A DNA stretch of 64,000 nucleotides from NCBI RefSeq assembly GCF_900104255.1, contig NZ_FNKZ01000001.1, positions 1,394,001 through 1,458,000 on the forward strand. The letters are read 5' to 3'. The position numbers were made by a program, and so were the translations under genes. The DNA is from Pseudoxanthomonas sp. CF385. GTDB taxonomy: Bacteria > Pseudomonadota > Gammaproteobacteria > Xanthomonadales > Xanthomonadaceae. The stretch's first letter is position 1. Each line of letters begins with the position of its first letter. Shown one piece after another: positions 1 to 64,000 of this stretch. The notes below the pieces were generated by a model. That model was not told where the DNA came from, made no database searches, and saw only the letters and a list, made by a program, of their open reading frames with translations.

Positions 1-2
1 CG

Positions 3-1118
3 AAGTTCGAGTACTCCAACTTCGCCTCGATGGTGCTTTCGTATGCGGTTGCGCGCCGCGCGGGCACGGACATGGAGACGTTGCTGAAACAGAAGCTGTT
101 CGCGCCGCTGGGCATGCGCAACGCCTACGTCAACACCGCCCCCGCGGGCGTGCGTGCGGCCGCGGGCCATACGCCGAATGCGCGTGCGACGTCGGCCTGG
201 CATTTCCACACCAACCTGGCCGGGGTCGGCGGGGTGCACGCCACGCTCGACGACATGGTGCGTTACTTGCAGGGCCAGTTGGGAGCCGAATCCACGCCGA
301 TCTCGGCCGCATTGCAGCAGTCGCAGCAGAAGGTGTCGGACACGCCGCCGATGGCGATGAACTGGATGCTGATGCCCGTCGCCGGACGCACGGTGCACGT
401 GCACGAAGGCGGCACGGGCGGCTTTTCGTCGTTCGTGTCGTTCGACAGGGACAAGCAGCGCGGCGTCGTGATCCTGTCCGACACCACCTGGAACTCGATC
501 GGCAGCCTGGGCTCGCTGGGCCTGCATCTGGTCGACGCCAGTTTCCCGCTCGGCACGCCGCGGCGCGAAGCCACGCCGGACGGCGCGTTGCTCGACGCGC
601 TCGCCGGCGAATACGAACTCGCCGGCGGCATGAAGATGACCCTCCGCCGCAAGGGCGATGCGCTGGAGATCCAGGCGGCCGGGCAGGGCGCATACGCGAT
701 GGGCTACGACAGTGCGGGGGATTTTTATCCGCGCGAATTCGATGCGGTGCTGCGGCCGCAGCGCACCGCGGCGGGACAGTCGTTCACGTGGATGCAGATG
801 GGTGGCGTGCTGCCTGCCAAGCGGATCGACGCTGCCGCGTCGAAACCCGTGTTGAAGATCGATGCGGCCACGCTGCGCGAGTACGAAGGTGAGTACCCGC
901 TGGTGCCCGCGTTCGCGCTGACCGTGAAAGCGCAGGGCGAGACGCTGACCATCCAGGGCACGGGCCAGCCGGCACTGCCGGTGCAGGCCGTGGAACGCGA
1001 TGTCTTCGTCATGGATGCCGTCGGCGCGGAAATCCGCTTCGAGCGCGATGCGGCCGGCAAGGTCGTCGCGCTGACGCTGAAGCAGGCCGGCCAGCAACTG
1101 CGCGGCGCCAGGAAGTAA
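3..1118 (+). CDS. Serine hydrolase of the beta-lactamase (class C)/esterase family, 5' end outside window
   Basis: The frame is open from the first bases, so the start and the SxxK nucleophile motif lie upstream of the window. The first visible residues include the YSN motif (bases 12-20), the second catalytic box of the serine beta-lactamase/DD-peptidase fold. A His-Glu-Gly-Gly segment near base 402 fits the third box (KTG or HxG-like). After about residue 190 of the visible part the protein continues as a beta-rich C-terminal extension, as in many secreted beta-lactamase-related hydrolases. It is probably a periplasmic peptidase or esterase rather than a resistance enzyme. It ends 2 nt before the histidine kinase gene, suggesting one transcript. 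Confidence 0.85.
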   Translation, partial: KFEYSNFASMVLSYAVARRAGTDMETLLKQKLFAPLGMRNAYVNTAPAGVRAAAGHTPNARATSAWHFHTNLAGVGGVHATLDDMVRYLQGQLGAESTPISAALQQSQQKVSDTPPMAMNWMLMPVAGRTVHVHEGGTGGFSSFVSFDRDKQRGVVILSDTTWNSIGSLGSLGLHLVDASFPLGTPRREATPDGALLDALAGEYELAGGMKMTLRRKGDALEIQAAGQGAYAMGYDSAGDFYPREFDAVLRPQRTAAGQSFTWMQMGGVLPAKRIDAAASKPVLKIDAATLREYEGEYPLVPAFALTVKAQGETLTIQGTGQPALPVQAVERDVFVMDAVGAEIRFERDAAGKVVALTLKQAGQQLRGARK

Positions 1119-1120
1119 GC

Positions 1121-2338
1121 ATGGAGCGCACCTACGCACTGCGTCAGAAGTTGCCCGCGGAAGTGCTCGTGGGCGGCGATGCGATATGGAGCCGGTACCG
1201 CCAGTACCCCGTATTCGGCCTGCGCTGGCTGGTCGGTCGCAGCCTGTTGTTCTGCAGCGTGATCGCGGTGGTCGCCGCCTTCATCGGCGCCGGCAGCGGT
1301 GTGGCGGTGCATGACCTCGGCGTCGCGATCAAGGTCGCGATCACGCAGTTCGTCGTCTTCAGTCTCATGGCCACGCTGGGTCCTGCGTTGGCGACCGCGG
1401 TGCGGCACCGTGCGTGGCCGATGGCAAGGGAGCGCAAGGCCGTGGTGATCGCCGTGCTGGTCGGCATGGTGCTCAGCTTCTTCATCGACCGCGTGGGATC
1501 GTCCTACATCGAGCAGTTGATCAAACCGGGCCTGGAAGCCGCGGGATTGAACATGACGCCCCCGACACCGGCACCGCTGGTGAAGGCGATCGGTCTGGCG
1601 ATCAACGTCGCTGCCTTGGTCGTGATCTACGGTCTGTTCGGCGGTGGGCTGGCGCTGCGGGCGTACTTCAGCGAACACCGGCGCTGGGACGAGCACCACC
1701 ACGTGCGCGAACTCAGTGCGCTGGAAGGTCGTGTGCACGAAGCCGACCTGCGCCTGGGCGTGCTGCAGGCGCAGGTGGAGCCGCATTTCCTGTTCAACAC
1801 GCTGGCGTCCGTGCGGGCGCTGGTGCGGCAGGATCCCGCACAAGCCGAAGCCACCCTGGATGCGCTGGTCGATTTCCTTCGCGCCACCATTCCGAAACTG
1901 CGCGACGACCGCGGCCTGCATGCCACGCTCGGGCAGCAGCTCGACCTCTGCAGCAGCTACCTCGCGCTGATGCAGGTGCGCATGGGCGGGCGGCTGACGT
2001 ACACCGTGCGCGCCGACACGGCGCTGCGTGCGTCGCCGTTCCCGCCGTCGCTGCTGATCACCCTGGCGGAAAACGCGATCAAGCACGGCATCGAACCCAG
2101 GCCCGGCCCCGGCCGCATCGACATCGAAGCGGTCCGCGAGGACGGCATGCTGCGCGTGCAGGTGCGTGACGACGGCGCCGGCCTGCAACCCGGCCTGAGC
2201 AGCGGCGTCGGCCTGGCGAACGTGCGTGAACAACTGTCGGCGCGGTACGGCACGCGTGCCGCGTTCGCCTTGACGCCAGCAGTCGACGGTCGCGGTGTTT
2301 GCGCGGAGATCCGCGTGCCGCTAGGGTCGCCGGCATGA
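1121..2338 (+). CDS. Sensor histidine kinase, LytS/YpdA (His_kinase) type
   Basis: A 405-residue membrane kinase. Residues about 40-180 contain four hydrophobic segments. The dimerisation/phosphoacceptor region carries the family signature around His222 (PHFLFNTL), and the ATPase domain has an N-box near residue 315 (LAENAIKHG) and a Gly-rich GVGLANV segment. This is the compact kinase class paired with LytTR regulators. The start ATG follows the hydrolase stop by 2 nt. Its stop overlaps the regulator start in an ATGA arrangement, so the pair is translationally coupled. The stimulus is unknown; a cell-envelope signal is a reasonable inference from the family and the upstream hydrolase. Confidence 0.93.
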   Translation: MERTYALRQKLPAEVLVGGDAIWSRYRQYPVFGLRWLVGRSLLFCSVIAVVAAFIGAGSGVAVHDLGVAIKVAITQFVVFSLMATLGPALATAVRHRAWPMARERKAVVIAVLVGMVLSFFIDRVGSSYIEQLIKPGLEAAGLNMTPPTPAPLVKAIGLAINVAALVVIYGLFGGGLALRAYFSEHRRWDEHHHVRELSALEGRVHEADLRLGVLQAQVEPHFLFNTLASVRALVRQDPAQAEATLDALVDFLRATIPKLRDDRGLHATLGQQLDLCSSYLALMQVRMGGRLTYTVRADTALRASPFPPSLLITLAENAIKHGIEPRPGPGRIDIEAVREDGMLRVQVRDDGAGLQPGLSSGVGLANVREQLSARYGTRAAFALTPAVDGRGVCAEIRVPLGSPA

Positions 2339-3096
2339 ATGCCGTCACCACCCTGATCGCCGAGGACGAAGCGCCGCAGCGGCGCGCGTTGCAGCAGCAG
2401 CTGCGCGCCGCCTGGCCTGAGCTCGATATCGTCGCCGTCTGCGAAGACGGGCTCGCCGCACTGGATGCGGTCGCCCGGCACCGGCCGCAGGTCGCCTTTC
2501 TCGATATCCGCATGCCGGGCGTCAATGGCCTGGACGTCGCCCGGCAGGTGGTCGCCCACGGCGGGCTGGTCGTGTTCACCACCGCCTACGAGGACTACGC
2601 CATCCGCGCGTTCGAGGCGGGCGCGGCGGACTACCTGCTCAAACCGGTGCAGGACGCACGCCTGATGCAGGCGGTGGAACGCGTGCAGGCGCGCCTGGCG
2701 GACGCGCGTGCGCCGGACATGCGCGCGCTGATCGACGACCTGGAAGCGCGCCTGCGGCCGCAGGGCGATCGCCTGATCCGCTGGATCACCGCCAGCGTCG
2801 GCGACAGCGTGCGCATGATCGCGGTCGACGACGTGCTGTTCTTCCAGGCGCAGGACAAGTACGTGCGCGTGGTGACCGCCGATGACGAAGCGATCATCCG
2901 CATGCCGTTGAAGGAACTGCTCGGTGGCCTGGACCCCGACGTGTTCTGGCAGGTGCACCGCGGCGTGCTGGTCCGCGTGCAGGCCATCGACCGCGTGCGC
3001 AAGGACGACCTCGGCCGTCACCACCTCAGCGTCAAGGGCCGCAGCGACGTGCTGCCCGTCAGTGGCGCGTTCCAGCAGCGCTTCCGCGGAATGTAA
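2335..3096 (+). CDS. Response regulator with LytTR DNA-binding domain
   Basis: 253 residues. The receiver domain has the acidic pair near residue 10, the phosphoacceptor Asp57 (FLDIRMPG), Thr83 and Lys103 (LLKP). Residues about 150-250 form a LytTR domain (DDVLFFQAQDKYV and the VHRG segment). LytTR proteins bind direct repeats upstream of target genes. The chosen ATG overlaps the kinase stop (ATGA), which is preferred over an in-frame start 12 codons upstream. AgrA, AlgR and YpdB belong to the same class; the target here cannot be read from the sequence. Confidence 0.93.
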   Translation: MNAVTTLIAEDEAPQRRALQQQLRAAWPELDIVAVCEDGLAALDAVARHRPQVAFLDIRMPGVNGLDVARQVVAHGGLVVFTTAYEDYAIRAFEAGAADYLLKPVQDARLMQAVERVQARLADARAPDMRALIDDLEARLRPQGDRLIRWITASVGDSVRMIAVDDVLFFQAQDKYVRVVTADDEAIIRMPLKELLGGLDPDVFWQVHRGVLVRVQAIDRVRKDDLGRHHLSVKGRSDVLPVSGAFQQRFRGM

Positions 3097-3099
3097 GCC

Positions 3100-3597
3100 T
3101 CAGCCGAACAGATCGTTCGCGCGCGGCAACGCGCCTTCGAGTTCCAGGAGGAACTGCTTTGTCGGCAGGCCGCCACCGAATCCGGTGAGCGCGCCATCGG
3201 CCCCGATCACGCGATGGCAGGGCAGCACGATGGGCAGCGGGTTGCGCCCGTTCGCCGCGCCCACTGCGCGCATCGCCGTGGGTTTGCCGACCCGTTGCGC
3301 GAGCTGCGCGTAGCTGATCGTTTCGCCGTAACCGATGCCGGCCAGCGTCAGCCACACGGTGCGCTGGAAGTCCGTGCCGCGCGGTGCCAGCGGCAGGTCG
3401 AAATCGCGCCGCTTCTCCGCGAAGTAGTCGTCCAGCTGCCGTGCCGCCAGATCGAGCACGCGATGGTCGCCCGACACCCATCCCTCGCGGTCCGCCGGGT
3501 GCCGGTTGCGCGGGAACTCGATCGCATGCAGGCCGTCGTCGGTGGCGGCGAGCGTCAGCGTGCCTACGGGGCTGTCGAGGTGGCGGAACAGGATCAT
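3100..3597 (-). CDS. ogt: Methylated-DNA--[protein]-cysteine S-methyltransferase
   Basis: 165 residues, the usual length of an Ogt. The C-terminal half has the active-site motif PCHRVIG and the preceding helix-turn-helix ([32 protein letters not shown] is the family block, seen here in pieces). The enzyme irreversibly removes methyl or alkyl groups from O6-guanine onto its active cysteine. It lies downstream of the ada-alkA fusion on the same strand, separated by about 100 bp that hold a REP palindrome. The two form an alkylation-damage repair pair. The start is the ATG that gives the family N-terminus ([12 protein letters not shown]). Confidence 0.95.
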
Positions 3598-3645
3598 GGT
3601 GGGGGCAGGATAGGGGAAATGACGGTAAAGACGTGCGAGGTGTTT

Positions 3646-3719
3646 GCTGTGGGAGCGACGTAAGTCGCGAAGGGCCACCGGTAAAGCCTCATCGCGACTT
3701 ACGTCGCTCCTACAACAGC
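3646..3719. repeat. REP-like inverted repeat between ada-alkA and ogt
   Basis: Two arms (3646-3670 and 3692-3719) match each other in inverted orientation around a 21-bp centre; both contain GGAGCGACGTAAGTCGCGA. The form (GTAGGAGCGACG...) resembles dispersed repetitive extragenic palindromes of Xanthomonadaceae, though I know the family only from memory. The right arm runs into the end of the ada-alkA gene and supplies its TAA stop (3699-3701). It could act as an mRNA-stabilising or attenuating hairpin between the two repair genes. Confidence 0.75.
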
Positions 3720-5198
3720 AGACGCTTTGGGCGCCGCCATACTGCCCTTCCACACATGGATCACCGCATAGGCGCGCCACGGCCGCCACGCTTCGGCGCG
3801 TGCGGTCAGCGCTTTCGCAGTCATGCGCACGCCATCGGTGGGCACGGCTTTCTGCAGCACCAGGTCGTCGGCCGGAAACGCATCCGGGTGGCCGAGTGCG
3901 CGCAAGGCCATGTAGTGCGCCGTCCACGGGCCGATGCCGGGCAGGGCGACCCAGCGGGCGGTGAAATCCTCCAGCGTTCGCTCGGGCCGGAAATCCACGC
4001 GTCCTTCCAGCAAGGCGCGCGACAGCCCGCGGATCGTGTCGGCCCGCGCGCGCGTCAGGCCGATCTCCGTCAGGTCGACATCGGCCAACAGGTCGGGCGT
4101 GGGGAACAGATGCGTCAGTCCGTCGAACGGGATCGCCAGCGGCGTCCCGTGCCGCTGCGCCAACCGTGCGGTCAGCGTGCGCGCGGCGGCGACGCTGACC
4201 TGCTGGCCGATCACCGCGCGCACCGCGATCTCGAAACCGTCCCATCCGCTCGGCAGGCGCAGGCCGGGACGCGCGGCCAGCAAGGGCCGGAGACGCGGAT
4301 CGTCGCCGAGCGCAGCGGCAATGGCGGAAGGATCGGCATCCAGGTCGAACATGCGGCGCAGGCGGTTGACGATCCGCAGCAGGTCGGCGGGCGCGCCGCC
4401 GTGCAGTTCGAGCTTGAGCGCGTGCGCGGTGGCATCCCAGGCGCTGACCCGCAGCCAGCCGGGCGCGTCCGGCGTACCGATCACGCGCAGGTAGCTTCGC
4501 TCATCGACGGCTTCCACGCCCGGCAACGCACGGCCGCGCAGGAAGTCGAGCATCGCGCCGAAGTCGTACGGCGGCCGGTAGCCCAGGCGCAGCGTCATCA
4601 CGTCGCGGGCGACGGGCACTGCGCGTTTGCGCAGGTCGCGCGGGGCCATGCGGTATTCGTCGCGGAAGGCCGTGTTGAACCGGGTGAGGCTGCCGAAGCC
4701 GGCGGCCAGCGCGACCTGCGTGATCGGCAGCGCGGTCTCGGTCAGCAGCTGCTTGGCGAACAGCAGGCGGCGGGTGCCATGCACTTCACCGGGCGTGGCG
4801 CCGAGGCGATCGGTGAAGAGGCGGCGCAGCTGCCGCTCGCCCAATCCCACCCGGTCCGCAAGCTCGGCCAGCGGCGCGTCGACCAGCGCGCCCTGATCGA
4901 TCAGCTTCAATGCACGCGCCACCACTTCATCGCCGCGACGCCAGGTGCCGTCGCCGGGTGCGAGTTCCGGCCGGCAGCGCAGGCACGGACGGAAGCCCGC
5001 CGCTTCCGCGGCGGCGGCGTTCCGGTAATACACGATGTTCTGCGGTTTCGGTGCCGGCGCCGGGCACACCGGCCGGCAGTAGATGCGGGTGCTGGTGACC
5101 GCCGTGAAGAACAGGCCGTCGAAGCGCGCGTCGCGGCTCAGTCGCGCCTGTTCGCAGACATGGCGGTCGGGCAGGGCGGTGGCGTCGGGTGGGACCAT
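3699..5198 (-). CDS. Ada metal-binding/AraC-HTH/AlkA glycosylase fusion (DNA-3-methyladenine glycosylase)
   Basis: 499 residues in three parts. Residues about 10-80 are an Ada-type zinc domain with four Cys ligands (C41, C45, C72, C75); in Ada the first accepts a methyl group from DNA phosphotriesters. Residues about 90-190 are an AraC-type helix-turn-helix. The rest is an AlkA-like glycosylase with an HhH-GPD region (LPGIGPWTA) and the downstream catalytic-Asp segment (FPADD). The protein can plausibly sense methylation damage, activate transcription and excise N3-methyladenine. It lacks the O6-methyltransferase domain of Ada, which the separate ogt gene supplies. The last six codons lie in the REP palindrome. 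Confidence 0.93.
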
Positions 5199-5247
5199 GG
5201 ACGCAGGCTAGCACCGCGTTTCCGCATCGACTCACCGTTTCCGGACA

Positions 5248-6507
5248 TCAATGCGCGGGCGCTGCCCGCGGCGTGAGCACCGGCGCGAAGGTGTCCGCGG
5301 TACCGTCGCTGGGTGCGGGCGCGAGGTCCAGCAGGCGGGCCAGCAACGGATACACGTCGACGTTGTCGAACGCAGGCAGGGTCGTGCCGGCGCGGAAACT
5401 GGGGCCGGCGGCGATGAACACCGCACGCATCGACGGCAGGGCGTTGTCGTAGCCGTGCGAGCCGCGATTCAACCTGTCTTTCGGTGCACGGCGCAGCTGG
5501 TCCGCCGGCAGGCCGTTCCAGCCTTCATCGAATTGGCAGACGATCGCCGGCACGCGCGGATGCGTGCCGTAGTGCCAGCGTGCGGGCAGCTCCTGCTTGC
5601 GCCAGCAGGCGTAGTGTTCGTGGCGCCCGAGCAGCCGTCGCTCGGTGTCGCCCGTATGGCCGGGACGCGGGTTGAAGCCGATCACCTGGCCGGTGCTGAC
5701 GGCTTCGGCCTGTTCGATCGTGGCCATGTCCTCCAGCGCGATGTACTGGTCGGGCCGCACCGGCGCCATGCCGTGGTCGGAGACCACCACCACGTCGGTG
5801 GTGCCGCGCAGGCCGTGCGTTTCCAGCGCCTGCACGATGCGGCCCACCGCGGCGTCGACTTCGCGGATCGCCGCTAGCGTCTCGGGCGCGTCCGGACCCT
5901 TCTCGTGGCCGACGTTGTCGACGCGTTCGAAATACAGCGCGGCCAGACGCGGGCGGGTGGCCACCGGTTCGGTCATCCAGCCTGCGACCTGGTCGGCGCG
6001 CTCGGTGGCGCTGATCTCCGGCGAGTACGGCACCCAGCGGGTCGGCCGGCGGCCCTCGATGGGGGCGGCGCTGCCTGGCCAGGCCCAGATCGCGGTGCGC
6101 AGGCCGGCCTTTTCGGCGGTGTTCCAGATCGGCTCGCCCTGCCACCAGCGCGCATCGGCACCTGCGGCCTTGTCGGCCACCTTGAAGCCGCCGACGGCCT
6201 CGTCGCGCATGCTGTTGTGGATGATGCCGTGGCGGTCGGGACGCAGCCCGGTCACCAGGGTGAAGTGGTTGGGGAACGTCAGCACCGGGTAGGACGGATT
6301 CATCCACGCCGCATGCGTACCGGCGGCGGCGAGGGCATCGAGGTGGGGCGTGTCGCCTTGTCCGAGGGCGCTGGCGGGCAGGCCGTCGATGGAGATCAGC
6401 ACGACGCTGCGCGGTTCGGAGGCGGTGGGGGCAGTGGGGGTGGTGGTGCAGCCGGCCGTCCAGAGCAGGGCGGCCAGCACGGTCACCCTGACCAATGGCA
6501 GGCGCAT
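5248..6507 (-). CDS. Lipoprotein nucleotide pyrophosphatase/phosphodiesterase (alkaline phosphatase superfamily)
   Basis: 419 residues. The N-terminus is a lipoprotein signal with lipobox TAGC and lipidated Cys20. Metal and nucleophile motifs match the NPP family: Asp41 (SIDGLP), Thr77 with Asn80 (LTFPNHFTLVTG), the DHGM motif in the middle, and a late HGYDN His. It should hydrolyse nucleotide or phosphodiester substrates at the periplasmic face of a membrane. The start was set at the ATG giving the clean signal peptide; upstream in-frame sequence has no signal-like character. The neighbouring 6565 gene is divergent. Confidence 0.9.
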   Translation of the reverse strand: MRLPLVRVTVLAALLWTAGCTTTPTAPTASEPRSVVLISIDGLPASALGQGDTPHLDALAAAGTHAAWMNPSYPVLTFPNHFTLVTGLRPDRHGIIHNSMRDEAVGGFKVADKAAGADARWWQGEPIWNTAEKAGLRTAIWAWPGSAAPIEGRRPTRWVPYSPEISATERADQVAGWMTEPVATRPRLAALYFERVDNVGHEKGPDAPETLAAIREVDAAVGRIVQALETHGLRGTTDVVVVSDHGMAPVRPDQYIALEDMATIEQAEAVSTGQVIGFNPRPGHTGDTERRLLGRHEHYACWRKQELPARWHYGTHPRVPAIVCQFDEGWNGLPADQLRRAPKDRLNRGSHGYDNALPSMRAVFIAAGPSFRAGTTLPAFDNVDVYPLLARLLDLAPAPSDGTADTFAPVLTPRAAPAH

Positions 6508-6564
6508 GCGGTACGGGGAAAAGCTGGAATCGGCCACAGCTTGGCAGACTCCGGGACATTCCGC

Positions 6565-7086
6565 ATGACAATGCTCGCTCGCCTTTCGTCCGCCGCCCTC
6601 CTGGCCCTGGCCAGCGGGGGTGTCCTGGCCGCGCCGCCCGAGGCCGCGCGGCAGGCCGAATGCGCGGTCTGGCAGCGCGAACTGAGTTTCGCGCAGTCGG
6701 TGGCCGACCATGACGCCGCGGCGTTCGCCGAGCACCTTCATCCGGACGCCGCCTTCGGCGTGAGCCAGAAACCCACCCGCGGCCGCGAGGCCATCACCCG
6801 CGAGTGGACGCCGCTGATCGACGGCACGGCCCTGAAGCTCAGCTGGTACCCGGCAGTGGTGACCTCGGGCGGCGACGGTCGCACGGCCTATTCCAGCGGT
6901 CCGGCGCTGTACGAGGACCCGAAGACCGGCGAGACGCGGATCGGCCGCTTCGGCTCGGTCTGGTATCGCACTGACGAGGGGGTCTGGCAGGTGCTGTTCG
7001 ACGATGGCATAGCGCCGCAGAAAGCGGACGCGGCCGCGGTGCAGCGCTTCCACGACGGGCGCAAGGCGCAATGCCCGGCGGCCTGA
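6565..7086 (+). CDS. Secreted SnoaL/NTF2-like (DUF4440-type) protein
   Basis: 173 residues with a signal peptide ending at Leu-Ala-Ala near residue 23. The mature part reads as an NTF2-like fold: a helix with HDAAAFAEHLHPDAAFG followed by strands and a WYRTDEGVWQVLFDDG ending. Such proteins are small binding or isomerase-like domains of unknown substrate. ATGs at 6565 and 6571 both fit. It is divergent from the phosphodiesterase lipoprotein with a short shared upstream region. Confidence 0.8.
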   Translation: MTMLARLSSAALLALASGGVLAAPPEAARQAECAVWQRELSFAQSVADHDAAAFAEHLHPDAAFGVSQKPTRGREAITREWTPLIDGTALKLSWYPAVVTSGGDGRTAYSSGPALYEDPKTGETRIGRFGSVWYRTDEGVWQVLFDDGIAPQKADAAAVQRFHDGRKAQCPAA

Positions 7087-7173
7087 GGTGGGGCTGAACC
7101 GGCGGGGCCGCGGCCGCGACGCCGGCGCCACCCGGCGCGTATTGTCTTCATCACGCCCGTCCGGAGCCCCGTC

Positions 7174-7506
7174 ATGAAGCCTCTTTCCCTGCTTGCCCTC
7201 ACCGCCTGCCTGATGGCCGGGGTCGCGCAGGCGCAGACGGCCGCGCCGCCGGCCGAGCCTGCCCCGGCAACCGCACCTGCCACCGATGCGGCGGTGCCTG
7301 CGTCCGAGAAGCCCAAGAACGACGACAAGCCGCGCCTGTCGGATGCCCACTGCATCCGGAACACCGGCAGCCGCGTCCGTCCGCGCGATGCGAAGACGCC
7401 CTGCAACGGCCAGCCCGGGCGTGCCTACACGCGGGACGATCTCGACCGCACCGGCCAGACCGGCCTGGCCGAAGCCCTGCGTACCCTGGACCCCTCGATC
7501 CGCTGA
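7174..7506 (+). CDS. Small secreted hypothetical protein
   Basis: 110 residues: a clear signal peptide (cleavage after AQAQ), an Ala/Pro-rich linker to about residue 42, then a basic domain with two cysteines around a CIRNTGSRVRP segment. Cys plus TGSR motifs recur in small periplasmic proteins of Xanthomonadaceae, but no function is known to me. The ATG follows an 87-bp gap from the upstream gene. Base use is like the neighbours. Confidence 0.65.
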   Translation: MKPLSLLALTACLMAGVAQAQTAAPPAEPAPATAPATDAAVPASEKPKNDDKPRLSDAHCIRNTGSRVRPRDAKTPCNGQPGRAYTRDDLDRTGQTGLAEALRTLDPSIR

Positions 7507-7551
7507 CGCGCCGGCCTCCCGGCTCCCGCACGTGGGCAGCAGGGGAACGCG

Positions 7552-8286
7552 TCAGCAATCCCCGGAACGTCCCGACGCGTAACGCAGCCCGCGCATGAGC
7601 TGCGCGATGAAGTGGGTGTCGGCGTAGATCGCGGCATCGTGGCCGAGCCCGGTGTACCAGCTGCGACCGCCTTCGACCTCATGGCACCAGGCGATCGGAT
7701 GGTCCGCGCCCATGGTGCCGCCTTCGTAGTCCCGCTCGTCGACCGTGGCGATCACGCGCACCCGTGCGCGCGGATTGGTGCGGTAGTTGTACAACTCGTC
7801 GGTGACGGGCCATCGCGCTCCCGCGGGGGTACCGGCGCGCTCCGGCTGCACGTGCGCGGACTGCAGGCCGGGCGGGTGGCTCTTGAAGTACGCGCCGACC
7901 AGATCGCCGTACCAGGGCCAGTCGTATTCGGTGTCCGCGGCGGCGTGCACGCCGATGAAGCCACCGCCCTTGCGCACGAAGTCTTCCAGCGCGGCCTGCT
8001 GCATCTCGTCCAGCACATCGCCCGTGGTGCTGGCGAACACCACGACGCGATAGCGCGCCAGGTTCTTCGCATTGAAGGCCTGCGCGTCTTCGGTGTGATC
8101 CGCGGCCATGCCTTCGTCGGCCACCAGTCGCTGCAGCGCCGACACCGCCACCGGAATCGCGTCATGGCGGAATCCGGCCGTCTTGGTGAAGACGAGCACG
8201 CGGTCGGGTGGGGCAGCCGGGGAAGGTGCGGCGACCAGCAGGCCGGCCAGCAGGAGCGCGCAGAAAGCGGGGCGGAAGGCGTTCAT
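7552..8286 (-). CDS. Secreted ThuA-domain protein
   Basis: 244 residues with a signal peptide (cleavage near residue 27). The ThuA (trehalose utilisation-like, glutamine amidotransferase-fold) domain is seen in [12 protein letters not shown], the [17 protein letters not shown] block, and the closing [21 protein letters not shown] segment. ThuA proteins are linked to sugar metabolism, but their exact reaction is usually unknown. It is divergent from urocanate hydratase, 107 bp away, with no metabolic link visible. Confidence 0.88.
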
Positions 8287-8393
8287 GGCCCGATTCTGCC
8301 ACGCACGCCATCGCGCACTGCAGCATCGCCGTGGCTCGCGCGGGGCGGGGCCTCCCGCCGATAATGGGCGCATACCTGCATCTGGAACCTGTC

Positions 8394-10061
<1,668 letters not shown>

Positions 10062-10117
10062 TGGCGGCACGCCGGCAGGGGATCGGCGATCGCAAAGCGC
10101 AATTCAGGGGGAAACGC

Positions 10118-10825
10118 ATGCGGTGGATGGTGTCTCTTGTTTTCTTGTTGCCTGCGGCCCCGGCGGTCGCGGCGGATGCCCCGGCCTGCCCGCCGCTGGT
10201 GCGCGATGTGCCGGCCTATCCGGACGACCTGCGCCAGACCCAGGCACAGGGCAGCGTCCTGCTCGACCTGCGCGTGGACGCCTGCGGGCAGGTCATGGAC
10301 GCCGCTATCGCCCAGAGCAGCGGCCATGCCGCGTTCGATGCGGCCGCACTGAAGGCATCGCGTGGATGGGTGTTGGGCCGGGATGTCGCGTCGGGCGCCG
10401 TCGGCGGCCAGGTGCGCGTGCCGCTCGATTTCAAGCTGCCGCAGCGCCGTTCGTACGCCTACGTCGGCCATGACGACTGGCCCGCGACCCACCGGCGGCC
10501 GCGCTACGTGCTGGAAGGTCTGCCGGGGTATGCGGCGCCGACCGCCGTGCTCGACCGGTACGACCTGCAGCCCGAGGTCATGCTGACCCCGCCGTACCCG
10601 TACGTGCGCAACATGCTGTTCCGGCAGCGCGGCGCGGCGCCCCGGGAATACTGGTTGTTCATGTACCTGGGGGACCGCGCCACCGTCGCCGCCCGCTATC
10701 GCCTCGTCATGGAGAATGACGAACCCGTCGTGCGCGTGGCCTTCGTCTGCGAAGGCACCGAGAAACATTGCGCACGCGACCGCAGGCTGGTGATGAAGGG
10801 GTTGCCGTTCGCACGGGCCCGGTAG
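10118..10825 (+). CDS. TonB C-terminal domain (energy transducer-like) secreted protein
   Basis: 235 residues. A signal peptide (cleavage after AVAA near residue 19) precedes a TonB_C domain at about 30-115: YPDDLRQTQAQGSVLLDLRVDACGQV, then SSGHAAFDAAALKA. It lacks the cytoplasmic/membrane anchor and Pro-rich spacer of a working TonB, so it is a periplasmic TonB-domain protein and not an energising partner. The C-terminal 120 residues are not recognised. A ribosome binding site (AGGGGGAAA) precedes the ATG. A REPIN follows 25 bp after the stop. Confidence 0.75.
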   Translation: MRWMVSLVFLLPAAPAVAADAPACPPLVRDVPAYPDDLRQTQAQGSVLLDLRVDACGQVMDAAIAQSSGHAAFDAAALKASRGWVLGRDVASGAVGGQVRVPLDFKLPQRRSYAYVGHDDWPATHRRPRYVLEGLPGYAAPTAVLDRYDLQPEVMLTPPYPYVRNMLFRQRGAAPREYWLFMYLGDRATVAARYRLVMENDEPVVRVAFVCEGTEKHCARDRRLVMKGLPFARAR

Positions 10826-10850
10826 ATCGTTGTGCGCGAGGGTGCCGTCG

Positions 10851-10960
10851 CGTAGCCCGGGTAGAGCGAAGCGAAACCCGGGGCCTCTACCCTGCATGGC
10901 GCAGTGATGGACGGCAGCCCGAGTTCCCCGGGTTTCGCCGTTGGCTCTACCCGGGCTACG
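10851..10960. repeat. REPIN (two inverted REP sequences), upstream copy
   Basis: Arms 10851-10883 and 10926-10960 are inverted copies sharing CGTAGCCCGGGTAGAG and a CGAAACCCGGGG-type inner part, separated by a 42-bp unrelated centre. The second copy at 11584-11693 has the same arms and orientation. The two flank a REP-associated tyrosine transposase gene. Confidence 0.9.
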
Positions 10961-11042
10961 TGAATCTCCGGATTTTTTCCTCACTTCGGGTCGAGGTGTT
11001 CTCCGATGGGCGTCGCCTGGTTGGAGAGGGCAGCCTGTCCCC

Positions 11043-11570
11043 ATGGTCCAGTACCGCCGCCAACGCGTCCGGGGTGGGACGTACTTCTTCACGGTGACGC
11101 TCGCCGATCGGTCGGCCACGACGCTGGTCGATCATGCGGATGAATTGCGGGCCGCGATTCGTGCGGTACGTCGCCGGCATCCGTTTTCGATCCTTGCCAT
11201 CGTGGTCCTTCCGGATCATCTGCATGCCGTGCTGCGCCTGCCGGAAGACGATGACCGCTACTCCATGCGCTGGCGATTGATCAAACGCGAATTCACCATG
11301 CGCCTGCGTGCACGCGGTGTCCGTATAGCGCGGCGTCCGGGCAAGGAGCGGCGGCTGTGGGCGCGCAGATTCTGGGAGGCCACGATCCGGGATGCGGCAA
11401 GCCTGGCACGGCGTATCGACTACGTGCATTTCAACCCTGTCAGACACGGTCTGGTGACCCGCGCAGCGGACTGGCCACACTCTTCTTTCCACGCGTTCGT
11501 TGCTCGCGGCGCCCTGCCCATCGATTGGACCGGCGCTTCGAACCCGCCGCCAGACTCCAGCGGCGAATAA
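11043..11570 (+). CDS. REP-associated tyrosine transposase (RAYT, IS200-like Y1 HUH)
   Basis: 175 residues. The HUH-type metal motif is seen as H59-L-H61 (LPDHLHAVLRLP), and the nucleophile Tyr127 sits in the family block YVHFNPVRHGLV. The N-terminus YRRQRVRGGTYFFTVTL is typical. RAYTs recognise REP hairpins and cleave single-stranded DNA; they are domesticated relatives of IS200/IS605 transposases and usually stay single copy. The ATG at 11043 was chosen as the family start. The gene is bracketed by two matching REPINs, its presumed substrates. Confidence 0.93.
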   Translation: MVQYRRQRVRGGTYFFTVTLADRSATTLVDHADELRAAIRAVRRRHPFSILAIVVLPDHLHAVLRLPEDDDRYSMRWRLIKREFTMRLRARGVRIARRPGKERRLWARRFWEATIRDAASLARRIDYVHFNPVRHGLVTRAADWPHSSFHAFVARGALPIDWTGASNPPPDSSGE

Positions 11571-11583
11571 CCCACCGGCCCTG

Positions 11584-11693
11584 CGTAGCCCGGGTAGAGC
11601 GAAGCGAAACCCGGGGCGTGCATCAGGCACGGTACGTGGGCGGCCTGCAGGTCGAGGCCCCCGGGTTTCGCCGTTGGCTCTACCCGGGCTACG
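11584..11693. repeat. REPIN, downstream copy
   Basis: Arms 11584-11616 and 11659-11693 match the upstream REPIN arms nearly base for base, in the same orientation. The 42-bp centre differs apart from scattered bases. It begins 13 bp after the RAYT stop and runs almost directly into the 42-bp tandem array. Confidence 0.9.
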
Positions 11694-11703
11694 GCAATCG
11701 GGC

Positions 11704-11964
11704 TTTTCTGGTGTCTCTTCTCTCACTAAGGTCCAACGTTGGATCTTTTTCGATGTTTCTTCTCTCACTAAGGTCCAGCGTTGGATCTTTTCGGGTGTCT
11801 CTTCTCTCACTAAGGCCCATCGTTGGATCTTTTAGGGTGTTTCTTCTCTCACTAAGGTCCAGCGTTCGATCTTTTTCAGTGTTTCTTCTCTCACTAAGGT
11901 CCAGCGTTGGATCTTTCAGGGTCGTTCTTCTCTCACCAAGATCCGGCGTTGTCCTGGTGCGCAC
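11704..11964. repeat. Tandem array of five 42-bp hairpin units plus partial ends
   Basis: Units begin with TCTCACTAAGG at 11721, 11763, 11805, 11847 and 11889, exactly 42 bp apart. A sixth, degenerate unit starts at 11931 and a half unit precedes the first. Each unit holds a near-palindrome (GGTCCAACGTTGGATC in unit 1) followed by a run of T on the + strand, the shape of a rho-independent terminator reading out of the RAYT gene. The array fills the gap between the RAYT gene and the convergent methyltransferase gene. Because 42 is a multiple of 3, several frames stay open through it as 14-residue repeats; I do not call these genes. Confidence 0.92.
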
Positions 11965-12006
11965 CGGTGCCGGGGCTTCCCGGGCGTCGCGCCACGCATG
12001 CCGTCG

Positions 12007-12681
12007 TCAGCGGGGAGTGCGCGCCACCCAGCCGCGGAAGCTGAAGGCGGCATAGAACAGGTCGATATCGACGAAGCCGGCCTCGCGCAACAGCGCTTCA
12101 TCCTGCGCCGGGGTCAGCAGCGGCAGGCGTGCGCTGATCGCCGCCGCGGCGTTGGCCATGTTGGCTGCGGGAATGCCGGAAGCCACCGCGAAGGCGGCAT
12201 AGCGCGACAGCCAGCGTTCCCTGGCGTCCGCGGCATCGTCCACGCTGTGGTGGGCGACGACGAACGGGGCGCCGGGCGCGAGCCGCCTGCGTACCTCGAC
12301 CAGCGTATGCAGGCGCTGTTCCGGGGGCAGGAAGTGCAGCGTCAGCAGGCAGGTGCCGCCGTCGAACGGGCCGGGCGGCGCGTCGTCGATGTAGCCCGCG
12401 ACCAGCTGCGCGCGCGGCGCGAGCGGCCCCAGCGTGGTGGTGGCGAGCGCCAGCATCTCCGCCGAGGGATCCACGCCGGTGAACCGCCAGCCGGCATGCG
12501 CGTCGGCGAACGCCTTCAGTTCGAGTCCCCCGCCGGCGCCGAGCACCAGCACGTGGCCGTCCTCCGGCACGGTTTCGGCCAGCAGCACGTGCGCCATCTG
12601 CTGCAGGCCGTGGAAGCCGGGCACCTGGCGCACCGGACCTTCGGCATAGCGGGCGACGGCATCGGGATCGTTGAACGACAT
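12007..12681 (-). CDS. Class I SAM-dependent methyltransferase
   Basis: 224 residues. The SAM-binding motif I is VLVLGAGGGLELKAF (residues about 44-58), with the acidic motif II in FTGVDPSAEML. The substrate is unknown. It lies on the same strand as, and 60 bp downstream of, the lipid-modification operon ending with lipocalin, so it may be a distal member or an independent gene. No TGCATCC-N16-CGTA site lies upstream of it. It is convergent with the RAYT gene across the hairpin array. Confidence 0.85.
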   Translation of the reverse strand: MSFNDPDAVARYAEGPVRQVPGFHGLQQMAHVLLAETVPEDGHVLVLGAGGGLELKAFADAHAGWRFTGVDPSAEMLALATTTLGPLAPRAQLVAGYIDDAPPGPFDGGTCLLTLHFLPPEQRLHTLVEVRRRLAPGAPFVVAHHSVDDAADARERWLSRYAAFAVASGIPAANMANAAAAISARLPLLTPAQDEALLREAGFVDIDLFYAAFSFRGWVARTPR

Positions 12682-12740
12682 GCGGAACTCCGCGCGCGGG
12701 GGCCGCCATGCTAGCGCGTTGGCGTGCCGCGCCTATGCGC

Positions 12741-13271
12741 TCACTGCGGTACGCGGCGCAGCTTGGACAGGTCGTAGCCCAGTGCTTCGATCTGGCGCAG
12801 GCGCGCCTGGTAATCCGCGTCGGAGATCGCCGGCGTGCGCGCCATCAGCCAGACGTAGTCGCGCTTGCTGCGGGCGACGATGGTCTGCTGGTAATCGGCA
12901 TCGACGAACGAGATGACGTACTCGGCCTGGATCGGCCAGACGAACTGCATGTTCCAGACGGCACCGCCGGTGTCCGGCCGCACCGTGCCCACCGGATGCA
13001 TCGTCTTCTCCGGTCCGTCGAGCGCGCCCTTGCGGTAGCGGAACGTCGTCCGGATGCGGCCGTCGGGGAGGCGCGCATACGACTCCACCGCGCGGTAGGC
13101 ATCGCGTTCGGGGAACGAGGGAATGTGGGCGATCACGTACCAGTCGCCCATGAAGCGGTCCACGTCCACCGGCGCGGCCGTGGGCACGGAGGGTTTGACG
13201 TTGCCGGAGCGGCAGCCGGCCGCGGTCGCGGCGATCACCAGGGCGAGCAGGGCGACGGGCAGGGTGCGCAT
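12741..13271 (-). CDS. Lipocalin-family lipoprotein (Blc-like)
   Basis: 176 residues. A lipobox (TAAGC, Cys20) marks an outer-membrane lipoprotein. The mature part has the lipocalin start GxW in FMGDWYVIAHIP and the late segment DYVWLMARTPAISDADY typical of bacterial lipocalins. Such proteins bind fatty acids or lysophospholipids and are induced by membrane stress. It is the last gene of the desaturase-led operon, starting 1 bp after the upstream methyltransferase stop, which supports a lipid-handling role. Confidence 0.9.
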   Translation of the reverse strand: MRTLPVALLALVIAATAAGCRSGNVKPSVPTAAPVDVDRFMGDWYVIAHIPSFPERDAYRAVESYARLPDGRIRTTFRYRKGALDGPEKTMHPVGTVRPDTGGAVWNMQFVWPIQAEYVISFVDADYQQTIVARSKRDYVWLMARTPAISDADYQARLRQIEALGYDLSKLRRVPQ

Positions 13272-13272
13272 G

Positions 13273-14355
13273 TCAGGTCTCCGCGTGGGCGCGCTGGAAG
13301 CGGTAGTGCGCGACCAGCCATTCCTGGCCGTCGCGGTAGCCGAACAGCTCCGCGCAGGCCATCCAGAACATGCGCCAGCGCTGGTTCCACAAGGCGGCCG
13401 CATCGCCGTAGGCCTCGCGCAGCACCGCCATCACCGCGTCGCGGTGCGCATCGTGCCGGGCCAGCCACTGGTTGGCGGTGCGCTGGTAGTGCGTGCCGTC
13501 CAGCAGCCAGCGTTCCTGCAGGTGCAGGTGCTGCTGGAAGAACAGCAGCAGGTCGGCCGACGGCATCATGCCGCCGGTGAAGAAATGCCGGCCCATCCAG
13601 TTGTCCTCGCCTTGGGTCTCGAACGGGTACATCAGGTCGCGGTGGACGAAGATGTGGACGAACAGCTGCCCGCCGGGCCGCAGCGTATCGTGGATGCGGC
13701 GCATCAGGGCGGCATGGTTGCTGACGTGCTCGAACATCTCCACCGACACGCAGCGGTCGTAGCGCGCGGTTTCGAGCTGCAGCTGGTTCACGTCGCAGGT
13801 GATGACGCGGACGTTGTGCAGGCCGCGTTCGGCGCAGCGCGCTTCGATGAAGTGGCGCTGCGAGTGCGAGTTCGACACGGCGGTGATGCGCGCGTTCGGA
13901 TAGCGCTCGGCCATCCACAGCGTCAGCGAGCCCCAGCCGCAGCCGAGTTCGAGGATCTCCTGGCCATCCGCCAGCGCGGCACGTTCGCCGTACAGGGCGA
14001 GCATCGCGTCCTCGGCCTGGTCCAGCGTTTCCTCGCCGGTCGGATAGAAACAGCTGCTGTATTTCAGCCGGTGCCCGAGGCAATGGCGGAAGAACGCCGC
14101 CGGCAGTTCGTAGTGCTGGCGGTTGGCGGCCTCGGTATGCACCGCCAGCGCGCCCTCGCGCAGTCCGCGCAGGCGGTGCGCGAGCAGCGCCGACTGCGCC
14201 TCCTGGCCGCCCGCGCGTTCGTCGCGCAGGCGCTGCGCGCACAGCCGACGGATGCCCGCGCGGACCAGCGCGTCCGGCAGCAGGCCGCGTTCGGCAAGGC
14301 CGAGCAGGCCGGGGGCGGCGCGGTCGGCCGCGAGTTCTTCCACCATGGCATTCAT
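13273..14355 (-). CDS. Cyclopropane-fatty-acid-synthase-like SAM methyltransferase
   Basis: 360 residues, Cfa/Mycolic-acid synthase superfamily. The SAM motif ILELGCGWGSLTLWMAERY lies near residues 130-150, with the SVEMFEHV block after it. It differs from the neighbouring Cfa and is closer to the Cfa-like N/C-methyltransferases found beside DUF1295 proteins. A methyl transfer to an unsaturated lipid chain, as in furan fatty acid formation, is possible, but this is inference. Its ATG overlaps the DUF1295 stop (ATGA), so the genes are coupled. Confidence 0.88.
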   Translation of the reverse strand: MNAMVEELAADRAAPGLLGLAERGLLPDALVRAGIRRLCAQRLRDERAGGQEAQSALLAHRLRGLREGALAVHTEAANRQHYELPAAFFRHCLGHRLKYSSCFYPTGEETLDQAEDAMLALYGERAALADGQEILELGCGWGSLTLWMAERYPNARITAVSNSHSQRHFIEARCAERGLHNVRVITCDVNQLQLETARYDRCVSVEMFEHVSNHAALMRRIHDTLRPGGQLFVHIFVHRDLMYPFETQGEDNWMGRHFFTGGMMPSADLLLFFQQHLHLQERWLLDGTHYQRTANQWLARHDAHRDAVMAVLREAYGDAAALWNQRWRMFWMACAELFGYRDGQEWLVAHYRFQRAHAET

Positions 14356-15149
14356 CGGTTCGCCTCCTCGGCGCCAGTGTTCGGGAACCACGGGAACAGC
14401 ATCGGCGTGCTGCGCTGGTACGCGCGGTAGTCCTCGCCGCGCGTGCGCAGCGCCTGCGCCTCGGTGTACGGAATGCCGCTGATGAAGCGCAGGAACACGT
14501 ACATCACCACCGGACCGCTCCACGCCAGCCAGTCCCACGGCGAGCCCACCGCCAACGCGATGTAGGCGAACCAGTGCAGCCACTCGAAGAAGTAATTGGG
14601 ATGGCGCGAGTAGCGCCACAGGCCCGCGCGGCAGGTGCGGCCGCGGTTCGCCGGGTCGGTGCGGAAGCGCGCGAGCTGGCGGTCGGCGAGGGCTTCGCCG
14701 GCGACGCTCGCGATCCAGATCGCCACGGCGGCGGCGAGCCAGGGCCACGCCGTGTGCTGCGGACTGCGCGCGGCCGCCGCGAAGGGCAGGGCGAACAGCA
14801 CCACCAGCAAGGCCTGCGCCATGAAGAACAGGAAGAACTTGCCCTGGTGCCCCTGCCAGTGCGCGCGCAGGTGGCGGTAGCGGCCGTCCTCGGGCTCGCT
14901 GCGCACCCGATGCCACAGGTGCAGCGCCAGCCGCGCACCCCACAGGCCGCCGAGGACGGTCAGCACGGCGCGCGCCTGCCATGCGCCATCGCCGATCGCG
15001 GCGAGCAGCAGGGCGCTGCCGCCGACGCAGGCCGACCACAGCACGTCGACGATCCCCGCGTTGTTGCGGCGACGCTGCCACTGCCAGCCGCCGGCCATCA
15101 CGACGGCGGCGAGCACGCCGACCAGGAGGAGGGCCAGCCCCGGGCTCAT
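14352..15149 (-). CDS. DUF1295 membrane protein (steroid 5-alpha-reductase-like fold)
   Basis: 265 residues with about six hydrophobic segments. The C-terminal half has the isoprenylcysteine methyltransferase/steroid reductase signature: LWRYSRHPNYFFEWLHW and a closing RTRGEDYRAYQRSTPMLFPW. DUF1295 proteins are integral membrane enzymes acting on lipids or sterol-like molecules; their reaction in bacteria is mostly untested. Start and stop overlap both neighbours by ATGA junctions. Confidence 0.9.
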   Translation of the reverse strand: MSPGLALLLVGVLAAVVMAGGWQWQRRRNNAGIVDVLWSACVGGSALLLAAIGDGAWQARAVLTVLGGLWGARLALHLWHRVRSEPEDGRYRHLRAHWQGHQGKFFLFFMAQALLVVLFALPFAAAARSPQHTAWPWLAAAVAIWIASVAGEALADRQLARFRTDPANRGRTCRAGLWRYSRHPNYFFEWLHWFAYIALAVGSPWDWLAWSGPVVMYVFLRFISGIPYTEAQALRTRGEDYRAYQRSTPMLFPWFPNTGAEEANR

Positions 15150-16396
15150 GCGCGCGCCCCCGGGTGGCCCGGCCGTGCCATCAGCAGGTGCGACACACCG
15201 ATCGACCGCTCGAGGAAGCCGCCCTCGCAATAGGCCAGGTAGAACTCCCACAGGCGGATGAAACGCTCGTCGAAGCCTTGCGCACGCACTTCGGGCAGGC
15301 GCGTCATGAAGCGGCGACGCCAGGCGCGCAGGGTGTACGCGTACGACAGGCCGAAGTCTTCCTGATGGACCACCTGCAGGTCGCTGGCGCGCGTCTTCGC
15401 GGCGTACATGGCGGCGAGCGAGGGAATGAAGCTGCCGGGAAAGACGAAACGCTTGATGAAGTCCACCGAATCGCGTGCCTGCGCGTAGCGGTGGTCCTCG
15501 ATGGTGATCGCCTGCAGCAACGCCTGCCCGCCCGGCCGCAGCAAGGTGCCCAGCTTGCCGAAGAAGGTCTCCAGGTACTGCGCGCCGATCGCCTCGACCA
15601 TCTCGATGGAGACCAGCGCGTCGTACTCGCCCTGCAGGTCGCGGTAGTCCTGCAGCAGCAGGGTGACCCGGTCCTGCAGGCCGGCCTCGGCCACGCGCCG
15701 GCTGGCCAGCGCATGCTGTTCGCGCGAGATCGTGGTGGTGGTGACATGGCAGCCGTAGTGGCGCGCGGCATGCAGCGCGAAGCCGCCCCAGCCCGTGCCG
15801 ATCTCGATCACGCGTTTTTCAGGCGTCAACGCCAGCTTGCGGCAGACGGCGTCGAGTTTCCGGTACGAGGCGACATCCAGGTCATCGTCCGGCGAAGCGA
15901 ACATCGCGGACGAGTACATGACGTCCTTCGACAGGAACAGCGCGAAGAAATCGTTGCCCAGATCGTAGTGCGCCGCGATGTTGCGCCGGCTGCCTTCCCG
16001 CGTGTTGCGCCTGAGCGCGTGCCAGCTGCGCAGCGCCCAGCCGCCGAGGCGCGCCAGGCCCGTCTCCATCCCATCGAGCAGCGCACGGTTGCGCACCAGC
16101 AGGCGCACCAGGCCGACCAGGTCGTCGCAGCGCCACTGGCCTGCGATATAGGCTTCGCCCGCCCCCACGCTGCCCTGCGCCGCGACGGCGCGGTAGAACG
16201 CCGGATCGTCGATCCACAGGTGCACCGTCGGCAGCGCGTCCGGCCCGGCGTGGCCGAAGCGGTGCTCGCCCAGGGCATCGCGCACCACCAGCGCGCCGTG
16301 GTCCAGCGCATCGAGGCGGGACAGCAACTGCGAGCGCAGCAGGCGGTCGAACGCGCCGTAGGTCGGTGTGGCGGAGGTGGCGGCGATCTCGTTCAT
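15146..16396 (-). CDS. cfa: Cyclopropane-fatty-acyl-phospholipid synthase
   Basis: 416 residues, a little longer than E. coli Cfa (382). The N-terminal lipid-binding domain is followed by [17 protein letters not shown], the SAM motif [16 protein letters not shown], the SIEMVEAIG block, and [10 protein letters not shown], all typical of Cfa. The enzyme adds a methylene from SAM across cis double bonds of membrane phospholipid chains. It is in an operon led by a desaturase that could supply those bonds. ATGA overlaps tie it to the DUF1365 and DUF1295 genes. Confidence 0.95.
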
Positions 16397-17169
16397 GGGG
16401 TCTCGCGGGCGAGGGGAGGATGGTCGTGGACCGGCGTGCGCTTCAGCCACAGGCGCAGCGCCTGCCAGTGGATGCCGGTCATCACCTGGGCGGTCATCAG
16501 CGGGTAGCGCCACAGCACCCGCGCCAGCGACGCGCCGTCCAAGGGTTGGCGCAGCAGGGTGAGGGTGGCGTCGAAGGCGCGCCGGCCTTCGCGGTCGACC
16601 TGCATGTGCACGCGCAGGGCCTCGTCCGGCGTGTCGAAGCGCCAGCGGTAGGCGCAGTCCATCGGCAGGAACGGCGAGACATGGAAGGCCTTGTCGAAGC
16701 CCCATTCCCAGCCGGCGCCCTGTGGCATGCCGTCGCGCACCGGCAGCACGTAGCTGTGCCGTTCGCGCCACGGGGTGTTGGTGATCTCCGCCAGCACGGC
16801 ATCGAGCGTGGTGCCGTCGGGCTGGAAGCAGTAGTAGAAGCTCACCGGGTTGAACACGTACCCGCCGTAGCGCAGGTGGGTGAGCAGGCGCACGGGTCCG
16901 CTCGGCCGGTAGCCCAGCTGCCGCGCGACCCGGTCGCGCACCGCGTCGGCCAGCGGCTGGTCGTGCGGCGCGAGGTAATCGCTGCGGCGGAACTCGGCCA
17001 GGTTGCGCCGGTCCACCGACCACAGCCAGCGATGCGCGAACACCTGTTCCACTTCGTCCAGGTCGAGGTACAGCTGCGCCATGCGGTAGCGGAAGGCATG
17101 CGGCCGCGGCGCGTGGCGGCGGTGACGCACCCAGCCTTCGTAGACGGCGCTGGCGAGCGGCGCGCTCAT
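16393..17169 (-). CDS. DUF1365 protein
   Basis: 258 residues with the family N-terminus [19 protein letters not shown] and the conserved NPVSFYYCF and HVSPF blocks. DUF1365 genes are almost always next to Cfa and a flavin oxidoreductase, including in the photooxidative-stress clusters of proteobacteria; their activity is unknown. Overlaps with both neighbours (ATGA) make this a coupled translation unit. Confidence 0.93.
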
Positions 17170-18452
17170 GCCGGGAGGGCCTCGGAGGCGCGACAGTCGT
17201 CCGCACATCGCGGATGCGCATCGAACGCGGCGACCAGTTCGTGCGCACTGCGGATGCCGTCTTCGTGGAAGCCCCAGCCCCAATAGGCGCCGGCGAACCA
17301 GGTGCGCCGGCGGCCCTGGATCTCGGCCTTGCGGCGTTGTGCGGCGACCATGGCGTGGTCGTGCACGGGATGGCGGTACTGCATGCGTCGCAGGACGCGC
17401 GCGGGATCGATCGCGTCGCTGCGGTTCAGGGTGACGATGAAGGGCTCGGGCGACGCCACGCCCTGCAGCAGGTTCATGCAGTAGCTGACGGTGCAGGGCG
17501 CGTCCGGGTCGCGCGGGACATGCGCGTTCCACGCCGCCCAGGCCTTGCGCCGGCGGGGCAGCAGGCGCGCGTCGGTGTGCAGCACCGTGTCGTTGGACTG
17601 GTAGCGCATCGCCCCGAGGATCTCCCACTCGCGCGCGTCGGCGTCGCCCTGCAGCAGCGCCAGCGCGGTATCGCTGTGGCAGGCGAGCACGGCGTGGTCG
17701 AAACGTTCGCGGCCGTGCTCATGGACGACCTCGACATCCCGCGCGCCGCGCCTGACGGCATACACGGGGCACGACATCCGTTCCTCCACGCGCCAGCGGC
17801 GGCGCAACGCCTCCACGTAGGTGGCCGAGCCGCCCGTCACCACGCGCCACGGCGGGCGGGTGCCCAGCGTCAGCATCTGGTGGTGGGCCATGAACTGGAC
17901 CAGGTAGCGGGCCGGGAAGGCGAGGATGTCCTGCGGCGGCGACGACCACAGTGCGGACGCCATCGGCACCAGGTGCTCATCGCAGAACGCCATGCCGTAA
18001 CGGCCGGCCTGCAGGTAGTCGCCCAGCGTCGGGCCCGGGCCGTCGCGTTCCAGCAGGGCGGGCGCCTCGCGATAGAAGCGGGCGAGGTCCTTCAGCATGC
18101 CGAGGAAACGGGGCGACAGCAGGTTGCGGCGCTGGCAGAACAGGGTGTCCAGGGTGTGGGCGTTGTATTCCACGCCGCTGCGTTCGCTGCGCACGGAGAA
18201 ACTCATCGTGGTCGGCTGCGAGGCGACCCCGAGTTCGTCGAACAGCCCGCTCAGCAGGGGGTAGCGATCGCGATTGAAGACGATGAAACCGCTGTCGATG
18301 CGGTACGCGCGACCGGCCTGTTCCACCGTGTGCGTATGGGTGTGCCCGCCCAGGTAGTCGTTGGCCTCGTACAGCACCACGTCATGGCGCTGCGACAGCC
18401 ACCAGGCCGAGGCCAGGCCCGCGATGCCGGAACCGATGACCGCGATCCGCAT
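17166..18452 (-). CDS. FAD-dependent NAD(P)-binding oxidoreductase (amine oxidase/desaturase-like)
   Basis: 428 residues. The N-terminal dinucleotide fold is [17 protein letters not shown] (GxGxxG at residues 7-12) with the acidic end of strand 2 in YEAND. The later [14 protein letters not shown] motif places FAD in this family, which sits next to DUF1365 and Cfa in many genomes. A homologous flavoprotein belongs to the RpoE-ChrR regulon of Rhodobacter sphaeroides. Oxidation of a methylated fatty acyl chain is a plausible role, unproven here. It starts 2 bp after the desaturase stop. Confidence 0.92.
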
Positions 18453-18454
18453 GC

Positions 18455-19405
18455 TCAGCGCCTCGCCTTGGCCAGCACCCAGGCGGGCACGGGCTTCAGG
18501 TCGCGCACCAGTCCCAGCAGCGCCATCGTGCGCAGGGCGTACCAGGTGAGGTCGATCTCCCACCAGCGGAAGCCCTGGCGCGCGGTGCCCGGGAAGAAAT
18601 GGTGGTTGTTGTGCCAGCCTTCGCCGAACGTCAGCAGCGCCAGCCAGAGGTTGTTGCGGCTGTCGTCGCGCGTATCGAAGCGGCGACGTCCGAAGCGGTG
18701 CGCCAGCGAGTTGATCGTCACCGTGGCATGAAAGAGCACCACGGTGGAGACGAAGAAACCCCACACCAGCAACTGCGGCCCGCTGGTGCCGAGATCGGGC
18801 GCGACGCGTTCCAGCAGGGCGCCGAGGCCGAACAGGGCGGCCGCCAGCAGCACGGGCACGACGGTGTCGTAGCGGTCCAGCCAGCGCAGTTCGGGATAGC
18901 CGGCCAGGTCCGGGATGCGCGACCAGTCCGTGCGGAAGCCCTCGCGGGTCAGGAACCAGCCGGCATGGCTCCACCAGAAGCCGCGCTGCGTCGGCGAATG
19001 CGGATCGGCCATCGTGTCCGCGTGCCGATGGTGGTTGCGATGATGCGCCGCCCACCACAACGGGCCGCGCTGCACGCTGGACGCACCGATCAGCGCGAAC
19101 ACGAACTGGAGCACGCGCGAGGTGCGGAACGTGCGATGCGAGAAGTAGCGATGATAGAAGCCGGTGATCGCGAACATCCGCACGGCATAGAGGGCGATGG
19201 CCACGATCACCGCGATCGGCGACACGCCGACCCAGAGCACCGCCACGCAGGCCAGGTGCATGCCGATGAAGGGAATCGCGCGCAGCCAGTCGATGCGTCC
19301 GGCGTGTGTGGCGTCTTCGTCCGTGCGCGCCTCGGTGTCGAACCAGCGCGACAGCGTGGACAGGCGCGTCGCCGTCGTGCGGGTGGGGGAAGCACTGGCC
19401 GGCAT
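18455..19405 (-). CDS. Acyl-CoA/acyl-lipid desaturase (membrane fatty acid desaturase)
   Basis: 316 residues with the three histidine boxes of membrane di-iron desaturases: HRYFSH (85-90), HHRNHH (121-126) and HNNHH near residue 275. Several hydrophobic segments surround them. It would introduce a cis double bond, probably delta-9, into saturated acyl chains and so make substrates for Cfa downstream. It is the first gene of the seven-gene operon and lies about 30 bp after a promoter-like TGCATCC-N16-CGTA site, with a GGAGAG ribosome binding site. Confidence 0.93.
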
Positions 19406-19433
19406 GGCGTCTCTCCGCTGCGTTGGAGAGGCT

Positions 19434-19460
19434 TACGCAGGACGGCGGCGATCGGATGCA
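19434..19460 (-). promoter_or_regulatory. Candidate ECF-sigma promoter of the lipid operon
   Basis: On the minus strand TGCATCC (19460-19454) and CGTA (19437-19434) are separated by exactly 16 bp. The same arrangement occurs twice in the 20250-20386 intergenic region. The predicted transcript starts about 22 nt before the desaturase ATG. The pattern is close to the TGATC.../GTA-type promoters reported for ECF11 (RpoE-ChrR) sigma factors. Confidence 0.7.
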
Positions 19461-19470
19461 GGCGGCGCGC

Positions 19471-20250
19471 TCATCGACCGCAGCTGCGCACCAACGCCGT
19501 CGCGCGCGCCTGCCGGAGCGCATCGGTATCGGCGGGCGTGGCCGGATCGGGAAACACGATGCGCACGTCCTGGTGCTTCCCCGTTTCGTCGCGGATGGTC
19601 GCGATGCCGGCGAACTCGAGCAGGCGCTGGTCCGCGTCGGCATAGGTCAGTTCCATCGTCGGTGCGATGAAGCCGTACCAGCGATCGAGTTTCATCGTCA
19701 GACGCCGTGCGGGAATGCCTTCCCAGCGCACGGCGGCGCCCGGACGCAGGCGTACCGGGACGAAGGCCATGCGGCTGGGCAACAGGAAGGGCTGGGTCAC
19801 GTCGCGGCCGGCGCGCAGCGCGGTCCAATGCAGGCGGACGCTCTCATCGAAGCCGGCATCGACCACGCCGCCGGCCGGAAGCGCGACGATGCGCTGCTTC
19901 GGCGTCGCGTTCGCGGAGGCGCGCACGTAGACGGTGCGTCCGCCGGCCCCGCTGCGCGCGCCTTCGCGATACCCGTCGCGGGCATCCTCGAAATCGAAAT
20001 CCGGCGCCTGCGCCGACGTGCGCGCCACCACGGTCTTGCGCGCGAAGGCGCGGCCGTCCGGACAGCGATAGAGCACCAGCCGGTGGGCAAGGCCGTCCTG
20101 CCGGTAGCGCCAGTGCGACTCGCGGTAGAGCAGGGCATCGCCCTGCCGCGCATAGGCCCGCGCTTCCTGGCGCAGGATGTCGGCACTCGCGGCCGCAGGA
20201 CCCGCCAGGCAGGCGAGGGCGAGGGCGAGCACGGAACGGCGTACGGGCAT
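19471..20250 (-). CDS. Secreted protein of unknown function, candidate member of the ECF regulon
   Basis: 259 residues. A signal peptide (MPVRRSVLALALACLAGPAAAS) precedes a beta-rich mature protein with few aromatic clusters and a single late Cys (CGR end). I recognise no family. An upstream in-frame start would bury the signal peptide, so 20250 was chosen. It is divergent from the sigma gene and has its own TGCATCC-N16-CGTA site at 20282-20308. Its place between the sigma gene and the lipid operon, with matching promoters, suggests a periplasmic role in lipid stress. Confidence 0.72.
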   Translation of the reverse strand: MPVRRSVLALALACLAGPAAASADILRQEARAYARQGDALLYRESHWRYRQDGLAHRLVLYRCPDGRAFARKTVVARTSAQAPDFDFEDARDGYREGARSGAGGRTVYVRASANATPKQRIVALPAGGVVDAGFDESVRLHWTALRAGRDVTQPFLLPSRMAFVPVRLRPGAAVRWEGIPARRLTMKLDRWYGFIAPTMELTYADADQRLLEFAGIATIRDETGKHQDVRIVFPDPATPADTDALRQARATALVRSCGR

Positions 20251-20281
20251 CGGTTCGTCCTGCCTGCGGCGATGCCGGCTG

Positions 20282-20308
20282 TACGTGCGCGCCGGCGTGG
20301 CGGATGCA
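20282..20308 (-). promoter_or_regulatory. Candidate ECF-sigma promoter of the unknown secreted protein gene
   Basis: Minus strand TGCATCC (20308-20302), 16 bp, CGTA (20285-20282). The site ends about 30 bp before the ATG at 20250. It is identical in both boxes and spacing to the two neighbouring sites. Confidence 0.68.
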
Positions 20309-20317
20309 GGGCGCTGG

Positions 20318-20344
20318 TGCATCCAAGTCGCCTCCTCCCGCGTA
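20318..20344 (+). promoter_or_regulatory. Candidate autoregulatory ECF-sigma promoter
   Basis: Plus strand TGCATCC (20318-20324), 16-bp spacer, CGTA (20341-20344), about 40 bp before the sigma ATG. It is back to back with the site at 20282-20308, so the sigma gene and the secreted protein gene share a divergent promoter pair. Confidence 0.7.
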
Positions 20345-20385
20345 GACGCCGCCATCACGCACCGCAACGGGACCGCTGGCTTACC

Positions 20386-21012
20386 ATGCCATCCGACTTC
20401 ACAAGGAGATCGTCGTCCCCCGGGACGACCCGGCCGGTGTCCACGCCCACGCCTTCCCCGCGGGATGCCCACGACTGGGCCGGCGACATGGTCGCGGTCG
20501 CGCGGCTGCGCGACCGGGCCAGTTTCATGCGCCTGTACGACCACTTCATGCCGCGCCTGTGCCTTTACCTGCGCGGCCTGGGCAACGCCGACGCGGTCGC
20601 CGAGGACCTCGCGCAGGAAGCCTTGCTGCGCCTGTGGCAGCGCGCCACGACATACGACCCCCAGCATGGCGCGGTGTCGACGTGGTTGTTCCGCATCGGC
20701 CGCAACCTGCACATCGATCGCGTGCGACGCGAACCGGGCTGGGTGCAGGTGCTGGAGGAAGGCGAACCGGTGGCGGACGAGGACCTCGCCCGTCCCTTCT
20801 CGTCGGCCGAGGATTACGCCGAGCATGTCCACCTGCAGCGCCGCATCGAGGACCTGCCCGCTGTGCAGGCGCGCCTGATGCGCATGTCGTATTTCGAAGC
20901 CAAGAGCCACCAGGAGATCGCCGACGAGCTCGGCATGCCGCTGGGCACGGTGAAGTCGCACCTGCGGCGCGCATTCCTGCGCCTGCAGGGCCAGCTGAGG
21001 GGACAGTCGTGA
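20386..21012 (+). CDS. ECF sigma factor paired with ChrR-type anti-sigma (RpoE/ECF11-like)
   Basis: 208 residues. Region 2 is seen in FMRLYDHFMPRLCLYLRGLGNADAVAEDLAQEALLRLW and region 4 in the helix-turn-helix SHQEIADELGMPLGTVKSHLRRAFLRL (quoted families, not full motifs). It is followed, with a 4-bp overlap, by a zinc ChrR-like protein, the pair known from the Rhodobacter singlet-oxygen response. The ATG at 20386 has a weak ribosome binding site; a start further in is possible because the first 35 residues are low-complexity. Confidence 0.9.
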   Translation: MPSDFTRRSSSPGTTRPVSTPTPSPRDAHDWAGDMVAVARLRDRASFMRLYDHFMPRLCLYLRGLGNADAVAEDLAQEALLRLWQRATTYDPQHGAVSTWLFRIGRNLHIDRVRREPGWVQVLEEGEPVADEDLARPFSSAEDYAEHVHLQRRIEDLPAVQARLMRMSYFEAKSHQEIADELGMPLGTVKSHLRRAFLRLQGQLRGQS

Positions 21013-21680
21013 ATCCGCACCATCATCTCGACGCGTCCACCGTGGTCAGCTACGCCGCCGGCGCGCTGGCCGTGGAAATCGCGGTCGTCGCGGCCACCCA
21101 CCTGGAAACCTGCGGGCATTGCCGTGCGCGCGTACAGGACGCCGAGCGCATCGGCGGTCAGCTGGTCGAACACCAGCAGCCGGCGTTGCCGTCCGCGGGC
21201 CGGCTGGCCGATCTGCGGGCGTCCATGCTGGAGCAGCTGGAGGCGCCGATGCCCGCGACTGCGCCGCCCGCGCCGCGCAGCGCGCCCTATGAAGACGACG
21301 ACCGCCTGCCGGCGCCGCTGCATCCTTATTTCGGCCCGTCGTACCGCGCGCTGAAGTGGCGCTGGATGGCGCCGGGCGTGCACTGCATCCGGGCCACCGG
21401 CACGAAGAGCGGCACCCTGCTGATGCTGAAGATCGGCCCCGGGCGCAGCATGCCCGTGCACAGCCATGGCGGCACCGAGCTGACCCAGATCCTGCGGGGC
21501 GCCTACCACGATGCGCTGGGCCACTTCGCGCCCGGCGACGTGGCCGACCTCGACAGCGATGTCGAGCACCAGCCGGTCACCGTGCCCGGCATCGCGTGCA
21601 TCTGCGTGTCCGCGCTCGATGCGCCGCTGCGGTTCCCCGGATGGCTGGCGCGGCGGCTGCAGCCGCTGTTCAAGCTCTGA
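21009..21680 (+). CDS. ChrR-type cupin zinc anti-sigma factor
   Basis: 223 residues. The N-terminal anti-sigma domain has the ZAS motif His31-x3-Cys35-x2-Cys38 (HLETCGHC). The C-terminal half is a cupin with metal ligands in PVHSHGGTE and a later His (DVEHQPV). In ChrR the N-terminal domain holds the sigma factor and the cupin is needed for release under singlet oxygen. The GTG start overlaps the sigma TGA (GTGA), so expression is coupled. The two domains match ChrR length and order. Confidence 0.92.
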   Translation: MNPHHHLDASTVVSYAAGALAVEIAVVAATHLETCGHCRARVQDAERIGGQLVEHQQPALPSAGRLADLRASMLEQLEAPMPATAPPAPRSAPYEDDDRLPAPLHPYFGPSYRALKWRWMAPGVHCIRATGTKSGTLLMLKIGPGRSMPVHSHGGTELTQILRGAYHDALGHFAPGDVADLDSDVEHQPVTVPGIACICVSALDAPLRFPGWLARRLQPLFKL

Positions 21681-21690
21681 CCGCGCGAAA

Positions 21691-21709
21691 CGGGACGCGC
21701 GGCGTCCCG
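21691..21709 (+). terminator. Hairpin after the sigma/anti-sigma unit
   Basis: An 8-bp perfect stem, CGGGACGC/GCGTCCCG, with a 3-nt loop lies 11 bp after the chrR-like stop. No T-run follows, so it may be a pause or RNA-end site rather than a strict intrinsic terminator. Confidence 0.5.
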
Positions 21710-21828
21710 TCCCGTCGGCCTCATCGGCGCCGCAGGTCGGCGCTGCGGGACAACCGCGGGCAGGGTCCGCCATGGCGAGGGGATTGCGCTACGCTGGCCG
21801 TATCGAATCCCACCCGCGAGTGCGTGCC

Positions 21829-22746
21829 ATGGCAAAGCCACGGATCTTCCTGGGGTCGTCGGGCAAGCAGACGAAGCTGCTGCAGGCGTTGACGCGCGGA
21901 CTGGAAGAGGTCGCCGACGTCGAGCCGTGGACCGCCACGTTCAATCCCGGCACCACCACACTGGGACGGTTGCTGGAGCTGACCCGGCAGGTGGATTTCG
22001 CCGCGTTCGTATTCGCGCAGGACGACTGGACCACGCGTACGCCGGCGCTGGACGAGGCCGCACCCGGGCAGGCCTCGCCGCGCGACAACGTCGTGTTCGA
22101 AGCGGGCCTGTTCGGCGGCGTGCTGGGCATGCGCCGCACCTTCATCCTGCACGCCAGCGGCGCCAAGCTGCCGACCGACCTGCTGGGCCTGACCTGCGTG
22201 CGCTACGAAGGCGCGGGCACGGCGGCGGAGACCAAGGCCATATGCCAGAAGCTGCGCAACGCCATCCAGAGCGAAGGCCAGGCCTCGCGCGTCGAAGGCA
22301 CCTGGTGGCAGTTCTCGCTGACGCAGCGCAGCGAGAAGGAACCTTCGGCGCTCGGACTGGTGCGACTCGTGCGCAACCGCGCCGGCGCGCTGGAAATGAA
22401 AGGCAGCGCCTGGCATCCGGATGGCAGCCTGTCGGCCCGCTACTGGAGCGAGGCCGTGCGGGAGAAGGAAGACGGTTCGGCCGTCTTCTACTACTGGAAA
22501 GGCGAGCGCCCGCTGCATCCGGACGCGCCGCAGCTGGAAGGCACGGGCGAAATCCGGCTGGAATCCGCCGAGCGCGCCACCGGGTACTTCACCACCCGCG
22601 GCGACGAGGTCAACGCCCGCACGGCCGGCATCTACCTGCACGCCGAACCGGAGGAGATCGCGATCCTGGACGGGCGCGACGACCGTCAGCGTGCGACGCT
22701 GATCGCGGACCGGTTGGCGCACTGGAAGTCGATCCTCAGCGTGTAG
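21829..22746 (+). CDS. TIR-like (CAP12/Pycsar-type) nucleotide-binding protein with STALD-like C-terminal domain
   Basis: 305 residues. Residues 3-150 match the TIR-like domain of the CAP12/Pycsar effector family: PRIFLGSSGKQ at the start, FAAFVFAQDDW, and NVVFEAGLFGG, whose Glu91 is the candidate NAD-cleaving residue. Residues about 158-300 are beta-rich (TWWQF, SARYWSE, YYWKGERPL) and look like the lipocalin-like STALD domain that accompanies TIR and Sir2 in predicted nucleotide-signalling systems. No cyclase or partner gene adjoins it. A start at 21772 would add 19 unrelated residues; 21829 puts the ATG at the TIR strand. Confidence 0.8.
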   Translation: MAKPRIFLGSSGKQTKLLQALTRGLEEVADVEPWTATFNPGTTTLGRLLELTRQVDFAAFVFAQDDWTTRTPALDEAAPGQASPRDNVVFEAGLFGGVLGMRRTFILHASGAKLPTDLLGLTCVRYEGAGTAAETKAICQKLRNAIQSEGQASRVEGTWWQFSLTQRSEKEPSALGLVRLVRNRAGALEMKGSAWHPDGSLSARYWSEAVREKEDGSAVFYYWKGERPLHPDAPQLEGTGEIRLESAERATGYFTTRGDEVNARTAGIYLHAEPEEIAILDGRDDRQRATLIADRLAHWKSILSV

Positions 22747-22887
22747 CGCCACGCGCACCGTCTTCACGGACAGCGGCTGCGCATCGCTGCCCTCGATCGT
22801 GCCCATTCCGTTCAGACAACGCATGCAGGCGGGGTCGCGCGCGCGTTCCGTCTCATCGCGCGAGAGGCCGTTGGCTAGAATGGCGGC

Positions 22888-24138
22888 ATGCAATTGAAGG
22901 ACAAGCTCGCGATCCTCGCCGATGCGGCCAAGTACGACGCTTCGTGCGCGTCGAGTGGCGCGGGCAAGCGGCACTCGCTGGGCAAGGGCGGCATCGGCAG
23001 CACCGAGGGCATGGGCATCTGCCATTCGTACACGCCGGACGGGCGCTGCGTTTCGCTGCTGAAGATCCTGCTGACCAACTTCTGCATCTACGACTGCGCG
23101 TACTGCGTCAACCGCGTGTCCAGCAACGTCCCGCGCGCGCGCTTCGCCACCGCCGAAGTGGTGCGGCTGACGCTGGAGTTCTACAAGCGCAACTACATCG
23201 AAGGCCTGTTCCTCTCCAGCGGCATCATCCGCAACGGCGACTACACGATGGAGCAGATGGTCGAAGTGGCGCGCAGCCTGCGCGAGGACCATCGCTTCGC
23301 CGGCTATATCCACCTCAAGACCATTCCCGAGGCCTCGCCGGAGCTGCTGGCCGCCGCGGGCCGCTATGCCGACCGCCTCAGCATCAACGTCGAGCTGCCG
23401 ACCGAGGCGGGACTGAAACAGCTCGCGCCGCAGAAGGAAGCGCAGGGCATCCGGGACGCGATGGGCGAGCTGCACTGGCGCATCCAGGCGGCGAAACCGG
23501 ACAGGAAGGAGGCGCAGCCGAAGCGCAAGCGGCCCCCGAAATTCGCACCGGCCGGGCAGAGCACGCAGATGATCGTCGGCGCCGATGCGGCCGACGACCG
23601 CGCCATCCTCACCAGCAGCGATGCGCTCTACCGCCAGTTCCGCATGCGCCGCGTGTACTACTCCGCCTTCAGCCCGATCCCGGATGCGTCCACGCACCTG
23701 CCGCTGCGGGCACCGCCGCTGCAGCGCGAACACCGCCTCTACCAGGCGGACTGGCTGCTGCGCTTCTACGGCTTCGACGTGAAGGAGATCGTCGACGACA
23801 CGCCGGGCCAGGACGGCATGCTCGACCTGGATGTCGATCCCAAGCTCGCCTGGGCGCTGCGCCACCCGGATCGTTTCCCGGTCGACCTCAACGCGGCGCC
23901 GCGCGAGATGTTGCTGCGCGTGCCCGGGCTGGGCGCGCGCAACGTGCAGCGCATCGTCGATTCGCGCCGTCAGGGCAGGTTGCGCGTGGCGGACCTGGCG
24001 CGACTGCGCGCGCCGCTGCAGAAGGTGTTGCCGTTCGTGGTGCTGATCGACCACCACCCGCGGCAACGACTCGACGATCCTGTCCGCTTGCGTCGCGAGC
24101 TCGCGCCGGCGCCGCGCCAGGCCGATCTGTTCGGCTGA
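22888..24138 (+). CDS. Putative DNA modification/repair radical SAM protein (TIGR03916 type)
   Basis: 416 residues. The radical SAM cluster motif is C66-x3-C70-x2-C73 (CIYDCAYC), with further cysteines at 20, 45 and 54. The C-terminal part has a helix-hairpin-helix segment (LLRVPGLGARNVQRIV), as in DNA repair proteins. This family is always followed by a TIGR03915-type gene, as here, 9 bp downstream. The reaction is unknown; acting on a modified base in DNA is an inference from the HhH motif and partner. Confidence 0.93.
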   Translation: MQLKDKLAILADAAKYDASCASSGAGKRHSLGKGGIGSTEGMGICHSYTPDGRCVSLLKILLTNFCIYDCAYCVNRVSSNVPRARFATAEVVRLTLEFYKRNYIEGLFLSSGIIRNGDYTMEQMVEVARSLREDHRFAGYIHLKTIPEASPELLAAAGRYADRLSINVELPTEAGLKQLAPQKEAQGIRDAMGELHWRIQAAKPDRKEAQPKRKRPPKFAPAGQSTQMIVGADAADDRAILTSSDALYRQFRMRRVYYSAFSPIPDASTHLPLRAPPLQREHRLYQADWLLRFYGFDVKEIVDDTPGQDGMLDLDVDPKLAWALRHPDRFPVDLNAAPREMLLRVPGLGARNVQRIVDSRRQGRLRVADLARLRAPLQKVLPFVVLIDHHPRQRLDDPVRLRRELAPAPRQADLFG

Positions 24139-24147
24139 GGCGTCGGA

Positions 24148-24969
24148 ATGTTCCGCGCCACCGTGATGCCTGCCTGGGACGTGGACGCATGGCGCACGCA
24201 GGCGCGTCACGCCTGGGAAGCGGAACTGCCGCCGGAATCCGTCGAATGGCAGGCCGATGCGCAGGGCGAATTGCTTGCGGCGGCTGCCGTGATGGATCAA
24301 ACCGGACGTCGCACGGGGCTGGCGGTGCCCGCAGCGTTCATGGCGTTCGCGGCATCGGTGCTGTGTCATCGGGATATCGGCAGGCACGCGTTGCTGTATC
24401 GCCTGCTCTGGCGGATCGGCAACGGCGAGCGTGCGCTGCTCGATCGCGCCACCGATATCGATGTGCATCGCGCGACCCGCTGGTCACAGGCCGTGCGGCG
24501 CGACACGCACAAGATGAAGGCCTTCGTGCGCTTCCGCCAGGTCGAAGGCGAAGAAAACACCTACATCGCGTGGTTCGAGCCGGACCATTACATCGTCGAC
24601 CGGGTCGCGCCGTTCTTCATGCGCCGCTTCGCCGGCATGCGCTGGGCAATCCTGACGCCGTATCGCAGCGTGCAATGGGACGGGACCGACCTGTGGGCGG
24701 GTGACGGCGCGCAACGCGCGGATGCGCCGGCCGATGATGCCGAAGACGCGCTGTGGCGCACCTACTACGCCAACATCTTCAATCCGGCGCGACTCAACAC
24801 CCGGATGATGCGGCAGGAGATGCCGCAGAAATACTGGAAGCACCTGCCTGAAGCGCACCTGCTGCCGGACCTGATACGCGACGCCGGCCGCCGCGTGCGC
24901 GAGATGGACGAACGCGAGGCGCAGGCGCCGCGTCGGCGCATCCCGGCGCGCAAGCCGCCTTCGCGGTGA
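24148..24969 (+). CDS. TIGR03915-family putative DNA repair/metabolism protein (DUF4130)
   Basis: 273 residues. The conserved block VRRDTHKMKAFVRFR followed by YIAWFEPDHYIVDRVAPFF identifies the DUF4130 family. In many bacteria this domain is fused to a UdgX-type uracil-DNA glycosylase; the glycosylase part is absent here and the protein ends with a basic tail. It forms a pair with the radical SAM gene. Confidence 0.9.
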   Translation: MFRATVMPAWDVDAWRTQARHAWEAELPPESVEWQADAQGELLAAAAVMDQTGRRTGLAVPAAFMAFAASVLCHRDIGRHALLYRLLWRIGNGERALLDRATDIDVHRATRWSQAVRRDTHKMKAFVRFRQVEGEENTYIAWFEPDHYIVDRVAPFFMRRFAGMRWAILTPYRSVQWDGTDLWAGDGAQRADAPADDAEDALWRTYYANIFNPARLNTRMMRQEMPQKYWKHLPEAHLLPDLIRDAGRRVREMDEREAQAPRRRIPARKPPSR

Positions 24970-24994
24970 CGAAGGCGACCGCGGTCCGCCTTAC

Positions 24995-26008
24995 TCAGGC
25001 GCCACCCGGCAGCGGCGCGTCGGCATGCACCAGACCCGCGCTGCGCAGGTCGCGCCAGAAACCGGCGGGGACGACTTCCTTCAGCGCCGCGCTGTCTTCA
25101 GCGATGCGGTCGGGCTTGCTGGCGCCGGGAATAACCGCCGCGACGGCCGGATTGGCCAGCGCGAACTGCAGGCCGGCAGCCTTCATGCTGATGCCGTACC
25201 GATCGGCGAGCGCCTTGATGCGCGCCACCTTGTCGAGGATCTGCGACGTGGCCGGCGCGTATTCGAAGTTCGGGCCGCCGACCAGCGCACCGGAGCTGTA
25301 AGGGCCGCCGACCACGATGCCCAGCCCACGCTCGGCGACCTTCGGCATCACCCGCTGCAACGCACGCGCGTGGTCGAGCAGCGTGTAGCGCCCGGCCAGC
25401 AGGAAGCCGTCCGGGCGCGGCCCGTCCAGTTCCAGCAGCAGTTCGATCGGTTCGACCCGGTTCACACCGAGTCCCCAGGCCTTGATGGTGCCTTCATCAC
25501 GGAGGCGGTCCAGCGCCTTGAACGCACCGGTACGCGCCTGTTCGAACATCGACAGCCACTCGTCGCCGTAGAAGTCCTGCGCGATGTCGTGGACCCAGGC
25601 GATCTCGATGCGATCGGTCTTCAGCCGCTTCAGGCTGTCCTCGATCGAACGCAAGGTGGCGTCATAGGAATAGTCGTTGACGATCTTGTTGGGACGACCG
25701 TACTTGAATACGTCGCCTTTCTCGCCGAGATCGCGGGCGTTGATGTCCTCGACTTCGTCCAGGATCAGCCGGCCGACCTTGGTGCTGATGACGTAGGCGT
25801 CGCGCGGTTTGTCGGCCAGCGCGTCGCCCATGCGGATCTCCGCCAGGCCGGCGCCATAGAAGGGCGCGTTGTCGAAGTAGCGGATGCCGTCGTTCCAGGC
25901 GGCCTCGACGGTGGCGCGCGCTTCGGCTTCCGGGATGTCGCGGAACATGTTGCCGAGCGGGGCGGTGCCGAAACCGAGCTTGCCGGGAAGCAGGTCGTGG
26001 AGGGACAT
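24995..26008 (-). CDS. Aldo/keto reductase (D-threo-aldose/pyridoxal dehydrogenase type)
   Basis: 337 residues of a TIM-barrel AKR. Visible are GFGTAPLGNMF, the catalytic region RYFDNAPFYGAGLAE with Asp and Tyr, then ISTKVGR (Lys), and VHD instead of the more common VH(D/S). Near the C-terminus VIPGASKPDRIAED is the NADP-binding segment. The family oxidises or reduces sugars or pyridoxal with NAD(P). It follows the OYE gene by 46 bp on the same strand. Confidence 0.92.
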   Translation of the reverse strand: MSLHDLLPGKLGFGTAPLGNMFRDIPEAEARATVEAAWNDGIRYFDNAPFYGAGLAEIRMGDALADKPRDAYVISTKVGRLILDEVEDINARDLGEKGDVFKYGRPNKIVNDYSYDATLRSIEDSLKRLKTDRIEIAWVHDIAQDFYGDEWLSMFEQARTGAFKALDRLRDEGTIKAWGLGVNRVEPIELLLELDGPRPDGFLLAGRYTLLDHARALQRVMPKVAERGLGIVVGGPYSSGALVGGPNFEYAPATSQILDKVARIKALADRYGISMKAAGLQFALANPAVAAVIPGASKPDRIAEDSAALKEVVPAGFWRDLRSAGLVHADAPLPGGA

Positions 26009-26054
26009 GGTGGACTCCTGAGGGATCGGGATGGAAGGAAGAGGGATGTCGGGA

Positions 26055-27152
26055 TCAGGCCGCGTGCGCCTGCGGTGCAGTGAACTGCGTATAGCCTTCC
26101 GCGCCACCGCCGAAGTAGCCGGCCGTCGGCGCGTCGAACAGCGGGCTGTCGTCACGCAGGCGTTCGACCAGATCGGGGTTGCCGATGAACGGCTTGCCGA
26201 ACGCGATCATGTCCGCATGGCCACCGGCGGTGGCATCGAGCGCGCGCTGGCGGTCGTAGCCGTTGTTGGCGAGGTAGGCGCCGCCGAACGCGTCGCGCAG
26301 TGCCTTGACGTCGAAGTCGTCGGCGCCGTTGCCGGCATGCAACTGGCCTTCGACCACGTGCAGGTAGGCCAGGCCCATTTCGCCGAGGCGGCGGGCGACG
26401 TAGAGATGCGTCTCCATCGTGTGGCTGTCCAGCGGCGTGTCGCCGACCGCGGTGGACAGAGGCGACAGGCGCAGGCCTACGCGATCCGCACCCCAGACGC
26501 CGGCGACGGCGGCAGTGACTTCAAGCAGCAGCCGTGTGCGGTTCTCGAGCGAGCCGCCATAACGGTCGTCGCGACGGTTGGTGCTGTCGCGCAGGAACTG
26601 TTCCAGCAGGTAACCGTTGGCGGCGTGCACTTCCACGCCATCGAAGCCGGCATCCTTTGCCCGCTGCGCGGCCTGGCGGTAGTCCTCGATGATGCCGGCG
26701 ATCTCGTCGGTGGCCAGGGCGCGCGGCATCGACGGCGGCACGTGGCCGGCCTCGGTGAAGACGCTGCCGCCGGCCTGGATCGCGGAGGGGGCCACCGGGG
26801 CGCCGCCACCTTCCTGCAGGCTGGTATGCGACATGCGGCCTACGTGCCAGAGCTGCACCACGATGCGGCCGCCCCGGGCATGCACGGCGTCGGTAACCGG
26901 CTTCCATGCGGCTACATGCTCATCCGAGTGGAGGCCCGGCGTGTAGGCGTAGCCGCGGCCTTGGCGGGAGATGTTGGTGGCCTCGGTAATGATCAGGCCG
27001 GCCGAGGCGCGCTGGCCGTAGTAGTCGACGGCCAGCGGGGTCTGCACGCCGTCCATGCCGGCGCGCGAGCGGGTGAGCGGCGCCATGGCGATGCGGTTGC
27101 GGACCTCGATGGCGCCCAGGCGGATGGGGGAGAACAGGGCGGCGGATGACAT
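26055..27152 (-). CDS. Old yellow enzyme, alkene (N-ethylmaleimide-type) reductase
   Basis: 365 residues. FMN-barrel motifs are intact: RNRIAMAPLTRSRA near the start, QLWHVGRMSH, the catalytic-region VEVHAANGYLLEQFLRD, and FGKPFIGNPDL. It reduces activated C=C bonds with NADPH and often handles electrophiles. It is divergent from a LysR regulator whose operator-like palindrome lies between them, and it is followed by an aldo/keto reductase, so this looks like a reactive-carbonyl detoxification unit. Confidence 0.95.
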   Translation of the reverse strand: MSSAALFSPIRLGAIEVRNRIAMAPLTRSRAGMDGVQTPLAVDYYGQRASAGLIITEATNISRQGRGYAYTPGLHSDEHVAAWKPVTDAVHARGGRIVVQLWHVGRMSHTSLQEGGGAPVAPSAIQAGGSVFTEAGHVPPSMPRALATDEIAGIIEDYRQAAQRAKDAGFDGVEVHAANGYLLEQFLRDSTNRRDDRYGGSLENRTRLLLEVTAAVAGVWGADRVGLRLSPLSTAVGDTPLDSHTMETHLYVARRLGEMGLAYLHVVEGQLHAGNGADDFDVKALRDAFGGAYLANNGYDRQRALDATAGGHADMIAFGKPFIGNPDLVERLRDDSPLFDAPTAGYFGGGAEGYTQFTAPQAHAA

Positions 27153-27267
27153 GGCGGACTCCAGAGGGGGCGGTGCGGGGAGGAGAGGCGCCTTCGCTTG
27201 CCGGTCCGGCGCCTCGCCGGGATGGACACAGCCTGCGCGCCGCCAAGGCATTCAGCCAATTTATTTG

Positions 27268-27293
27268 TTGAATTCCAGATATATGGAATCCAA
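27268..27293. promoter_or_regulatory. LysR-type operator between OYE gene and regulator
   Basis: An AT-rich inverted repeat, TTGAATTCCA-N6-TGGAATCCAA with one mismatch, lies in an otherwise GC-rich gap. It ends 10 bp before the LysR ATG and about 116 bp before the OYE start, suited to autorepression and divergent control. Confidence 0.7.
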
Positions 27294-27302
27294 TATGACT
27301 GC

Positions 27303-28217
27303 ATGCGTTACGACCTCAACCTGTTGCCCGTCTTCCTGGCGCTGATGGACGAGCGCAACGTGACCCGCGCCGCAGTGCGGCTGGGCATCACCCAGCCCGC
27401 GCTGTCGAATGCGCTGGTGCGCATGCGCGAGATGCTGCAGGACCCGTTGTTCATCCGCGAGCGCTACGGCATGCAGCCGACGCAGAAGGCGATCGAGCTG
27501 GCGCCCGGCATCGCCGCCGCACTGTCGCAGATGGATGCGCTGGTGCTCGGACAGCGGCAGTTCGACCCGGCGAAGGAGGAGCGGCTGTTCACGCTGGCGC
27601 CGAACAGCTACTTCGAATTCGTACTGGTGCCGGCCATCGCCGCGCGGCTGCGCGAGCGTGCGCCCGGCATCCGGCTGCGGCTGGTGCCGTTCGGCACCGA
27701 TCTGGCCGAGACGGGCGCCATTTCGGGCGAAACCGCGCTGGTGCTGGGCCGGTTCGTCGAGCCTCCCGACAACCTGGTCGTGCAGCATCTGGCGGACGAT
27801 GGGGTGGCGTGCGTGGTGCGTGCCGACCATCCCGTGGTCAACAAGCGCTTGTCCAAGGCGCAATACGAGCAATTGCGGCACGTCAACGTGGTGCCGCCGG
27901 GCAAGCTGCGCGCCGGGCTGTTCCAGGCCCTGGAGAAGCAGGGGCTAAGGCGTAACGTCGCCGTGTCGGTGACGCACTTCCTGTCGATTCCCGAGCTGGT
28001 CGCGGCGACCGATTACTGCGCCACGCTGCCGAAGCTGATCTGTGCGCAGTTGGCGCGCGATCCGCGCCTGAAGGTGCTGCCCGCACCGGTGGACCTGGGC
28101 ACGTTCCCGCTGGAGATGGCGTGGCATGTGCGCTATCGCCACGATCCTGCCCACCAGTGGTTGCGCGCGCTGGTCGCGGAGGTGGCGAAGGACGTCGCGC
28201 GAGGCAGGAAGCCCTGA
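27303..28217 (+). CDS. LysR-family transcriptional regulator
   Basis: 304 residues. The N-terminal winged helix-turn-helix (VFLALMDERNVTRAAVRLGITQPALS) is followed by an effector domain. It lies divergent from the OYE/AKR unit with the palindrome at 27268-27293 between them, so it likely controls that unit. A start at 27303 gives the usual LysR N-terminus (MRYDLNLLPVF). Confidence 0.93.
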   Translation: MRYDLNLLPVFLALMDERNVTRAAVRLGITQPALSNALVRMREMLQDPLFIRERYGMQPTQKAIELAPGIAAALSQMDALVLGQRQFDPAKEERLFTLAPNSYFEFVLVPAIAARLRERAPGIRLRLVPFGTDLAETGAISGETALVLGRFVEPPDNLVVQHLADDGVACVVRADHPVVNKRLSKAQYEQLRHVNVVPPGKLRAGLFQALEKQGLRRNVAVSVTHFLSIPELVAATDYCATLPKLICAQLARDPRLKVLPAPVDLGTFPLEMAWHVRYRHDPAHQWLRALVAEVAKDVARGRKP

Positions 28218-28224
28218 CAACGGA

Positions 28225-28253
28225 ATGCCGGCGCCCTTTCGGGACGCCGGCAT
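28225..28253. terminator. Bidirectional hairpin between convergent LysR and TonB-receptor genes
   Basis: A 9-bp perfect stem, ATGCCGGCG/CGCCGGCAT, with an 11-nt loop fills the 51-bp gap between two converging genes. There is no long T-run. Confidence 0.6.
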
Positions 28254-28268
28254 CCGGTTACCGCGGTA

Positions 28269-30896
28269 TCAGAACTTCCAGCCCACGCGGGCGTAGTAGA
28301 AGCCGCCGTTGAAGCCGTACGGCGAATGCACCGGATAGGCCGCGCCGGCGACCGCCGCGCCCCACGGGTTGTCGTCCGGGGTTTCGTCGAACAGGTTCTG
28401 CGCACCGACGTTGACGTACAGGCCGGAAGCGAACGTCCAGCCCACTTCGGCGTCCACGATCACCGTGCTGTCTTCGTAGATCGGCAGGCCGCCGTCTTCC
28501 ACGGTGATGACGCCGCTGTCCAGGTGGTCTTCGTACCAGGAGCCGTAGTAGCCCAGGCGCAGGTTGGCGTGGAAGACCTCGCGCTGGTGGTTGACGCTGA
28601 AATAGCCCTTGGTCTTCGGCAGCGATTCCTCGATCTTGTAGACGCGGGCCTCGTTGATGAAGTTGGGGTCGTAGCGGTCCACCTTGGTCTTGTTCCAGTT
28701 CACCGCGAGCGAGTAGGTGGTCTTGCCGCCGAAGTGCGCCGTTTCCACGCTGGTCACCAGGTCGACACCGGTGGTGGTGGTGTCGAAGGCGTTGCCGAAG
28801 TAGGTCACCGAGTTCAGCGACGCCGCCTCGGGATTGCCCGACGCCACCAGCGCCGCACGTTCGGCATCGGTCAGTTCGAAGCTGGTGCTGAGCGCGATGC
28901 GGTCCTCGACTTCGATGTGGTATCCGTCCACCGTCACCAGCCAGTCGCCGCTGTTCCACACCAGGCCCAGCGACGCGCTCTTGGACTCTTCCGGCGTCAG
29001 TGCGCGCGAGCCCTTCAGCTCGGCGATGGGATTGGTCGGCGGCAACGTCGCGATGTCGATCAGCGCATTGCCTTCGAAGGCCGTGGTGATCTGGCTGATG
29101 TTCGCCTGGCCCGGGGTGGGGGCGCGGAAGCCGGTATTGACGGCGCCGCGCAGCGCGAAGGTGTCGCTGACGTCGAAACGCCCGGTCAGCTTGCCGTTGG
29201 TGGTGCTGCCGAAATCGTCGAAGTCCTCGCGGCGTACGGCGGCCGCGAGCAGGAACTGTTCGGTGAACTGCGCCTCCAGGTCCAGGTAGACCGCCCAGTT
29301 GCGGCGATCCCATTCGCCGGCGGTGCGCGGGTTGAAACCGTTGAAGCCGTTGGAGCCCAGCGCGAAGCCCTGCTGGGTCAGCGGCCCGATGGCGGTGGAG
29401 GGGCCGTCGCCCTGCTTGACCTCGAAACTTTCCTCGCGCCATTCCGCGCCGGCCGACAGGCGCAGCGCCTGGGCGGTGAACGAAGTCTCGATGTCGGTGC
29501 CGACGTCGAAGTTCACACCCTTTTCTGTCTGCGTGTTGCCGCCGGGATGGAAGCGCAGGCCCGTCGGCTGGTTGGCGCCCAGCGATGCATTGACCGTGTT
29601 GTAGATGGTGAAGTCGATGTCGTTGCGGCCATAGGTGGCGCTGACGTCCCAATGCCAGGCATTGCCCCAGGTGCCCTTGACGCCGCCGACCACCGACATG
29701 TCCTCCAGGCTGCCGCCGAAGCGCGGGGTGAAGCCGCCCGGCAGCGTCGACAGGAAGGTGAAGCAGTTCGACGGCAGCGCGGAGACCGCAGCGCTCACCG
29801 TGCTGTACGGGATCAGGTTGCCGGCCCCGTCGCGGAGCGCGATGGTGGGGCAGCCGCCCGCGCCGGTGGTGTCGCCGATCAGCAGCGTGTCGCCGCCGTC
29901 GTTGGAGTACACGCCGGAGCGCGCGGTGGGGTCGCGGAAATAGAAGCCGCCGTCGACGTCGCGCTGGGCGTAGTTGCCGAACAGGTAGACGTCCACGCTG
30001 TCGCCGCTGATGCCGAGGTTGGCGACGAACTTCACGTCGTCGTCCACCTTCGGCGAACCCCAGATCTGCGCCGGCACCGGCACGCCGGGATAGCCGGCGG
30101 CGATCGCGGCGGCGGCATCGTCGCGCTGCACGCTGCGCGAGGTGTCGTCGGCCTGGCGCCATTCGGCGGTCAGGGTCGCGTAGCCGCGCGCGGTGAGCGG
30201 CAGGCCGATCTGCGCCGAGTACTGCGTGGTGAAACCGTCGCCCTCGTAGTACTGGCCGGCGAATGCTTCGAACGCGCCGCCTTCGCTGATCTTCTTCAGG
30301 CCGAAGTTGACGACGCCGGCGATGGCGTCCGAGCCGTACTGGGCGGCTGCGCCGTCGCGCAGCACTTCCACCTGCTCCAGTGCGAGCGAGGGGAACACCG
30401 AAAGATCGGGACCCTGCGAACCATCGGACAGGCCGTGGCCGAGGAAGGTGATCACCGCCGAGCGGTGGAAGCGCTTGCCGTTCACCAGCACCAGCGTGTT
30501 GTCCGGCGGCAGTCCGCGCAGGTTGGCGGGGCGGATCAGGCTGGCCGCATCGTCGATCGGGATGGTGCTGACATTGAAGGAGGGCACCAGCACGCGGAGC
30601 TGGTCGAGCGCGTCGGTCGCGCCCTGGTTGCGGAATTCCTCGGCGCCGATGATGTCGATCGGGACCGCGGACGAGGAGACCGAACGCGGTTGGCCACGGC
30701 TGCCCAGGACCGAGACGGTGTCCAGCGTGGTCGCTTCGTCAGTGGCGGCCGTGGGCGTGGATGCGGGTGGCGTTTCCGTCGTCTGCGCAAGGGCGGAGCC
30801 GGTGCCCACCAGCGTTGCGGCGGCCAGGGCCCATTTCACAGCGGACGCCAGCGGCGCCCTGGTAATGCGTACGTACGGTTCCGCTCTCTTGCCCAT
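28269..30896 (-). CDS. TonB-dependent outer membrane receptor
   Basis: 875 residues. A signal peptide ends near ALAQ, then a TonB box-like DTVSVLGSR, a plug domain (EEFRNQGATDALDQLR, the GLPPDNTLVLVNGKRFHRS block, DAIAGVVNFGLK), and a beta-barrel ending in Phe (ARVGWKF). The plug and barrel type is that of Xanthomonadaceae CUT-type receptors for plant or microbial carbohydrates; the ligand is not evident. The start at 30896 gives the signal peptide; an upstream start would add 32 unlikely residues. A Clp/CRP-like site lies 108 bp upstream. Confidence 0.95.
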   Translation of the reverse strand: MGKRAEPYVRITRAPLASAVKWALAAATLVGTGSALAQTTETPPASTPTAATDEATTLDTVSVLGSRGQPRSVSSSAVPIDIIGAEEFRNQGATDALDQLRVLVPSFNVSTIPIDDAASLIRPANLRGLPPDNTLVLVNGKRFHRSAVITFLGHGLSDGSQGPDLSVFPSLALEQVEVLRDGAAAQYGSDAIAGVVNFGLKKISEGGAFEAFAGQYYEGDGFTTQYSAQIGLPLTARGYATLTAEWRQADDTSRSVQRDDAAAAIAAGYPGVPVPAQIWGSPKVDDDVKFVANLGISGDSVDVYLFGNYAQRDVDGGFYFRDPTARSGVYSNDGGDTLLIGDTTGAGGCPTIALRDGAGNLIPYSTVSAAVSALPSNCFTFLSTLPGGFTPRFGGSLEDMSVVGGVKGTWGNAWHWDVSATYGRNDIDFTIYNTVNASLGANQPTGLRFHPGGNTQTEKGVNFDVGTDIETSFTAQALRLSAGAEWREESFEVKQGDGPSTAIGPLTQQGFALGSNGFNGFNPRTAGEWDRRNWAVYLDLEAQFTEQFLLAAAVRREDFDDFGSTTNGKLTGRFDVSDTFALRGAVNTGFRAPTPGQANISQITTAFEGNALIDIATLPPTNPIAELKGSRALTPEESKSASLGLVWNSGDWLVTVDGYHIEVEDRIALSTSFELTDAERAALVASGNPEAASLNSVTYFGNAFDTTTTGVDLVTSVETAHFGGKTTYSLAVNWNKTKVDRYDPNFINEARVYKIEESLPKTKGYFSVNHQREVFHANLRLGYYGSWYEDHLDSGVITVEDGGLPIYEDSTVIVDAEVGWTFASGLYVNVGAQNLFDETPDDNPWGAAVAGAAYPVHSPYGFNGGFYYARVGWKF

Positions 30897-31003
30897 GTGG
30901 TGCGCCCCTAATAAGTATGGTGATGAAGGCCCTCTCTTCCGGCACCGCGATGTAGCGTCGCGATGCGGCCTTGGAACCTTAGGCGGCGACAAACGGCGAT
31001 AAG

Positions 31004-31019
31004 TGTGGCTCGTGTCACA
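31004..31019. promoter_or_regulatory. Clp/CRP-type binding site upstream of the TonB receptor gene
   Basis: TGTGGCTCGTGTCACA differs from the CRP/Clp consensus TGTGA-N6-TCACA at one position. Its centre is 41 bp upstream of a predicted start that would use the TAAGGT at 30981-30976, a class II activator position. Clp controls many exported and receptor functions in Xanthomonadaceae. Confidence 0.6.
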
Positions 31020-31252
31020 TCACGAAACGCCATCACCAGAAGGTAATTCCCGTTCTTCCATACGCTGTTCGCGTATCGCACATGCGTGGTGCGTTTTTCT
31101 CGGCGGCAGTGCGTAACGTACCTTTCGCGTGCAAACGATCCGTCCGCCGCGAACGCGTTCGAGCGTCCGATCAACGACGTGAAAGAGAGTGACGAATACG
31201 CTTTGCGCCGGCGTCGGTGACCCGCGGGCGCGGGTGTCCGCTTCGACCTCGG

Positions 31253-31281
31253 GCCGGGAGCCGATCCGCACGGCTCCCGGC
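31253..31281 (-). terminator. Hairpin after the DUF1428 gene
   Basis: An 11-bp stem, GCCGGGAGCCG/CGGCTCCCGGC, with a 7-nt loop starts 9 bp past the stop of the DUF1428 gene. No T-run is seen on the minus strand, so termination strength is uncertain. Confidence 0.6.
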
Positions 31282-31290
31282 GGGGGCGGA

Positions 31291-32028
31291 TCAGCCGCGC
31301 AGTTCGACCACCGGCGCGAAACCGCCGTACACCATGCGCTGGCCGTCGAACGGCATCGGCGGGTTGTCCTTGTTGGACGGGTCCATGCGCGGATCCTCCA
31401 TCATCTTCTTCATGCCGGCATCGCGCGTGGCCTTGTCCGGCCACTCGACCCACGAGAACGCCACGGTTTCATCCGCCTTGGCCTGCACGGCCTTGCGGAA
31501 GTCGGTGACCTTGCCGTCGGGCACGTCGTCGCCCCAGGCCTCGATGATGCGGGTGGCGCCGTACTCCATGAAGATCGTGTCGAACGTGGTGGCGAACTCG
31601 GTGAACGCCTGCTTGCCCGACGAGGGTGCCGCGATGATGAAGCCGTCGACATAGGAGGACGGGGTGGCGCTGTCGCCCAGTTCCAGCGTCGGCACGAAGC
31701 CGCCAAAGATCAGGCGCTTGCCGTCGAAGGGCATCGGGTTGTTTTCGGGCGACATGCGCGGGTCGTCCATCATCTTCTTCATGCCGGCATCGCGCGTGGC
31801 CTTGTCGGGCCACTCGATCCAGGAGAACACCACGCTTTCGTCCTGCTTCGCCTGGACGGTCCTGCGGAAGTCGGTGACCTTGCCATCGGGCACGTCGTCT
31901 TCCCAGCACTCGACCACGCGCGTCGCGCCCTGTTCGACGAACACGGGGTCGCCGAGGTTGGCGTGGTCGATGAACTTCTGTTTGTTGGCGGTGGGCACGG
32001 CGGCCACGAAACCATCGATGTACGGCAT
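31291..32028 (-). CDS. Tandem DUF1428 (YbaA-like) protein
   Basis: 245 residues made of two DUF1428 (alpha-beta barrel dimer) domains in a row, residues about 1-118 and 125-245. Each half has the signature DDVPDGKVTDFR, the WPDKATRDAGMKKMM block and a PMPFDG ending. Single-domain members are about 115 residues and dimerise; here the two halves are fused. Nucleotide identity between halves is very high in the 5' parts (see 31401-31530 and 31769-31895). Function is unknown. Confidence 0.93.
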   Translation of the reverse strand: MPYIDGFVAAVPTANKQKFIDHANLGDPVFVEQGATRVVECWEDDVPDGKVTDFRRTVQAKQDESVVFSWIEWPDKATRDAGMKKMMDDPRMSPENNPMPFDGKRLIFGGFVPTLELGDSATPSSYVDGFIIAAPSSGKQAFTEFATTFDTIFMEYGATRIIEAWGDDVPDGKVTDFRKAVQAKADETVAFSWVEWPDKATRDAGMKKMMEDPRMDPSNKDNPPMPFDGQRMVYGGFAPVVELRG

Positions 32029-32166
32029 GGAAACCTCCGGGGATGCGGCGCCGGGATGACGCCTTCCTGAATGCGACGAGCGGGGAGCGCGGAATTCGAC
32101 AGGCGGCTGGCCGTTGCCCGCCGGGGCGGGCGTTGAACCTGCCACGATCAGGAAGAAGGTGGCGTG

Positions 32167-32898
32167 ATGGCGGTTTCAGCAGCAGGCGCGGTCCCGCGCC
32201 GGTCGGGCCCGTGGGGCATCGGCAGCGGTGTCTGGATGTGGGGCCTCGTGGCCCTGGTGGGCGTGGGATTCTGGAGGACCTATTTCAGCCGCCTCGGCCT
32301 GGCCGATGCGGTCACCCACCTGCATGCCGGCCTCATGCTGGCCTGGGTGGCGATGCTGCTGGTGCAACCCTGGCTGATCCGCACGCGGCGCATGGCCCTG
32401 CACCGGCAGGTCGGGCAGTTCTCGTACGGCGTGATGCCCGGCGTGCTGATCACCGCGCTGTGGTTGTCGCACCTGCGGATCGCGGCCGCGCCGCCGGAGA
32501 TGTTCGGCCTGCAGTCGATGCTGTTGTACCTGGGCATGGCCGCGTCGCTGATGCTGGCGCTGTTCTGGGGCCTGGCCATCGTGCATCGCCGCGAACCGGC
32601 GCTGCATGCGCGCTACATGGTGGCCACCGCGCTGGTGATGATCGATCCGGCCGCGGCACGCCTGATGCTGGCGCTACTGCCCGAGGGCGCGCGTTTCAAT
32701 CCGTCATGGGGCGGCTACGCGCTGACGTTCGCGATCCTGGCGGTGCTGATCTGGTTCGACCGCGCGGCGCCGCGCGGTCGTGGCGTGTTCCGCTTCGTCG
32801 CGGCCGTGTTCGCGCTGAACTTCGTGCTGATGCATGTCGTGCCGGGTACCGCGGCGTGGCAGTCGTTCGCGCGCGGGTGGGCCGCCTTCGGCGGCTGA
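32167..32898 (+). CDS. Integral membrane protein, unknown function
   Basis: 243 residues with about six transmembrane segments, three of them preceded by short basic loops. A histidine-rich pattern (THLHAGLML, ALHRQVGQFSYG, WLSHLRIA, IVHRREPALHARYM) might bind heme or metal, but I know no named family. ATG at 32167 follows a GTG at 32164; either could be used. The gene stops 6 bp before the convergent DUF1615 gene. Confidence 0.75.
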   Translation: MAVSAAGAVPRRSGPWGIGSGVWMWGLVALVGVGFWRTYFSRLGLADAVTHLHAGLMLAWVAMLLVQPWLIRTRRMALHRQVGQFSYGVMPGVLITALWLSHLRIAAAPPEMFGLQSMLLYLGMAASLMLALFWGLAIVHRREPALHARYMVATALVMIDPAAARLMLALLPEGARFNPSWGGYALTFAILAVLIWFDRAAPRGRGVFRFVAAVFALNFVLMHVVPGTAAWQSFARGWAAFGG

Positions 32899-32904
32899 CG
32901 CGTC

Positions 32905-34008
32905 CTAGCGCTGCAGGCAGCGCCGGTAGCGTTCGTCCACGCGCGTGGCGAACCACGCCGTGGTCAGTTCGCGGGTGATCTTCGGGCTTTCCAGTCTGAT
33001 GCCCGGGATCACCGCACGCGGCAACGGCTTGCCGGCCCGCGATTCCGCGAGCGCGTAGAGCCGCGCATACAGCGCGGTGTCGTCGAAATCGAGGCGGTTG
33101 CCGCGCTGCAGCGCCTCGCGGATCCCGCGTTCGTCCATGCGCAGCGCATCGGCCAGGGTGCGGACAGCGCGTTCCGTCTGGCCGGGCCTGTCCATCGGCG
33201 CACCGGGATTCAGCAGGTCGCCGTCGAGCGCCAGGGTGAGGCCGGCGGCGATGCCCACCGCATTCTGGAAGGCCGCATTGCGGCTGGCGTACCAGCCGGC
33301 GTTGTAGTCGGCGAAGCGATGCACCTTGCGCGTGTACGGGGTCTGGTAGCCCAGCAGGTGGGCGATGCCGAAGTACAGGCCGCCGCGCCGGGTGAAGACC
33401 TCGTCGCGGATGCTGCCCTCGACAGGATACGGGTAGCGCGAGGCGTTCGCTTCGGCGAACGGGATGCCCACCTGCATCGGCCCACCGGTCTGCACCGGGT
33501 TGTAGTCCGCGAACAAGCGTCCGCCCAGCGGCACGCTGCCGATCATGTCTTCGTAGATGTCGCTCAGGTCCCGCTCGGTACGCACGCCACGCAGGCGTTC
33601 GGCGTAGCTGCGGCCATCGGGCGATCGCAGCGCGAGGGCGGCATCGACCATGAACGTCGGCACGTGCAGGGCGGCCGCGCGCCGGTCGATCTCGCCGCGT
33701 GCGATCTTCGGCAGGTTGGCCACCGCGGGGTTGGCGACATAGCCGGACTCCTGCTCGGTCACCGCGAGGACAGCGCAGATGTTCTCGCTGGTGGGCTCGA
33801 TGCGCTGCGCGGCGAATGCGGTCTCGATGTCGGCCGCCCAACGCTCGCGCTCGGCGACCTTCGCCGGCAGGCGCCGCACGATCTCGCTGCGCGTATCCGC
33901 CGGCGGCCGCGTGGGCGCGGGTGGGGCGGTGACGCAGCCGGCCAGCAGCAGGACGGACGCGAAGGCCGCGGCGCGGAGCAGGGGGCGGAAGGCGGGCGAT
34001 GTCGTCAT
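32905..34008 (-). CDS. DUF1615 lipoprotein
   Basis: 367 residues. A lipobox (LLAGC, Cys25 region) marks a lipoprotein. The mature domain contains ERWAADIETAFAAQRIEPTSENICAVLAVTEQESGY-type sequence (in pieces: AVTEQESGY), GGPMQVGIPFA and FADYNAGWYASRNAAFQ. The Glu-rich pattern and GGPMQV/NAGWYASRN blocks recall lysozyme-like transglycosylases, so a cell-wall role is plausible. DUF1615 has no assigned activity. Start 34008 chosen for the lipobox. Confidence 0.88.
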   Translation of the reverse strand: MTTSPAFRPLLRAAAFASVLLLAGCVTAPPAPTRPPADTRSEIVRRLPAKVAERERWAADIETAFAAQRIEPTSENICAVLAVTEQESGYVANPAVANLPKIARGEIDRRAAALHVPTFMVDAALALRSPDGRSYAERLRGVRTERDLSDIYEDMIGSVPLGGRLFADYNPVQTGGPMQVGIPFAEANASRYPYPVEGSIRDEVFTRRGGLYFGIAHLLGYQTPYTRKVHRFADYNAGWYASRNAAFQNAVGIAAGLTLALDGDLLNPGAPMDRPGQTERAVRTLADALRMDERGIREALQRGNRLDFDDTALYARLYALAESRAGKPLPRAVIPGIRLESPKITRELTTAWFATRVDERYRRCLQR

Positions 34009-34090
34009 GCGCGCAGCATACGGAGCGCCCTCGCCGGATGCACGAGGGCCCGGCGCATGGATAATCGCGGTTCCCCCGATGCGCATGCCC

Positions 34091-34801
34091 ATGGTCACTC
34101 CACTCGACAATCCGTTCTGGTCCGCCCTCGATTCGATCCACGGCGGCATCGCCCTGCGCGCCGGCGACGTCGCACGCTACCCGGCCGACTACGCGCCTTT
34201 CCTGGGCGTGGCCACGGGGGAGATCCGCGTGGGCGATGCGCTCGACCGCCTGGTGGCGCCCGGCGAATCGGTGTACCTGCTCGGGATCGCACCGGCGTTG
34301 CCGGCAGGCTGGCAGCTGAAGGCGTTCCGTCCGCTCGCGCAGATGGTCTGCGACGCACCGCTCGCGCCGATGGACGGGCCGGAGATCGTGCCACTGGGCG
34401 ATGCGCAACGCGCCGACGTGCTGGCCCTGACGGCGCTGGTGTATCCGCATTATTTCCGCGCGCGGACGATGGACATGGGCCGCTACTTCGGCATCTACCG
34501 CGACGGCCGCCTGGCCGCGATGATCGGCGAACGCCTGGGCAGCGACGACCATCGCGAGATGAGCGCGATCTGCACGCATCCGGACTTCAACGGCCATGGC
34601 TACGCGCGCCAGCTCACCACCTGGCTGACCAACGACACCCTCGCGCACGGACGTCAGCCGTTCCTGCACGTCAGTTACGAGAATCCGCGGGCGCAAGGGC
34701 TGTACGAACGCCTCGGCTACCGCGTGCGGCGCGACATCGGATTCTGGTCGCTCCGTCGGGCCGAGGCGGCGTCGCGGCCCGGTACCGAGGCCAAGGCATG
34801 A
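34091..34801 (+). CDS. GNAT-family N-acetyltransferase
   Basis: 236 residues. The C-terminal half has the GNAT acetyl-CoA motif A region AICTHPDFNGHGYARQLTTW and the closing segment ENPRAQGLYERLGYR. The first 110 residues form a separate N-terminal domain (GDALDRLVAPGES...). The substrate is unknown. ATGs at 34079, 34085 and 34091 are all in frame; the last is used. It overlaps the next gene (ATGA). Confidence 0.9.
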   Translation: MVTPLDNPFWSALDSIHGGIALRAGDVARYPADYAPFLGVATGEIRVGDALDRLVAPGESVYLLGIAPALPAGWQLKAFRPLAQMVCDAPLAPMDGPEIVPLGDAQRADVLALTALVYPHYFRARTMDMGRYFGIYRDGRLAAMIGERLGSDDHREMSAICTHPDFNGHGYARQLTTWLTNDTLAHGRQPFLHVSYENPRAQGLYERLGYRVRRDIGFWSLRRAEAASRPGTEAKA

Positions 34802-35697
34802 CGCGGATCGCATGGCTGCTGTGGGCGTCCACCCTGGTCGGCGTGGCCTTGCCGCTGGCGTGGGGCCTGCTGGGCGCGTGGCGCGCCCGCCCGCCTGGCG
34901 CGGCCGTGCCCGCAGCGGCCCGACCCTGGCGCGCGATGCTCGGTTCGATGCTGCTCTACGTGCTGGCGTTCAACCTGACGTTCTTCGTGCAGGAAGTCTT
35001 CCTGGTCCTGCCGAAGGCGATGACACCGGGCCTGTCGCCCACGCTGTTCCACAACAACCACCGCTGGGAGGGCGAGCATCCGCTGGCGGCACTGTTCCAG
35101 GGCACCGGCGCGCTCGCGACCGCCGCGATGGGGCTGGCCTGCCTGTGGGCGGCGCGCCGGGGCGCCGGGCGCACGCCGACGCGGCGGCTGCTGCTGGTGT
35201 GGCTGGCGTTCTGCGGTCTGCTGATGGCGCTGCCGCAGGTCGTGATCGGCGCCCTGAGCGGGGGCAGCGACGTCGGCATGGCGATGGACTACCTGCAACT
35301 GTCCGCGGCCACGAAGACGATCCTCGCGGTGCTCGCGCTGGTGGCGATTCCGTGCGTGGCGCTGGCGCTGTTGCCCCCGGCACTGGCGCTGGCCGAGGAT
35401 GCCAGTACGCCACGCGCACGCGTGCGGCACATCGGCTGGTGGATCGCGTTGCCGGCGCTGCTGGCGATGATGGCGGTGTTGCCGTACCGCGTACCGCGCG
35501 AATGGCTGGAGGTGGTGCTGCTGCCGGTCCTGGTGACCGTGCCCGGCGTACTCTGGATGCTCGCCGGCGCGGCGCGCGCGGGCGTCGGCGCACCGGACGT
35601 GCGCGGCCGCATTCCCTTGACCGCGCTGTTCGCCGCCGCGCTCGTCCTGCTGGTGTTCTTCCAGTGCGTGTTGCGGCCGGGCGTGCCGTTCTACTGA
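34798..35697 (+). CDS. Integral membrane protein, unknown function
   Basis: 299 residues, about seven hydrophobic segments. The segment FHNNHRWEGEHP between segments 2 and 3 is His-rich and might be functional. I recognise no family. Start overlaps the GNAT stop (ATGA). Its stop overlaps that of the convergent GlxA-type gene by 7 bp. Confidence 0.75.
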   Translation: MTRIAWLLWASTLVGVALPLAWGLLGAWRARPPGAAVPAAARPWRAMLGSMLLYVLAFNLTFFVQEVFLVLPKAMTPGLSPTLFHNNHRWEGEHPLAALFQGTGALATAAMGLACLWAARRGAGRTPTRRLLLVWLAFCGLLMALPQVVIGALSGGSDVGMAMDYLQLSAATKTILAVLALVAIPCVALALLPPALALAEDASTPRARVRHIGWWIALPALLAMMAVLPYRVPREWLEVVLLPVLVTVPGVLWMLAGAARAGVGAPDVRGRIPLTALFAAALVLLVFFQCVLRPGVPFY

Positions 35698-36728
35698 GCC
35701 CCTGCCTGCTGCAGCATCCGGCGCATGCCGCCGAAGCGACGACGGTACTGCGCCGGCGACAGTCCCACCTTGCGGCGGAACAGGCGGCTGAAGTACGCCG
35801 CGTCCTCGTAACCGACGGCCTGGGCGATGGCTTCGACGGCGTCGTCGCCGGTTTCCAGGTGCTGCTTGGCTTCTTCCAGGCGCAGCGTGTGCACGTACTC
35901 CAGCGGCGACAGGCCGGTGGCCTGCTGGAAGCGACGCGCGAACGTGCGCTCGGCCAGGCCGCTGGCCTGCAGCATGCCGGCGACGGGCGAGGGCGTGTCG
36001 TAGTGCTGCGCGATCCACACCTGCGATTGCGAGACCGCCGCGTCGGACGTCGTCCGCGTGCGCGCCAGGCTGGCGAACGGTTGCTGGCCGGTCTGGTGCC
36101 AGTCGATCAGGAACACGCGCGCGGTCTGCATCGCGCACTCGATGCCGGCCACGCGTGCGATCAGGTACAGCGCCAGGTCGTGCCAACTGGAACCGCCGCC
36201 GCCCATGACCAGCCGCTGGTCGGGGCCGGCGGTCACGACGACGCGCTGCGGGTGCACGCGCACGCTCGGATGGCGGGCGGCGAGGGCGTCGCAGTAGGCC
36301 CAGTGCGTGGTGGCGTCGTAGCCATCGAGCAGTCCCGTTTCGGCCAGCAGCATCGCGCCGGTGCAGGCGGCGGCGATCACGCTGCCGCGCGCATGGCAGT
36401 CGCGCAGCCAGCGCGCTTCTTCCTCATAGCCGTGCAGGGCGATGTCGCCCGGGTAGATCGCCAGATCGGGAATGCAGATGTAGTCGGGCGCGGGCAGGTC
36501 GCGCAGGGCGATCTCCGGGGTCACCACGATGCCGTTGACGACATTCAGCGGCGCGGTCTCGCGGGCGGCCAGCAGCGGCTGGAAGACCGATTCGCCGGGT
36601 GGCAAGCCGATCATCGGCGGCCAGTCGCGCCCGGCGGAATGGAACAGGTCGTACATGCCGTACAGCACCGAGGCGGCGGCGCCGTGGGTGGCCAACAGGG
36701 CGATGGTGGGACGTTCGCGGCGCGGCAT
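35691..36728 (-). CDS. GlxA-type AraC regulator with DJ-1/PfpI domain
   Basis: 345 residues. Residues about 8-190 form a DJ-1/PfpI-like (class I glutamine amidotransferase) domain with the AAACTGAMLLAETGLLDG elbow. Residues about 235-335 are an AraC-type helix-turn-helix pair (ASGLAERTFARRFQQATGLSPLEY and AVGYEDAAYFSRLFRRKVGLSPAQYR in pieces). Such regulators activate or repress catabolic genes; the ligand is unknown. It is divergent from the sterol desaturase-like gene 100 bp away, a likely target. Confidence 0.92.
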   Translation of the reverse strand: MPRRERPTIALLATHGAAASVLYGMYDLFHSAGRDWPPMIGLPPGESVFQPLLAARETAPLNVVNGIVVTPEIALRDLPAPDYICIPDLAIYPGDIALHGYEEEARWLRDCHARGSVIAAACTGAMLLAETGLLDGYDATTHWAYCDALAARHPSVRVHPQRVVVTAGPDQRLVMGGGGSSWHDLALYLIARVAGIECAMQTARVFLIDWHQTGQQPFASLARTRTTSDAAVSQSQVWIAQHYDTPSPVAGMLQASGLAERTFARRFQQATGLSPLEYVHTLRLEEAKQHLETGDDAVEAIAQAVGYEDAAYFSRLFRRKVGLSPAQYRRRFGGMRRMLQQAGAQ

Positions 36729-36828
36729 GACGGAAATGTCAGGTTGGCGGCGGAAATGGCTGCGGTGCCGGATCGCGGCGGCCCGTATCGTGCCGCCTCC
36801 CCCGTAGTAGACCAGAGCCGTCGCCGCC

Positions 36829-37587
36829 ATGCCAACGCCCCTCGAACTCCTGCTCCACCCCCTGTCCTTCGCCTTTTTCGGCATGTACGCCGCGCTGATG
36901 CTGTGGGAGGCGATCGCACCGGCACGCGCCCTGCCGCGCATCGCACGCTGGCGCACGCGTGGCTTGCTGGCGGCGGTCTTCTACTTCCTGCTGTCGTCCT
37001 ACCTGCCGATGCTGTGGACGCAGTTCCTGCTGCCGCTGCAGCTGTTCGACCTGAGCCATCTCGCCTGGCCGGTCGGTGGACTGGTCGGCCTGCTGGTCTA
37101 CCAGGCCTGTGCGTACGCGTGGCACCGGGCGATCCATGGCAACGATTGGCTGTGGCGCTTCGGCCACCAGCTGCACCACAGCACCGAGCGGCTGGATACG
37201 TTCAGCGCGTTCTGGTTCAGTCCGCTGGACACGCTGGGCTGGACGGCGGTCGGCAGCCTCGCGCTGACGGTGATCGTCGGCTTGAGTGCCGAGGCGACCA
37301 CGGCAGCGCTGCTGTCGGCCACGCTGCTGGCCATGCTGACCCATACCAACGTGCGCACGCCGCGCTGGTTGGGCTGGTTCGTCGAACGGCCGGAGATGCA
37401 TTCCTGGCACCACGCGCGTGGCCTGCATAGGCAGAACTATTCCGAACTGCCGGTGTTCGACCTCGTGTTCGGCACCTTCCACAATCCGCGCGACTTCGCG
37501 GCGCAGACCGGTTTCCACGAGGGCGGGTCTTCGCGCGTCATCGAGATGGTGATGGGGCGCGACGTGACCCGCGATGCAGCTTCGTGA
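36829..37587 (+). CDS. Sterol desaturase/fatty acid hydroxylase superfamily membrane protein
   Basis: 252 residues with four or more hydrophobic segments. Di-iron His motifs are HRAIHGNDWLWRFGHQLHHS and HSWHHARGLHRQNY. The family hydroxylates or desaturates hydrophobic substrates; the substrate here is unknown. It is divergent from the GlxA-type regulator and followed by the STAS gene, 66 bp away, across a hairpin. Confidence 0.9.
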   Translation: MPTPLELLLHPLSFAFFGMYAALMLWEAIAPARALPRIARWRTRGLLAAVFYFLLSSYLPMLWTQFLLPLQLFDLSHLAWPVGGLVGLLVYQACAYAWHRAIHGNDWLWRFGHQLHHSTERLDTFSAFWFSPLDTLGWTAVGSLALTVIVGLSAEATTAALLSATLLAMLTHTNVRTPRWLGWFVERPEMHSWHHARGLHRQNYSELPVFDLVFGTFHNPRDFAAQTGFHEGGSSRVIEMVMGRDVTRDAAS

Positions 37588-37602
37588 AGTCCTGTTGACA
37601 CC

Positions 37603-37647
37603 CTGATGCGAAGCGGCGGCTATGGTCGCCGCTTTCGCATCAGGAGG
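37603..37647 (+). promoter_or_regulatory. Long hairpin overlapping the ribosome binding site of the STAS gene
   Basis: Arms CTGATGCGAAGCGGCG and CGCCGCTTTCGCATCAG (37603-37618 and 37627-37643) pair over 16 bp with one bulge. The right arm covers the first bases of AGGAGG (37642-37647), the ribosome binding site for the ATG at 37654. The hairpin could end the upstream transcript or occlude the site until melted (thermosensor-like), or both. Confidence 0.6.
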
Positions 37648-37653
37648 CAGCGC

Positions 37654-38043
37654 ATGATCGAGACCCTGACCAGTCCGCCCCACGTCGCCGCGTACCGGTT
37701 CACCGGCCAGCTCACCGGCGAAGACTACGACGCGTGCATCGCCGATCTGGAAACGCGCCTGGCGCAGTTCCCGCGCATCGCCGTGGTCAGCGACCTCAGC
37801 GACATGCAGGGCGTGTCGCTCGAGGCGGTCGGCAAGGATCTGCGTTACGCGGCGTCGAAGCTGGGGGAATTCGGCCGGTTCGCGCGCGCGGCCATCGTTA
37901 CCGACAAGCGTTGGCTGGTGGCGGCCACCGAAGTCGCCGGGCATCTGCTGCCGCATACCGAGGTGCGTACGTTCGCGCAGGACGAGCGCGTGCCCGCGCT
38001 CGCATGGGCGGCGGAACTCGATCCGCACGCCCAGCCGTCCTGA
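37654..38043 (+). CDS. STAS/SpoIIAA-like protein
   Basis: 129 residues fitting the SpoIIAA-like (PF11964) fold: GQLTGEDYDACIADLETRLAQFP (in parts) then the strand AVVSDLSDMQG and RAAIVTDKRWLVAATEV. Homologues are small cytosolic proteins of unknown role. Strong AGGAGG site 7 bp before the ATG, partly sequestered in a hairpin. Confidence 0.85.
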   Translation: MIETLTSPPHVAAYRFTGQLTGEDYDACIADLETRLAQFPRIAVVSDLSDMQGVSLEAVGKDLRYAASKLGEFGRFARAAIVTDKRWLVAATEVAGHLLPHTEVRTFAQDERVPALAWAAELDPHAQPS

Positions 38044-38047
38044 ATCG

Positions 38048-38146
38048 TCAGGGGAACAGTGCGCCGCTGAGCACCGCCAGCGTCATCCCCAAGCCCATGA
38101 AGGCCAGGCGGTGCAGCAGCGAAAAGGGGGCGGGTGCGCGGTGCAT
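38048..38146 (-). CDS. Possible 32-residue membrane microprotein
   Basis: ATG at 38146 to TGA at 38048. The product has a basic N-terminus (MHRAPAPFSLLHR) and one hydrophobic segment (LAFMGLGMTLAVLSGALF), the shape of a single-pass small membrane protein. It ends 4 bp after the convergent STAS stop. No good ribosome binding site is seen. Called only from composition and packing. Confidence 0.35.
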   Translation of the reverse strand: MHRAPAPFSLLHRLAFMGLGMTLAVLSGALFP

Positions 38147-38236
38147 GGTGCTATCCAAACCTGAGTGGCGCGAACGCGCCGTGAAGCCCCTGTGTCAGCT
38201 TCAACGCCGCCTCCGGCCGGGACCGGCCAGCCGGCG

Positions 38237-38788
38237 TCAGGCCGGCACGGCGCAGCCTTCCGGGCCGCATCCGGGTTCAGTTTCCACGGGCAGCTTCGTT
38301 GCCTGAGTAACCATCTGCGCCTCATGCACCAGCGCCGCGATCTGCGCGCCGAGCACGAGGTCGCCGACCTGGCCGAAATGCTGGTGGCGGATCCGGCCCT
38401 GGGTGTCGATCAGCACCAGGGTCGGCGTGCCGCGCATGGCGTAGGCCTCCATCGTCTGCGGGATCGGGCCTGGGGTGCCCGGGCGGTCCACGCCGACCGG
38501 GAAGGCGATGCGGTATTCGTGCAGGAACGCTTCCAGCGCCACCGGCGTCATCGCTGCGTGATGCTCGAACACGGTATGCAGGCCGACGACGGCGACCTGG
38601 TCCGCAGGGAAGGTGGCGTGCACGCGCGCGGCCTGCGGCAGTCCGTGCGATACGCAGCCGGGGCACAGCATCTGGAAGGCTTCCAGCACGATGACCTTGC
38701 CGCGCAGGGTATCCAGCGACAGAGGGCGGGATGTGTTGAACCAGCGGTCCACCTGCCAAGGTGGCGCCGGGCGATCAATGGCGTTCAT
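38237..38788 (-). CDS. Thioredoxin-fold redoxin (TlpA/AhpC-TSA type)
   Basis: 183 residues, no signal peptide. The active site is C42-P-G-C45 following LEAFQM, and the cis-Pro segment is MRGTPTLVLID. A second Cys pair near the C-terminus (C174, C179) is unusual for the family and could be a metal or extra redox site. It lies last in a minus-strand run with a secreted Ca-binding-like protein and a MarR regulator rich in Cys. Confidence 0.9.
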   Translation of the reverse strand: MNAIDRPAPPWQVDRWFNTSRPLSLDTLRGKVIVLEAFQMLCPGCVSHGLPQAARVHATFPADQVAVVGLHTVFEHHAAMTPVALEAFLHEYRIAFPVGVDRPGTPGPIPQTMEAYAMRGTPTLVLIDTQGRIRHQHFGQVGDLVLGAQIAALVHEAQMVTQATKLPVETEPGCGPEGCAVPA

Positions 38789-38848
38789 GGGAAATGTCTC
38801 TGAGCGTCGCGGCCGGTCCGGCGTGGACCGGCGCGACGGGGGATGGGC

Positions 38849-39607
38849 TTACTTGTTCGGCTTGCCGGGCAGGCTCAGGTTGCCGGAGGCGACCTTGAAC
38901 ACGTCCACCACGCACAGCAGCGGCGCGTGTACGCTGGCGTTGACGCGCAGGCCGGCGGTGACGCCGTCGAAGCTGCCGGCGGTGACCACGCCGATGTCGT
39001 CGAACGGCACTTTCACTTCCACCGTTTCGGCATTGAGCGTGGGGCTCCAGCCCGGGCTGTCGAGCAGGATGGGGAAGCCCGGCCAGGTCTTCGGCAACCG
39101 CGGCTTGCTGCCTTCCGGGATGTCGACCACGGCGAGTGCGCCGGGGCCACAGGCCTCGTTCGGTTTCAGCACCACCCAATGGCTGTGCCAAAGGTTGCCG
39201 TCGTTGTCGAGCTTGCCGTCGCCGTTCTCGTCGTACAGCGGCGTGTCGTCGAAGTCGGGGTGCGCGGTGACCGCCATCGCCAGGATGCCGGCGCCTTTCT
39301 CGAAGCCGACTTCGTAGGGATCGATCGTGGTCGGCCACACGTAGGAGAACACGTCGCTGCCGGCCAGCTTGCCGGTGGCGGCGGGCGTGCTCTTGCCGGC
39401 CTTGCCGGACACGGCCATGTGGAACGTGGCGATGTTCTTGTCGGTGGTGATCTTGGTGTGGACGATGTCGAAATCGGCGGTCACGGCCTTGTTGGCTGCG
39501 GACGCGATGCCGCCGGTGTGGGCCTTGCCGTCGTGGGCGTGCACGCCGCCGATGGCCAGCGCGAGTGCGGCGGCCAACGCGAAACGTCGGGTGGTGTTCT
39601 GGCGCAT
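38849..39607 (-). CDS. Secreted protein with an EF-hand-like loop, unknown function
   Basis: 252 residues. A signal peptide ends near VHAH. The stretch D126-ENGD-GKLD134-NDGN has the spacing of a calcium-binding EF-hand loop. His-rich parts (HDGKAHTGG at the N-terminus, WHSHWVV) may bind metal. No family recognised. Same strand as MarR (upstream) and redoxin (downstream), gaps of 90 and 60 bp. Confidence 0.7.
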   Translation of the reverse strand: MRQNTTRRFALAAALALAIGGVHAHDGKAHTGGIASAANKAVTADFDIVHTKITTDKNIATFHMAVSGKAGKSTPAATGKLAGSDVFSYVWPTTIDPYEVGFEKGAGILAMAVTAHPDFDDTPLYDENGDGKLDNDGNLWHSHWVVLKPNEACGPGALAVVDIPEGSKPRLPKTWPGFPILLDSPGWSPTLNAETVEVKVPFDDIGVVTAGSFDGVTAGLRVNASVHAPLLCVVDVFKVASGNLSLPGKPNK

Positions 39608-39697
39608 AATCGAATTCCTCTTGCTTGCTCTCGCAGGGTGGGTGGGAGGTACCGGGCGGCGTCCGATGACAGTCGGGCGTCGCCCATCTTTTTCCGC

Positions 39698-40342
39698 CTA
39701 GGGCGGAGTCGGTTGGCGGAAGCGGGCCACGCTTCCATGCCGTTGTGCGTCGTTGGCGGGCTGTTGCTCCGCGCAATCCATGCGCAGTTCCGCATCGCCG
39801 AATGCCTTGTCGAGGAAGGCACAGACATGCGGCGCCTCGCGCTCGCCGGAAGCGAAGGGGCGGAAGAACTCGCAGCCCAGGCAGGTCCGCAGACCGGTGG
39901 CCAGGCCTTGTTCCTGCGCTTCATTGACCAGCAGCTGGGTCACGCGCAGCAGCGCGCCGAGATCGGTCTCGCCCAGCGATTCGACCAGCGAGCCCATGCC
40001 CTGGTCAGGGCGCTGCAACTGCGTGGCCATGCGCGAACCGGCCGACGTCAGCTTCACGCGAGCGGCGCGCGCATCGTCGGGGTCGGGCGTGCGGCGGATC
40101 CACTGCTTGCCCTCCAGGGCCTTGAGCGAATCGCTGAGGCTCGCGGGCGACACGCCCAGGCGCTCGGCGATCTGCCGCGCCCGCAAGCCGTCCTGCACAC
40201 CTTGCAGCATCCGCAGCACGGCGGCCTGCGTGGGCGGCAGCGAGGGCGTGCCGTCCTGCCGCCACGATTGCGCGCGCACCAGGTGGGCGAGTTGCTCCAG
40301 GCCTCGGGTGGCCTGCCTGCGCTGGAAGGGGGTATCGATCAT
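39698..40342 (-). CDS. MarR-family regulator with C-terminal Cys-rich segment
   Basis: 214 residues. The winged helix-turn-helix covers residues about 35-110 (ARQIAERLGVSPASLSDSLKALEGKQWIRR). Beyond the usual MarR length is an added C-terminal part with four Cys: C154, C157, C174, C190. This could bind an iron-sulphur cluster, zinc or sense redox. The palindrome at 40351-40367 overlaps its promoter. A start at 40411 would add 23 unlikely residues and cross the promoter. Confidence 0.85.
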   Translation of the reverse strand: MIDTPFQRRQATRGLEQLAHLVRAQSWRQDGTPSLPPTQAAVLRMLQGVQDGLRARQIAERLGVSPASLSDSLKALEGKQWIRRTPDPDDARAARVKLTSAGSRMATQLQRPDQGMGSLVESLGETDLGALLRVTQLLVNEAQEQGLATGLRTCLGCEFFRPFASGEREAPHVCAFLDKAFGDAELRMDCAEQQPANDAQRHGSVARFRQPTPP

Positions 40343-40349
40343 GGCCAAT

Positions 40350-40378
40350 AAGTTAGGAGTCCTAACTACATTAGTCAA
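40350..40378 (-). promoter_or_regulatory. MarR promoter with palindromic operator
   Basis: Minus strand: TTGACT (40378-40373), 17-bp spacer, TAACTT (40355-40350). The perfect 17-bp palindrome AGTTAGGAGTCCTAACT (40351-40367) covers the spacer and -10 box, an arrangement that blocks RNA polymerase when occupied. The -10 box ends 7 bp before the ATG, so the transcript would be almost leaderless. Confidence 0.7.
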
Positions 40379-40415
40379 TGACCGTTCGTCGGCACGATGA
40401 GGCAGGCCCATCGCG

Positions 40416-41000
40416 TCACCAGCGCATCATCGGGAGGGGATCCAGCGGGTGCCGCCGCCATCGCTGCAGCGTCAGCCCCACCAGGCGCCGGTGGAAGCCC
40501 GCATTCGGGAAGGCCGCGATCACCTCGCGCACGGCGGCGCGCGGCAGCCCGAAACGGCGCACGCCACGGCTGACATCGATCCAGTCCGCGCGGCGGAACA
40601 CTTCCACGCTGGCCCGCGTGCCGGGAGGCAGTTCGCGGATCCGGTGGTGGGCATCGATCATCGCGTCGATCTCGTCGCACCAGTCCGCGCGGCCGGTGGC
40701 ATGCAGATGCGCGCGCGCCAGGTCGCGCGACGGCGGCAGATAGTCGAAGGTGCCGGCCGTCCAGATGCCGAGATCGTGGAAGGCGACGGCGATGCTCAGC
40801 TTCTCCAGCGCATCGGCATCGCCGGGCGCCAGCAACCAGGCGAAGTTCGCCACCCGGTAGGCGTGGTGGCGGTATCCGGTGGCGTCGTCGCCCAGCGCCG
40901 CCGCGTGCGCGGCGAGCAGGGCGTCCAGTGTCGGCAACGCGGTCAGCACGGCCGCGTCCGCCGGCTCAGGTCGCGGGCTGGGCCAGGGTCGCGCGCCCAC
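40416..41000 (-). CDS. HD-domain protein
   Basis: 194 residues. HD-phosphohydrolase ligands are visible as His45/His46 (YRHHAYRV), H75-D76 (AFHDLGIW) and the later IDAHHRI. No other domain is present. It would hydrolyse a nucleotide or other phosphomonoester; the substrate is unknown. The GTG start lies 35 bp inside the upstream membrane gene, which may couple the two. Confidence 0.85.
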   Translation of the reverse strand: MGARPWPSPRPEPADAAVLTALPTLDALLAAHAAALGDDATGYRHHAYRVANFAWLLAPGDADALEKLSIAVAFHDLGIWTAGTFDYLPPSRDLARAHLHATGRADWCDEIDAMIDAHHRIRELPPGTRASVEVFRRADWIDVSRGVRRFGLPRAAVREVIAAFPNAGFHRRLVGLTLQRWRRHPLDPLPMMRW

Positions 41001-41472
41001 GGCGCAGGAAACGGGCCTGCAACGCCATGCCGACGAGGAATACCAGGAAGGTGCCGCCCACCAGCTTCTGCAGCAGCGGGTCCTGCGGACCGGACACCAG
41101 CGGTGCGCCGATCGGCACGCGGGTGAGTGTCTCGGTGAAACCCGGGATGAAGTGGAAGTACACGGTCAGCGTGAACGCCAGCGACGCCGCCACGTGGCGC
41201 CAAGAACCCAGCACGGCGTTGCGGCCGAGCAGCACCGCCACCGCCAGCACGATCAGCGTCAGCACGGTCAGGCCGTGCGCTTCGCTCAGCTTGCCGGTGC
41301 GCATCAGGAAGAAGCTGGTCAGGCAGGTCGCGACGGTGAACCAGGTGTACGTCTTGCCCAGCGGCGTCGCATAGCGGATGTCGTGGTAACGCAGCAGCGC
41401 GTACAGGCCGCCAAACAGCGAAACGAGGCTGATCGCGGTGTGGAACCAACCGAACGGGGTGATGTTGAGCAT
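40966..41472 (-). CDS. Small integral membrane protein
   Basis: 168 residues with about four hydrophobic segments, starting MLNITPFGWFHTAISLVSLF. Many homologues in proteobacteria are unannotated DUF-type proteins with the DIRYATPLGKTYTW block between helices. Function unknown. It starts 10 bp after the beta-propeller gene stop. Confidence 0.75.
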   Translation of the reverse strand: MLNITPFGWFHTAISLVSLFGGLYALLRYHDIRYATPLGKTYTWFTVATCLTSFFLMRTGKLSEAHGLTVLTLIVLAVAVLLGRNAVLGSWRHVAASLAFTLTVYFHFIPGFTETLTRVPIGAPLVSGPQDPLLQKLVGGTFLVFLVGMALQARFLRRGRATLAQPAT

Positions 41473-41482
41473 GGGATGTTCC

Positions 41483-42568
41483 TCAGTGGGCAGGCGGCGG
41501 CGGATCGGGAAGATCGAACTGCATGAGGTTCCATCGGGTGACGTCCTCTTCCCACTCGTCGCCGGTGGCGGCGCTGAGCGGCAGGGCCAGGTTGGCCACG
41601 ATCATGCGGCGGCCCTGCACGGCGCTGGCCGCGGGGAACAGCAGCCCGCGTGGGGCGCCCTGATCGTCCACCCCGAGGAAATCGCCGGCACGATGGCGGA
41701 CGCGGCCGCGCTCGTCCAGGGCCACCAGCGTATCGATCTGGTTGGCCGACACCCACAGCAGGCCGGCATGGAACAGCAGGCCGTCGGCACCGTAGACGCC
41801 GTCCGCCAGCACCTCGATCGCGCCGCCCGGCAAACGCTTGCGCAGCACGCGGCCGTCGCCGGCGTTGTTGATGTAGAGGATGGATTCGTCGGCGTTGAAC
41901 GCCATCCCGTTCGCACCGAACGGGAGCGCGCCGGTGGTCGCCAGCAGCGAGTCGCGCGCGAACACCTCCACCGTGCACGGGCGGCAGGCGGCGGCGTGGG
42001 CGATGCGGTAGATCGCGCCCTGGAACGAATCGGAGACGTACAGCGTGCCGGCGCGGTCGAACACCATGCCGTTGATGGCCGGGAAACCCTGCGAGCCGAA
42101 CGTGATCGTGTCCTGGCTGCCATCGGGATTGTCGATGCGTCGCGCGGGTGGCGCCGCCGGCGACAGCGCGGCGAAGGTGGCGACGTCCTCGATGGCGCTG
42201 TCCGCGTCGAAGCGTGCCGGCAGGCGTTGCAGCTTCGATGCGCCGAAATTCAGCACATAGACGCGGCCGTCATGGAAGGCCACGCCGGTGAGTGGCGTGG
42301 GCCCGAAGCGGCGCTGCGCCAGCAGGCGACCATCGGCGGCGAAGCGCAGCAGCTGGTTGGTGCGTGCGGTGTCCGGCGTGCGGGCGTCGAAGGTGCCGAC
42401 GTAAACCTCGCCGGTCGCCGGATCGACGTCCAGGCTTTCGGGATGACGCGCATCCGGCGGCAGCGTGGCGAAGGGCGTCACAGGCAGGCGACGGGCTTCC
42501 GCTGCGACGGACGCTCCCGCGACCGACAGGAGGGCGAGGCCGAGGGCGAGCAGGAGGCGAGCGCGCAT
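41483..42568 (-). CDS. Secreted beta-propeller protein of the SMP-30/gluconolactonase type
   Basis: 361 residues with a signal peptide (cleavage near AAEA). Repeated blade segments are seen: SLDVDPATGEVYVGTF, GVAFHDGRVYVLNF, GMVFDRAGTLYVSDSFQG and GMAFNADESILYINNAG. These fit SMP-30/gluconolactonase or NHL propellers, which act as lactonases or binding scaffolds. Catalytic metal ligands could not be assigned. Confidence 0.85.
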   Translation of the reverse strand: MRARLLLALGLALLSVAGASVAAEARRLPVTPFATLPPDARHPESLDVDPATGEVYVGTFDARTPDTARTNQLLRFAADGRLLAQRRFGPTPLTGVAFHDGRVYVLNFGASKLQRLPARFDADSAIEDVATFAALSPAAPPARRIDNPDGSQDTITFGSQGFPAINGMVFDRAGTLYVSDSFQGAIYRIAHAAACRPCTVEVFARDSLLATTGALPFGANGMAFNADESILYINNAGDGRVLRKRLPGGAIEVLADGVYGADGLLFHAGLLWVSANQIDTLVALDERGRVRHRAGDFLGVDDQGAPRGLLFPAASAVQGRRMIVANLALPLSAATGDEWEEDVTRWNLMQFDLPDPPPPAH

Positions 42569-42656
42569 GAGGAGCTCCGCGAAGGGGCAGAGCGCACGCT
42601 CGCACGGGGCTTCCGTGCAGGCTTGTACCCGCGTGCGGGCACGGGCCGGAAACGCA

Positions 42657-42680
42657 GAACGCCGGCATGCGCCGGCGTTC
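42657..42680 (-). terminator. Perfect palindrome after doxX
   Basis: The arms GAACGCCGGC and GCCGGCGTTC enclose ATGC. It lies 25 bp past the DoxX stop in the minus direction. A short T-containing stretch (TCTGCGTTT) follows on that strand. Confidence 0.6.
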
Positions 42681-42704
42681 CTCGTGATCCGTGAAGCGCG
42701 CGCT

Positions 42705-43118
42705 TCAGCGGTTGTCGATGCTCCAGCCACCGGCGCCACGGGCGGCGAGGGTGATGAAGCCACCGGCCAGGGCGAAGTTCTTCAGGAACATGATCTGCTG
42801 GATCTGGTCGCCCAGGTGGCTGTGGAACAGCACCGCGCTGGCGATCGAGAACACCGCCAGCAGGCTGGCGACGATGCGGGTCTTGTAGCCGGCGACGATG
42901 GCCAGGCCGCCCAGCACTTCCAGCGCGATGACCAGCGGCAGCAGCGCGCTGGGGACGCCGACGGATGCCATGTAGCCGGCGGTACCGGCATAGGCGGCCA
43001 GCTTGCCGAGGCCGGAGATGATGAAGAGGGAGGCGAGCAGGCTGCGGCCGACGAGGTCGGCGGCGCCACGCAGGGCGGGAACGCGGGTGGTGGTCGGGGT
43101 GACGGTAACGGTGGACAT
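42705..43118 (-). CDS. DoxX-family membrane protein
   Basis: 137 residues with four hydrophobic segments and the family start LVGRSLLASLFIISGLGKL, then VIALEVLGGLAIVAGYKTR. DoxX proteins are small membrane proteins linked to thiosulphate:quinone oxidoreductase or quinone-related redox in some species. It is divergent from a LysR regulator 114 bp away, its probable controller. Confidence 0.9.
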   Translation of the reverse strand: MSTVTVTPTTTRVPALRGAADLVGRSLLASLFIISGLGKLAAYAGTAGYMASVGVPSALLPLVIALEVLGGLAIVAGYKTRIVASLLAVFSIASAVLFHSHLGDQIQQIMFLKNFALAGGFITLAARGAGGWSIDNR

Positions 43119-43232
43119 GGTGGACTCCGGGGAAATGGTGGTGTGTGCAGCGGTACGGATCGCACGATAGGCCGTGGCGACACATCCCGGAAGCCTATAT
43201 ATTTCGATGATATCCATCGTCTGGAGCGATAC

Positions 43233-44123
43233 ATGCTCGACGCCGTCACGCTCGACCAGCTCCGCACCTTCATCGCCGCCGCCGAACAGGGCAGCTTCTC
43301 CGCCGCGGGCCGCAAGCTGCGGCGCGCCCAGTCGGTGGTCAGCCAGACGCTGGCCAACCTCGAACTGCAACTGGGCGTCACTCTGTTCGACCGCAGCAGC
43401 CGCTACCCGCAGCTGACCGAAGCCGGTCGCCTGCTGCTGCTCGAAGCGCGTGCGGTGGCCGAACACATGGACACCTTCAAGGCGCGCGCCCGCAGCGTGG
43501 CCGAAGGCCTGGAACCCGAACTGTCGGTCGCGGTGGACGTGATGTTTCCCATGGACGCACTGACGCGTGCCGCCGCGCACAGCGGCAGCGCGTTCCCGCA
43601 CACGCCGCTGCGGTTGTACGTGGAAGTATTGGGTGGCGTGATCCAGCCGGTGCTCGACGGTACCTGCCGGATCGGCGTGGTGGGGTCGCTGCCCGAGCTG
43701 CCCGACGACGTGGTCGCGGAACCGCTGCTGTCGGTGCCCTTCGTCACCGTCGTCGCGCCCACGCACGCGATGGCCGGCCTGCTCGGTACCGTGCCGGTGA
43801 AGACCGCCGCGAAGCACGTGCAACTGGTGCTCACCGATCGCACGCCGCTGACGGCCGGTCGCGATTTCGCCGTGCAGTCGCCGTTGACCTGGCGGTTGGC
43901 CGATCTCGGCGCCAAGCATGCGTTCCTGCGCGCGGGCCTGGGGTGGGGCCACATGCCGCTGCACATCGTCGAAGAAGATCTGGCGGCAGGTCGTCTGAAA
44001 CGCCTGCGCATCGCCGATGCCGATCCGCGTTACGCGGAAATGCCGATGCGTGCGGTATGGCGGAAGGACACGCCGCCGGGACCCGCCGGGCGCGCGTTCA
44101 TGGCGCAGTTGCGCAGGCGATAG
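43233..44123 (+). CDS. LysR-family transcriptional regulator
   Basis: 296 residues. The DNA-binding part is TFIAAAEQGSFSAAGRKLRRAQSVVSQTL; the effector domain follows. It is divergent from doxX. The intergenic region holds an AT-rich tract with the interrupted palindrome CGATG-ATATC-CATCG (43205-43219), a candidate operator. Confidence 0.93.
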   Translation: MLDAVTLDQLRTFIAAAEQGSFSAAGRKLRRAQSVVSQTLANLELQLGVTLFDRSSRYPQLTEAGRLLLLEARAVAEHMDTFKARARSVAEGLEPELSVAVDVMFPMDALTRAAAHSGSAFPHTPLRLYVEVLGGVIQPVLDGTCRIGVVGSLPELPDDVVAEPLLSVPFVTVVAPTHAMAGLLGTVPVKTAAKHVQLVLTDRTPLTAGRDFAVQSPLTWRLADLGAKHAFLRAGLGWGHMPLHIVEEDLAAGRLKRLRIADADPRYAEMPMRAVWRKDTPPGPAGRAFMAQLRRR

Positions 44124-44136
44124 CGCGGCGGAGCGC

Positions 44137-47100
44137 TCAGGCCATCGCCTGGCGCAGCTGGCCGCGGGCGAGGGCGGTGGCTTCGTCGACTTCCATCGGA
44201 CGGCCGAAGAAATAGCCCTGCATCTCGTCGCAACGCATCTGCTGCAGCGCGCTCATCTGCTCCGCCGTCTCGACGCCTTCGGCGATGGTGCGCAATCCCA
44301 TCTCGTGGGCGAGCACGAGGATCGTGCGGGCGATCGCGCGGTCGGTGCTTTCGGCGGCGATGCCGTCCACGAAGCTGCGGTCGATCTTGATGATGTCCAG
44401 CGGCAGGCGCTGCAGGTACGCCATGCTCGAATAGCCCGTGCCGAAGTCGTCCAGCGCCAGGCGCACACCGAGTGCGTGCAGCGACTGCAGGATCTGCTGC
44501 GCGGCGCCCATGTCTTCCACCAGCACGCTCTCGGTGAGCTCCAGTGTCAGCGCATCCGCCGGCAGCGCGTGCCGCTGCAGGCATTCGGCGATCCACGGCG
44601 CCAGCGTGGGCTGGCCGAGCTGGCTGGGCGACAGGTTGACCGCCATCCCGAGCGTGCGCAGCCCCATCGCCCGCCACCGCGCCAGTTGCTGGCAGGCCTG
44701 TTCCAGCACGAAGTGGCCGATGTCCTCCATCAGGCCCGCGCTTTCGGCGAGCGGGATGAAGACCGAAGGCGGCACTTCGCCCCACACCGGATGGCGCCAG
44801 CGGGCGAGGGCTTCGAAGCCGGTCAGCTGCAGCGAGTCGCCGGCCACCACGGGTTGGTAGGCCAGGCGCAACTGGCCGCGCGCGACCGCTTCGCGCAGCG
44901 CGGTGACGCGGCTGAGGCGATCGTTGGCTTCCTGCTGCGCGCCGGCGGAGGGCAGGCGCACCTGGTTGCGGCCGGCACGCTTGGCCAGGTGGCGCGCGTC
45001 GTCGGCGCTGCGCAGCAGGCTCTGCAGGTCGATGCCGTGCTCGGGCGAATGCGCCAGGCCGATGCTCGCGGTGACGGTGAACGAGGGGTGGGTGGAATAC
45101 AGCGCGATCGGTTGGCCCACCGCGCGCCGGATCTCCTCGGCCCACCGGCTGAGCTGGTCGATGTCGGTGTCGGCGAAATGCACCAGGAAGCCTTCGCCAC
45201 CGTAGCGGTACACCTGGCCTTCGTCGCCGACGGCGCCCGAGATCCGCTGCCCCATCCGGCGCAGCACTTCGTCGCCGCCGTCGTGGCCGAACGAATCGTT
45301 GACCATGCCGAAGCCGTCGAGGTCGACGATCGCCAGCCCGTGCCCGGAGGGCGTCTGTGCGCCGATCTGCTCCGTGATCAACGTGGCCTGCGCGGAGAAG
45401 CGCGGCAGGCCGGTGGCGCTGTCCATCGCGGCGGCGTCGTTGAGCCGGCGCTGCGCATCGAGCCGGCGCTCGGTCTCGGTCAGCAGCGAGCGTGCGGTTT
45501 CCGCCGCCTCGGTCGAGCGGCGCCGCGACAGGTCGAGCAGGAACAGCACGACCGCGATCAACAGACCACTGCTGAGGCCGCCGACGACGAGCGCGCGCGG
45601 CAGCGCGAACGACGTCAGCGCAGGCGGCGCCCACAACGCCAGTTCCACCTCGTGGCCGGGCAGGGAGACGGTCTGCACCGACAGCGGCTCACCGAACGGT
45701 TCACCCTGTTCCACGGTCGCCATGCCGTCCGCGGTCGCGCGCACCGGGCGGTCGGAAAACACCGCCTTGTTGAGCGTGGTGACGAAGCCATCCAGTGCGA
45801 TGAACGCCTGGGTGCGGCGCCCGCCGCTGTCCACCGTCAGCCACCAGCCGCCCGGCACCGGTTGGAGCAGGCCGTCATCGGCGACCGGCAACGGCGGCGA
45901 CGGCGCCACCGGGGCGTTGAAGCCCGGTTCCACCCAGCGGAACTCGCCCGCCTCGCCCACGCTGCGCACCACCCGGAACGCCGCATACGCACGCACCATG
46001 TCGGCGACATGGCGATCGAACAGGTCTTCCGCCACGTCGGGGCGCGCGGCCACCAGCGAGGACGACAACTGCCGCAGGGCGCTGCGGCGCAGCTCCACGC
46101 CGCGCAGGAACGTCGTCCCCGCGGTCGCCGTCTGGGTCTCCATCACCCGGCGCGCCATCGCATCGCGATCGGCGGTGGCGGCCAGCCAGAACATGCCGCC
46201 GAGGATCAGCGCCGCGGCCATCGGCAGCACGCCGAACAGGCGTTCGCGCAGCGAGTTCTCGCCGGCCACCGCGAGCGCCAGCCCCATCGCGCCGAGCTGC
46301 GCCGTCGCCGTCAGCGAGATCTGGTACATCGACATGCCTTCGCGGTGGTACGGCAGCTGGAACAGCAGGCCCAGCGCGGCCATGCCGGCCACCGAGGCCA
46401 TCGCGATGCCCAGCCCGCGCACGATGCCCCAGCGCGTGTTCTCCCACCGCTGCAGCGCCTGCGGCAGCAGCGCGATCGCGACCCAGGCGGTCAGCACGCC
46501 GTAGTCGGTGTAGCCGCCGATCAGCGGCGAGGAGACGCGCGGCAGCCAGCCCACCGCGTACAGCATCGTGTTCAGGGGCGTGGTGATGCCGCCCAGCGTA
46601 TGCAGCAGGGTGAGCACCAGCGGCAGGGCCACCACACCCATCAGGATCCACGCCGCGCGCTCGTGGTCGCGCTGGCGCAGCAGCAGGGCCAGCGCGAGCC
46701 CGGCCAGCGCCAGGGTGGAGACCGGGCGCATCGGCAGGTAGCTCACGCCCATCCGGCCGACCAGGCTGCCGGGCACGTGCCAGCCGACCAGCGCCACCAC
46801 GGTGAAGGCGAGTACCACGGCGACCAGTTCGGTGCTCGTGTCCAGCGTCCGCCCGGCGCGCAGCGACGGTGTGTAGACCAGCAGGAACATCGCCAGCGCC
46901 GACAGCGCCAGCGACCAGCCGATCTCGGCCGGTCCGCCGCCGGGCTGCAGCGCGCCCAGCACCGGTTGCACCGAAAGCAGCAGCAGCGCGGCGGCGAACA
47001 CGCGCATGACGAATTCCGCCCAATAGGTGCGCCACAGCCGCGCCCACACGATGATCGTCGTCGCGGCCAGCACCAGGCAGGTGCCCAACGCATGGAACTG

Positions 47101-47418
47101 CCAGAGATGGACGAGGAACAGCACCGACAGCAGGCCGGCGACCGCGGCGCGCACCCGGCGTTCTTCGCTGCGCCAGGTGGCGATGGCCACCAGCACGCCG
47201 ACCACCGGCACACTGTCGTCGACGAAATGGCCGCTGCCCATGTTCACCAAGGTGAATCCGGCCGCCATCACCCAGGCCAAGGCAGCCGCGAAGCGCTGTG
47301 CCCAGTGCACGGGCCGCCATAGGTCCTGGTGTATTGCCAATGCCTTCCCCTGCGGGACCGACGCCCCGGGCACTGTGATACCCAAATCGCCGTCGGGCCG
47401 CAAGCACGGCGGACGCAA
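44137..47418 (-). CDS. Multi-pass membrane GGDEF-EAL protein (probable cyclic-di-GMP phosphodiesterase)
   Basis: About 1093 residues. About ten hydrophobic segments fill residues 40-430, then a periplasmic-type loop, another membrane segment near 585-605, a GGDEF domain and an EAL domain. The GGDEF catalytic loop reads GGEGF (residues about 739-743), so cyclase activity is unlikely. The EAL domain is complete: EAL at 869-871, LALDDFGTGYSS, IKIDRSFV and EGVET. It therefore should degrade cyclic-di-GMP, perhaps with GTP as regulator. The start is uncertain: a TTG at 47418 or GTG at 47373. Confidence 0.9.
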   Translation of the reverse strand: MRPPCLRPDGDLGITVPGASVPQGKALAIHQDLWRPVHWAQRFAAALAWVMAAGFTLVNMGSGHFVDDSVPVVGVLVAIATWRSEERRVRAAVAGLLSVLFLVHLWQFHALGTCLVLAATTIIVWARLWRTYWAEFVMRVFAAALLLLSVQPVLGALQPGGGPAEIGWSLALSALAMFLLVYTPSLRAGRTLDTSTELVAVVLAFTVVALVGWHVPGSLVGRMGVSYLPMRPVSTLALAGLALALLLRQRDHERAAWILMGVVALPLVLTLLHTLGGITTPLNTMLYAVGWLPRVSSPLIGGYTDYGVLTAWVAIALLPQALQRWENTRWGIVRGLGIAMASVAGMAALGLLFQLPYHREGMSMYQISLTATAQLGAMGLALAVAGENSLRERLFGVLPMAAALILGGMFWLAATADRDAMARRVMETQTATAGTTFLRGVELRRSALRQLSSSLVAARPDVAEDLFDRHVADMVRAYAAFRVVRSVGEAGEFRWVEPGFNAPVAPSPPLPVADDGLLQPVPGGWWLTVDSGGRRTQAFIALDGFVTTLNKAVFSDRPVRATADGMATVEQGEPFGEPLSVQTVSLPGHEVELALWAPPALTSFALPRALVVGGLSSGLLIAVVLFLLDLSRRRSTEAAETARSLLTETERRLDAQRRLNDAAAMDSATGLPRFSAQATLITEQIGAQTPSGHGLAIVDLDGFGMVNDSFGHDGGDEVLRRMGQRISGAVGDEGQVYRYGGEGFLVHFADTDIDQLSRWAEEIRRAVGQPIALYSTHPSFTVTASIGLAHSPEHGIDLQSLLRSADDARHLAKRAGRNQVRLPSAGAQQEANDRLSRVTALREAVARGQLRLAYQPVVAGDSLQLTGFEALARWRHPVWGEVPPSVFIPLAESAGLMEDIGHFVLEQACQQLARWRAMGLRTLGMAVNLSPSQLGQPTLAPWIAECLQRHALPADALTLELTESVLVEDMGAAQQILQSLHALGVRLALDDFGTGYSSMAYLQRLPLDIIKIDRSFVDGIAAESTDRAIARTILVLAHEMGLRTIAEGVETAEQMSALQQMRCDEMQGYFFGRPMEVDEATALARGQLRQAMA

Positions 47419-47439
47419 TGGGTGAACGGGGCAGGCAGA

Positions 47440-47465
47440 ACCGGCGCGCGGTCACGCGCGCCGGT
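47440..47465 (-). terminator. GC-rich hairpin downstream of the alpha/beta hydrolase gene
   Basis: A perfect 10-bp stem, ACCGGCGCGC/GCGCGCCGGT, with a 6-nt loop begins 12 bp past the hydrolase stop. No T-run follows. Confidence 0.5.
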
Positions 47466-47476
47466 GCGGTGCGGCG

Positions 47477-48478
47477 TCAGCTCTTGGCGAACGCCAGCAT
47501 GTCGGCGTTGAGCTTGTCCTTGTGCGTGTCGGTGATGCCGTGCGGCGCGCCCGGGTAGACCACCAGCTGGCTGTTCTTCACCAACTTGGCCGACGCGCGC
47601 GCGGCGGCGTCGATCGGCACGATCTGGTCGTCGTCGCCGTGGATGATGATGGTCGGCACGTCGAACTTCTTCAGGTCTTCGGTGAAGTCGGTTTCCGAGA
47701 ACGCCTTGATGCTGTCGTAGGTGTTCTTGTGCCCGCCCATCATGCCCTGCAGCCACCAGGCGTCGATCACGCCCTGCGAGGGCTTCGCGCCCGGGCGGTT
47801 GTAGCCGAAGAACGGGCCGCTGGGGATGTCCTTGAACAACTGCGAGCGGTTGGCCAGCAGGCCCGCGCGGATGCCGTCGAACACGTCGATCGGCAGGCCG
47901 CCGGGGTTGGCCTCGGTCTTCACCATCAGCGGCGGCACGGCGGACACCAAGCCGGCCTTCTTCACCCGCTTCGTGCCATGGCGGCCGATGTAGCGCGCCA
48001 CTTCGCCACCGCCGGTGGAGAAGCCGAACATCGTGATGTCCTTCAGGTCCAGGTGTTCGATCAGCTGCGCCAGGTCGTCGGCGTAGTGGTCCATGTCGTT
48101 GCCGTCCCATGGCTGGCTGGAGCGCCCGTGGCCGCGGCGATCGTGCGCGATCACGCGGAAGCCGTTCGCGGCCAGGTGATAGGCCTGGGACTCCCAGCTG
48201 TCCGCATTCAACGGCCAGCCGTGGCTGAGGGTGACGACCGGGCCGTCCTTCGGGCCCCAGTCCTTGAAGTAGATCTGCACGTCGTCTTTGGTGGTGAACA
48301 GGCCCATGGCGGTTCTCTCGAGGGTGGGGGAAGGGGGAGGGAGCGGCGATGCGGTCGAGGCGGGCGCCTCGCTGCGGCTGCACGCGGCCAGCGGCAGGAA
48401 GGCCGCGCCGGTGATGGCCGCGCCGGCCAGCATCAGCTGCCGCCGTTGCAGGTCGATGTCGTGGGGAGTGTCCGGCAT
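47477..48478 (-). CDS. Alpha/beta hydrolase (arylesterase/haloperoxidase family) with exported lipoprotein-like leader
   Basis: 333 residues. The hydrolase begins at Met58 ([18 protein letters not shown]), the normal start of this family. The nucleophile is Ser154 (FGFSTGGGE), with Asp284 in GDDDQIVP and His313 in APHGIT. Ahead of it is a 57-residue leader with a twin Arg (RR at 12-13), a hydrophobic stretch and a lipobox LAAC (Cys33). The enzyme is therefore probably Tat-exported and lipid-anchored, unlike typical cytosolic members. An internal start at Met58 with AGAGA upstream could also make a cytosolic form. Confidence 0.9.
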
Positions 48479-48645
48479 GGGGCGTAATCCGGGGTGACGG
48501 GGCGACACCCACCTTCCCATCGCCGTTCACGGACCGATTGCACCGGCGTGCGCAGATGCGGCGCCCCGTCCATGGCGGGCGAGCGAAGCGCCGCAGGCGC
48601 GCGGGTGCGCTAGAGTCCGCGGACACCGTCACCGGAGCGTCCGCG

Positions 48646-49035
48646 ATGCCGATCGAACTGAAGATGCTGGCCTGGTCCGTCGCCCTGGGCCTGGTGCATG
48701 TGCTGGTCGGGGCGGCGCTGACCACGCACCAGCGCGGCCTGAAGTGGAATGTCGGTGCGCGCGACGCGGTCCTGCCGCCGCTCACCGGCGTGGCGGCCCG
48801 CGTGGATCGCGCGCTGCGCAACTTCCTGGAGACCTTCCCCTTCTTCGCTGCCGCCGTGCTGGCGGTCGTGGCGCTGGAACGCGGCGATGCGTCCACCGCG
48901 CTGGGCGCACAGTGCTACTTCTGGGCGCGCTTGGCCTACGTGCCGCTTTACGCGGCGGGCGTGCCCTATCTGCGTACGGTGGTGTGGGCGGTCTCGCTGT
49001 GGGGACTGCTGCAAGTCCTCTGGGCGCTGCTGTAA
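48646..49035 (+). CDS. MAPEG-family membrane protein
   Basis: 129 residues with four hydrophobic segments and the MAPEG signature RALRNFLETFPFFAAAVL. MAPEG proteins include glutathione transferases and eicosanoid enzymes; bacterial members are mostly untested. The ATG is preceded by GGAG. The gene stands alone between the hydrolase (divergent) and the ClpP-like lipoprotein. Confidence 0.9.
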   Translation: MPIELKMLAWSVALGLVHVLVGAALTTHQRGLKWNVGARDAVLPPLTGVAARVDRALRNFLETFPFFAAAVLAVVALERGDASTALGAQCYFWARLAYVPLYAAGVPYLRTVVWAVSLWGLLQVLWALL

Positions 49036-49152
49036 GCGCGTCGCGCGCAGGTTCATCGCCGGGCAGGGCTGGGTCATCCGATTCACACTAGACTAGGGGC
49101 GACCCCCCCTCAGACCCGCGTGCATGCGCGCGGGCGGTGTGCGAACGACCGG

Positions 49153-50295
49153 ATGCTGTCCCGTATTTCCTCTCTGACGCTGCTCTCGCTGCTGGCCTTG
49201 CTTGCGCTGGCGGGGTGCCGCATGGACACGCCCGACGTCGCGCCCGACGCGCTCGCGCAGGCGCCGGTCGAACCGCCGCAGGACACGCCCGCGCAGCAGG
49301 CCGAACGCGGCGACGGCGCGGTGTCGACCGGCCCGGTGGCGGCCGGGGCCTCCAGGGCGGACGGCGTGCTGCCGACCGAATGGCCGACGGCCAAGGTCGC
49401 GTCCGGCACCGCCTACGTCAGCTGCCAGGCCGACTACACCACCGAGGAAGGCGACGGCGTGGCGCTGGAATCGCTGGCGTTCTTCAGCGTGGTCGATGCG
49501 CTGTCGCCCTGCCAGAAGGGGGGCGTGCTGCGCCTGCGCTACCAGGGCAAGATCGCGGCCGATTTCACCGACCTGGTGACCCGCGTGGCCGACATCGCCG
49601 ACCGCATGGGCATCCACAAGCGCATCCTGGACCTGGACTCGGCCGGCGGACAGGTCGAGGACGCCATCCGTGCAGGCGACGTCATCGGCGCCAGCGGCTG
49701 GACGATCTGGGTGCGCGAGGGTTCGGTCTGCCACAGCGCCTGCGTGTTCGTGCTGGGCGCGGGCGACAACCGGATGATCTCCGGCAAGGTCGGCGTGCAC
49801 CGGATCATCCGCATGAGTTCCACCGCGACCACCCGCAGCGAACTCAACGAGGAACTGCGCGGCGTGTACGACCGGGTGAAGGATTACCTGTCGCGCAACG
49901 GCGTGGCGGTGGCCGTGGCGGATCTGATGATGACGGTGCCGAACCGCCGGCTGCGCCTGCTCAGCAAGGACGAGCTGCAGGAGTACGGCCTGGACGGCAC
50001 CAACGCCGCCCAGGACGACCTCGACCGGCTGCAGCTGATGCGCCGCTGCGGGGCCGATTTCGTCAATCGGCGCGACGCCTTCATGCGCAGCTTCGATACC
50101 GAGTGCAAGACCGCCGGCACCGGCCTGGACGAGATGCAGGCCTGTGGCCTGAAGCTGCGCGGGCGCTTCCAGTTCCCCGATGCGAAATGCCCGGCCGACA
50201 GCCCGCTGTCCGAGTTCGACCGCATGGCGGACGTGGAAACCGCACCCGAGGACGCCGCCGGCGCGCCGCCGCCGGAGGCGGGCACCGCTCCCTGA
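49153..50295 (+). CDS. Lipoprotein with ClpP-like periplasmic domain
   Basis: 380 residues. A lipobox (ALAGC, Cys22) is followed by an Ala/Pro-rich linker to about residue 75. The core matches the ClpP/crotonase-like fold of periplasmic COG3904 proteins: LDLDSAGGQVEDAIRAGDVI, Ser195 within CHSACVFVLGAG, and His216 in GVHRII. This catalytic pair suggests serine protease or transpeptidase-like chemistry at the envelope. The C-terminal 120 residues are unassigned and contain four Cys. The hairpin array lies directly downstream. Confidence 0.8.
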   Translation: MLSRISSLTLLSLLALLALAGCRMDTPDVAPDALAQAPVEPPQDTPAQQAERGDGAVSTGPVAAGASRADGVLPTEWPTAKVASGTAYVSCQADYTTEEGDGVALESLAFFSVVDALSPCQKGGVLRLRYQGKIAADFTDLVTRVADIADRMGIHKRILDLDSAGGQVEDAIRAGDVIGASGWTIWVREGSVCHSACVFVLGAGDNRMISGKVGVHRIIRMSSTATTRSELNEELRGVYDRVKDYLSRNGVAVAVADLMMTVPNRRLRLLSKDELQEYGLDGTNAAQDDLDRLQLMRRCGADFVNRRDAFMRSFDTECKTAGTGLDEMQACGLKLRGRFQFPDAKCPADSPLSEFDRMADVETAPEDAAGAPPPEAGTAP

Positions 50296-50313
50296 GCCTA
50301 CGCGGCAGGACGG

Positions 50314-50635
50314 GCGAGGCTTCTTGGCTCACGCGCCAGGCAAAAAGCCTCAGCGTTGAGGCTTAGTGTGAGTAGAGCGAGGCTTTTTTGCTCATGCGCC
50401 AGGCAAAAAGCCTCAACGTTCATGCTTGGTGTGAGTAGAGCCAGGCTTTTTTGCTCACGCGCCAGGCAAAAAGCCTCAACGCCGAGGCTTAGTGTGAGTA
50501 GAGCGAGGCTTTTTCACTCACGCGCCAGGCAAAAAGCCTCAACGCCGAGGCTTAGTGTGAGTAGAGCGAGGCTTTGTCACTCACGCGCCAGGCAAAAAGC
50601 CTCAACGCCGAGGCTTGGTGTGAGTAGAGCGCATC
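50314..50635. repeat. Tandem array of 63-bp hairpin units
   Basis: Units start with GCCAGGCAAAAAG at 50335, 50398, 50461, 50524 and 50587, exactly 63 bp apart; the last is truncated and a half unit precedes the first. Each contains the near-palindrome AAGCCTCAACG(TT or CC)GAGGCTT followed by AGTGTGAGTAGAG and then a second GAGGCTTTTT. On the minus strand the palindrome is followed by a T-run, a terminator shape reading out of the S4 gene; AAAAAGCCTC can also pair with GAGGCTTTTT further along. The array fills the 380-bp gap between two convergent genes; nothing else is seen in that gap. 63 is a multiple of 3, so frames stay open as 21-residue repeats, which I do not call genes. Confidence 0.92.
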
Positions 50636-50675
50636 CTCGTGTGAGAACGGGGCGCCACCACGCGGCGAGGGCGGG

Positions 50676-50900
50676 TCAGCCCTCGACGCCCACCACCCGG
50701 ATCTCCGCATCGCCGAGGCGGACGACCTGGCCGGCGCGGATCTTCGCGGTCTTGCGCAGTTCCACTTCGCCATCGACCGTCACCTCGCCGCTGGCGACGA
50801 GGGCCTTGCCCTGGCCGCCGCTGTCGGCGAGGCCGACCAGTTTCAGCAGTTGGTTGAGTTCCACGTGGTCGCGGTCGAGATCGAAGTCGATGGTGTGCAT
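50676..50900 (-). CDS. Small S4-domain RNA-binding protein (YbcJ-like)
   Basis: 74 residues that are essentially one S4 domain: VELNQLLKLVGLADSGGQGKALVASGEVTVDGEVELRKTAKIRAGQVV (read in pieces). YbcJ-type proteins bind structured RNA, perhaps ribosome-associated. Last gene of a minus-strand unit with the sigma factor and membrane protein. Confidence 0.9.
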   Translation of the reverse strand: MHTIDFDLDRDHVELNQLLKLVGLADSGGQGKALVASGEVTVDGEVELRKTAKIRAGQVVRLGDAEIRVVGVEG

Positions 50901-50925
50901 GCCGGCAGTGTAAGGCAGCGCATGT

Positions 50926-51570
50926 TCACTCGCGTTCGAAGCGCGCGATCTCGTCCAACTGGGCGCGGGCGCGGCGGATGCTCTCGCTTTCCTCCCAGCC
51001 CGCGGCCGTCGATGGCCGGCGTGCGCGCCGCCAGAACACGATCCCCACCGTGCCCAGGAAGCCGGCCAGGCCCAGCAGCAGGCTGTAGCTGATCCATGCC
51101 GGCGTGCCGGCCGCCGGATCGACGTCGCCGAGGCCGGCGAACCCCACCACCACCAGCACCCACATGATCCACCAGGGCGCGCCGCAGACGGTCGCGTTGA
51201 TCGCGTGAAAACGGCGCAGCAGGGCGAACCGCTTCTGGATCTTCAGCACCGGGGCGGTGTAGTCCATGGTGCCGATCAGGCTCATGGTGATGAAGGCCAT
51301 CACCATGGTGATCACGCCGAAGGCGTGCAGGGCGATCCCCGTGGCGAACAGGCCGGGTACGTCCGTGTTGCGTCCCCAACAGGCCACGCCCAGCACCAGC
51401 AGGCCGATCCCCAGCCCGGCCTGCAGCACCTGGCCCCAGAACAGCGGGCGCACGCTGGCGCGCACCCGGTCCAGCTTGCGGTCGCGCAGCAGTTGCCACT
51501 GGATGGCTTCCTGCCGCTCCAGGCGGTCGCCCAGCATCTGCCAGGCCGCTTTCAGATCATCGAGTTCCAT
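50926..51570 (-). CDS. Four-helix membrane protein linked to an ECF sigma factor
   Basis: 214 residues. The first 45 residues are cytosolic and charged (MELDDLKAAWQMLGDRLERQEAIQW), followed by four hydrophobic segments and a charged C-terminus. This layout, just downstream (24 bp) of a sigma gene, fits a membrane-bound anti-sigma or signal partner, although no known anti-sigma motif is seen. Function inferred only from context. Confidence 0.7.
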   Translation of the reverse strand: MELDDLKAAWQMLGDRLERQEAIQWQLLRDRKLDRVRASVRPLFWGQVLQAGLGIGLLVLGVACWGRNTDVPGLFATGIALHAFGVITMVMAFITMSLIGTMDYTAPVLKIQKRFALLRRFHAINATVCGAPWWIMWVLVVVGFAGLGDVDPAAGTPAWISYSLLLGLAGFLGTVGIVFWRRARRPSTAAGWEESESIRRARAQLDEIARFERE

Positions 51571-51594
51571 GAGGAGGTTCCTGTCGTCGTCAGG

Positions 51595-52116
51595 TCAGAG
51601 TTCGTTGCGGACGCGCTGTTTCAGCCGGCTGATCTTGGTGGCCACGTTGGTCTCGCTGAGGCCGAGCACGTCGGCGATCTCGCGGTAGCTGCGGTCTTCC
51701 AGGTAAAGCAGCAGCAGGGCGCGGTCGAGCGGCGGTTGCGCGTGGATGAAGCGGTACAGCAGGTCGACCTGCTGGCGGCCCTCGTGGTCGTGCGCATGCG
51801 GGTCGGCGAGGTCGTGGTGGGCATCGCTCCACGCGTCCGGCTGGACGCCCCGGGTACGGCCGCGCACGTAGGAAATCGCCACGTTCAGCGCGATGCGGTA
51901 CATCCACGTGGCGGCGGGGCGCTGCGGGTCGTAGCCGGGCCACGCGCGCCAGAGCTGGGTGGCGATCTCCTGCATCAGGTCGTCGCGGTCGTCCGGGTGC
52001 CAGGCATAGGTGCCGGCCACCTTGGCGACGATGCCGCGGTGGGCCTGCAGCAGGGCCTGGAAGCCGTCGCGGGCGTCCGTGTCCGTCGGGGAGGTCATGG
52101 CGAGGGTCGTTTCCAT
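51595..52116 (-). CDS. ECF-type RNA polymerase sigma factor
   Basis: 173 residues. Region 2 is DDRDDLMQEIATQLWRAWPGY and TWMYRIALNVAISYVRG; region 4 has YREIADVLGLSETNVATKISRLK. It is the first gene of a unit with the membrane protein and S4 protein. ATGs at 52116 and 52098 are both possible. Promoter consensus unknown. Divergent from the DEAD-box helicase gene. Confidence 0.9.
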   Translation of the reverse strand: METTLAMTSPTDTDARDGFQALLQAHRGIVAKVAGTYAWHPDDRDDLMQEIATQLWRAWPGYDPQRPAATWMYRIALNVAISYVRGRTRGVQPDAWSDAHHDLADPHAHDHEGRQQVDLLYRFIHAQPPLDRALLLLYLEDRSYREIADVLGLSETNVATKISRLKQRVRNEL

Positions 52117-52287
52117 TCCGGCACCGGGTCGATTGTGCGGTCAGGAAGTGGTTCGCCGCCGTGGCGGGAAAATCACACGGCCGCCGGCAGAATCCGGGTC
52201 GTCGCGTGCTGCAACGCGACAGGAGCCCCCCGAAAGCGCACAATATGCGGCTCGGCGTGCGGCTCCGCGACGCCCCGGAGTCCCCGC

Positions 52288-54204
<1,917 letters not shown>

Positions 54205-54211
54205 CGGAACA

Positions 54212-54228
54212 CCGGCGCGGGGCGCCGG
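54212..54228 (+). terminator. Short GC hairpin after deaD
   Basis: A perfect 7-bp stem, CCGGCGC/GCGCCGG, with loop GGG begins 8 bp past the deaD stop. No T-run. Confidence 0.45.
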
Positions 54229-54301
54229 CACGTGGCATGGAAGTTGCATTTCGTAGACGCAAGCCAGCGCACCGGGTGTCGGGAAGCGGCGACGTACCGG
54301 A

Positions 54302-55960
54302 GTGTTCGTGAAGGGATGGGGGAGGCAACGAGGCGTGATCGCAGGGTGGCTGCTGCTGCTCTGTGCGCTGCCGTGCCTGGCCTCCGCCGCCCCGCAGGTC
54401 GGCCGGGACTACCTGGTCACCGGCGCACCGACGTCCGAACAAGCCCCTCAGCGTCACTGCACGCCCGCCATGCAGGCCGAACTGACCGAGCGGGTCGAGA
54501 TCCCCGCGCCGCCCGAGGGCTGGTCCGGCGCGCCGCAGGCGGTCAACGTCTTCAACATCTTCGCCGGTGAGGTCCGGGTGCACCACGGCGACCGCGAGAT
54601 CTGCGGGCGCATGCACGACGCGCGCACCCGCGACTCCCGTTTCCGTGCCGGCGTCGGCATGGTGGTCGTACCGCCGGCCGGCAACCACGAACCGATCCAG
54701 GTCGCCTGGGCGACGCCGCTGAAACCCGGCTGGATCCCCACCGTGCGGATCGGCGCGCCCAGCCCGGTGCAGCAGTTCGACACCGCGCGCCTGCTGGTGC
54801 GCACATCCTGCCTGGCCATCGCGATCGCGCTGGCGTTCATGGCGTTGATGGGCTTCCTGAGCACGCGCGACCGCGTGTTCCTCGGCTACACCCTGCTGTG
54901 CACGCTCACCGTACTGGGCCAGGCCGTGCTCAGCGGCCTGAGCGGCTATCCTGAACCGTGGTTGCCGATCGGCGAGCAGGAAGCGCGCTGGCTGGTCGTG
55001 TTCTCGTGCCTGGCGCTGCCGGTGCTGCTGTACGTGATGTGGTTGCTGGTCGGCGCCGCGCGCGCCTGGCCCACCACGGAGCGATGGCTGCCGTGGCTGA
55101 CCGCCGCGATCTGCGCCACCGCCGTGGCCGCGCTGTGGCTGCCGCGGGACGCGCTGTCGCGGCTGGCGGTGGGCATGGACGCCGGCTTCGCGGTGGGCTG
55201 CCCGGCGATCCTGGCGCTGGGCCTGGCGAACCTGCGCCATCGGCGCGCCGATGCGCTTGCCGCGATCGCCGCGGTGCTGCCGTTCCTGGCGATGACCGTC
55301 ATGGACCTGGCCGACAGCCGGCTGCTCATCGAGTACCGGGTCGAGGCGATCCAGTTCTCGATCACCTGGTTCCTGACGGTCAGCGCGTACGTGCTGAACC
55401 TGCGCCTGGGCCATCTGCGCCGCCAGCGCGACGAGATGCGCGCACTGGCCGACACCGACGCACTCACCGGCCTGCCGAACCGGCGCGCCGGCCTGCAGCG
55501 GCTCGAGCAGCACATGGCCGATGCGCGCAACGGCGCGGGCGCGCTGTCGGTGGGCTTCCTCGACATCGACCTGTTCAAGCGCATCAACGACGTGCACGGG
55601 CATGCGGTCGGCGACCGCGTGCTGGTGGCCGTGGCCGGCACCCTGACCTCGGCGGTCCGCACGCCGGTCGACGTGATCCGGATGGGCGGTGAAGAGTTCC
55701 TCGTACTGCTCCCCGGTGTCGGCGGCGATGCCGCCCGCGGTCGCCTGGAGCAGATGCGCGTGCAGGTCAGTGCGGCCGGCGACAGCCTGGCCATCGCCGG
55801 CCTGACGGTGACCGCGAGCATCGGCCTGGCCACCTTCACGGCGGACGATGGCGATGCCGCCTCGCTGCTGCGCCGCGCGGACGCGGCGATGTACCGGGCC
55901 AAGCGCGCCGGCCGCGACCAGGTGGTCGAGGCCGAGACGGCGCTGGCCGACAGTACCTGA
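54302..55960 (+). CDS. Membrane diguanylate cyclase (GGDEF)
   Basis: About 552 residues. A signal-like N-terminus is followed by a periplasmic sensor of about 140 residues, then seven hydrophobic segments (about 165-375), the 7TMR-DISM-type layout. The GGDEF domain has an active site loop GGEEF at 462-466 and DIDLFKRINDVHGH, so cyclase activity is expected. The start is a GTG at 54302 (another at 54308); no ATG gives the signal segment. Confidence 0.9.
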   Translation: MFVKGWGRQRGVIAGWLLLLCALPCLASAAPQVGRDYLVTGAPTSEQAPQRHCTPAMQAELTERVEIPAPPEGWSGAPQAVNVFNIFAGEVRVHHGDREICGRMHDARTRDSRFRAGVGMVVVPPAGNHEPIQVAWATPLKPGWIPTVRIGAPSPVQQFDTARLLVRTSCLAIAIALAFMALMGFLSTRDRVFLGYTLLCTLTVLGQAVLSGLSGYPEPWLPIGEQEARWLVVFSCLALPVLLYVMWLLVGAARAWPTTERWLPWLTAAICATAVAALWLPRDALSRLAVGMDAGFAVGCPAILALGLANLRHRRADALAAIAAVLPFLAMTVMDLADSRLLIEYRVEAIQFSITWFLTVSAYVLNLRLGHLRRQRDEMRALADTDALTGLPNRRAGLQRLEQHMADARNGAGALSVGFLDIDLFKRINDVHGHAVGDRVLVAVAGTLTSAVRTPVDVIRMGGEEFLVLLPGVGGDAARGRLEQMRVQVSAAGDSLAIAGLTVTASIGLATFTADDGDAASLLRRADAAMYRAKRAGRDQVVEAETALADST

Positions 55961-56097
55961 CGCAACGCGACCACTGGTCGGCCCGCTGCGTCGGCCGCGC
56001 GCCTGCCCCTCAAGCCCGGGCCGTCCTGGCCGATGAACGAGCGCGGGGGCCTGCGTGTCCGGCCTCCGCACAGCGGCAGCACCGACGGGAGCGGTAC

Positions 56098-58512
56098 GTG
56101 GACCACAAGGACGCAGCACCTGCCGGCGAACCCGCCGGCACCGACCACGACAGGGGACTGAAGCGCCTGCCCGCCCGGGTGATGGCGCTGATGCTGCTGT
56201 CTGCGCTGGGTGCGCTGCTGACCGCCGCGATCCTCGAGACCCAGGCCGGTGCGACCGCCTACATCATCGGCGAGAGCCACTGGTCCAAGGCGCAGCAGCG
56301 GGCCGTGCACAGTCTCTACCGCTACGTCAGCCAGGGCGATCCGGCCGACCTGCTGGAGGCACGCACCGCCCTGCAGGTGCCGCTGGGCGACCGTGCGGCA
56401 CGGCTGGCGCTGGAACAGGATCCCGTGGACGTGGCCGCCGCGCGCGCCGGTTTCCTGCAGGGCGGCAATGCGCCCGGCAATCTCGATCGCCTGATCCGGA
56501 TGTACCGCGTGCTCAGCGACGCACCGTACTTCCGCGACTCCGTCCGCCTGTGGCGCGAGGCGGAAGTGGAAATCCTGCACCTGGTGCGCCTGGCCGACGA
56601 ACTGGAGGCGCAGCGGTCCGCGGGCCGTCTCGACGCCGGCGAGGTGGCGGCCTACCAGCGCGAGCTGACGGCCATCGATGCCCGCGTGCGTCCGCGCGAG
56701 ATCGCGTTCTCGCGTTCGCTGGCCGACGGCGCGGACTTCATGCGGCACGTGCTGCTGGCGCTGAGCGCGCTGGCCTTCCTGGTGCTGTGCGCGTACGCGC
56801 TGCATGTGATGCGGAAGACGCTGCGGCGCGTGCGCGAGACGGAGAGCGAATTCCGCATGGCCTTCCACCAGTCCGCGGTGGGTATGCTGAAGCTCGACCG
56901 CGACGGCCGCTTCACCCAGGCCAACGAAGCGCTCGCGCAGATCCTGGGCCGGCCGCTGCAGGAGATCCGCACACTGCGGCTGCACGACGTACTGCATGCC
57001 GACGACATGCGGCTGGATGCGCATGACGGGATCGATTGGGACCGCCTGCTGGAACCCGGCGAGCGCCGACTGGTGCGCCAGGATGGCGAGGTGCGCTGGG
57101 TCCGCTGGACCGCGTCGGTGGTTGCGGCACGCGCGGATCAGTACGGGCGCTTCTTCGTGCTGATGGAGGACGTCTCCGACGCGCACGAACTCGCCAGCGA
57201 GATCGCGCACCAGGCCAGCCACGACGAACTCACCGGGCTCATCAACCGTCGCGAGATCGCCCGCCGGCTCGGCTGCGCGCTGGGCCAGGCGCGCGGCTGT
57301 GCGGGGCGGCATACGCTCTGCTACATCGACCTGGACCAGTTCAAGCTGGTCAACGACACCTGCGGCCACGAAGCCGGCGATCGCTTCCTGTGCCATTTCG
57401 CCAGCCGGGTCGCATCCCAGCTGCGCCGTGACGACTGGCTGGGCCGGCTGGGGGGCGACGAGTTCGCGATCCTGCTGCACGACACCACGCTGGAAGAAGC
57501 CGAAGCCGCGATGGCGCGCATCCACGCCTCGCTGGCGGATGCCTCGTTCCAGTGGAGCGGTCGCGCGTTCGGGCTGAACTGCAGCATCGGCGTGGCCGAG
57601 ATCAACGATGCGGCGGTGGACGTGGACTGGTTGCTGCGCGCGGCCGACGCGGCGTGCTACATGGCCAAGGAGGAAGGCCGCAACCGCATCCGCTGCTACC
57701 GCGATTCCGACCCCAGCCTCTCGCGCCGCCGGCAGGAACTGGAATGGGTGGCGCATACGCAACTGGCGATCGCGGAGGACCGGCTGCTGCTGTACGCGCA
57801 GCAGATCGTCGCGCTCGACGGCAGCGACCGCCTGCAGTACGAAGTGCTGGTGCGCCTGCGCGACCGCGAAGGCCGCGTGCACGCGCCGGGCATGTTCCTG
57901 CCGGCGATGGAGCGCTACGGGCAGGGCATGGCCGTGGATCGCTACGTCATGGACGCCGTATGCCGGCATTTCGCGCGCCATCCGGCGCAGCTGGCGCGCG
58001 TGGAGCTGTGCCACGTGAACGTCTCCGCGCAGTCGATCGCCGACCCGGCCTTCCACGACCACGTGAACCTGCTGCTGGACCGGCATCCCGGCATGGCGCA
58101 GCGGCTGTGCTTCGAGATCACCGAGACCGCGGTGATCGCCAACCTGGACGATGCCTGCCGTTTCATCGACGGCATGCGCGCACGCGGCTGCTGCATCGCG
58201 CTGGACGATTTCGGCAGCGGCCTGTCCTCGTTCGGCTATCTCAAGCGCCTGGCCGTGGACATCCTCAAGATCGACGGCGCCTTCATCCGCGACCTGGCCA
58301 AGGGCGAATCCGACCTCGCCCTGGTGCGTTCGATGAGCCAGATGGGCCAGGCGCTGGGCAAGGTGACCATCGCCGAATGGGTGGAGTCGGAGGCGGTGAT
58401 GGCGCAGCTGCGCGAGGTCGGCATCGGCTACGTGCAGGGCTATGCGGTGCACGTGCCGTGCCCGCTGGAGGCCCTGGCCGCGGTCGATGAGCCGGTGGTG
58501 GAGCCCGCCTGA
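56098..58512 (+). CDS. Membrane PAS-GGDEF-EAL protein
   Basis: 804 residues. Two hydrophobic segments (about 28-50 and 218-240) flank a periplasmic helical sensor. A PAS domain (about 255-360, AFHQSAVGMLKLDRDGRFTQAN) precedes GGDEF (GGDEF near residue 452, intact) and EAL. The EAL loop reads EVL near residue 582, a tolerated variant, with LDDFGSGLSSF and EWVES present. Both cyclase and phosphodiesterase activity are possible. GTG start with GGGAG at the right distance. Confidence 0.93.
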   Translation: MDHKDAAPAGEPAGTDHDRGLKRLPARVMALMLLSALGALLTAAILETQAGATAYIIGESHWSKAQQRAVHSLYRYVSQGDPADLLEARTALQVPLGDRAARLALEQDPVDVAAARAGFLQGGNAPGNLDRLIRMYRVLSDAPYFRDSVRLWREAEVEILHLVRLADELEAQRSAGRLDAGEVAAYQRELTAIDARVRPREIAFSRSLADGADFMRHVLLALSALAFLVLCAYALHVMRKTLRRVRETESEFRMAFHQSAVGMLKLDRDGRFTQANEALAQILGRPLQEIRTLRLHDVLHADDMRLDAHDGIDWDRLLEPGERRLVRQDGEVRWVRWTASVVAARADQYGRFFVLMEDVSDAHELASEIAHQASHDELTGLINRREIARRLGCALGQARGCAGRHTLCYIDLDQFKLVNDTCGHEAGDRFLCHFASRVASQLRRDDWLGRLGGDEFAILLHDTTLEEAEAAMARIHASLADASFQWSGRAFGLNCSIGVAEINDAAVDVDWLLRAADAACYMAKEEGRNRIRCYRDSDPSLSRRRQELEWVAHTQLAIAEDRLLLYAQQIVALDGSDRLQYEVLVRLRDREGRVHAPGMFLPAMERYGQGMAVDRYVMDAVCRHFARHPAQLARVELCHVNVSAQSIADPAFHDHVNLLLDRHPGMAQRLCFEITETAVIANLDDACRFIDGMRARGCCIALDDFGSGLSSFGYLKRLAVDILKIDGAFIRDLAKGESDLALVRSMSQMGQALGKVTIAEWVESEAVMAQLREVGIGYVQGYAVHVPCPLEALAAVDEPVVEPA

Positions 58513-58558
58513 GCGCGCAGCCGGCGACGCGGGGCGGCCGATCCCGGATAATGGCGGC

Positions 58559-59278
58559 ATGACCGTCCGCCTCAACAAGTACATCGCCGAAACCGGCTTC
58601 TGTTCCCGCCGCGAGGCCGACCGCCTGCTCGCCGAACGGCGCGTCACCGTCAACGGCATCGTCGCCGGCACCGGCGCGGTGGTGGGCGAGGGCGACGAGG
58701 TGCTCGTCGATGGCCAGTCGCTGAAGGTGCGCGCGGTGAAGGCCGGCAAGCGCCGACACGTCTACATCGTGCTGAACAAGCCGGTCGGCATCACCTGCAC
58801 GACCGAATCCTCGGTGAAGGACAACATCGTCGACTTCATCGGCCACGAGCAGCGCATCTTCCCGATCGGACGGCTCGACAAGGATTCGGAAGGCCTGATC
58901 CTGCTGACCAGCAACGGCGACATCGTCAACCAGATCCTGCGCGCGGAGAACCGCCACGAGAAGGAGTACCTGGTGGCGGTGAACAAGCCGGTCACCGACG
59001 AGTTCCTGCGCGGTATGGCGCGCGGCGTGCGCGTGCACCACGAGATGACGCTGCCGTGCCGGACCAGCCGGATCGCCAAGTTCGGCTTCCGCATCATCCT
59101 GACCCAGGGCCTGAACCGGCAGATCCGCCTGATGGCCGCGGCGTTCGATTACCGCGTGACCCAGCTCCGGCGCGTCCGCATCGACAACGTCAAGCTGGGG
59201 GACCTGAAACCCGGACGCTGGCGCAATCTGACCGACCAGGAACTGCGCGGCCTGCTGCCGCAGCAGGATGTCTGGTAG
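58559..59278 (+). CDS. rluF: 23S rRNA pseudouridine synthase RluF-type
   Basis: 239 residues. The N-terminal S4 domain (MTVRLNKYIAETGFCSRREADRLL) is followed by the RsuA/RluE/F catalytic region with Asp107 in IGRLDKDSEGL. RluF makes pseudouridine at 23S rRNA position 2604. E. coli RluF is about 290 residues; the missing C-terminal tail is common. Assignment to RluF rather than RluB is from the FPIGRLDKDSEGLILL and LNRQIRLM blocks. Confidence 0.88.
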   Translation: MTVRLNKYIAETGFCSRREADRLLAERRVTVNGIVAGTGAVVGEGDEVLVDGQSLKVRAVKAGKRRHVYIVLNKPVGITCTTESSVKDNIVDFIGHEQRIFPIGRLDKDSEGLILLTSNGDIVNQILRAENRHEKEYLVAVNKPVTDEFLRGMARGVRVHHEMTLPCRTSRIAKFGFRIILTQGLNRQIRLMAAAFDYRVTQLRRVRIDNVKLGDLKPGRWRNLTDQELRGLLPQQDVW

Positions 59279-59367
59279 GGGTAGCGTGACCGGGGTCGCG
59301 TTAGCGCGGCTTACCTTTGCGGCAAACGCAGGCATACTGCGCGCGACTCCAGACCCTGATTGCCGGC

Positions 59368-60441
59368 ATGAGCAAACCGCCCAAGCCCGACAACGAAGAA
59401 CAACGCCTTGCTGCGCTGCGCAGCTTCGACATCCTCGACAGCGAACCCGAACGCGCGTTCGATGATCTGGTCCGCATCGCCGCCGGCATCTGCGGCGTGC
59501 CGATGGCGGCGGTGACGCTGATCGACCGCGACCGCCAGTGGTTCAAGGCGCAGGTCGGGATGGAGAGCCCGGATCCGTCGCTGGAGACCTCGTTCTGCGC
59601 GCACACCGTGCTGGATCCCGGCGCGGCGACCGTGGTGTCCGATGCGACCCGCGACACCCGCTTCGCCGACAATCCGCTGGTGACCGCGGCGAACGGCATC
59701 CGCTTCTACGCCGGCGCGCCGCTGGTGACGCAGGAAGGCTTCGCGCTGGGCGCGTTGTGCGTGGTGGACGACCAACCGCACGAACTGGCGCCGTTCCAGC
59801 TGCAGGCGCTGGATGCGCTGTCGCGGCAGATCGTCCAGTTGCTGGAGCTGCGCCGCGTCAGCAAGCAGCTGCGGCACCAGTTGCACGAGCGCGACTGGTA
59901 CGAGCAGCAGATGCAGCTCTACCAGGACCAGCTGGAACAGCAGAACGCCGATCTTTCGGAACAGACGCGCACCGATCCGCTGACCGGGCTGCCGAACCGG
60001 CGCGCCTTCACCGCCGCGCTGGACGGCGCCATGCAGAAGGCGGCGCAGAGCGGCGATCCGCTCGCCGTCGCGGTGCTGGACGTGGACCACTTCAAGACGG
60101 TCAACGACATCCACGGCCACGACGAGGGCGACCGCGTGCTGGTGGCGCTGGCCGACATGCTGAAAGCGCAGGCGGCCGGCCGCGGCCTGGCTGCGCGCCA
60201 CGGCGGCGAGGAGTTCGTCATCCTGATGCCGGGCGCCACCCTGGAAGAAGCGCGCCTGCAATGCGAATTCATGCGCCAGAGCGTGGGCCTGCTGCCGATG
60301 GGCCTGCCGATCTCGGTCAGCATCGGCCTGGCCGCGCGTCTGCGCGACGACACCGCCGAGACCATGTTCCGTCGCGCCGACCAGGCGTTGTACGAGGCCA
60401 AGCGCAGCGGCCGTGACCGCGTGGTGGTGGCCGCCGCCTGA
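59368..60441 (+). CDS. Cytosolic GAF-GGDEF diguanylate cyclase
   Basis: 357 residues, no membrane segment. The GAF domain (residues about 25-165) starts with the family opening RLAALRSFDILDSEPE and contains FCAHTVLDPG and FYAGAPL. A coiled-coil of about 30 residues (LHERDWYEQQMQLYQDQLEQ) links it to a GGDEF domain with active loop GGEEF at 279-283. The GAF likely binds a small ligand. The stop precedes an FNR-type box and the universal stress gene. Confidence 0.93.
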   Translation: MSKPPKPDNEEQRLAALRSFDILDSEPERAFDDLVRIAAGICGVPMAAVTLIDRDRQWFKAQVGMESPDPSLETSFCAHTVLDPGAATVVSDATRDTRFADNPLVTAANGIRFYAGAPLVTQEGFALGALCVVDDQPHELAPFQLQALDALSRQIVQLLELRRVSKQLRHQLHERDWYEQQMQLYQDQLEQQNADLSEQTRTDPLTGLPNRRAFTAALDGAMQKAAQSGDPLAVAVLDVDHFKTVNDIHGHDEGDRVLVALADMLKAQAAGRGLAARHGGEEFVILMPGATLEEARLQCEFMRQSVGLLPMGLPISVSIGLAARLRDDTAETMFRRADQALYEAKRSGRDRVVVAAA

Positions 60442-60442
60442 G

Positions 60443-60456
60443 TTGATCGGGATCAA
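60443..60456 (+). promoter_or_regulatory. FNR/Anr-type box upstream of the universal stress gene
   Basis: TTGATCGGGATCAA is a perfect FNR consensus (TTGAT-N4-ATCAA). It lies 74 bp before the universal stress ATG, with a weak -10-like CATCCT at 60479-60484 that would place the box at -41.5. Confidence 0.75.
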
Positions 60457-60529
60457 TGCGGGCTGCGTCAGGGCGACGCATCCTGCCTCCGTCGGCGGCG
60501 CACGGTGCGCCCGCCCCCAACGGAGCACG

Positions 60530-60955
60530 ATGATGAAGATCATGTTGGCCGTGGACGGAAGCGAGATCGGCCTGGCGGCTGTCCGCCACCTGGTGCAGTT
60601 GAGCGCGTCGTTGGCGGAGACGCCGACCGTCATCCTGTTGTATGTCGATCCGCCGCTGCTGCGGTCGGTCGCCCTCGAGCTGGGCAGCGACGGCGTGGAG
60701 CGCTACCACGCGGAGAACGGCGCCTATGCGCTGAAGAAGGCGCGGACCGCCCTCAAGCGCGCGCAGATCCCGTTCGTCGAAAAAGTGCTGGTCGGCGAGC
60801 CCGCCGAGAGCATCGTCAAGCAGGCGAAGGCCGGCAAGGCCGACCTGGTGGTGATGGGCACGCACGGCCGCGGTGCGCTGAAGCAGCTGTTCGTTGGCTC
60901 GGTGGCGCTGAAGGTGATCGCGACCAGCCCGGTGCCGGTGGTGGTCGCCCGCTGA
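60530..60955 (+). CDS. Universal stress protein (UspA family)
   Basis: 141 residues, one Usp domain. Start IMLAVDGSEIG and nucleotide-binding motif MGTHGRGALKQLFVGSVA indicate the ATP-binding class. Usp proteins support survival under oxygen limitation or stationary phase. RBS CGGAG precedes the ATG; two ATGs in a row. The FNR-type box upstream fits induction when oxygen is low. Confidence 0.93.
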   Translation: MMKIMLAVDGSEIGLAAVRHLVQLSASLAETPTVILLYVDPPLLRSVALELGSDGVERYHAENGAYALKKARTALKRAQIPFVEKVLVGEPAESIVKQAKAGKADLVVMGTHGRGALKQLFVGSVALKVIATSPVPVVVAR

Positions 60956-60961
60956 GGTGCG

Positions 60962-61909
60962 TCAGTCGACGATGCCTTTCGCCTCGGAGGTGCCCAGCAC
61001 CTCCGGGTGCTCGATGCGCTTCTTGCGCTGGCTCAGCGGGTGCAGGAACACCGCGGCCAGGATGATGCCGACGCCGAGGTAGAACAGCGGGGTCAGTTCG
61101 CGCTGTTCGCCCAGCAGCACGATGGCGAGCACGATGGCGTAGACCGGCTCCAGGTTGGTGACCAGCTGCACGCCATAGGCGCTCAGGTGCTTCAGCGCGA
61201 CCAGCGACAGCGCGAACGGCAGCAGCGTGCAGGCCAGCGACAGGATCACCAGCAGTACGCCGTCCTTGAGGCCGGGCAGCACGAACAGGTCGCCGGCGAA
61301 GGCGGGGAACAGCATCGGCATCAGCGGTGCGAGCGCGGTCAGCAGCAAGGTGCCCGCACCCAGCTCGAGCCCGGTGATGGTCAGCGGTTCGCCGTGGTCG
61401 ATCAGGCGCTTGTTGAGCGGGCCGAACACCGCGACGAGCAATGCCGACAGCGCGCCGACCAGCACACCCAGGCGCATGCCATCGGGAATGCCGCCGACCA
61501 CCAGTGCCACGCCCGGCAGCACCGCGATCCCGAACAGCAGTTCGCGCCACGAGAACGGGCGGCGGGTGAGCCAGGGCTCGATCACCGAGGTGAAGGCGGG
61601 CGCCAGGGCGATGCAGGTCACCGCGACCGACGCATTGGACAGCTTGATGGCCCCGTAGAACGTCAGCCAATGCAGGGCGACGATCAGGCCGATGCCGCAG
61701 TACGCCAGCACCAGCTTCAGCGGCATCGCGCGCAGACCACGCCAGACGCGCGGCAGCAGCGCCAGCGCCGCGACCACGATCAGCATGCGCCACCACACCA
61801 GCGGCAGCGCGGAGAGGCTGATCATCTTGCCCAGGATGGGGGTGAAGCCCCACAGCAGCACGCACAGGTGGATCTGCAGCTGGGCATTGGCGGTCGGTGT
61901 CATCGGCAT
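60962..61909 (-). CDS. EamA/DMT-family transporter
   Basis: 315 residues with ten hydrophobic segments in two EamA halves; the second half has a typical PVYAIVLAIVLLGEQREL end. DMT proteins export amino acids, purines or other metabolites; the substrate is unknown. Convergent with the universal stress gene. An alternative start at 61936 adds 9 residues. Confidence 0.9.
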   Translation of the reverse strand: MPMTPTANAQLQIHLCVLLWGFTPILGKMISLSALPLVWWRMLIVVAALALLPRVWRGLRAMPLKLVLAYCGIGLIVALHWLTFYGAIKLSNASVAVTCIALAPAFTSVIEPWLTRRPFSWRELLFGIAVLPGVALVVGGIPDGMRLGVLVGALSALLVAVFGPLNKRLIDHGEPLTITGLELGAGTLLLTALAPLMPMLFPAFAGDLFVLPGLKDGVLLVILSLACTLLPFALSLVALKHLSAYGVQLVTNLEPVYAIVLAIVLLGEQRELTPLFYLGVGIILAAVFLHPLSQRKKRIEHPEVLGTSEAKGIVD

Positions 61910-62010
61910 GCGTGCATTGTCGCCGAAGCGCCGCATGGCTGGCGATCAGACCACTCCCGACCGGACGCCTGGCATGGCAAGCTGGCAGGACCGTGGATCG
62001 AGGATGACCG

Positions 62011-62661
62011 ATGTCGCCCGCACGCCTGTCCGCCGCCTCCCGCATCTCCGCCGGCATCGTCGGCGCACTGTCGCTGGCCGCGTTGCTCCTGCAATACGTG
62101 CTGCTGGTGCAGCTGACCCGCGACAATGTCGGCGTGGCATTCGGCACGCTGCGCTTCTTCAGCTACTTCACCATCCTCAGCAATATCGCGGTGGTGGCGG
62201 TGGCCTGGACGGCCGCTGCAGGCGGGACGGGCTTCTTCGCGCGTCCGCGCGTGCGGGCGGCGGTGGCGCTCTATATCGGCGTCACCGGCTGCATCTACTT
62301 CTTCATCCTGCGCCATCTGTGGCAGCCGCAGGGCGCGCAATGGTGGGCCGATACCGGGCTGCACTACGCCGCACCGCTGGCCTATTGCGCATGGTGGCTG
62401 GCCTGCGTGCCGCACGGGACCCTGAGCGCGCGCGACGTGTTGGCGTGGTTGTCGTTCCCGCTGGCCTACGTGATCTGGGTGTTCGTGCGCGGGGCCTGGG
62501 TGGGCGAATACCCGTATCCCTTCATCGACGTCGGCCAGCTGGGCTGGGCGCGCGTGGGCGTGAACGCCGTGGGCGTGCTGGGCGTCTTCGTCGTGTTGGG
62601 ACTGGTGTTGCTGGGGCTGGATCGCATGCTCGGCCGGGGTCGGCGTCCGCTGCCGCCCTGA
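62011..62661 (+). CDS. Pr6Pr-family membrane protein
   Basis: 216 residues with six hydrophobic segments and the family features RFFSYFTILSNIAVVAV and the closing AWVGEYPYPFIDVGQLG. Pr6Pr proteins are six-helix membrane proteins, partly related to FAR-17a/AIG1, with no confirmed function in bacteria. Divergent from the DMT gene, 101 bp apart. Confidence 0.85.
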   Translation: MSPARLSAASRISAGIVGALSLAALLLQYVLLVQLTRDNVGVAFGTLRFFSYFTILSNIAVVAVAWTAAAGGTGFFARPRVRAAVALYIGVTGCIYFFILRHLWQPQGAQWWADTGLHYAAPLAYCAWWLACVPHGTLSARDVLAWLSFPLAYVIWVFVRGAWVGEYPYPFIDVGQLGWARVGVNAVGVLGVFVVLGLVLLGLDRMLGRGRRPLPP

Positions 62662-62722
62662 ACTGGACGAAGGCGTGGCCGCATGCGATGGTCGCCCGCC
62701 GCCCCGTTTCGACCTCCCTTGC

Positions 62723-64000
62723 ATGAACGCCTCCGCCGCCCCCGTCCATCGTCCCTTCGACCGGCGCGACGCGAAGACGCTCGGCCTGTCGGCGTTGGGC
62801 GGCGCGCTGGAGTTCTACGACTTCGTGGTGTTCGTGTTCTTCGCCAAGACGCTGGGGGCGTTGTTCTTCCCGCCCGGCACGGCGCCCTGGCTTGCACAGC
62901 TGCAGGTGTACGGCATCTTCGCCGCGGGTTACGTGGCGCGCCCGCTCGGCGGCATCGTGATGGCGCACTTCGGCGACCGGCTGGGGCGCAAGCGCATGTT
63001 CACGCTCAGCGTCTTCATGATGTCGGTGCCGACGCTGCTGATCGGCCTGCTGCCGACGCACGCGCAGGTCGGTCTGCTGGCGCCGTTGCTGCTGCTGGCG
63101 ATGCGGATCGTGCAGGGCATCGCCGTCGGTGGCGAAGTGCCCGGCGCTTGGGTCTTCGTGGCCGAACACGTGCCGCGCAGCCGCGTCGGCATCGCCTGCG
63201 CGACGCTGACGGCGGGCCTGACTGCCGGCATCCTGATCGGCTCGCTGCTGGCGGCGTGGATCAATGCGCGTTACAGCGCCGCCGAGGTGCAGGCCTGGGT
63301 GTGGCGCGTGCCGTTCCTGCTCGGCGGCGTGTTCGGCTTCATCGCCGTGTGGCTGCGGCGCTGGCTGGAGGAGACGCCGGTGTTCGTCGAAATGCGCGAA
63401 CGCCGGCAACTGGCGCGACGCATGCCGGTGAAACAGGTGCTGGCGGCGCATCGGCCGGCTGTGGTGCTGTCGATCCTCGCGTCCTGGCAGCTGACCGCGG
63501 CGATCGTGGTCGTCGTGCTGCTGACGCCGACCCTGGTGCAGACCAGCTTCGGCATCGCGCCCGCGGTCGCGTTCCGCGGCAACAGCCTGGCGACGCTGGC
63601 GCTGGTGTTCGGCTGCCTGGCGGCCGGGTGGGCGGTGGACAGGATCGGCGTGGGACGCGCGCTGCTGTCGGGTTCCCTGGGGCTGGTCATCGCCGCTTAC
63701 GCGCTCTACGGCGCGCTGGTGGCGGGCCACGAGGCGCAGTTCGTGGCTTGGTACACGCTGGCCGGATTCTGCTGCGGCGTGGTCGGGGTGACGCCGGCGC
63801 TGATGGTCGCGGCGTTTCCGCCGGACGTGCGCTTCTCCGGCCTGTCGTTCTCGTACAACGTAGCCTATGCGGTGTTCGGCGGACTGACGCCGCCGCTGCT
63901 CGCCTGGTTGTCGAAGGCGTGGGGCCCGCTCGCGCCCGCCCACTATGTGGCGTTCACCTGCCTGGTCGGTGCGGGTGTCGCGGGCTGGATCATCGCGAAG
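62723..64000 (+). CDS. MHS-family major facilitator transporter, 3' end outside window
   Basis: The open frame runs from the ATG to the end of the window: 426 codons and no stop. The sequence has the metabolite:H+ symporter layout: GGALEFYDFVVFVFFA in helix 1, GGIVMAHFGDRLGRKRMF in loop 2-3, and RIVQGIAVGGEVPGAW later. Members carry alpha-ketoglutarate, proline, betaine or related solutes. It lies 61 bp after the Pr6Pr gene on the same strand, probably an independent unit. Confidence 0.93.
   Translation, partial: MNASAAPVHRPFDRRDAKTLGLSALGGALEFYDFVVFVFFAKTLGALFFPPGTAPWLAQLQVYGIFAAGYVARPLGGIVMAHFGDRLGRKRMFTLSVFMMSVPTLLIGLLPTHAQVGLLAPLLLLAMRIVQGIAVGGEVPGAWVFVAEHVPRSRVGIACATLTAGLTAGILIGSLLAAWINARYSAAEVQAWVWRVPFLLGGVFGFIAVWLRRWLEETPVFVEMRERRQLARRMPVKQVLAAHRPAVVLSILASWQLTAAIVVVVLLTPTLVQTSFGIAPAVAFRGNSLATLALVFGCLAAGWAVDRIGVGRALLSGSLGLVIAAYALYGALVAGHEAQFVAWYTLAGFCCGVVGVTPALMVAAFPPDVRFSGLSFSYNVAYAVFGGLTPPLLAWLSKAWGPLAPAHYVAFTCLVGAGVAGWIIAK

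Follow-up and report, generated by a model that had tools for sequence, protein, structure and literature searches.

Two tandem arrays between convergent genes

The window, that is, the whole stretch of 64,000 nucleotides analysed from Pseudoxanthomonas sp. CF385, contains two tandem repeat arrays, each flanked by a pair of convergent genes (Table 1). Array 1 lies between a RAYT-like transposase gene and a methyltransferase gene, with a REP element and an inverted REP copy on the transposase side. The type of the former was assigned by its likeness to sequences quoted in PMC2817692. Array 2 is preceded by the gene of a 391-aa protein, which had no Pfam match, and is followed by an S4_2 domain protein gene. 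A Pfam search of the array neighbours found no function common to them.

Table 1. Features at the two arrays, in window coordinates (for the core matches, genome coordinates minus 1394000)
Feature	Position	Strand	Description
RAYT-like Y1 transposase gene	10941..11570	+	PF01797; 131 bp to the nearest array-1 match
GTAG-type REP adjoining the RAYT gene	11585..11616	+	GTAGCCCGGGTAGAGCGAAGCGAAACCCGGGG; read from the sequence
Inverted REP copy in the gap between RAYT gene and array 1	11658..11692	-	Read from the sequence
Array 1	11704..11951	-	42-bp period, 5.9 copies; six A blocks; constant A CCTTAGTGAGAGAAGAAACAC alternating with dyad B CGAAAAAGATCCAACGTTGGA
Array 1, six 25-base core matches (dyad end plus A block)	11716..11950: 11716-11740, 11758-11782, 11800-11824, 11842-11866, 11884-11908, 11926-11950	-	25-base pattern search
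Methyltransferase gene, convergent to array 1	12007..12681	-	Pfam Methyltransf_25
Gene for 391-aa protein, upstream of array 2	49120..50295	+	Conserved neighbour in relatives
Array 2	50314..50633 (5.0 copies over 50314-50631)	+	63-bp period, 5.0 copies; five copies of C GCTTTTTCGCTCACGCGCCAG + B GCAAAAAGCCTCAACGCCGAG + A GCTTAGTGTGAGTAGAGCGAG
Array 2, five 25-base core matches	50352..50628: 50352-50376, 50415-50439, 50478-50502, 50541-50565, 50604-50628	+	25-base pattern search
Gene for S4_2 domain protein, convergent to array 2	50676..50900	-	Pfam

A family of 21-bp blocks with covarying stems

An earlier note on this DNA had proposed that both arrays belong to one repeat family, which the present analysis makes close to certain. 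The consensuses of arrays 1 and 2 were alike at 26 of 42 positions in the best ungapped match (offset 0), while 20,000 shuffles of the consensuses did not exceed 25 (mean, 18.0) over all offsets and on either strand. In one register, both arrays read AAAAAG-stem-CAACG-stem′-CTTAGTG-GAG. When the whole genome was searched with the 25-base pattern (up to three mismatches), 30 places were found, all of them within arrays, compared to two for the reversed control. Moreover, the 41 matches to TTAGTGWGAGWAGA with up to one mismatch all fell within eight arrays, two of which are arrays 1 and 2, and the control gave none, so the core is not coincidental in this genome.

The building unit is 21 bp long, and the arrays are mosaics of a constant A block, which carries TTAGTGWGAGWAGA and no dyad, and of the dyad blocks B to E, which have a run of A or T at positions 3-7 and a dyad whose centre falls between positions 15 and 16. 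Several block types occur, and their order is common to unlinked loci. Both periods are built on 21 bp, as had been claimed, array 1 consisting of A+B and array 2 of C+B+A. Other parts of the earlier description needed amendment. The arrays are real, but they comprise about eleven units where ten had been counted, and the unit of the period is the 21-bp block. The picture of tandem hairpins applies to the dyad blocks and not to the A blocks, which made up 205 of the 522 blocks under our own, loose classification and array extension rule (36 of the 522 blocks remained unclassified). The T-run facing one of the genes holds in part, as T-runs occur on either strand of array 2, in its B and C blocks.

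The register was strict. A total of 199 out of 205 cores were in the 21-bp phase of their own array, and only 6 of 162 core-to-core steps departed from it, each being the last step of its array, versus 526 substitutions between successive equal periods. Of 144 distinct A blocks, 120 had A and 20 had T at tag position 13. Twenty-one base pairs correspond to two turns of B-DNA. The predicted bend, calculated with wedge parameters, was 9.1 degrees per turn, compared to 4.5 in column-permuted arrays (mean z of 2.2) and 2.25 in the flanks, while a 10.5-bp AT periodicity inside the block was not significant (P = 0.25 for all blocks; 0.025 for the unclassified group alone). The length of the unit, a multiple of three, and the rarity of indels would also suit a coding sequence made of seven-codon repeats, and one frame was open in 28 of 41 arrays. 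However, no frame was open in all of them (the next best reached 24), the G+C content of the blocks was 0.52 in a window of 0.67-0.72, and the variation tracked the dyad partners, which leaves a coding origin hardly credible.

The claim that the stems covary was borne out at the level of arrays. Among the pairs 8:23 to 11:20, taken from 54 array-by-type consensuses, 146 out of 216 were Watson-Crick pairs, compared to a mean of 98.8 and a maximum of 124 in 5000 shuffles. It was borne out as well at the orthologous array-2 locus of a relative (G299), where the C-B-A order was kept (by eye) with GACTC/GAGTC stems. The covariation was weak in B blocks alone (P = 0.05), and the inner pair 12:19 of C blocks was paired less often than in the shuffles. 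The family, its register, its dyads and the compensated stem changes are established.

Distribution, gene 3′ ends and RAYT genes

A unit model consisting of sequence only, with no base pairs in it, gave 45 matches in this genome and found the family in 14 of 120 genomes, this one included, and in 1 of 66 genera. In all searches the family was confined to a single genus, save for one contig in a Nostoc assembly, and its range is so far one group of Pseudoxanthomonas. A core search in 38 genomes gave matches in 16; control sequences matched in several genomes too, which makes chance the probable source of the single matches in G191, G311 and G315. The exact tandem pattern had no match in viral contigs and the array-1 stretch, the one searched there, had none in plasmids, and a phage or plasmid home found no support.

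At least 43 arrays were read out, with further ones in genomes such as G313 and G274; these counts exclude single matches without an array (L123, L126-L128) and duplicate views of counted arrays (L031-L037, L051-L053, L057), and they are not independent, since orthologs make up much of the 43. The same locus held arrays in several species with different numbers of blocks, and the tandem copy number changed across species at the array-2 and SDR loci, as in a minisatellite or VNTR. Some arrays had decayed to single blocks, and in some relatives a given locus had no array (L134, L135, L137, L225, L228, L231 and L233); these differences, those in block number included, were read by eye. Furthermore, G117, close to this genome, had no model match, although the search filters lose weak matches. 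Given these absences, no array looks essential. At the methyltransferase loci of eight relatives (L190-L196, L201; L197-L200 were left out of this reading), neither an array within 600 bases after the gene, by eye, nor a RAYT was seen. A two-gene tree split the array-bearing genomes into two groups, perhaps because one of the genes has paralogs; it was not relied on, and of these data the upstream protein's identities alone were used.

The expectation that the arrays would lie mainly between convergent genes was not supported. Among the 35 arrays with both neighbours called (in the other eight of the 43, one side lacked a called neighbour), 15 were between convergent, 19 between co-directional and one between divergent genes. 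The rule is therefore the 3′ end of a neighbouring gene, which 34 of the 35 arrays adjoin. The orientation with respect to the co-directional genes was mixed (10 sense and 9 antisense). This placement is established, and so are the narrow distribution and the closeness to RAYT genes, of which 14 out of 32 lay within 2 kb of an array when 0.12 were expected, representing about five independent loci as grouped by hand.

In several respects the family is like BIME and REP elements (E. coli BIME-2 and the GTAG- and CGTC-tagged REPs), being intergenic and rarely between divergent genes, lying by gene 3′ ends with RAYT genes near, and forming a tandem mosaic of modules whose palindromes are kept through complementary changes. 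These traits are described for REPs in PMC3733652 and PMC2817692. The arrays could be true REPs or BIMEs moved by RAYTs, in which the A-to-C junction (GWAG-A-GCGGACC-TTTTT-GGTCC-TCGC) would be a REP with a drifted tag. Along with the RAYT proximity, this is suggested by the junction of C-A arrays, which resembles a GTAG-tagged hairpin. However, in A-B arrays the tag is not immediately followed by a palindrome, and its position 13 is mostly A instead of T, although array 2 itself reads GTAG. At ten RAYT loci the sequences adjoining the gene were mostly other, ordinary REPs (by eye), and presence was mismatched across genomes, as G139, G063 and G218 had many RAYT matches and no arrays, while G253 had arrays and no RAYT match above 25 bits; no cognate RAYT flanked by the array repeat was found in either comparison. 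Moreover, unlike BIMEs and REPs, the family combines a strict 21-bp, direct-orientation block with a constant block devoid of a dyad, has no consistent GTAG or CGTC tag and no G.T excess in its stems, and numbers eight arrays in the genome as opposed to the high copy number of REPs. A true REP origin is accordingly regarded as unlikely.

Candidate roles of the arrays

An action at the RNA level would make the arrays tandem hairpins of 3′ untranslated regions, working as terminators or mRNA stabilisers. The 3′ placement is consistent with such a role, and so is a self-complementarity above controls, with a raw folding energy that, for 33 of 41 arrays, was lower when the sense strand was folded (Wilcoxon P = 0.0001). 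As in intrinsic terminators, the arrays come after genes and some blocks have a stem followed by a T-run; in particular, the plus strand of array 1 has a G.U-compatible 8-bp stem and then a T-run (read from the sequence). Five B blocks of array 1 have an A.C stem mismatch when read in the shared sense, which becomes G.T on the opposite strand. Against this, G.T and A.C mismatches were about equally frequent in the distinct B to E blocks (136 vs. 149; the E blocks alone were lopsided, with 3 and 14), and the two strands scored alike versus column-permuted controls (mean z over 41 arrays of −2.1 for sense and −2.5 for antisense). A terminator scan found no site in the two window arrays (shuffles, 1.0 and 0.8), and the window had no Rfam match at the gathering threshold. 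Furthermore, at one locus (L058) the gene had its own GC-rich hairpin before the array position in all 14 relatives read, with or without an array, and at least four T followed that hairpin in nine of them (by eye). The mixed orientation to co-directional genes also argues against an RNA role. Strand-specific, G.U-tolerant covariation, as in a structured RNA family, was not observed, nor was a GC-rich intrinsic terminator in either window array, and the RNA hairpin implied earlier found at best weak support. The equal mismatch counts, together with the helical register, point away from RNA, short of settling the matter, and an RNA role appears unlikely.

The preferred reading is a BIME-like, helically phased DNA element, to which we give about even odds of a DNA-level function (approximately 0.48, the odds of this reading and its rivals not being exclusive). 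The array would act as double-stranded DNA rather than RNA, as a curved, helically phased row of candidate binding sites for a DNA-binding protein, which by analogy with E. coli BIMEs may be gyrase or a nucleoid protein. Once bound, this protein would mark or relax the region beyond the gene ends, and the number of blocks would shift through unequal recombination or slippage, so that the array would work like a BIME without being built of REPs. A more specific model, rather unlikely in our view, is a chromosomal scaffold in which curved platforms of two-turn blocks at gene 3′ ends would form topological or transcription boundaries, with a putative protein reading the A block and needing elsewhere only the geometry of the dyad.

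The main rival to the BIME-like DNA element is a selfish or neutral minisatellite, a tentative reading that we hold less probable, in which the blocks would spread, and slippage and recombination would copy them, with no function for the cell. The paired stem changes would arise when replication switches template between imperfect inverted repeats, a process reported in PMC8794818 to generate hairpins and preserve them through compensatory changes. The block numbers varying between species, the decayed and missing arrays, the restriction to essentially one genus and stem mismatches free of strand bias would all be accounted for. However, the strict register would probably be unexpected without constraint, and so would be the strong conservation of the non-palindromic A core at many loci, which is partly ascertainment since that core had served to find the loci. 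The near absence of arrays between divergent genes speaks against it as well.

No earlier description of the family was recognised in the open-access papers searched. What it offers is a repeat system in bacteria whose grammar can be read, with several sequence variants at one locus across related species, while loci with and without the array exist among relatives. These three properties make testable a long-standing question, namely whether palindromic intergenic arrays are kept by selection on DNA structure, by selection on RNA or by template-switch mutation only.

Iteron or CRISPR-type direct repeats are evenly spaced and a few tens of bases long. The family repeats are likewise evenly spaced and direct, although they have no unique spacers, the intervening blocks being repeats too. 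Short tandem units and block numbers varying at fixed loci are also shared with bacterial minisatellites and VNTRs, such as the one inside a MITE of Porphyromonas gingivalis (PMC4596501), from which the family differs by its several block types, the shared order at unlinked loci and the compensated dyads. As a minor observation bearing on the terminal inverted repeats of MITEs, TTCTCACACT was found by eye opposite GTGTGAGAA in several E-B-B-A arrays.

Blocks, register and dyads

The earlier note had proposed that the two arrays of the window share a core (AAAAAG-stem-CAACG-stem'-CTTAGTG-GAG), and this core was recovered in one register in both when array 1 was read on the minus strand and array 2 on the plus strand. 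As to coincidence, the array consensuses matched at 26 of 42 positions (best ungapped), whereas shuffled ones averaged 18.0 and never exceeded 25 (20,000 shuffles). In the CF385 genome, a degenerate 25-base pattern (≤3 mismatches) appeared at 30 places, every one in arrays (reversed control, 2), and a 14-base core (≤1 mismatch) at 41 places, every one within eight arrays (control, 0). With few exceptions, cores were spaced at 21, 42, 63 or multiples, so the repeat unit is 21 bp. Laid out in 21-base rows, the arrays were mosaics of block types, with the recurrent orders (BA)n, (CA)n, (CBA)n, E-B-B-A-(BA)n and C-C-D-A-D-A. A total of 43 arrays, orthologs included, were collected from 13 genomes (counted by hand) and one contig of a Nostoc assembly, comprising 522 blocks (205 A, 113 B, 95 C, 52 D, 21 E and 36 unclassified) under class limits and an array-end rule of our own.

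Arrays, block types and genes near array 1 (positions within the window)
Feature	Position	Description	Source
Array 1	11704-11951	42-bp period, 5.9 copies	Tandem Repeats Finder
Array 2	50314-50631	63-bp period, 5.0 copies	Tandem Repeats Finder
A block		(S)CTTAGTGWGAGWAGARNSAS	
B block		resembles CGAAAAAGATCCAACGTTGGA	
C block		resembles GCTTTTTGCCTCTCGCGCCAG or CCTTTTTCGGTGTCGCGACAC	
D block		T-run with AACGTT	
E block		A-run with CGCG	
RAYT gene	10941-11692	gene together with the inverted GTAG-type REPs that flank it	
Following gene	12741-13403	comes after the methyltransferase of array 1	

Overall, 199 of 205 cores were in phase with their own array, and the core-to-core steps off the 21-bp register (6 of 162) were each the last step of an array. 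By comparison, between successive equal periods 526 substitutions were counted in 3339 bases compared, in which one change may count twice because these comparisons overlap. At block level, B exceeded shuffles at pairs 9:22, 10:21 and 11:20, and C did so at 9:22, 10:21 and 13:18, but the inner pair 12:19 of C was paired more rarely than in shuffles. Since blocks within one array are related, the count was repeated using array consensuses, where the stem covariation claimed earlier held: pairs 8:23 to 11:20 were Watson-Crick in 146 of 216 cases (5000 shuffles: mean 98.8, maximum 124). By block type, p was 0.05 (B alone), 0.0006 (C) and 0.01 (D).

RNA or DNA

Against column-permuted controls, which keep the tandem order, the mean folding z of 41 arrays was −2.1 on the sense and −2.5 on the antisense strand; against dinucleotide shuffles the values were −3.3 and −3.7, respectively. 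In 33 of the 41, the sense strand had the lower raw folding energy (Wilcoxon p 0.0001); as the z scores were alike, the difference between the strands lies in energy and does not extend to the excess over controls. Frequent G.T pairing served REP workers as an argument for RNA, according to PMC3733652. Distinct B, C, D and E blocks held 136 G.T vs. 149 A.C pairs (74/71, 29/39, 30/25 and 3/14, respectively), so neither strand had a G.U excess overall. Terminator scans returned nothing in array 1 or array 2. Each of the 14 relatives read at the L058 locus had a GC-rich hairpin 3′ of the gene, whether an array came behind it or not; in 9 of them at least four T followed the hairpin (by eye). A wedge model predicted a bend per turn of 9.1 degrees in arrays, 4.5 in column-permuted controls (mean z 2.2) and 2.25 in flanks. 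The 10.5-bp component of the AT pattern inside the block was not significant for all blocks together (p 0.25).

We infer that the arrays, minisatellites in a loose sense, would act at the DNA level in the manner of BIME-type mosaics beside gene ends, forming a putative protein platform built of two-turn blocks. The strongest rival to this reading is a selfish repeat in which template switching, a process reported in PMC8794818, would restore the palindromes.

Placement and RAYT neighbours

A home-made codon-usage gene caller gave both neighbours for 35 of the 43 arrays (one side missing for 8), and single entries may be wrong since it missed the RAYT beside array 1. The preference for convergent genes that the earlier note had put up for testing was not upheld: 15 arrays lay between convergent genes and 1 between divergent ones, while 19 had co-directional neighbours (10 in sense, 9 in antisense orientation). 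The intergenic bases of the window comprised 1903 convergent, 2613 co-directional and 2019 divergent.

Of the 14 array-bearing genomes, 13 carried RAYT homologs (>100 bits), 32 in all. At least 14 of these homologs lay ≤2 kb from an array (44 array places among the matches listed), where uniform placement expects 0.12; grouped by hand, these 14 represent about five independent loci. The sequences adjoining these genes were mostly REPs unlike the array blocks, so we interpret the proximity as joint residence or as targeting and do not take the two for cognate partners. Judged by tag and RAYT, the arrays are not REP/BIME members. The closest relative of the window RAYT (87%, in genome G294) also had an array nearby, at 1.8 kb.

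The A-B array of L055 (Root630) lay near a counterpart of the gene that comes after the methyltransferase (by eye), so the locus of array 1 may be long established. The E-B-B-A arrays at L059, L038, L108, L111, L116 and L121 adjoin apparently one uncharacterised gene, judged single by C-terminal resemblance; in L059 (172 aa) it had no Pfam match.

Distribution and decay among relatives

The exact tandem pattern occurred in 4 of 297 family genomes (CF385 included), all of the same genus. A slightly looser one, scanned over genome contigs, gave six stretches: five in Pseudoxanthomonas records, the genus being taken from the records matched, and L054, a 4-kb contig (NZ_JAIVFT010000073.1) filed as Nostoc sp. 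CHAB 5824 that bears arrays of the 21-bp family, probably through contamination. In the search of relatives proposed in the earlier note, a profile built from sequence only matched 14 of 120 genomes including CF385, in one of 66 genera. The G264 array was the same as that of P. mexicana DSM 17121 (sequences compared).

The array-2 neighbour protein, sought beside the S4 gene in 30 of the 38 genomes of the genus, showed 83-93% identity to that of CF385 in the 13 model-positive relatives and G117, vs. 55-65% in the 5 of the remaining 15 genomes where it was found; thus, the array-bearing genomes are the close relatives of CF385. G117 (91.7% identity), a close relative set against G000 and G264, had no model match and its blocks were all decayed; this points to loss of some factor or of the entire family, and the array family has probably been lost there.

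The gap between the gene for this protein (391 aa) and the S4 gene was judged by eye in the 20 loci where both were found. CF385 had five C-B-A copies. G299 also had C-B-A copies, with stems GACTC/GAGTC and GACTG/CAGTC vs. GCCTC/GAGGC in CF385, and G313 had copies ordered C-B-A-A. One or two decayed copies remained in G117, G264, G310 and G303, a single remnant at most in G253, G242 and G304, and no array was seen in G294, G301 and G274, while G284 and G206 carried another 21/42-bp family. The SDR locus was similarly mixed: some genomes had arrays, others remnants or nothing.

Further families of 21 or 42 bp whose letters differ, recognised by eye and lag statistics, occupied the same intergenic places at L140 and L142 (array-2 locus; for example, GCTCAGGGTGTGTCGGGAGAC in L142) and at L236 and L248 (L058 locus). 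In L138 (G303, array-2 locus), the S4 gene was present twice with the same array remnant on both sides, the pattern that a tandem duplication through array blocks would leave.
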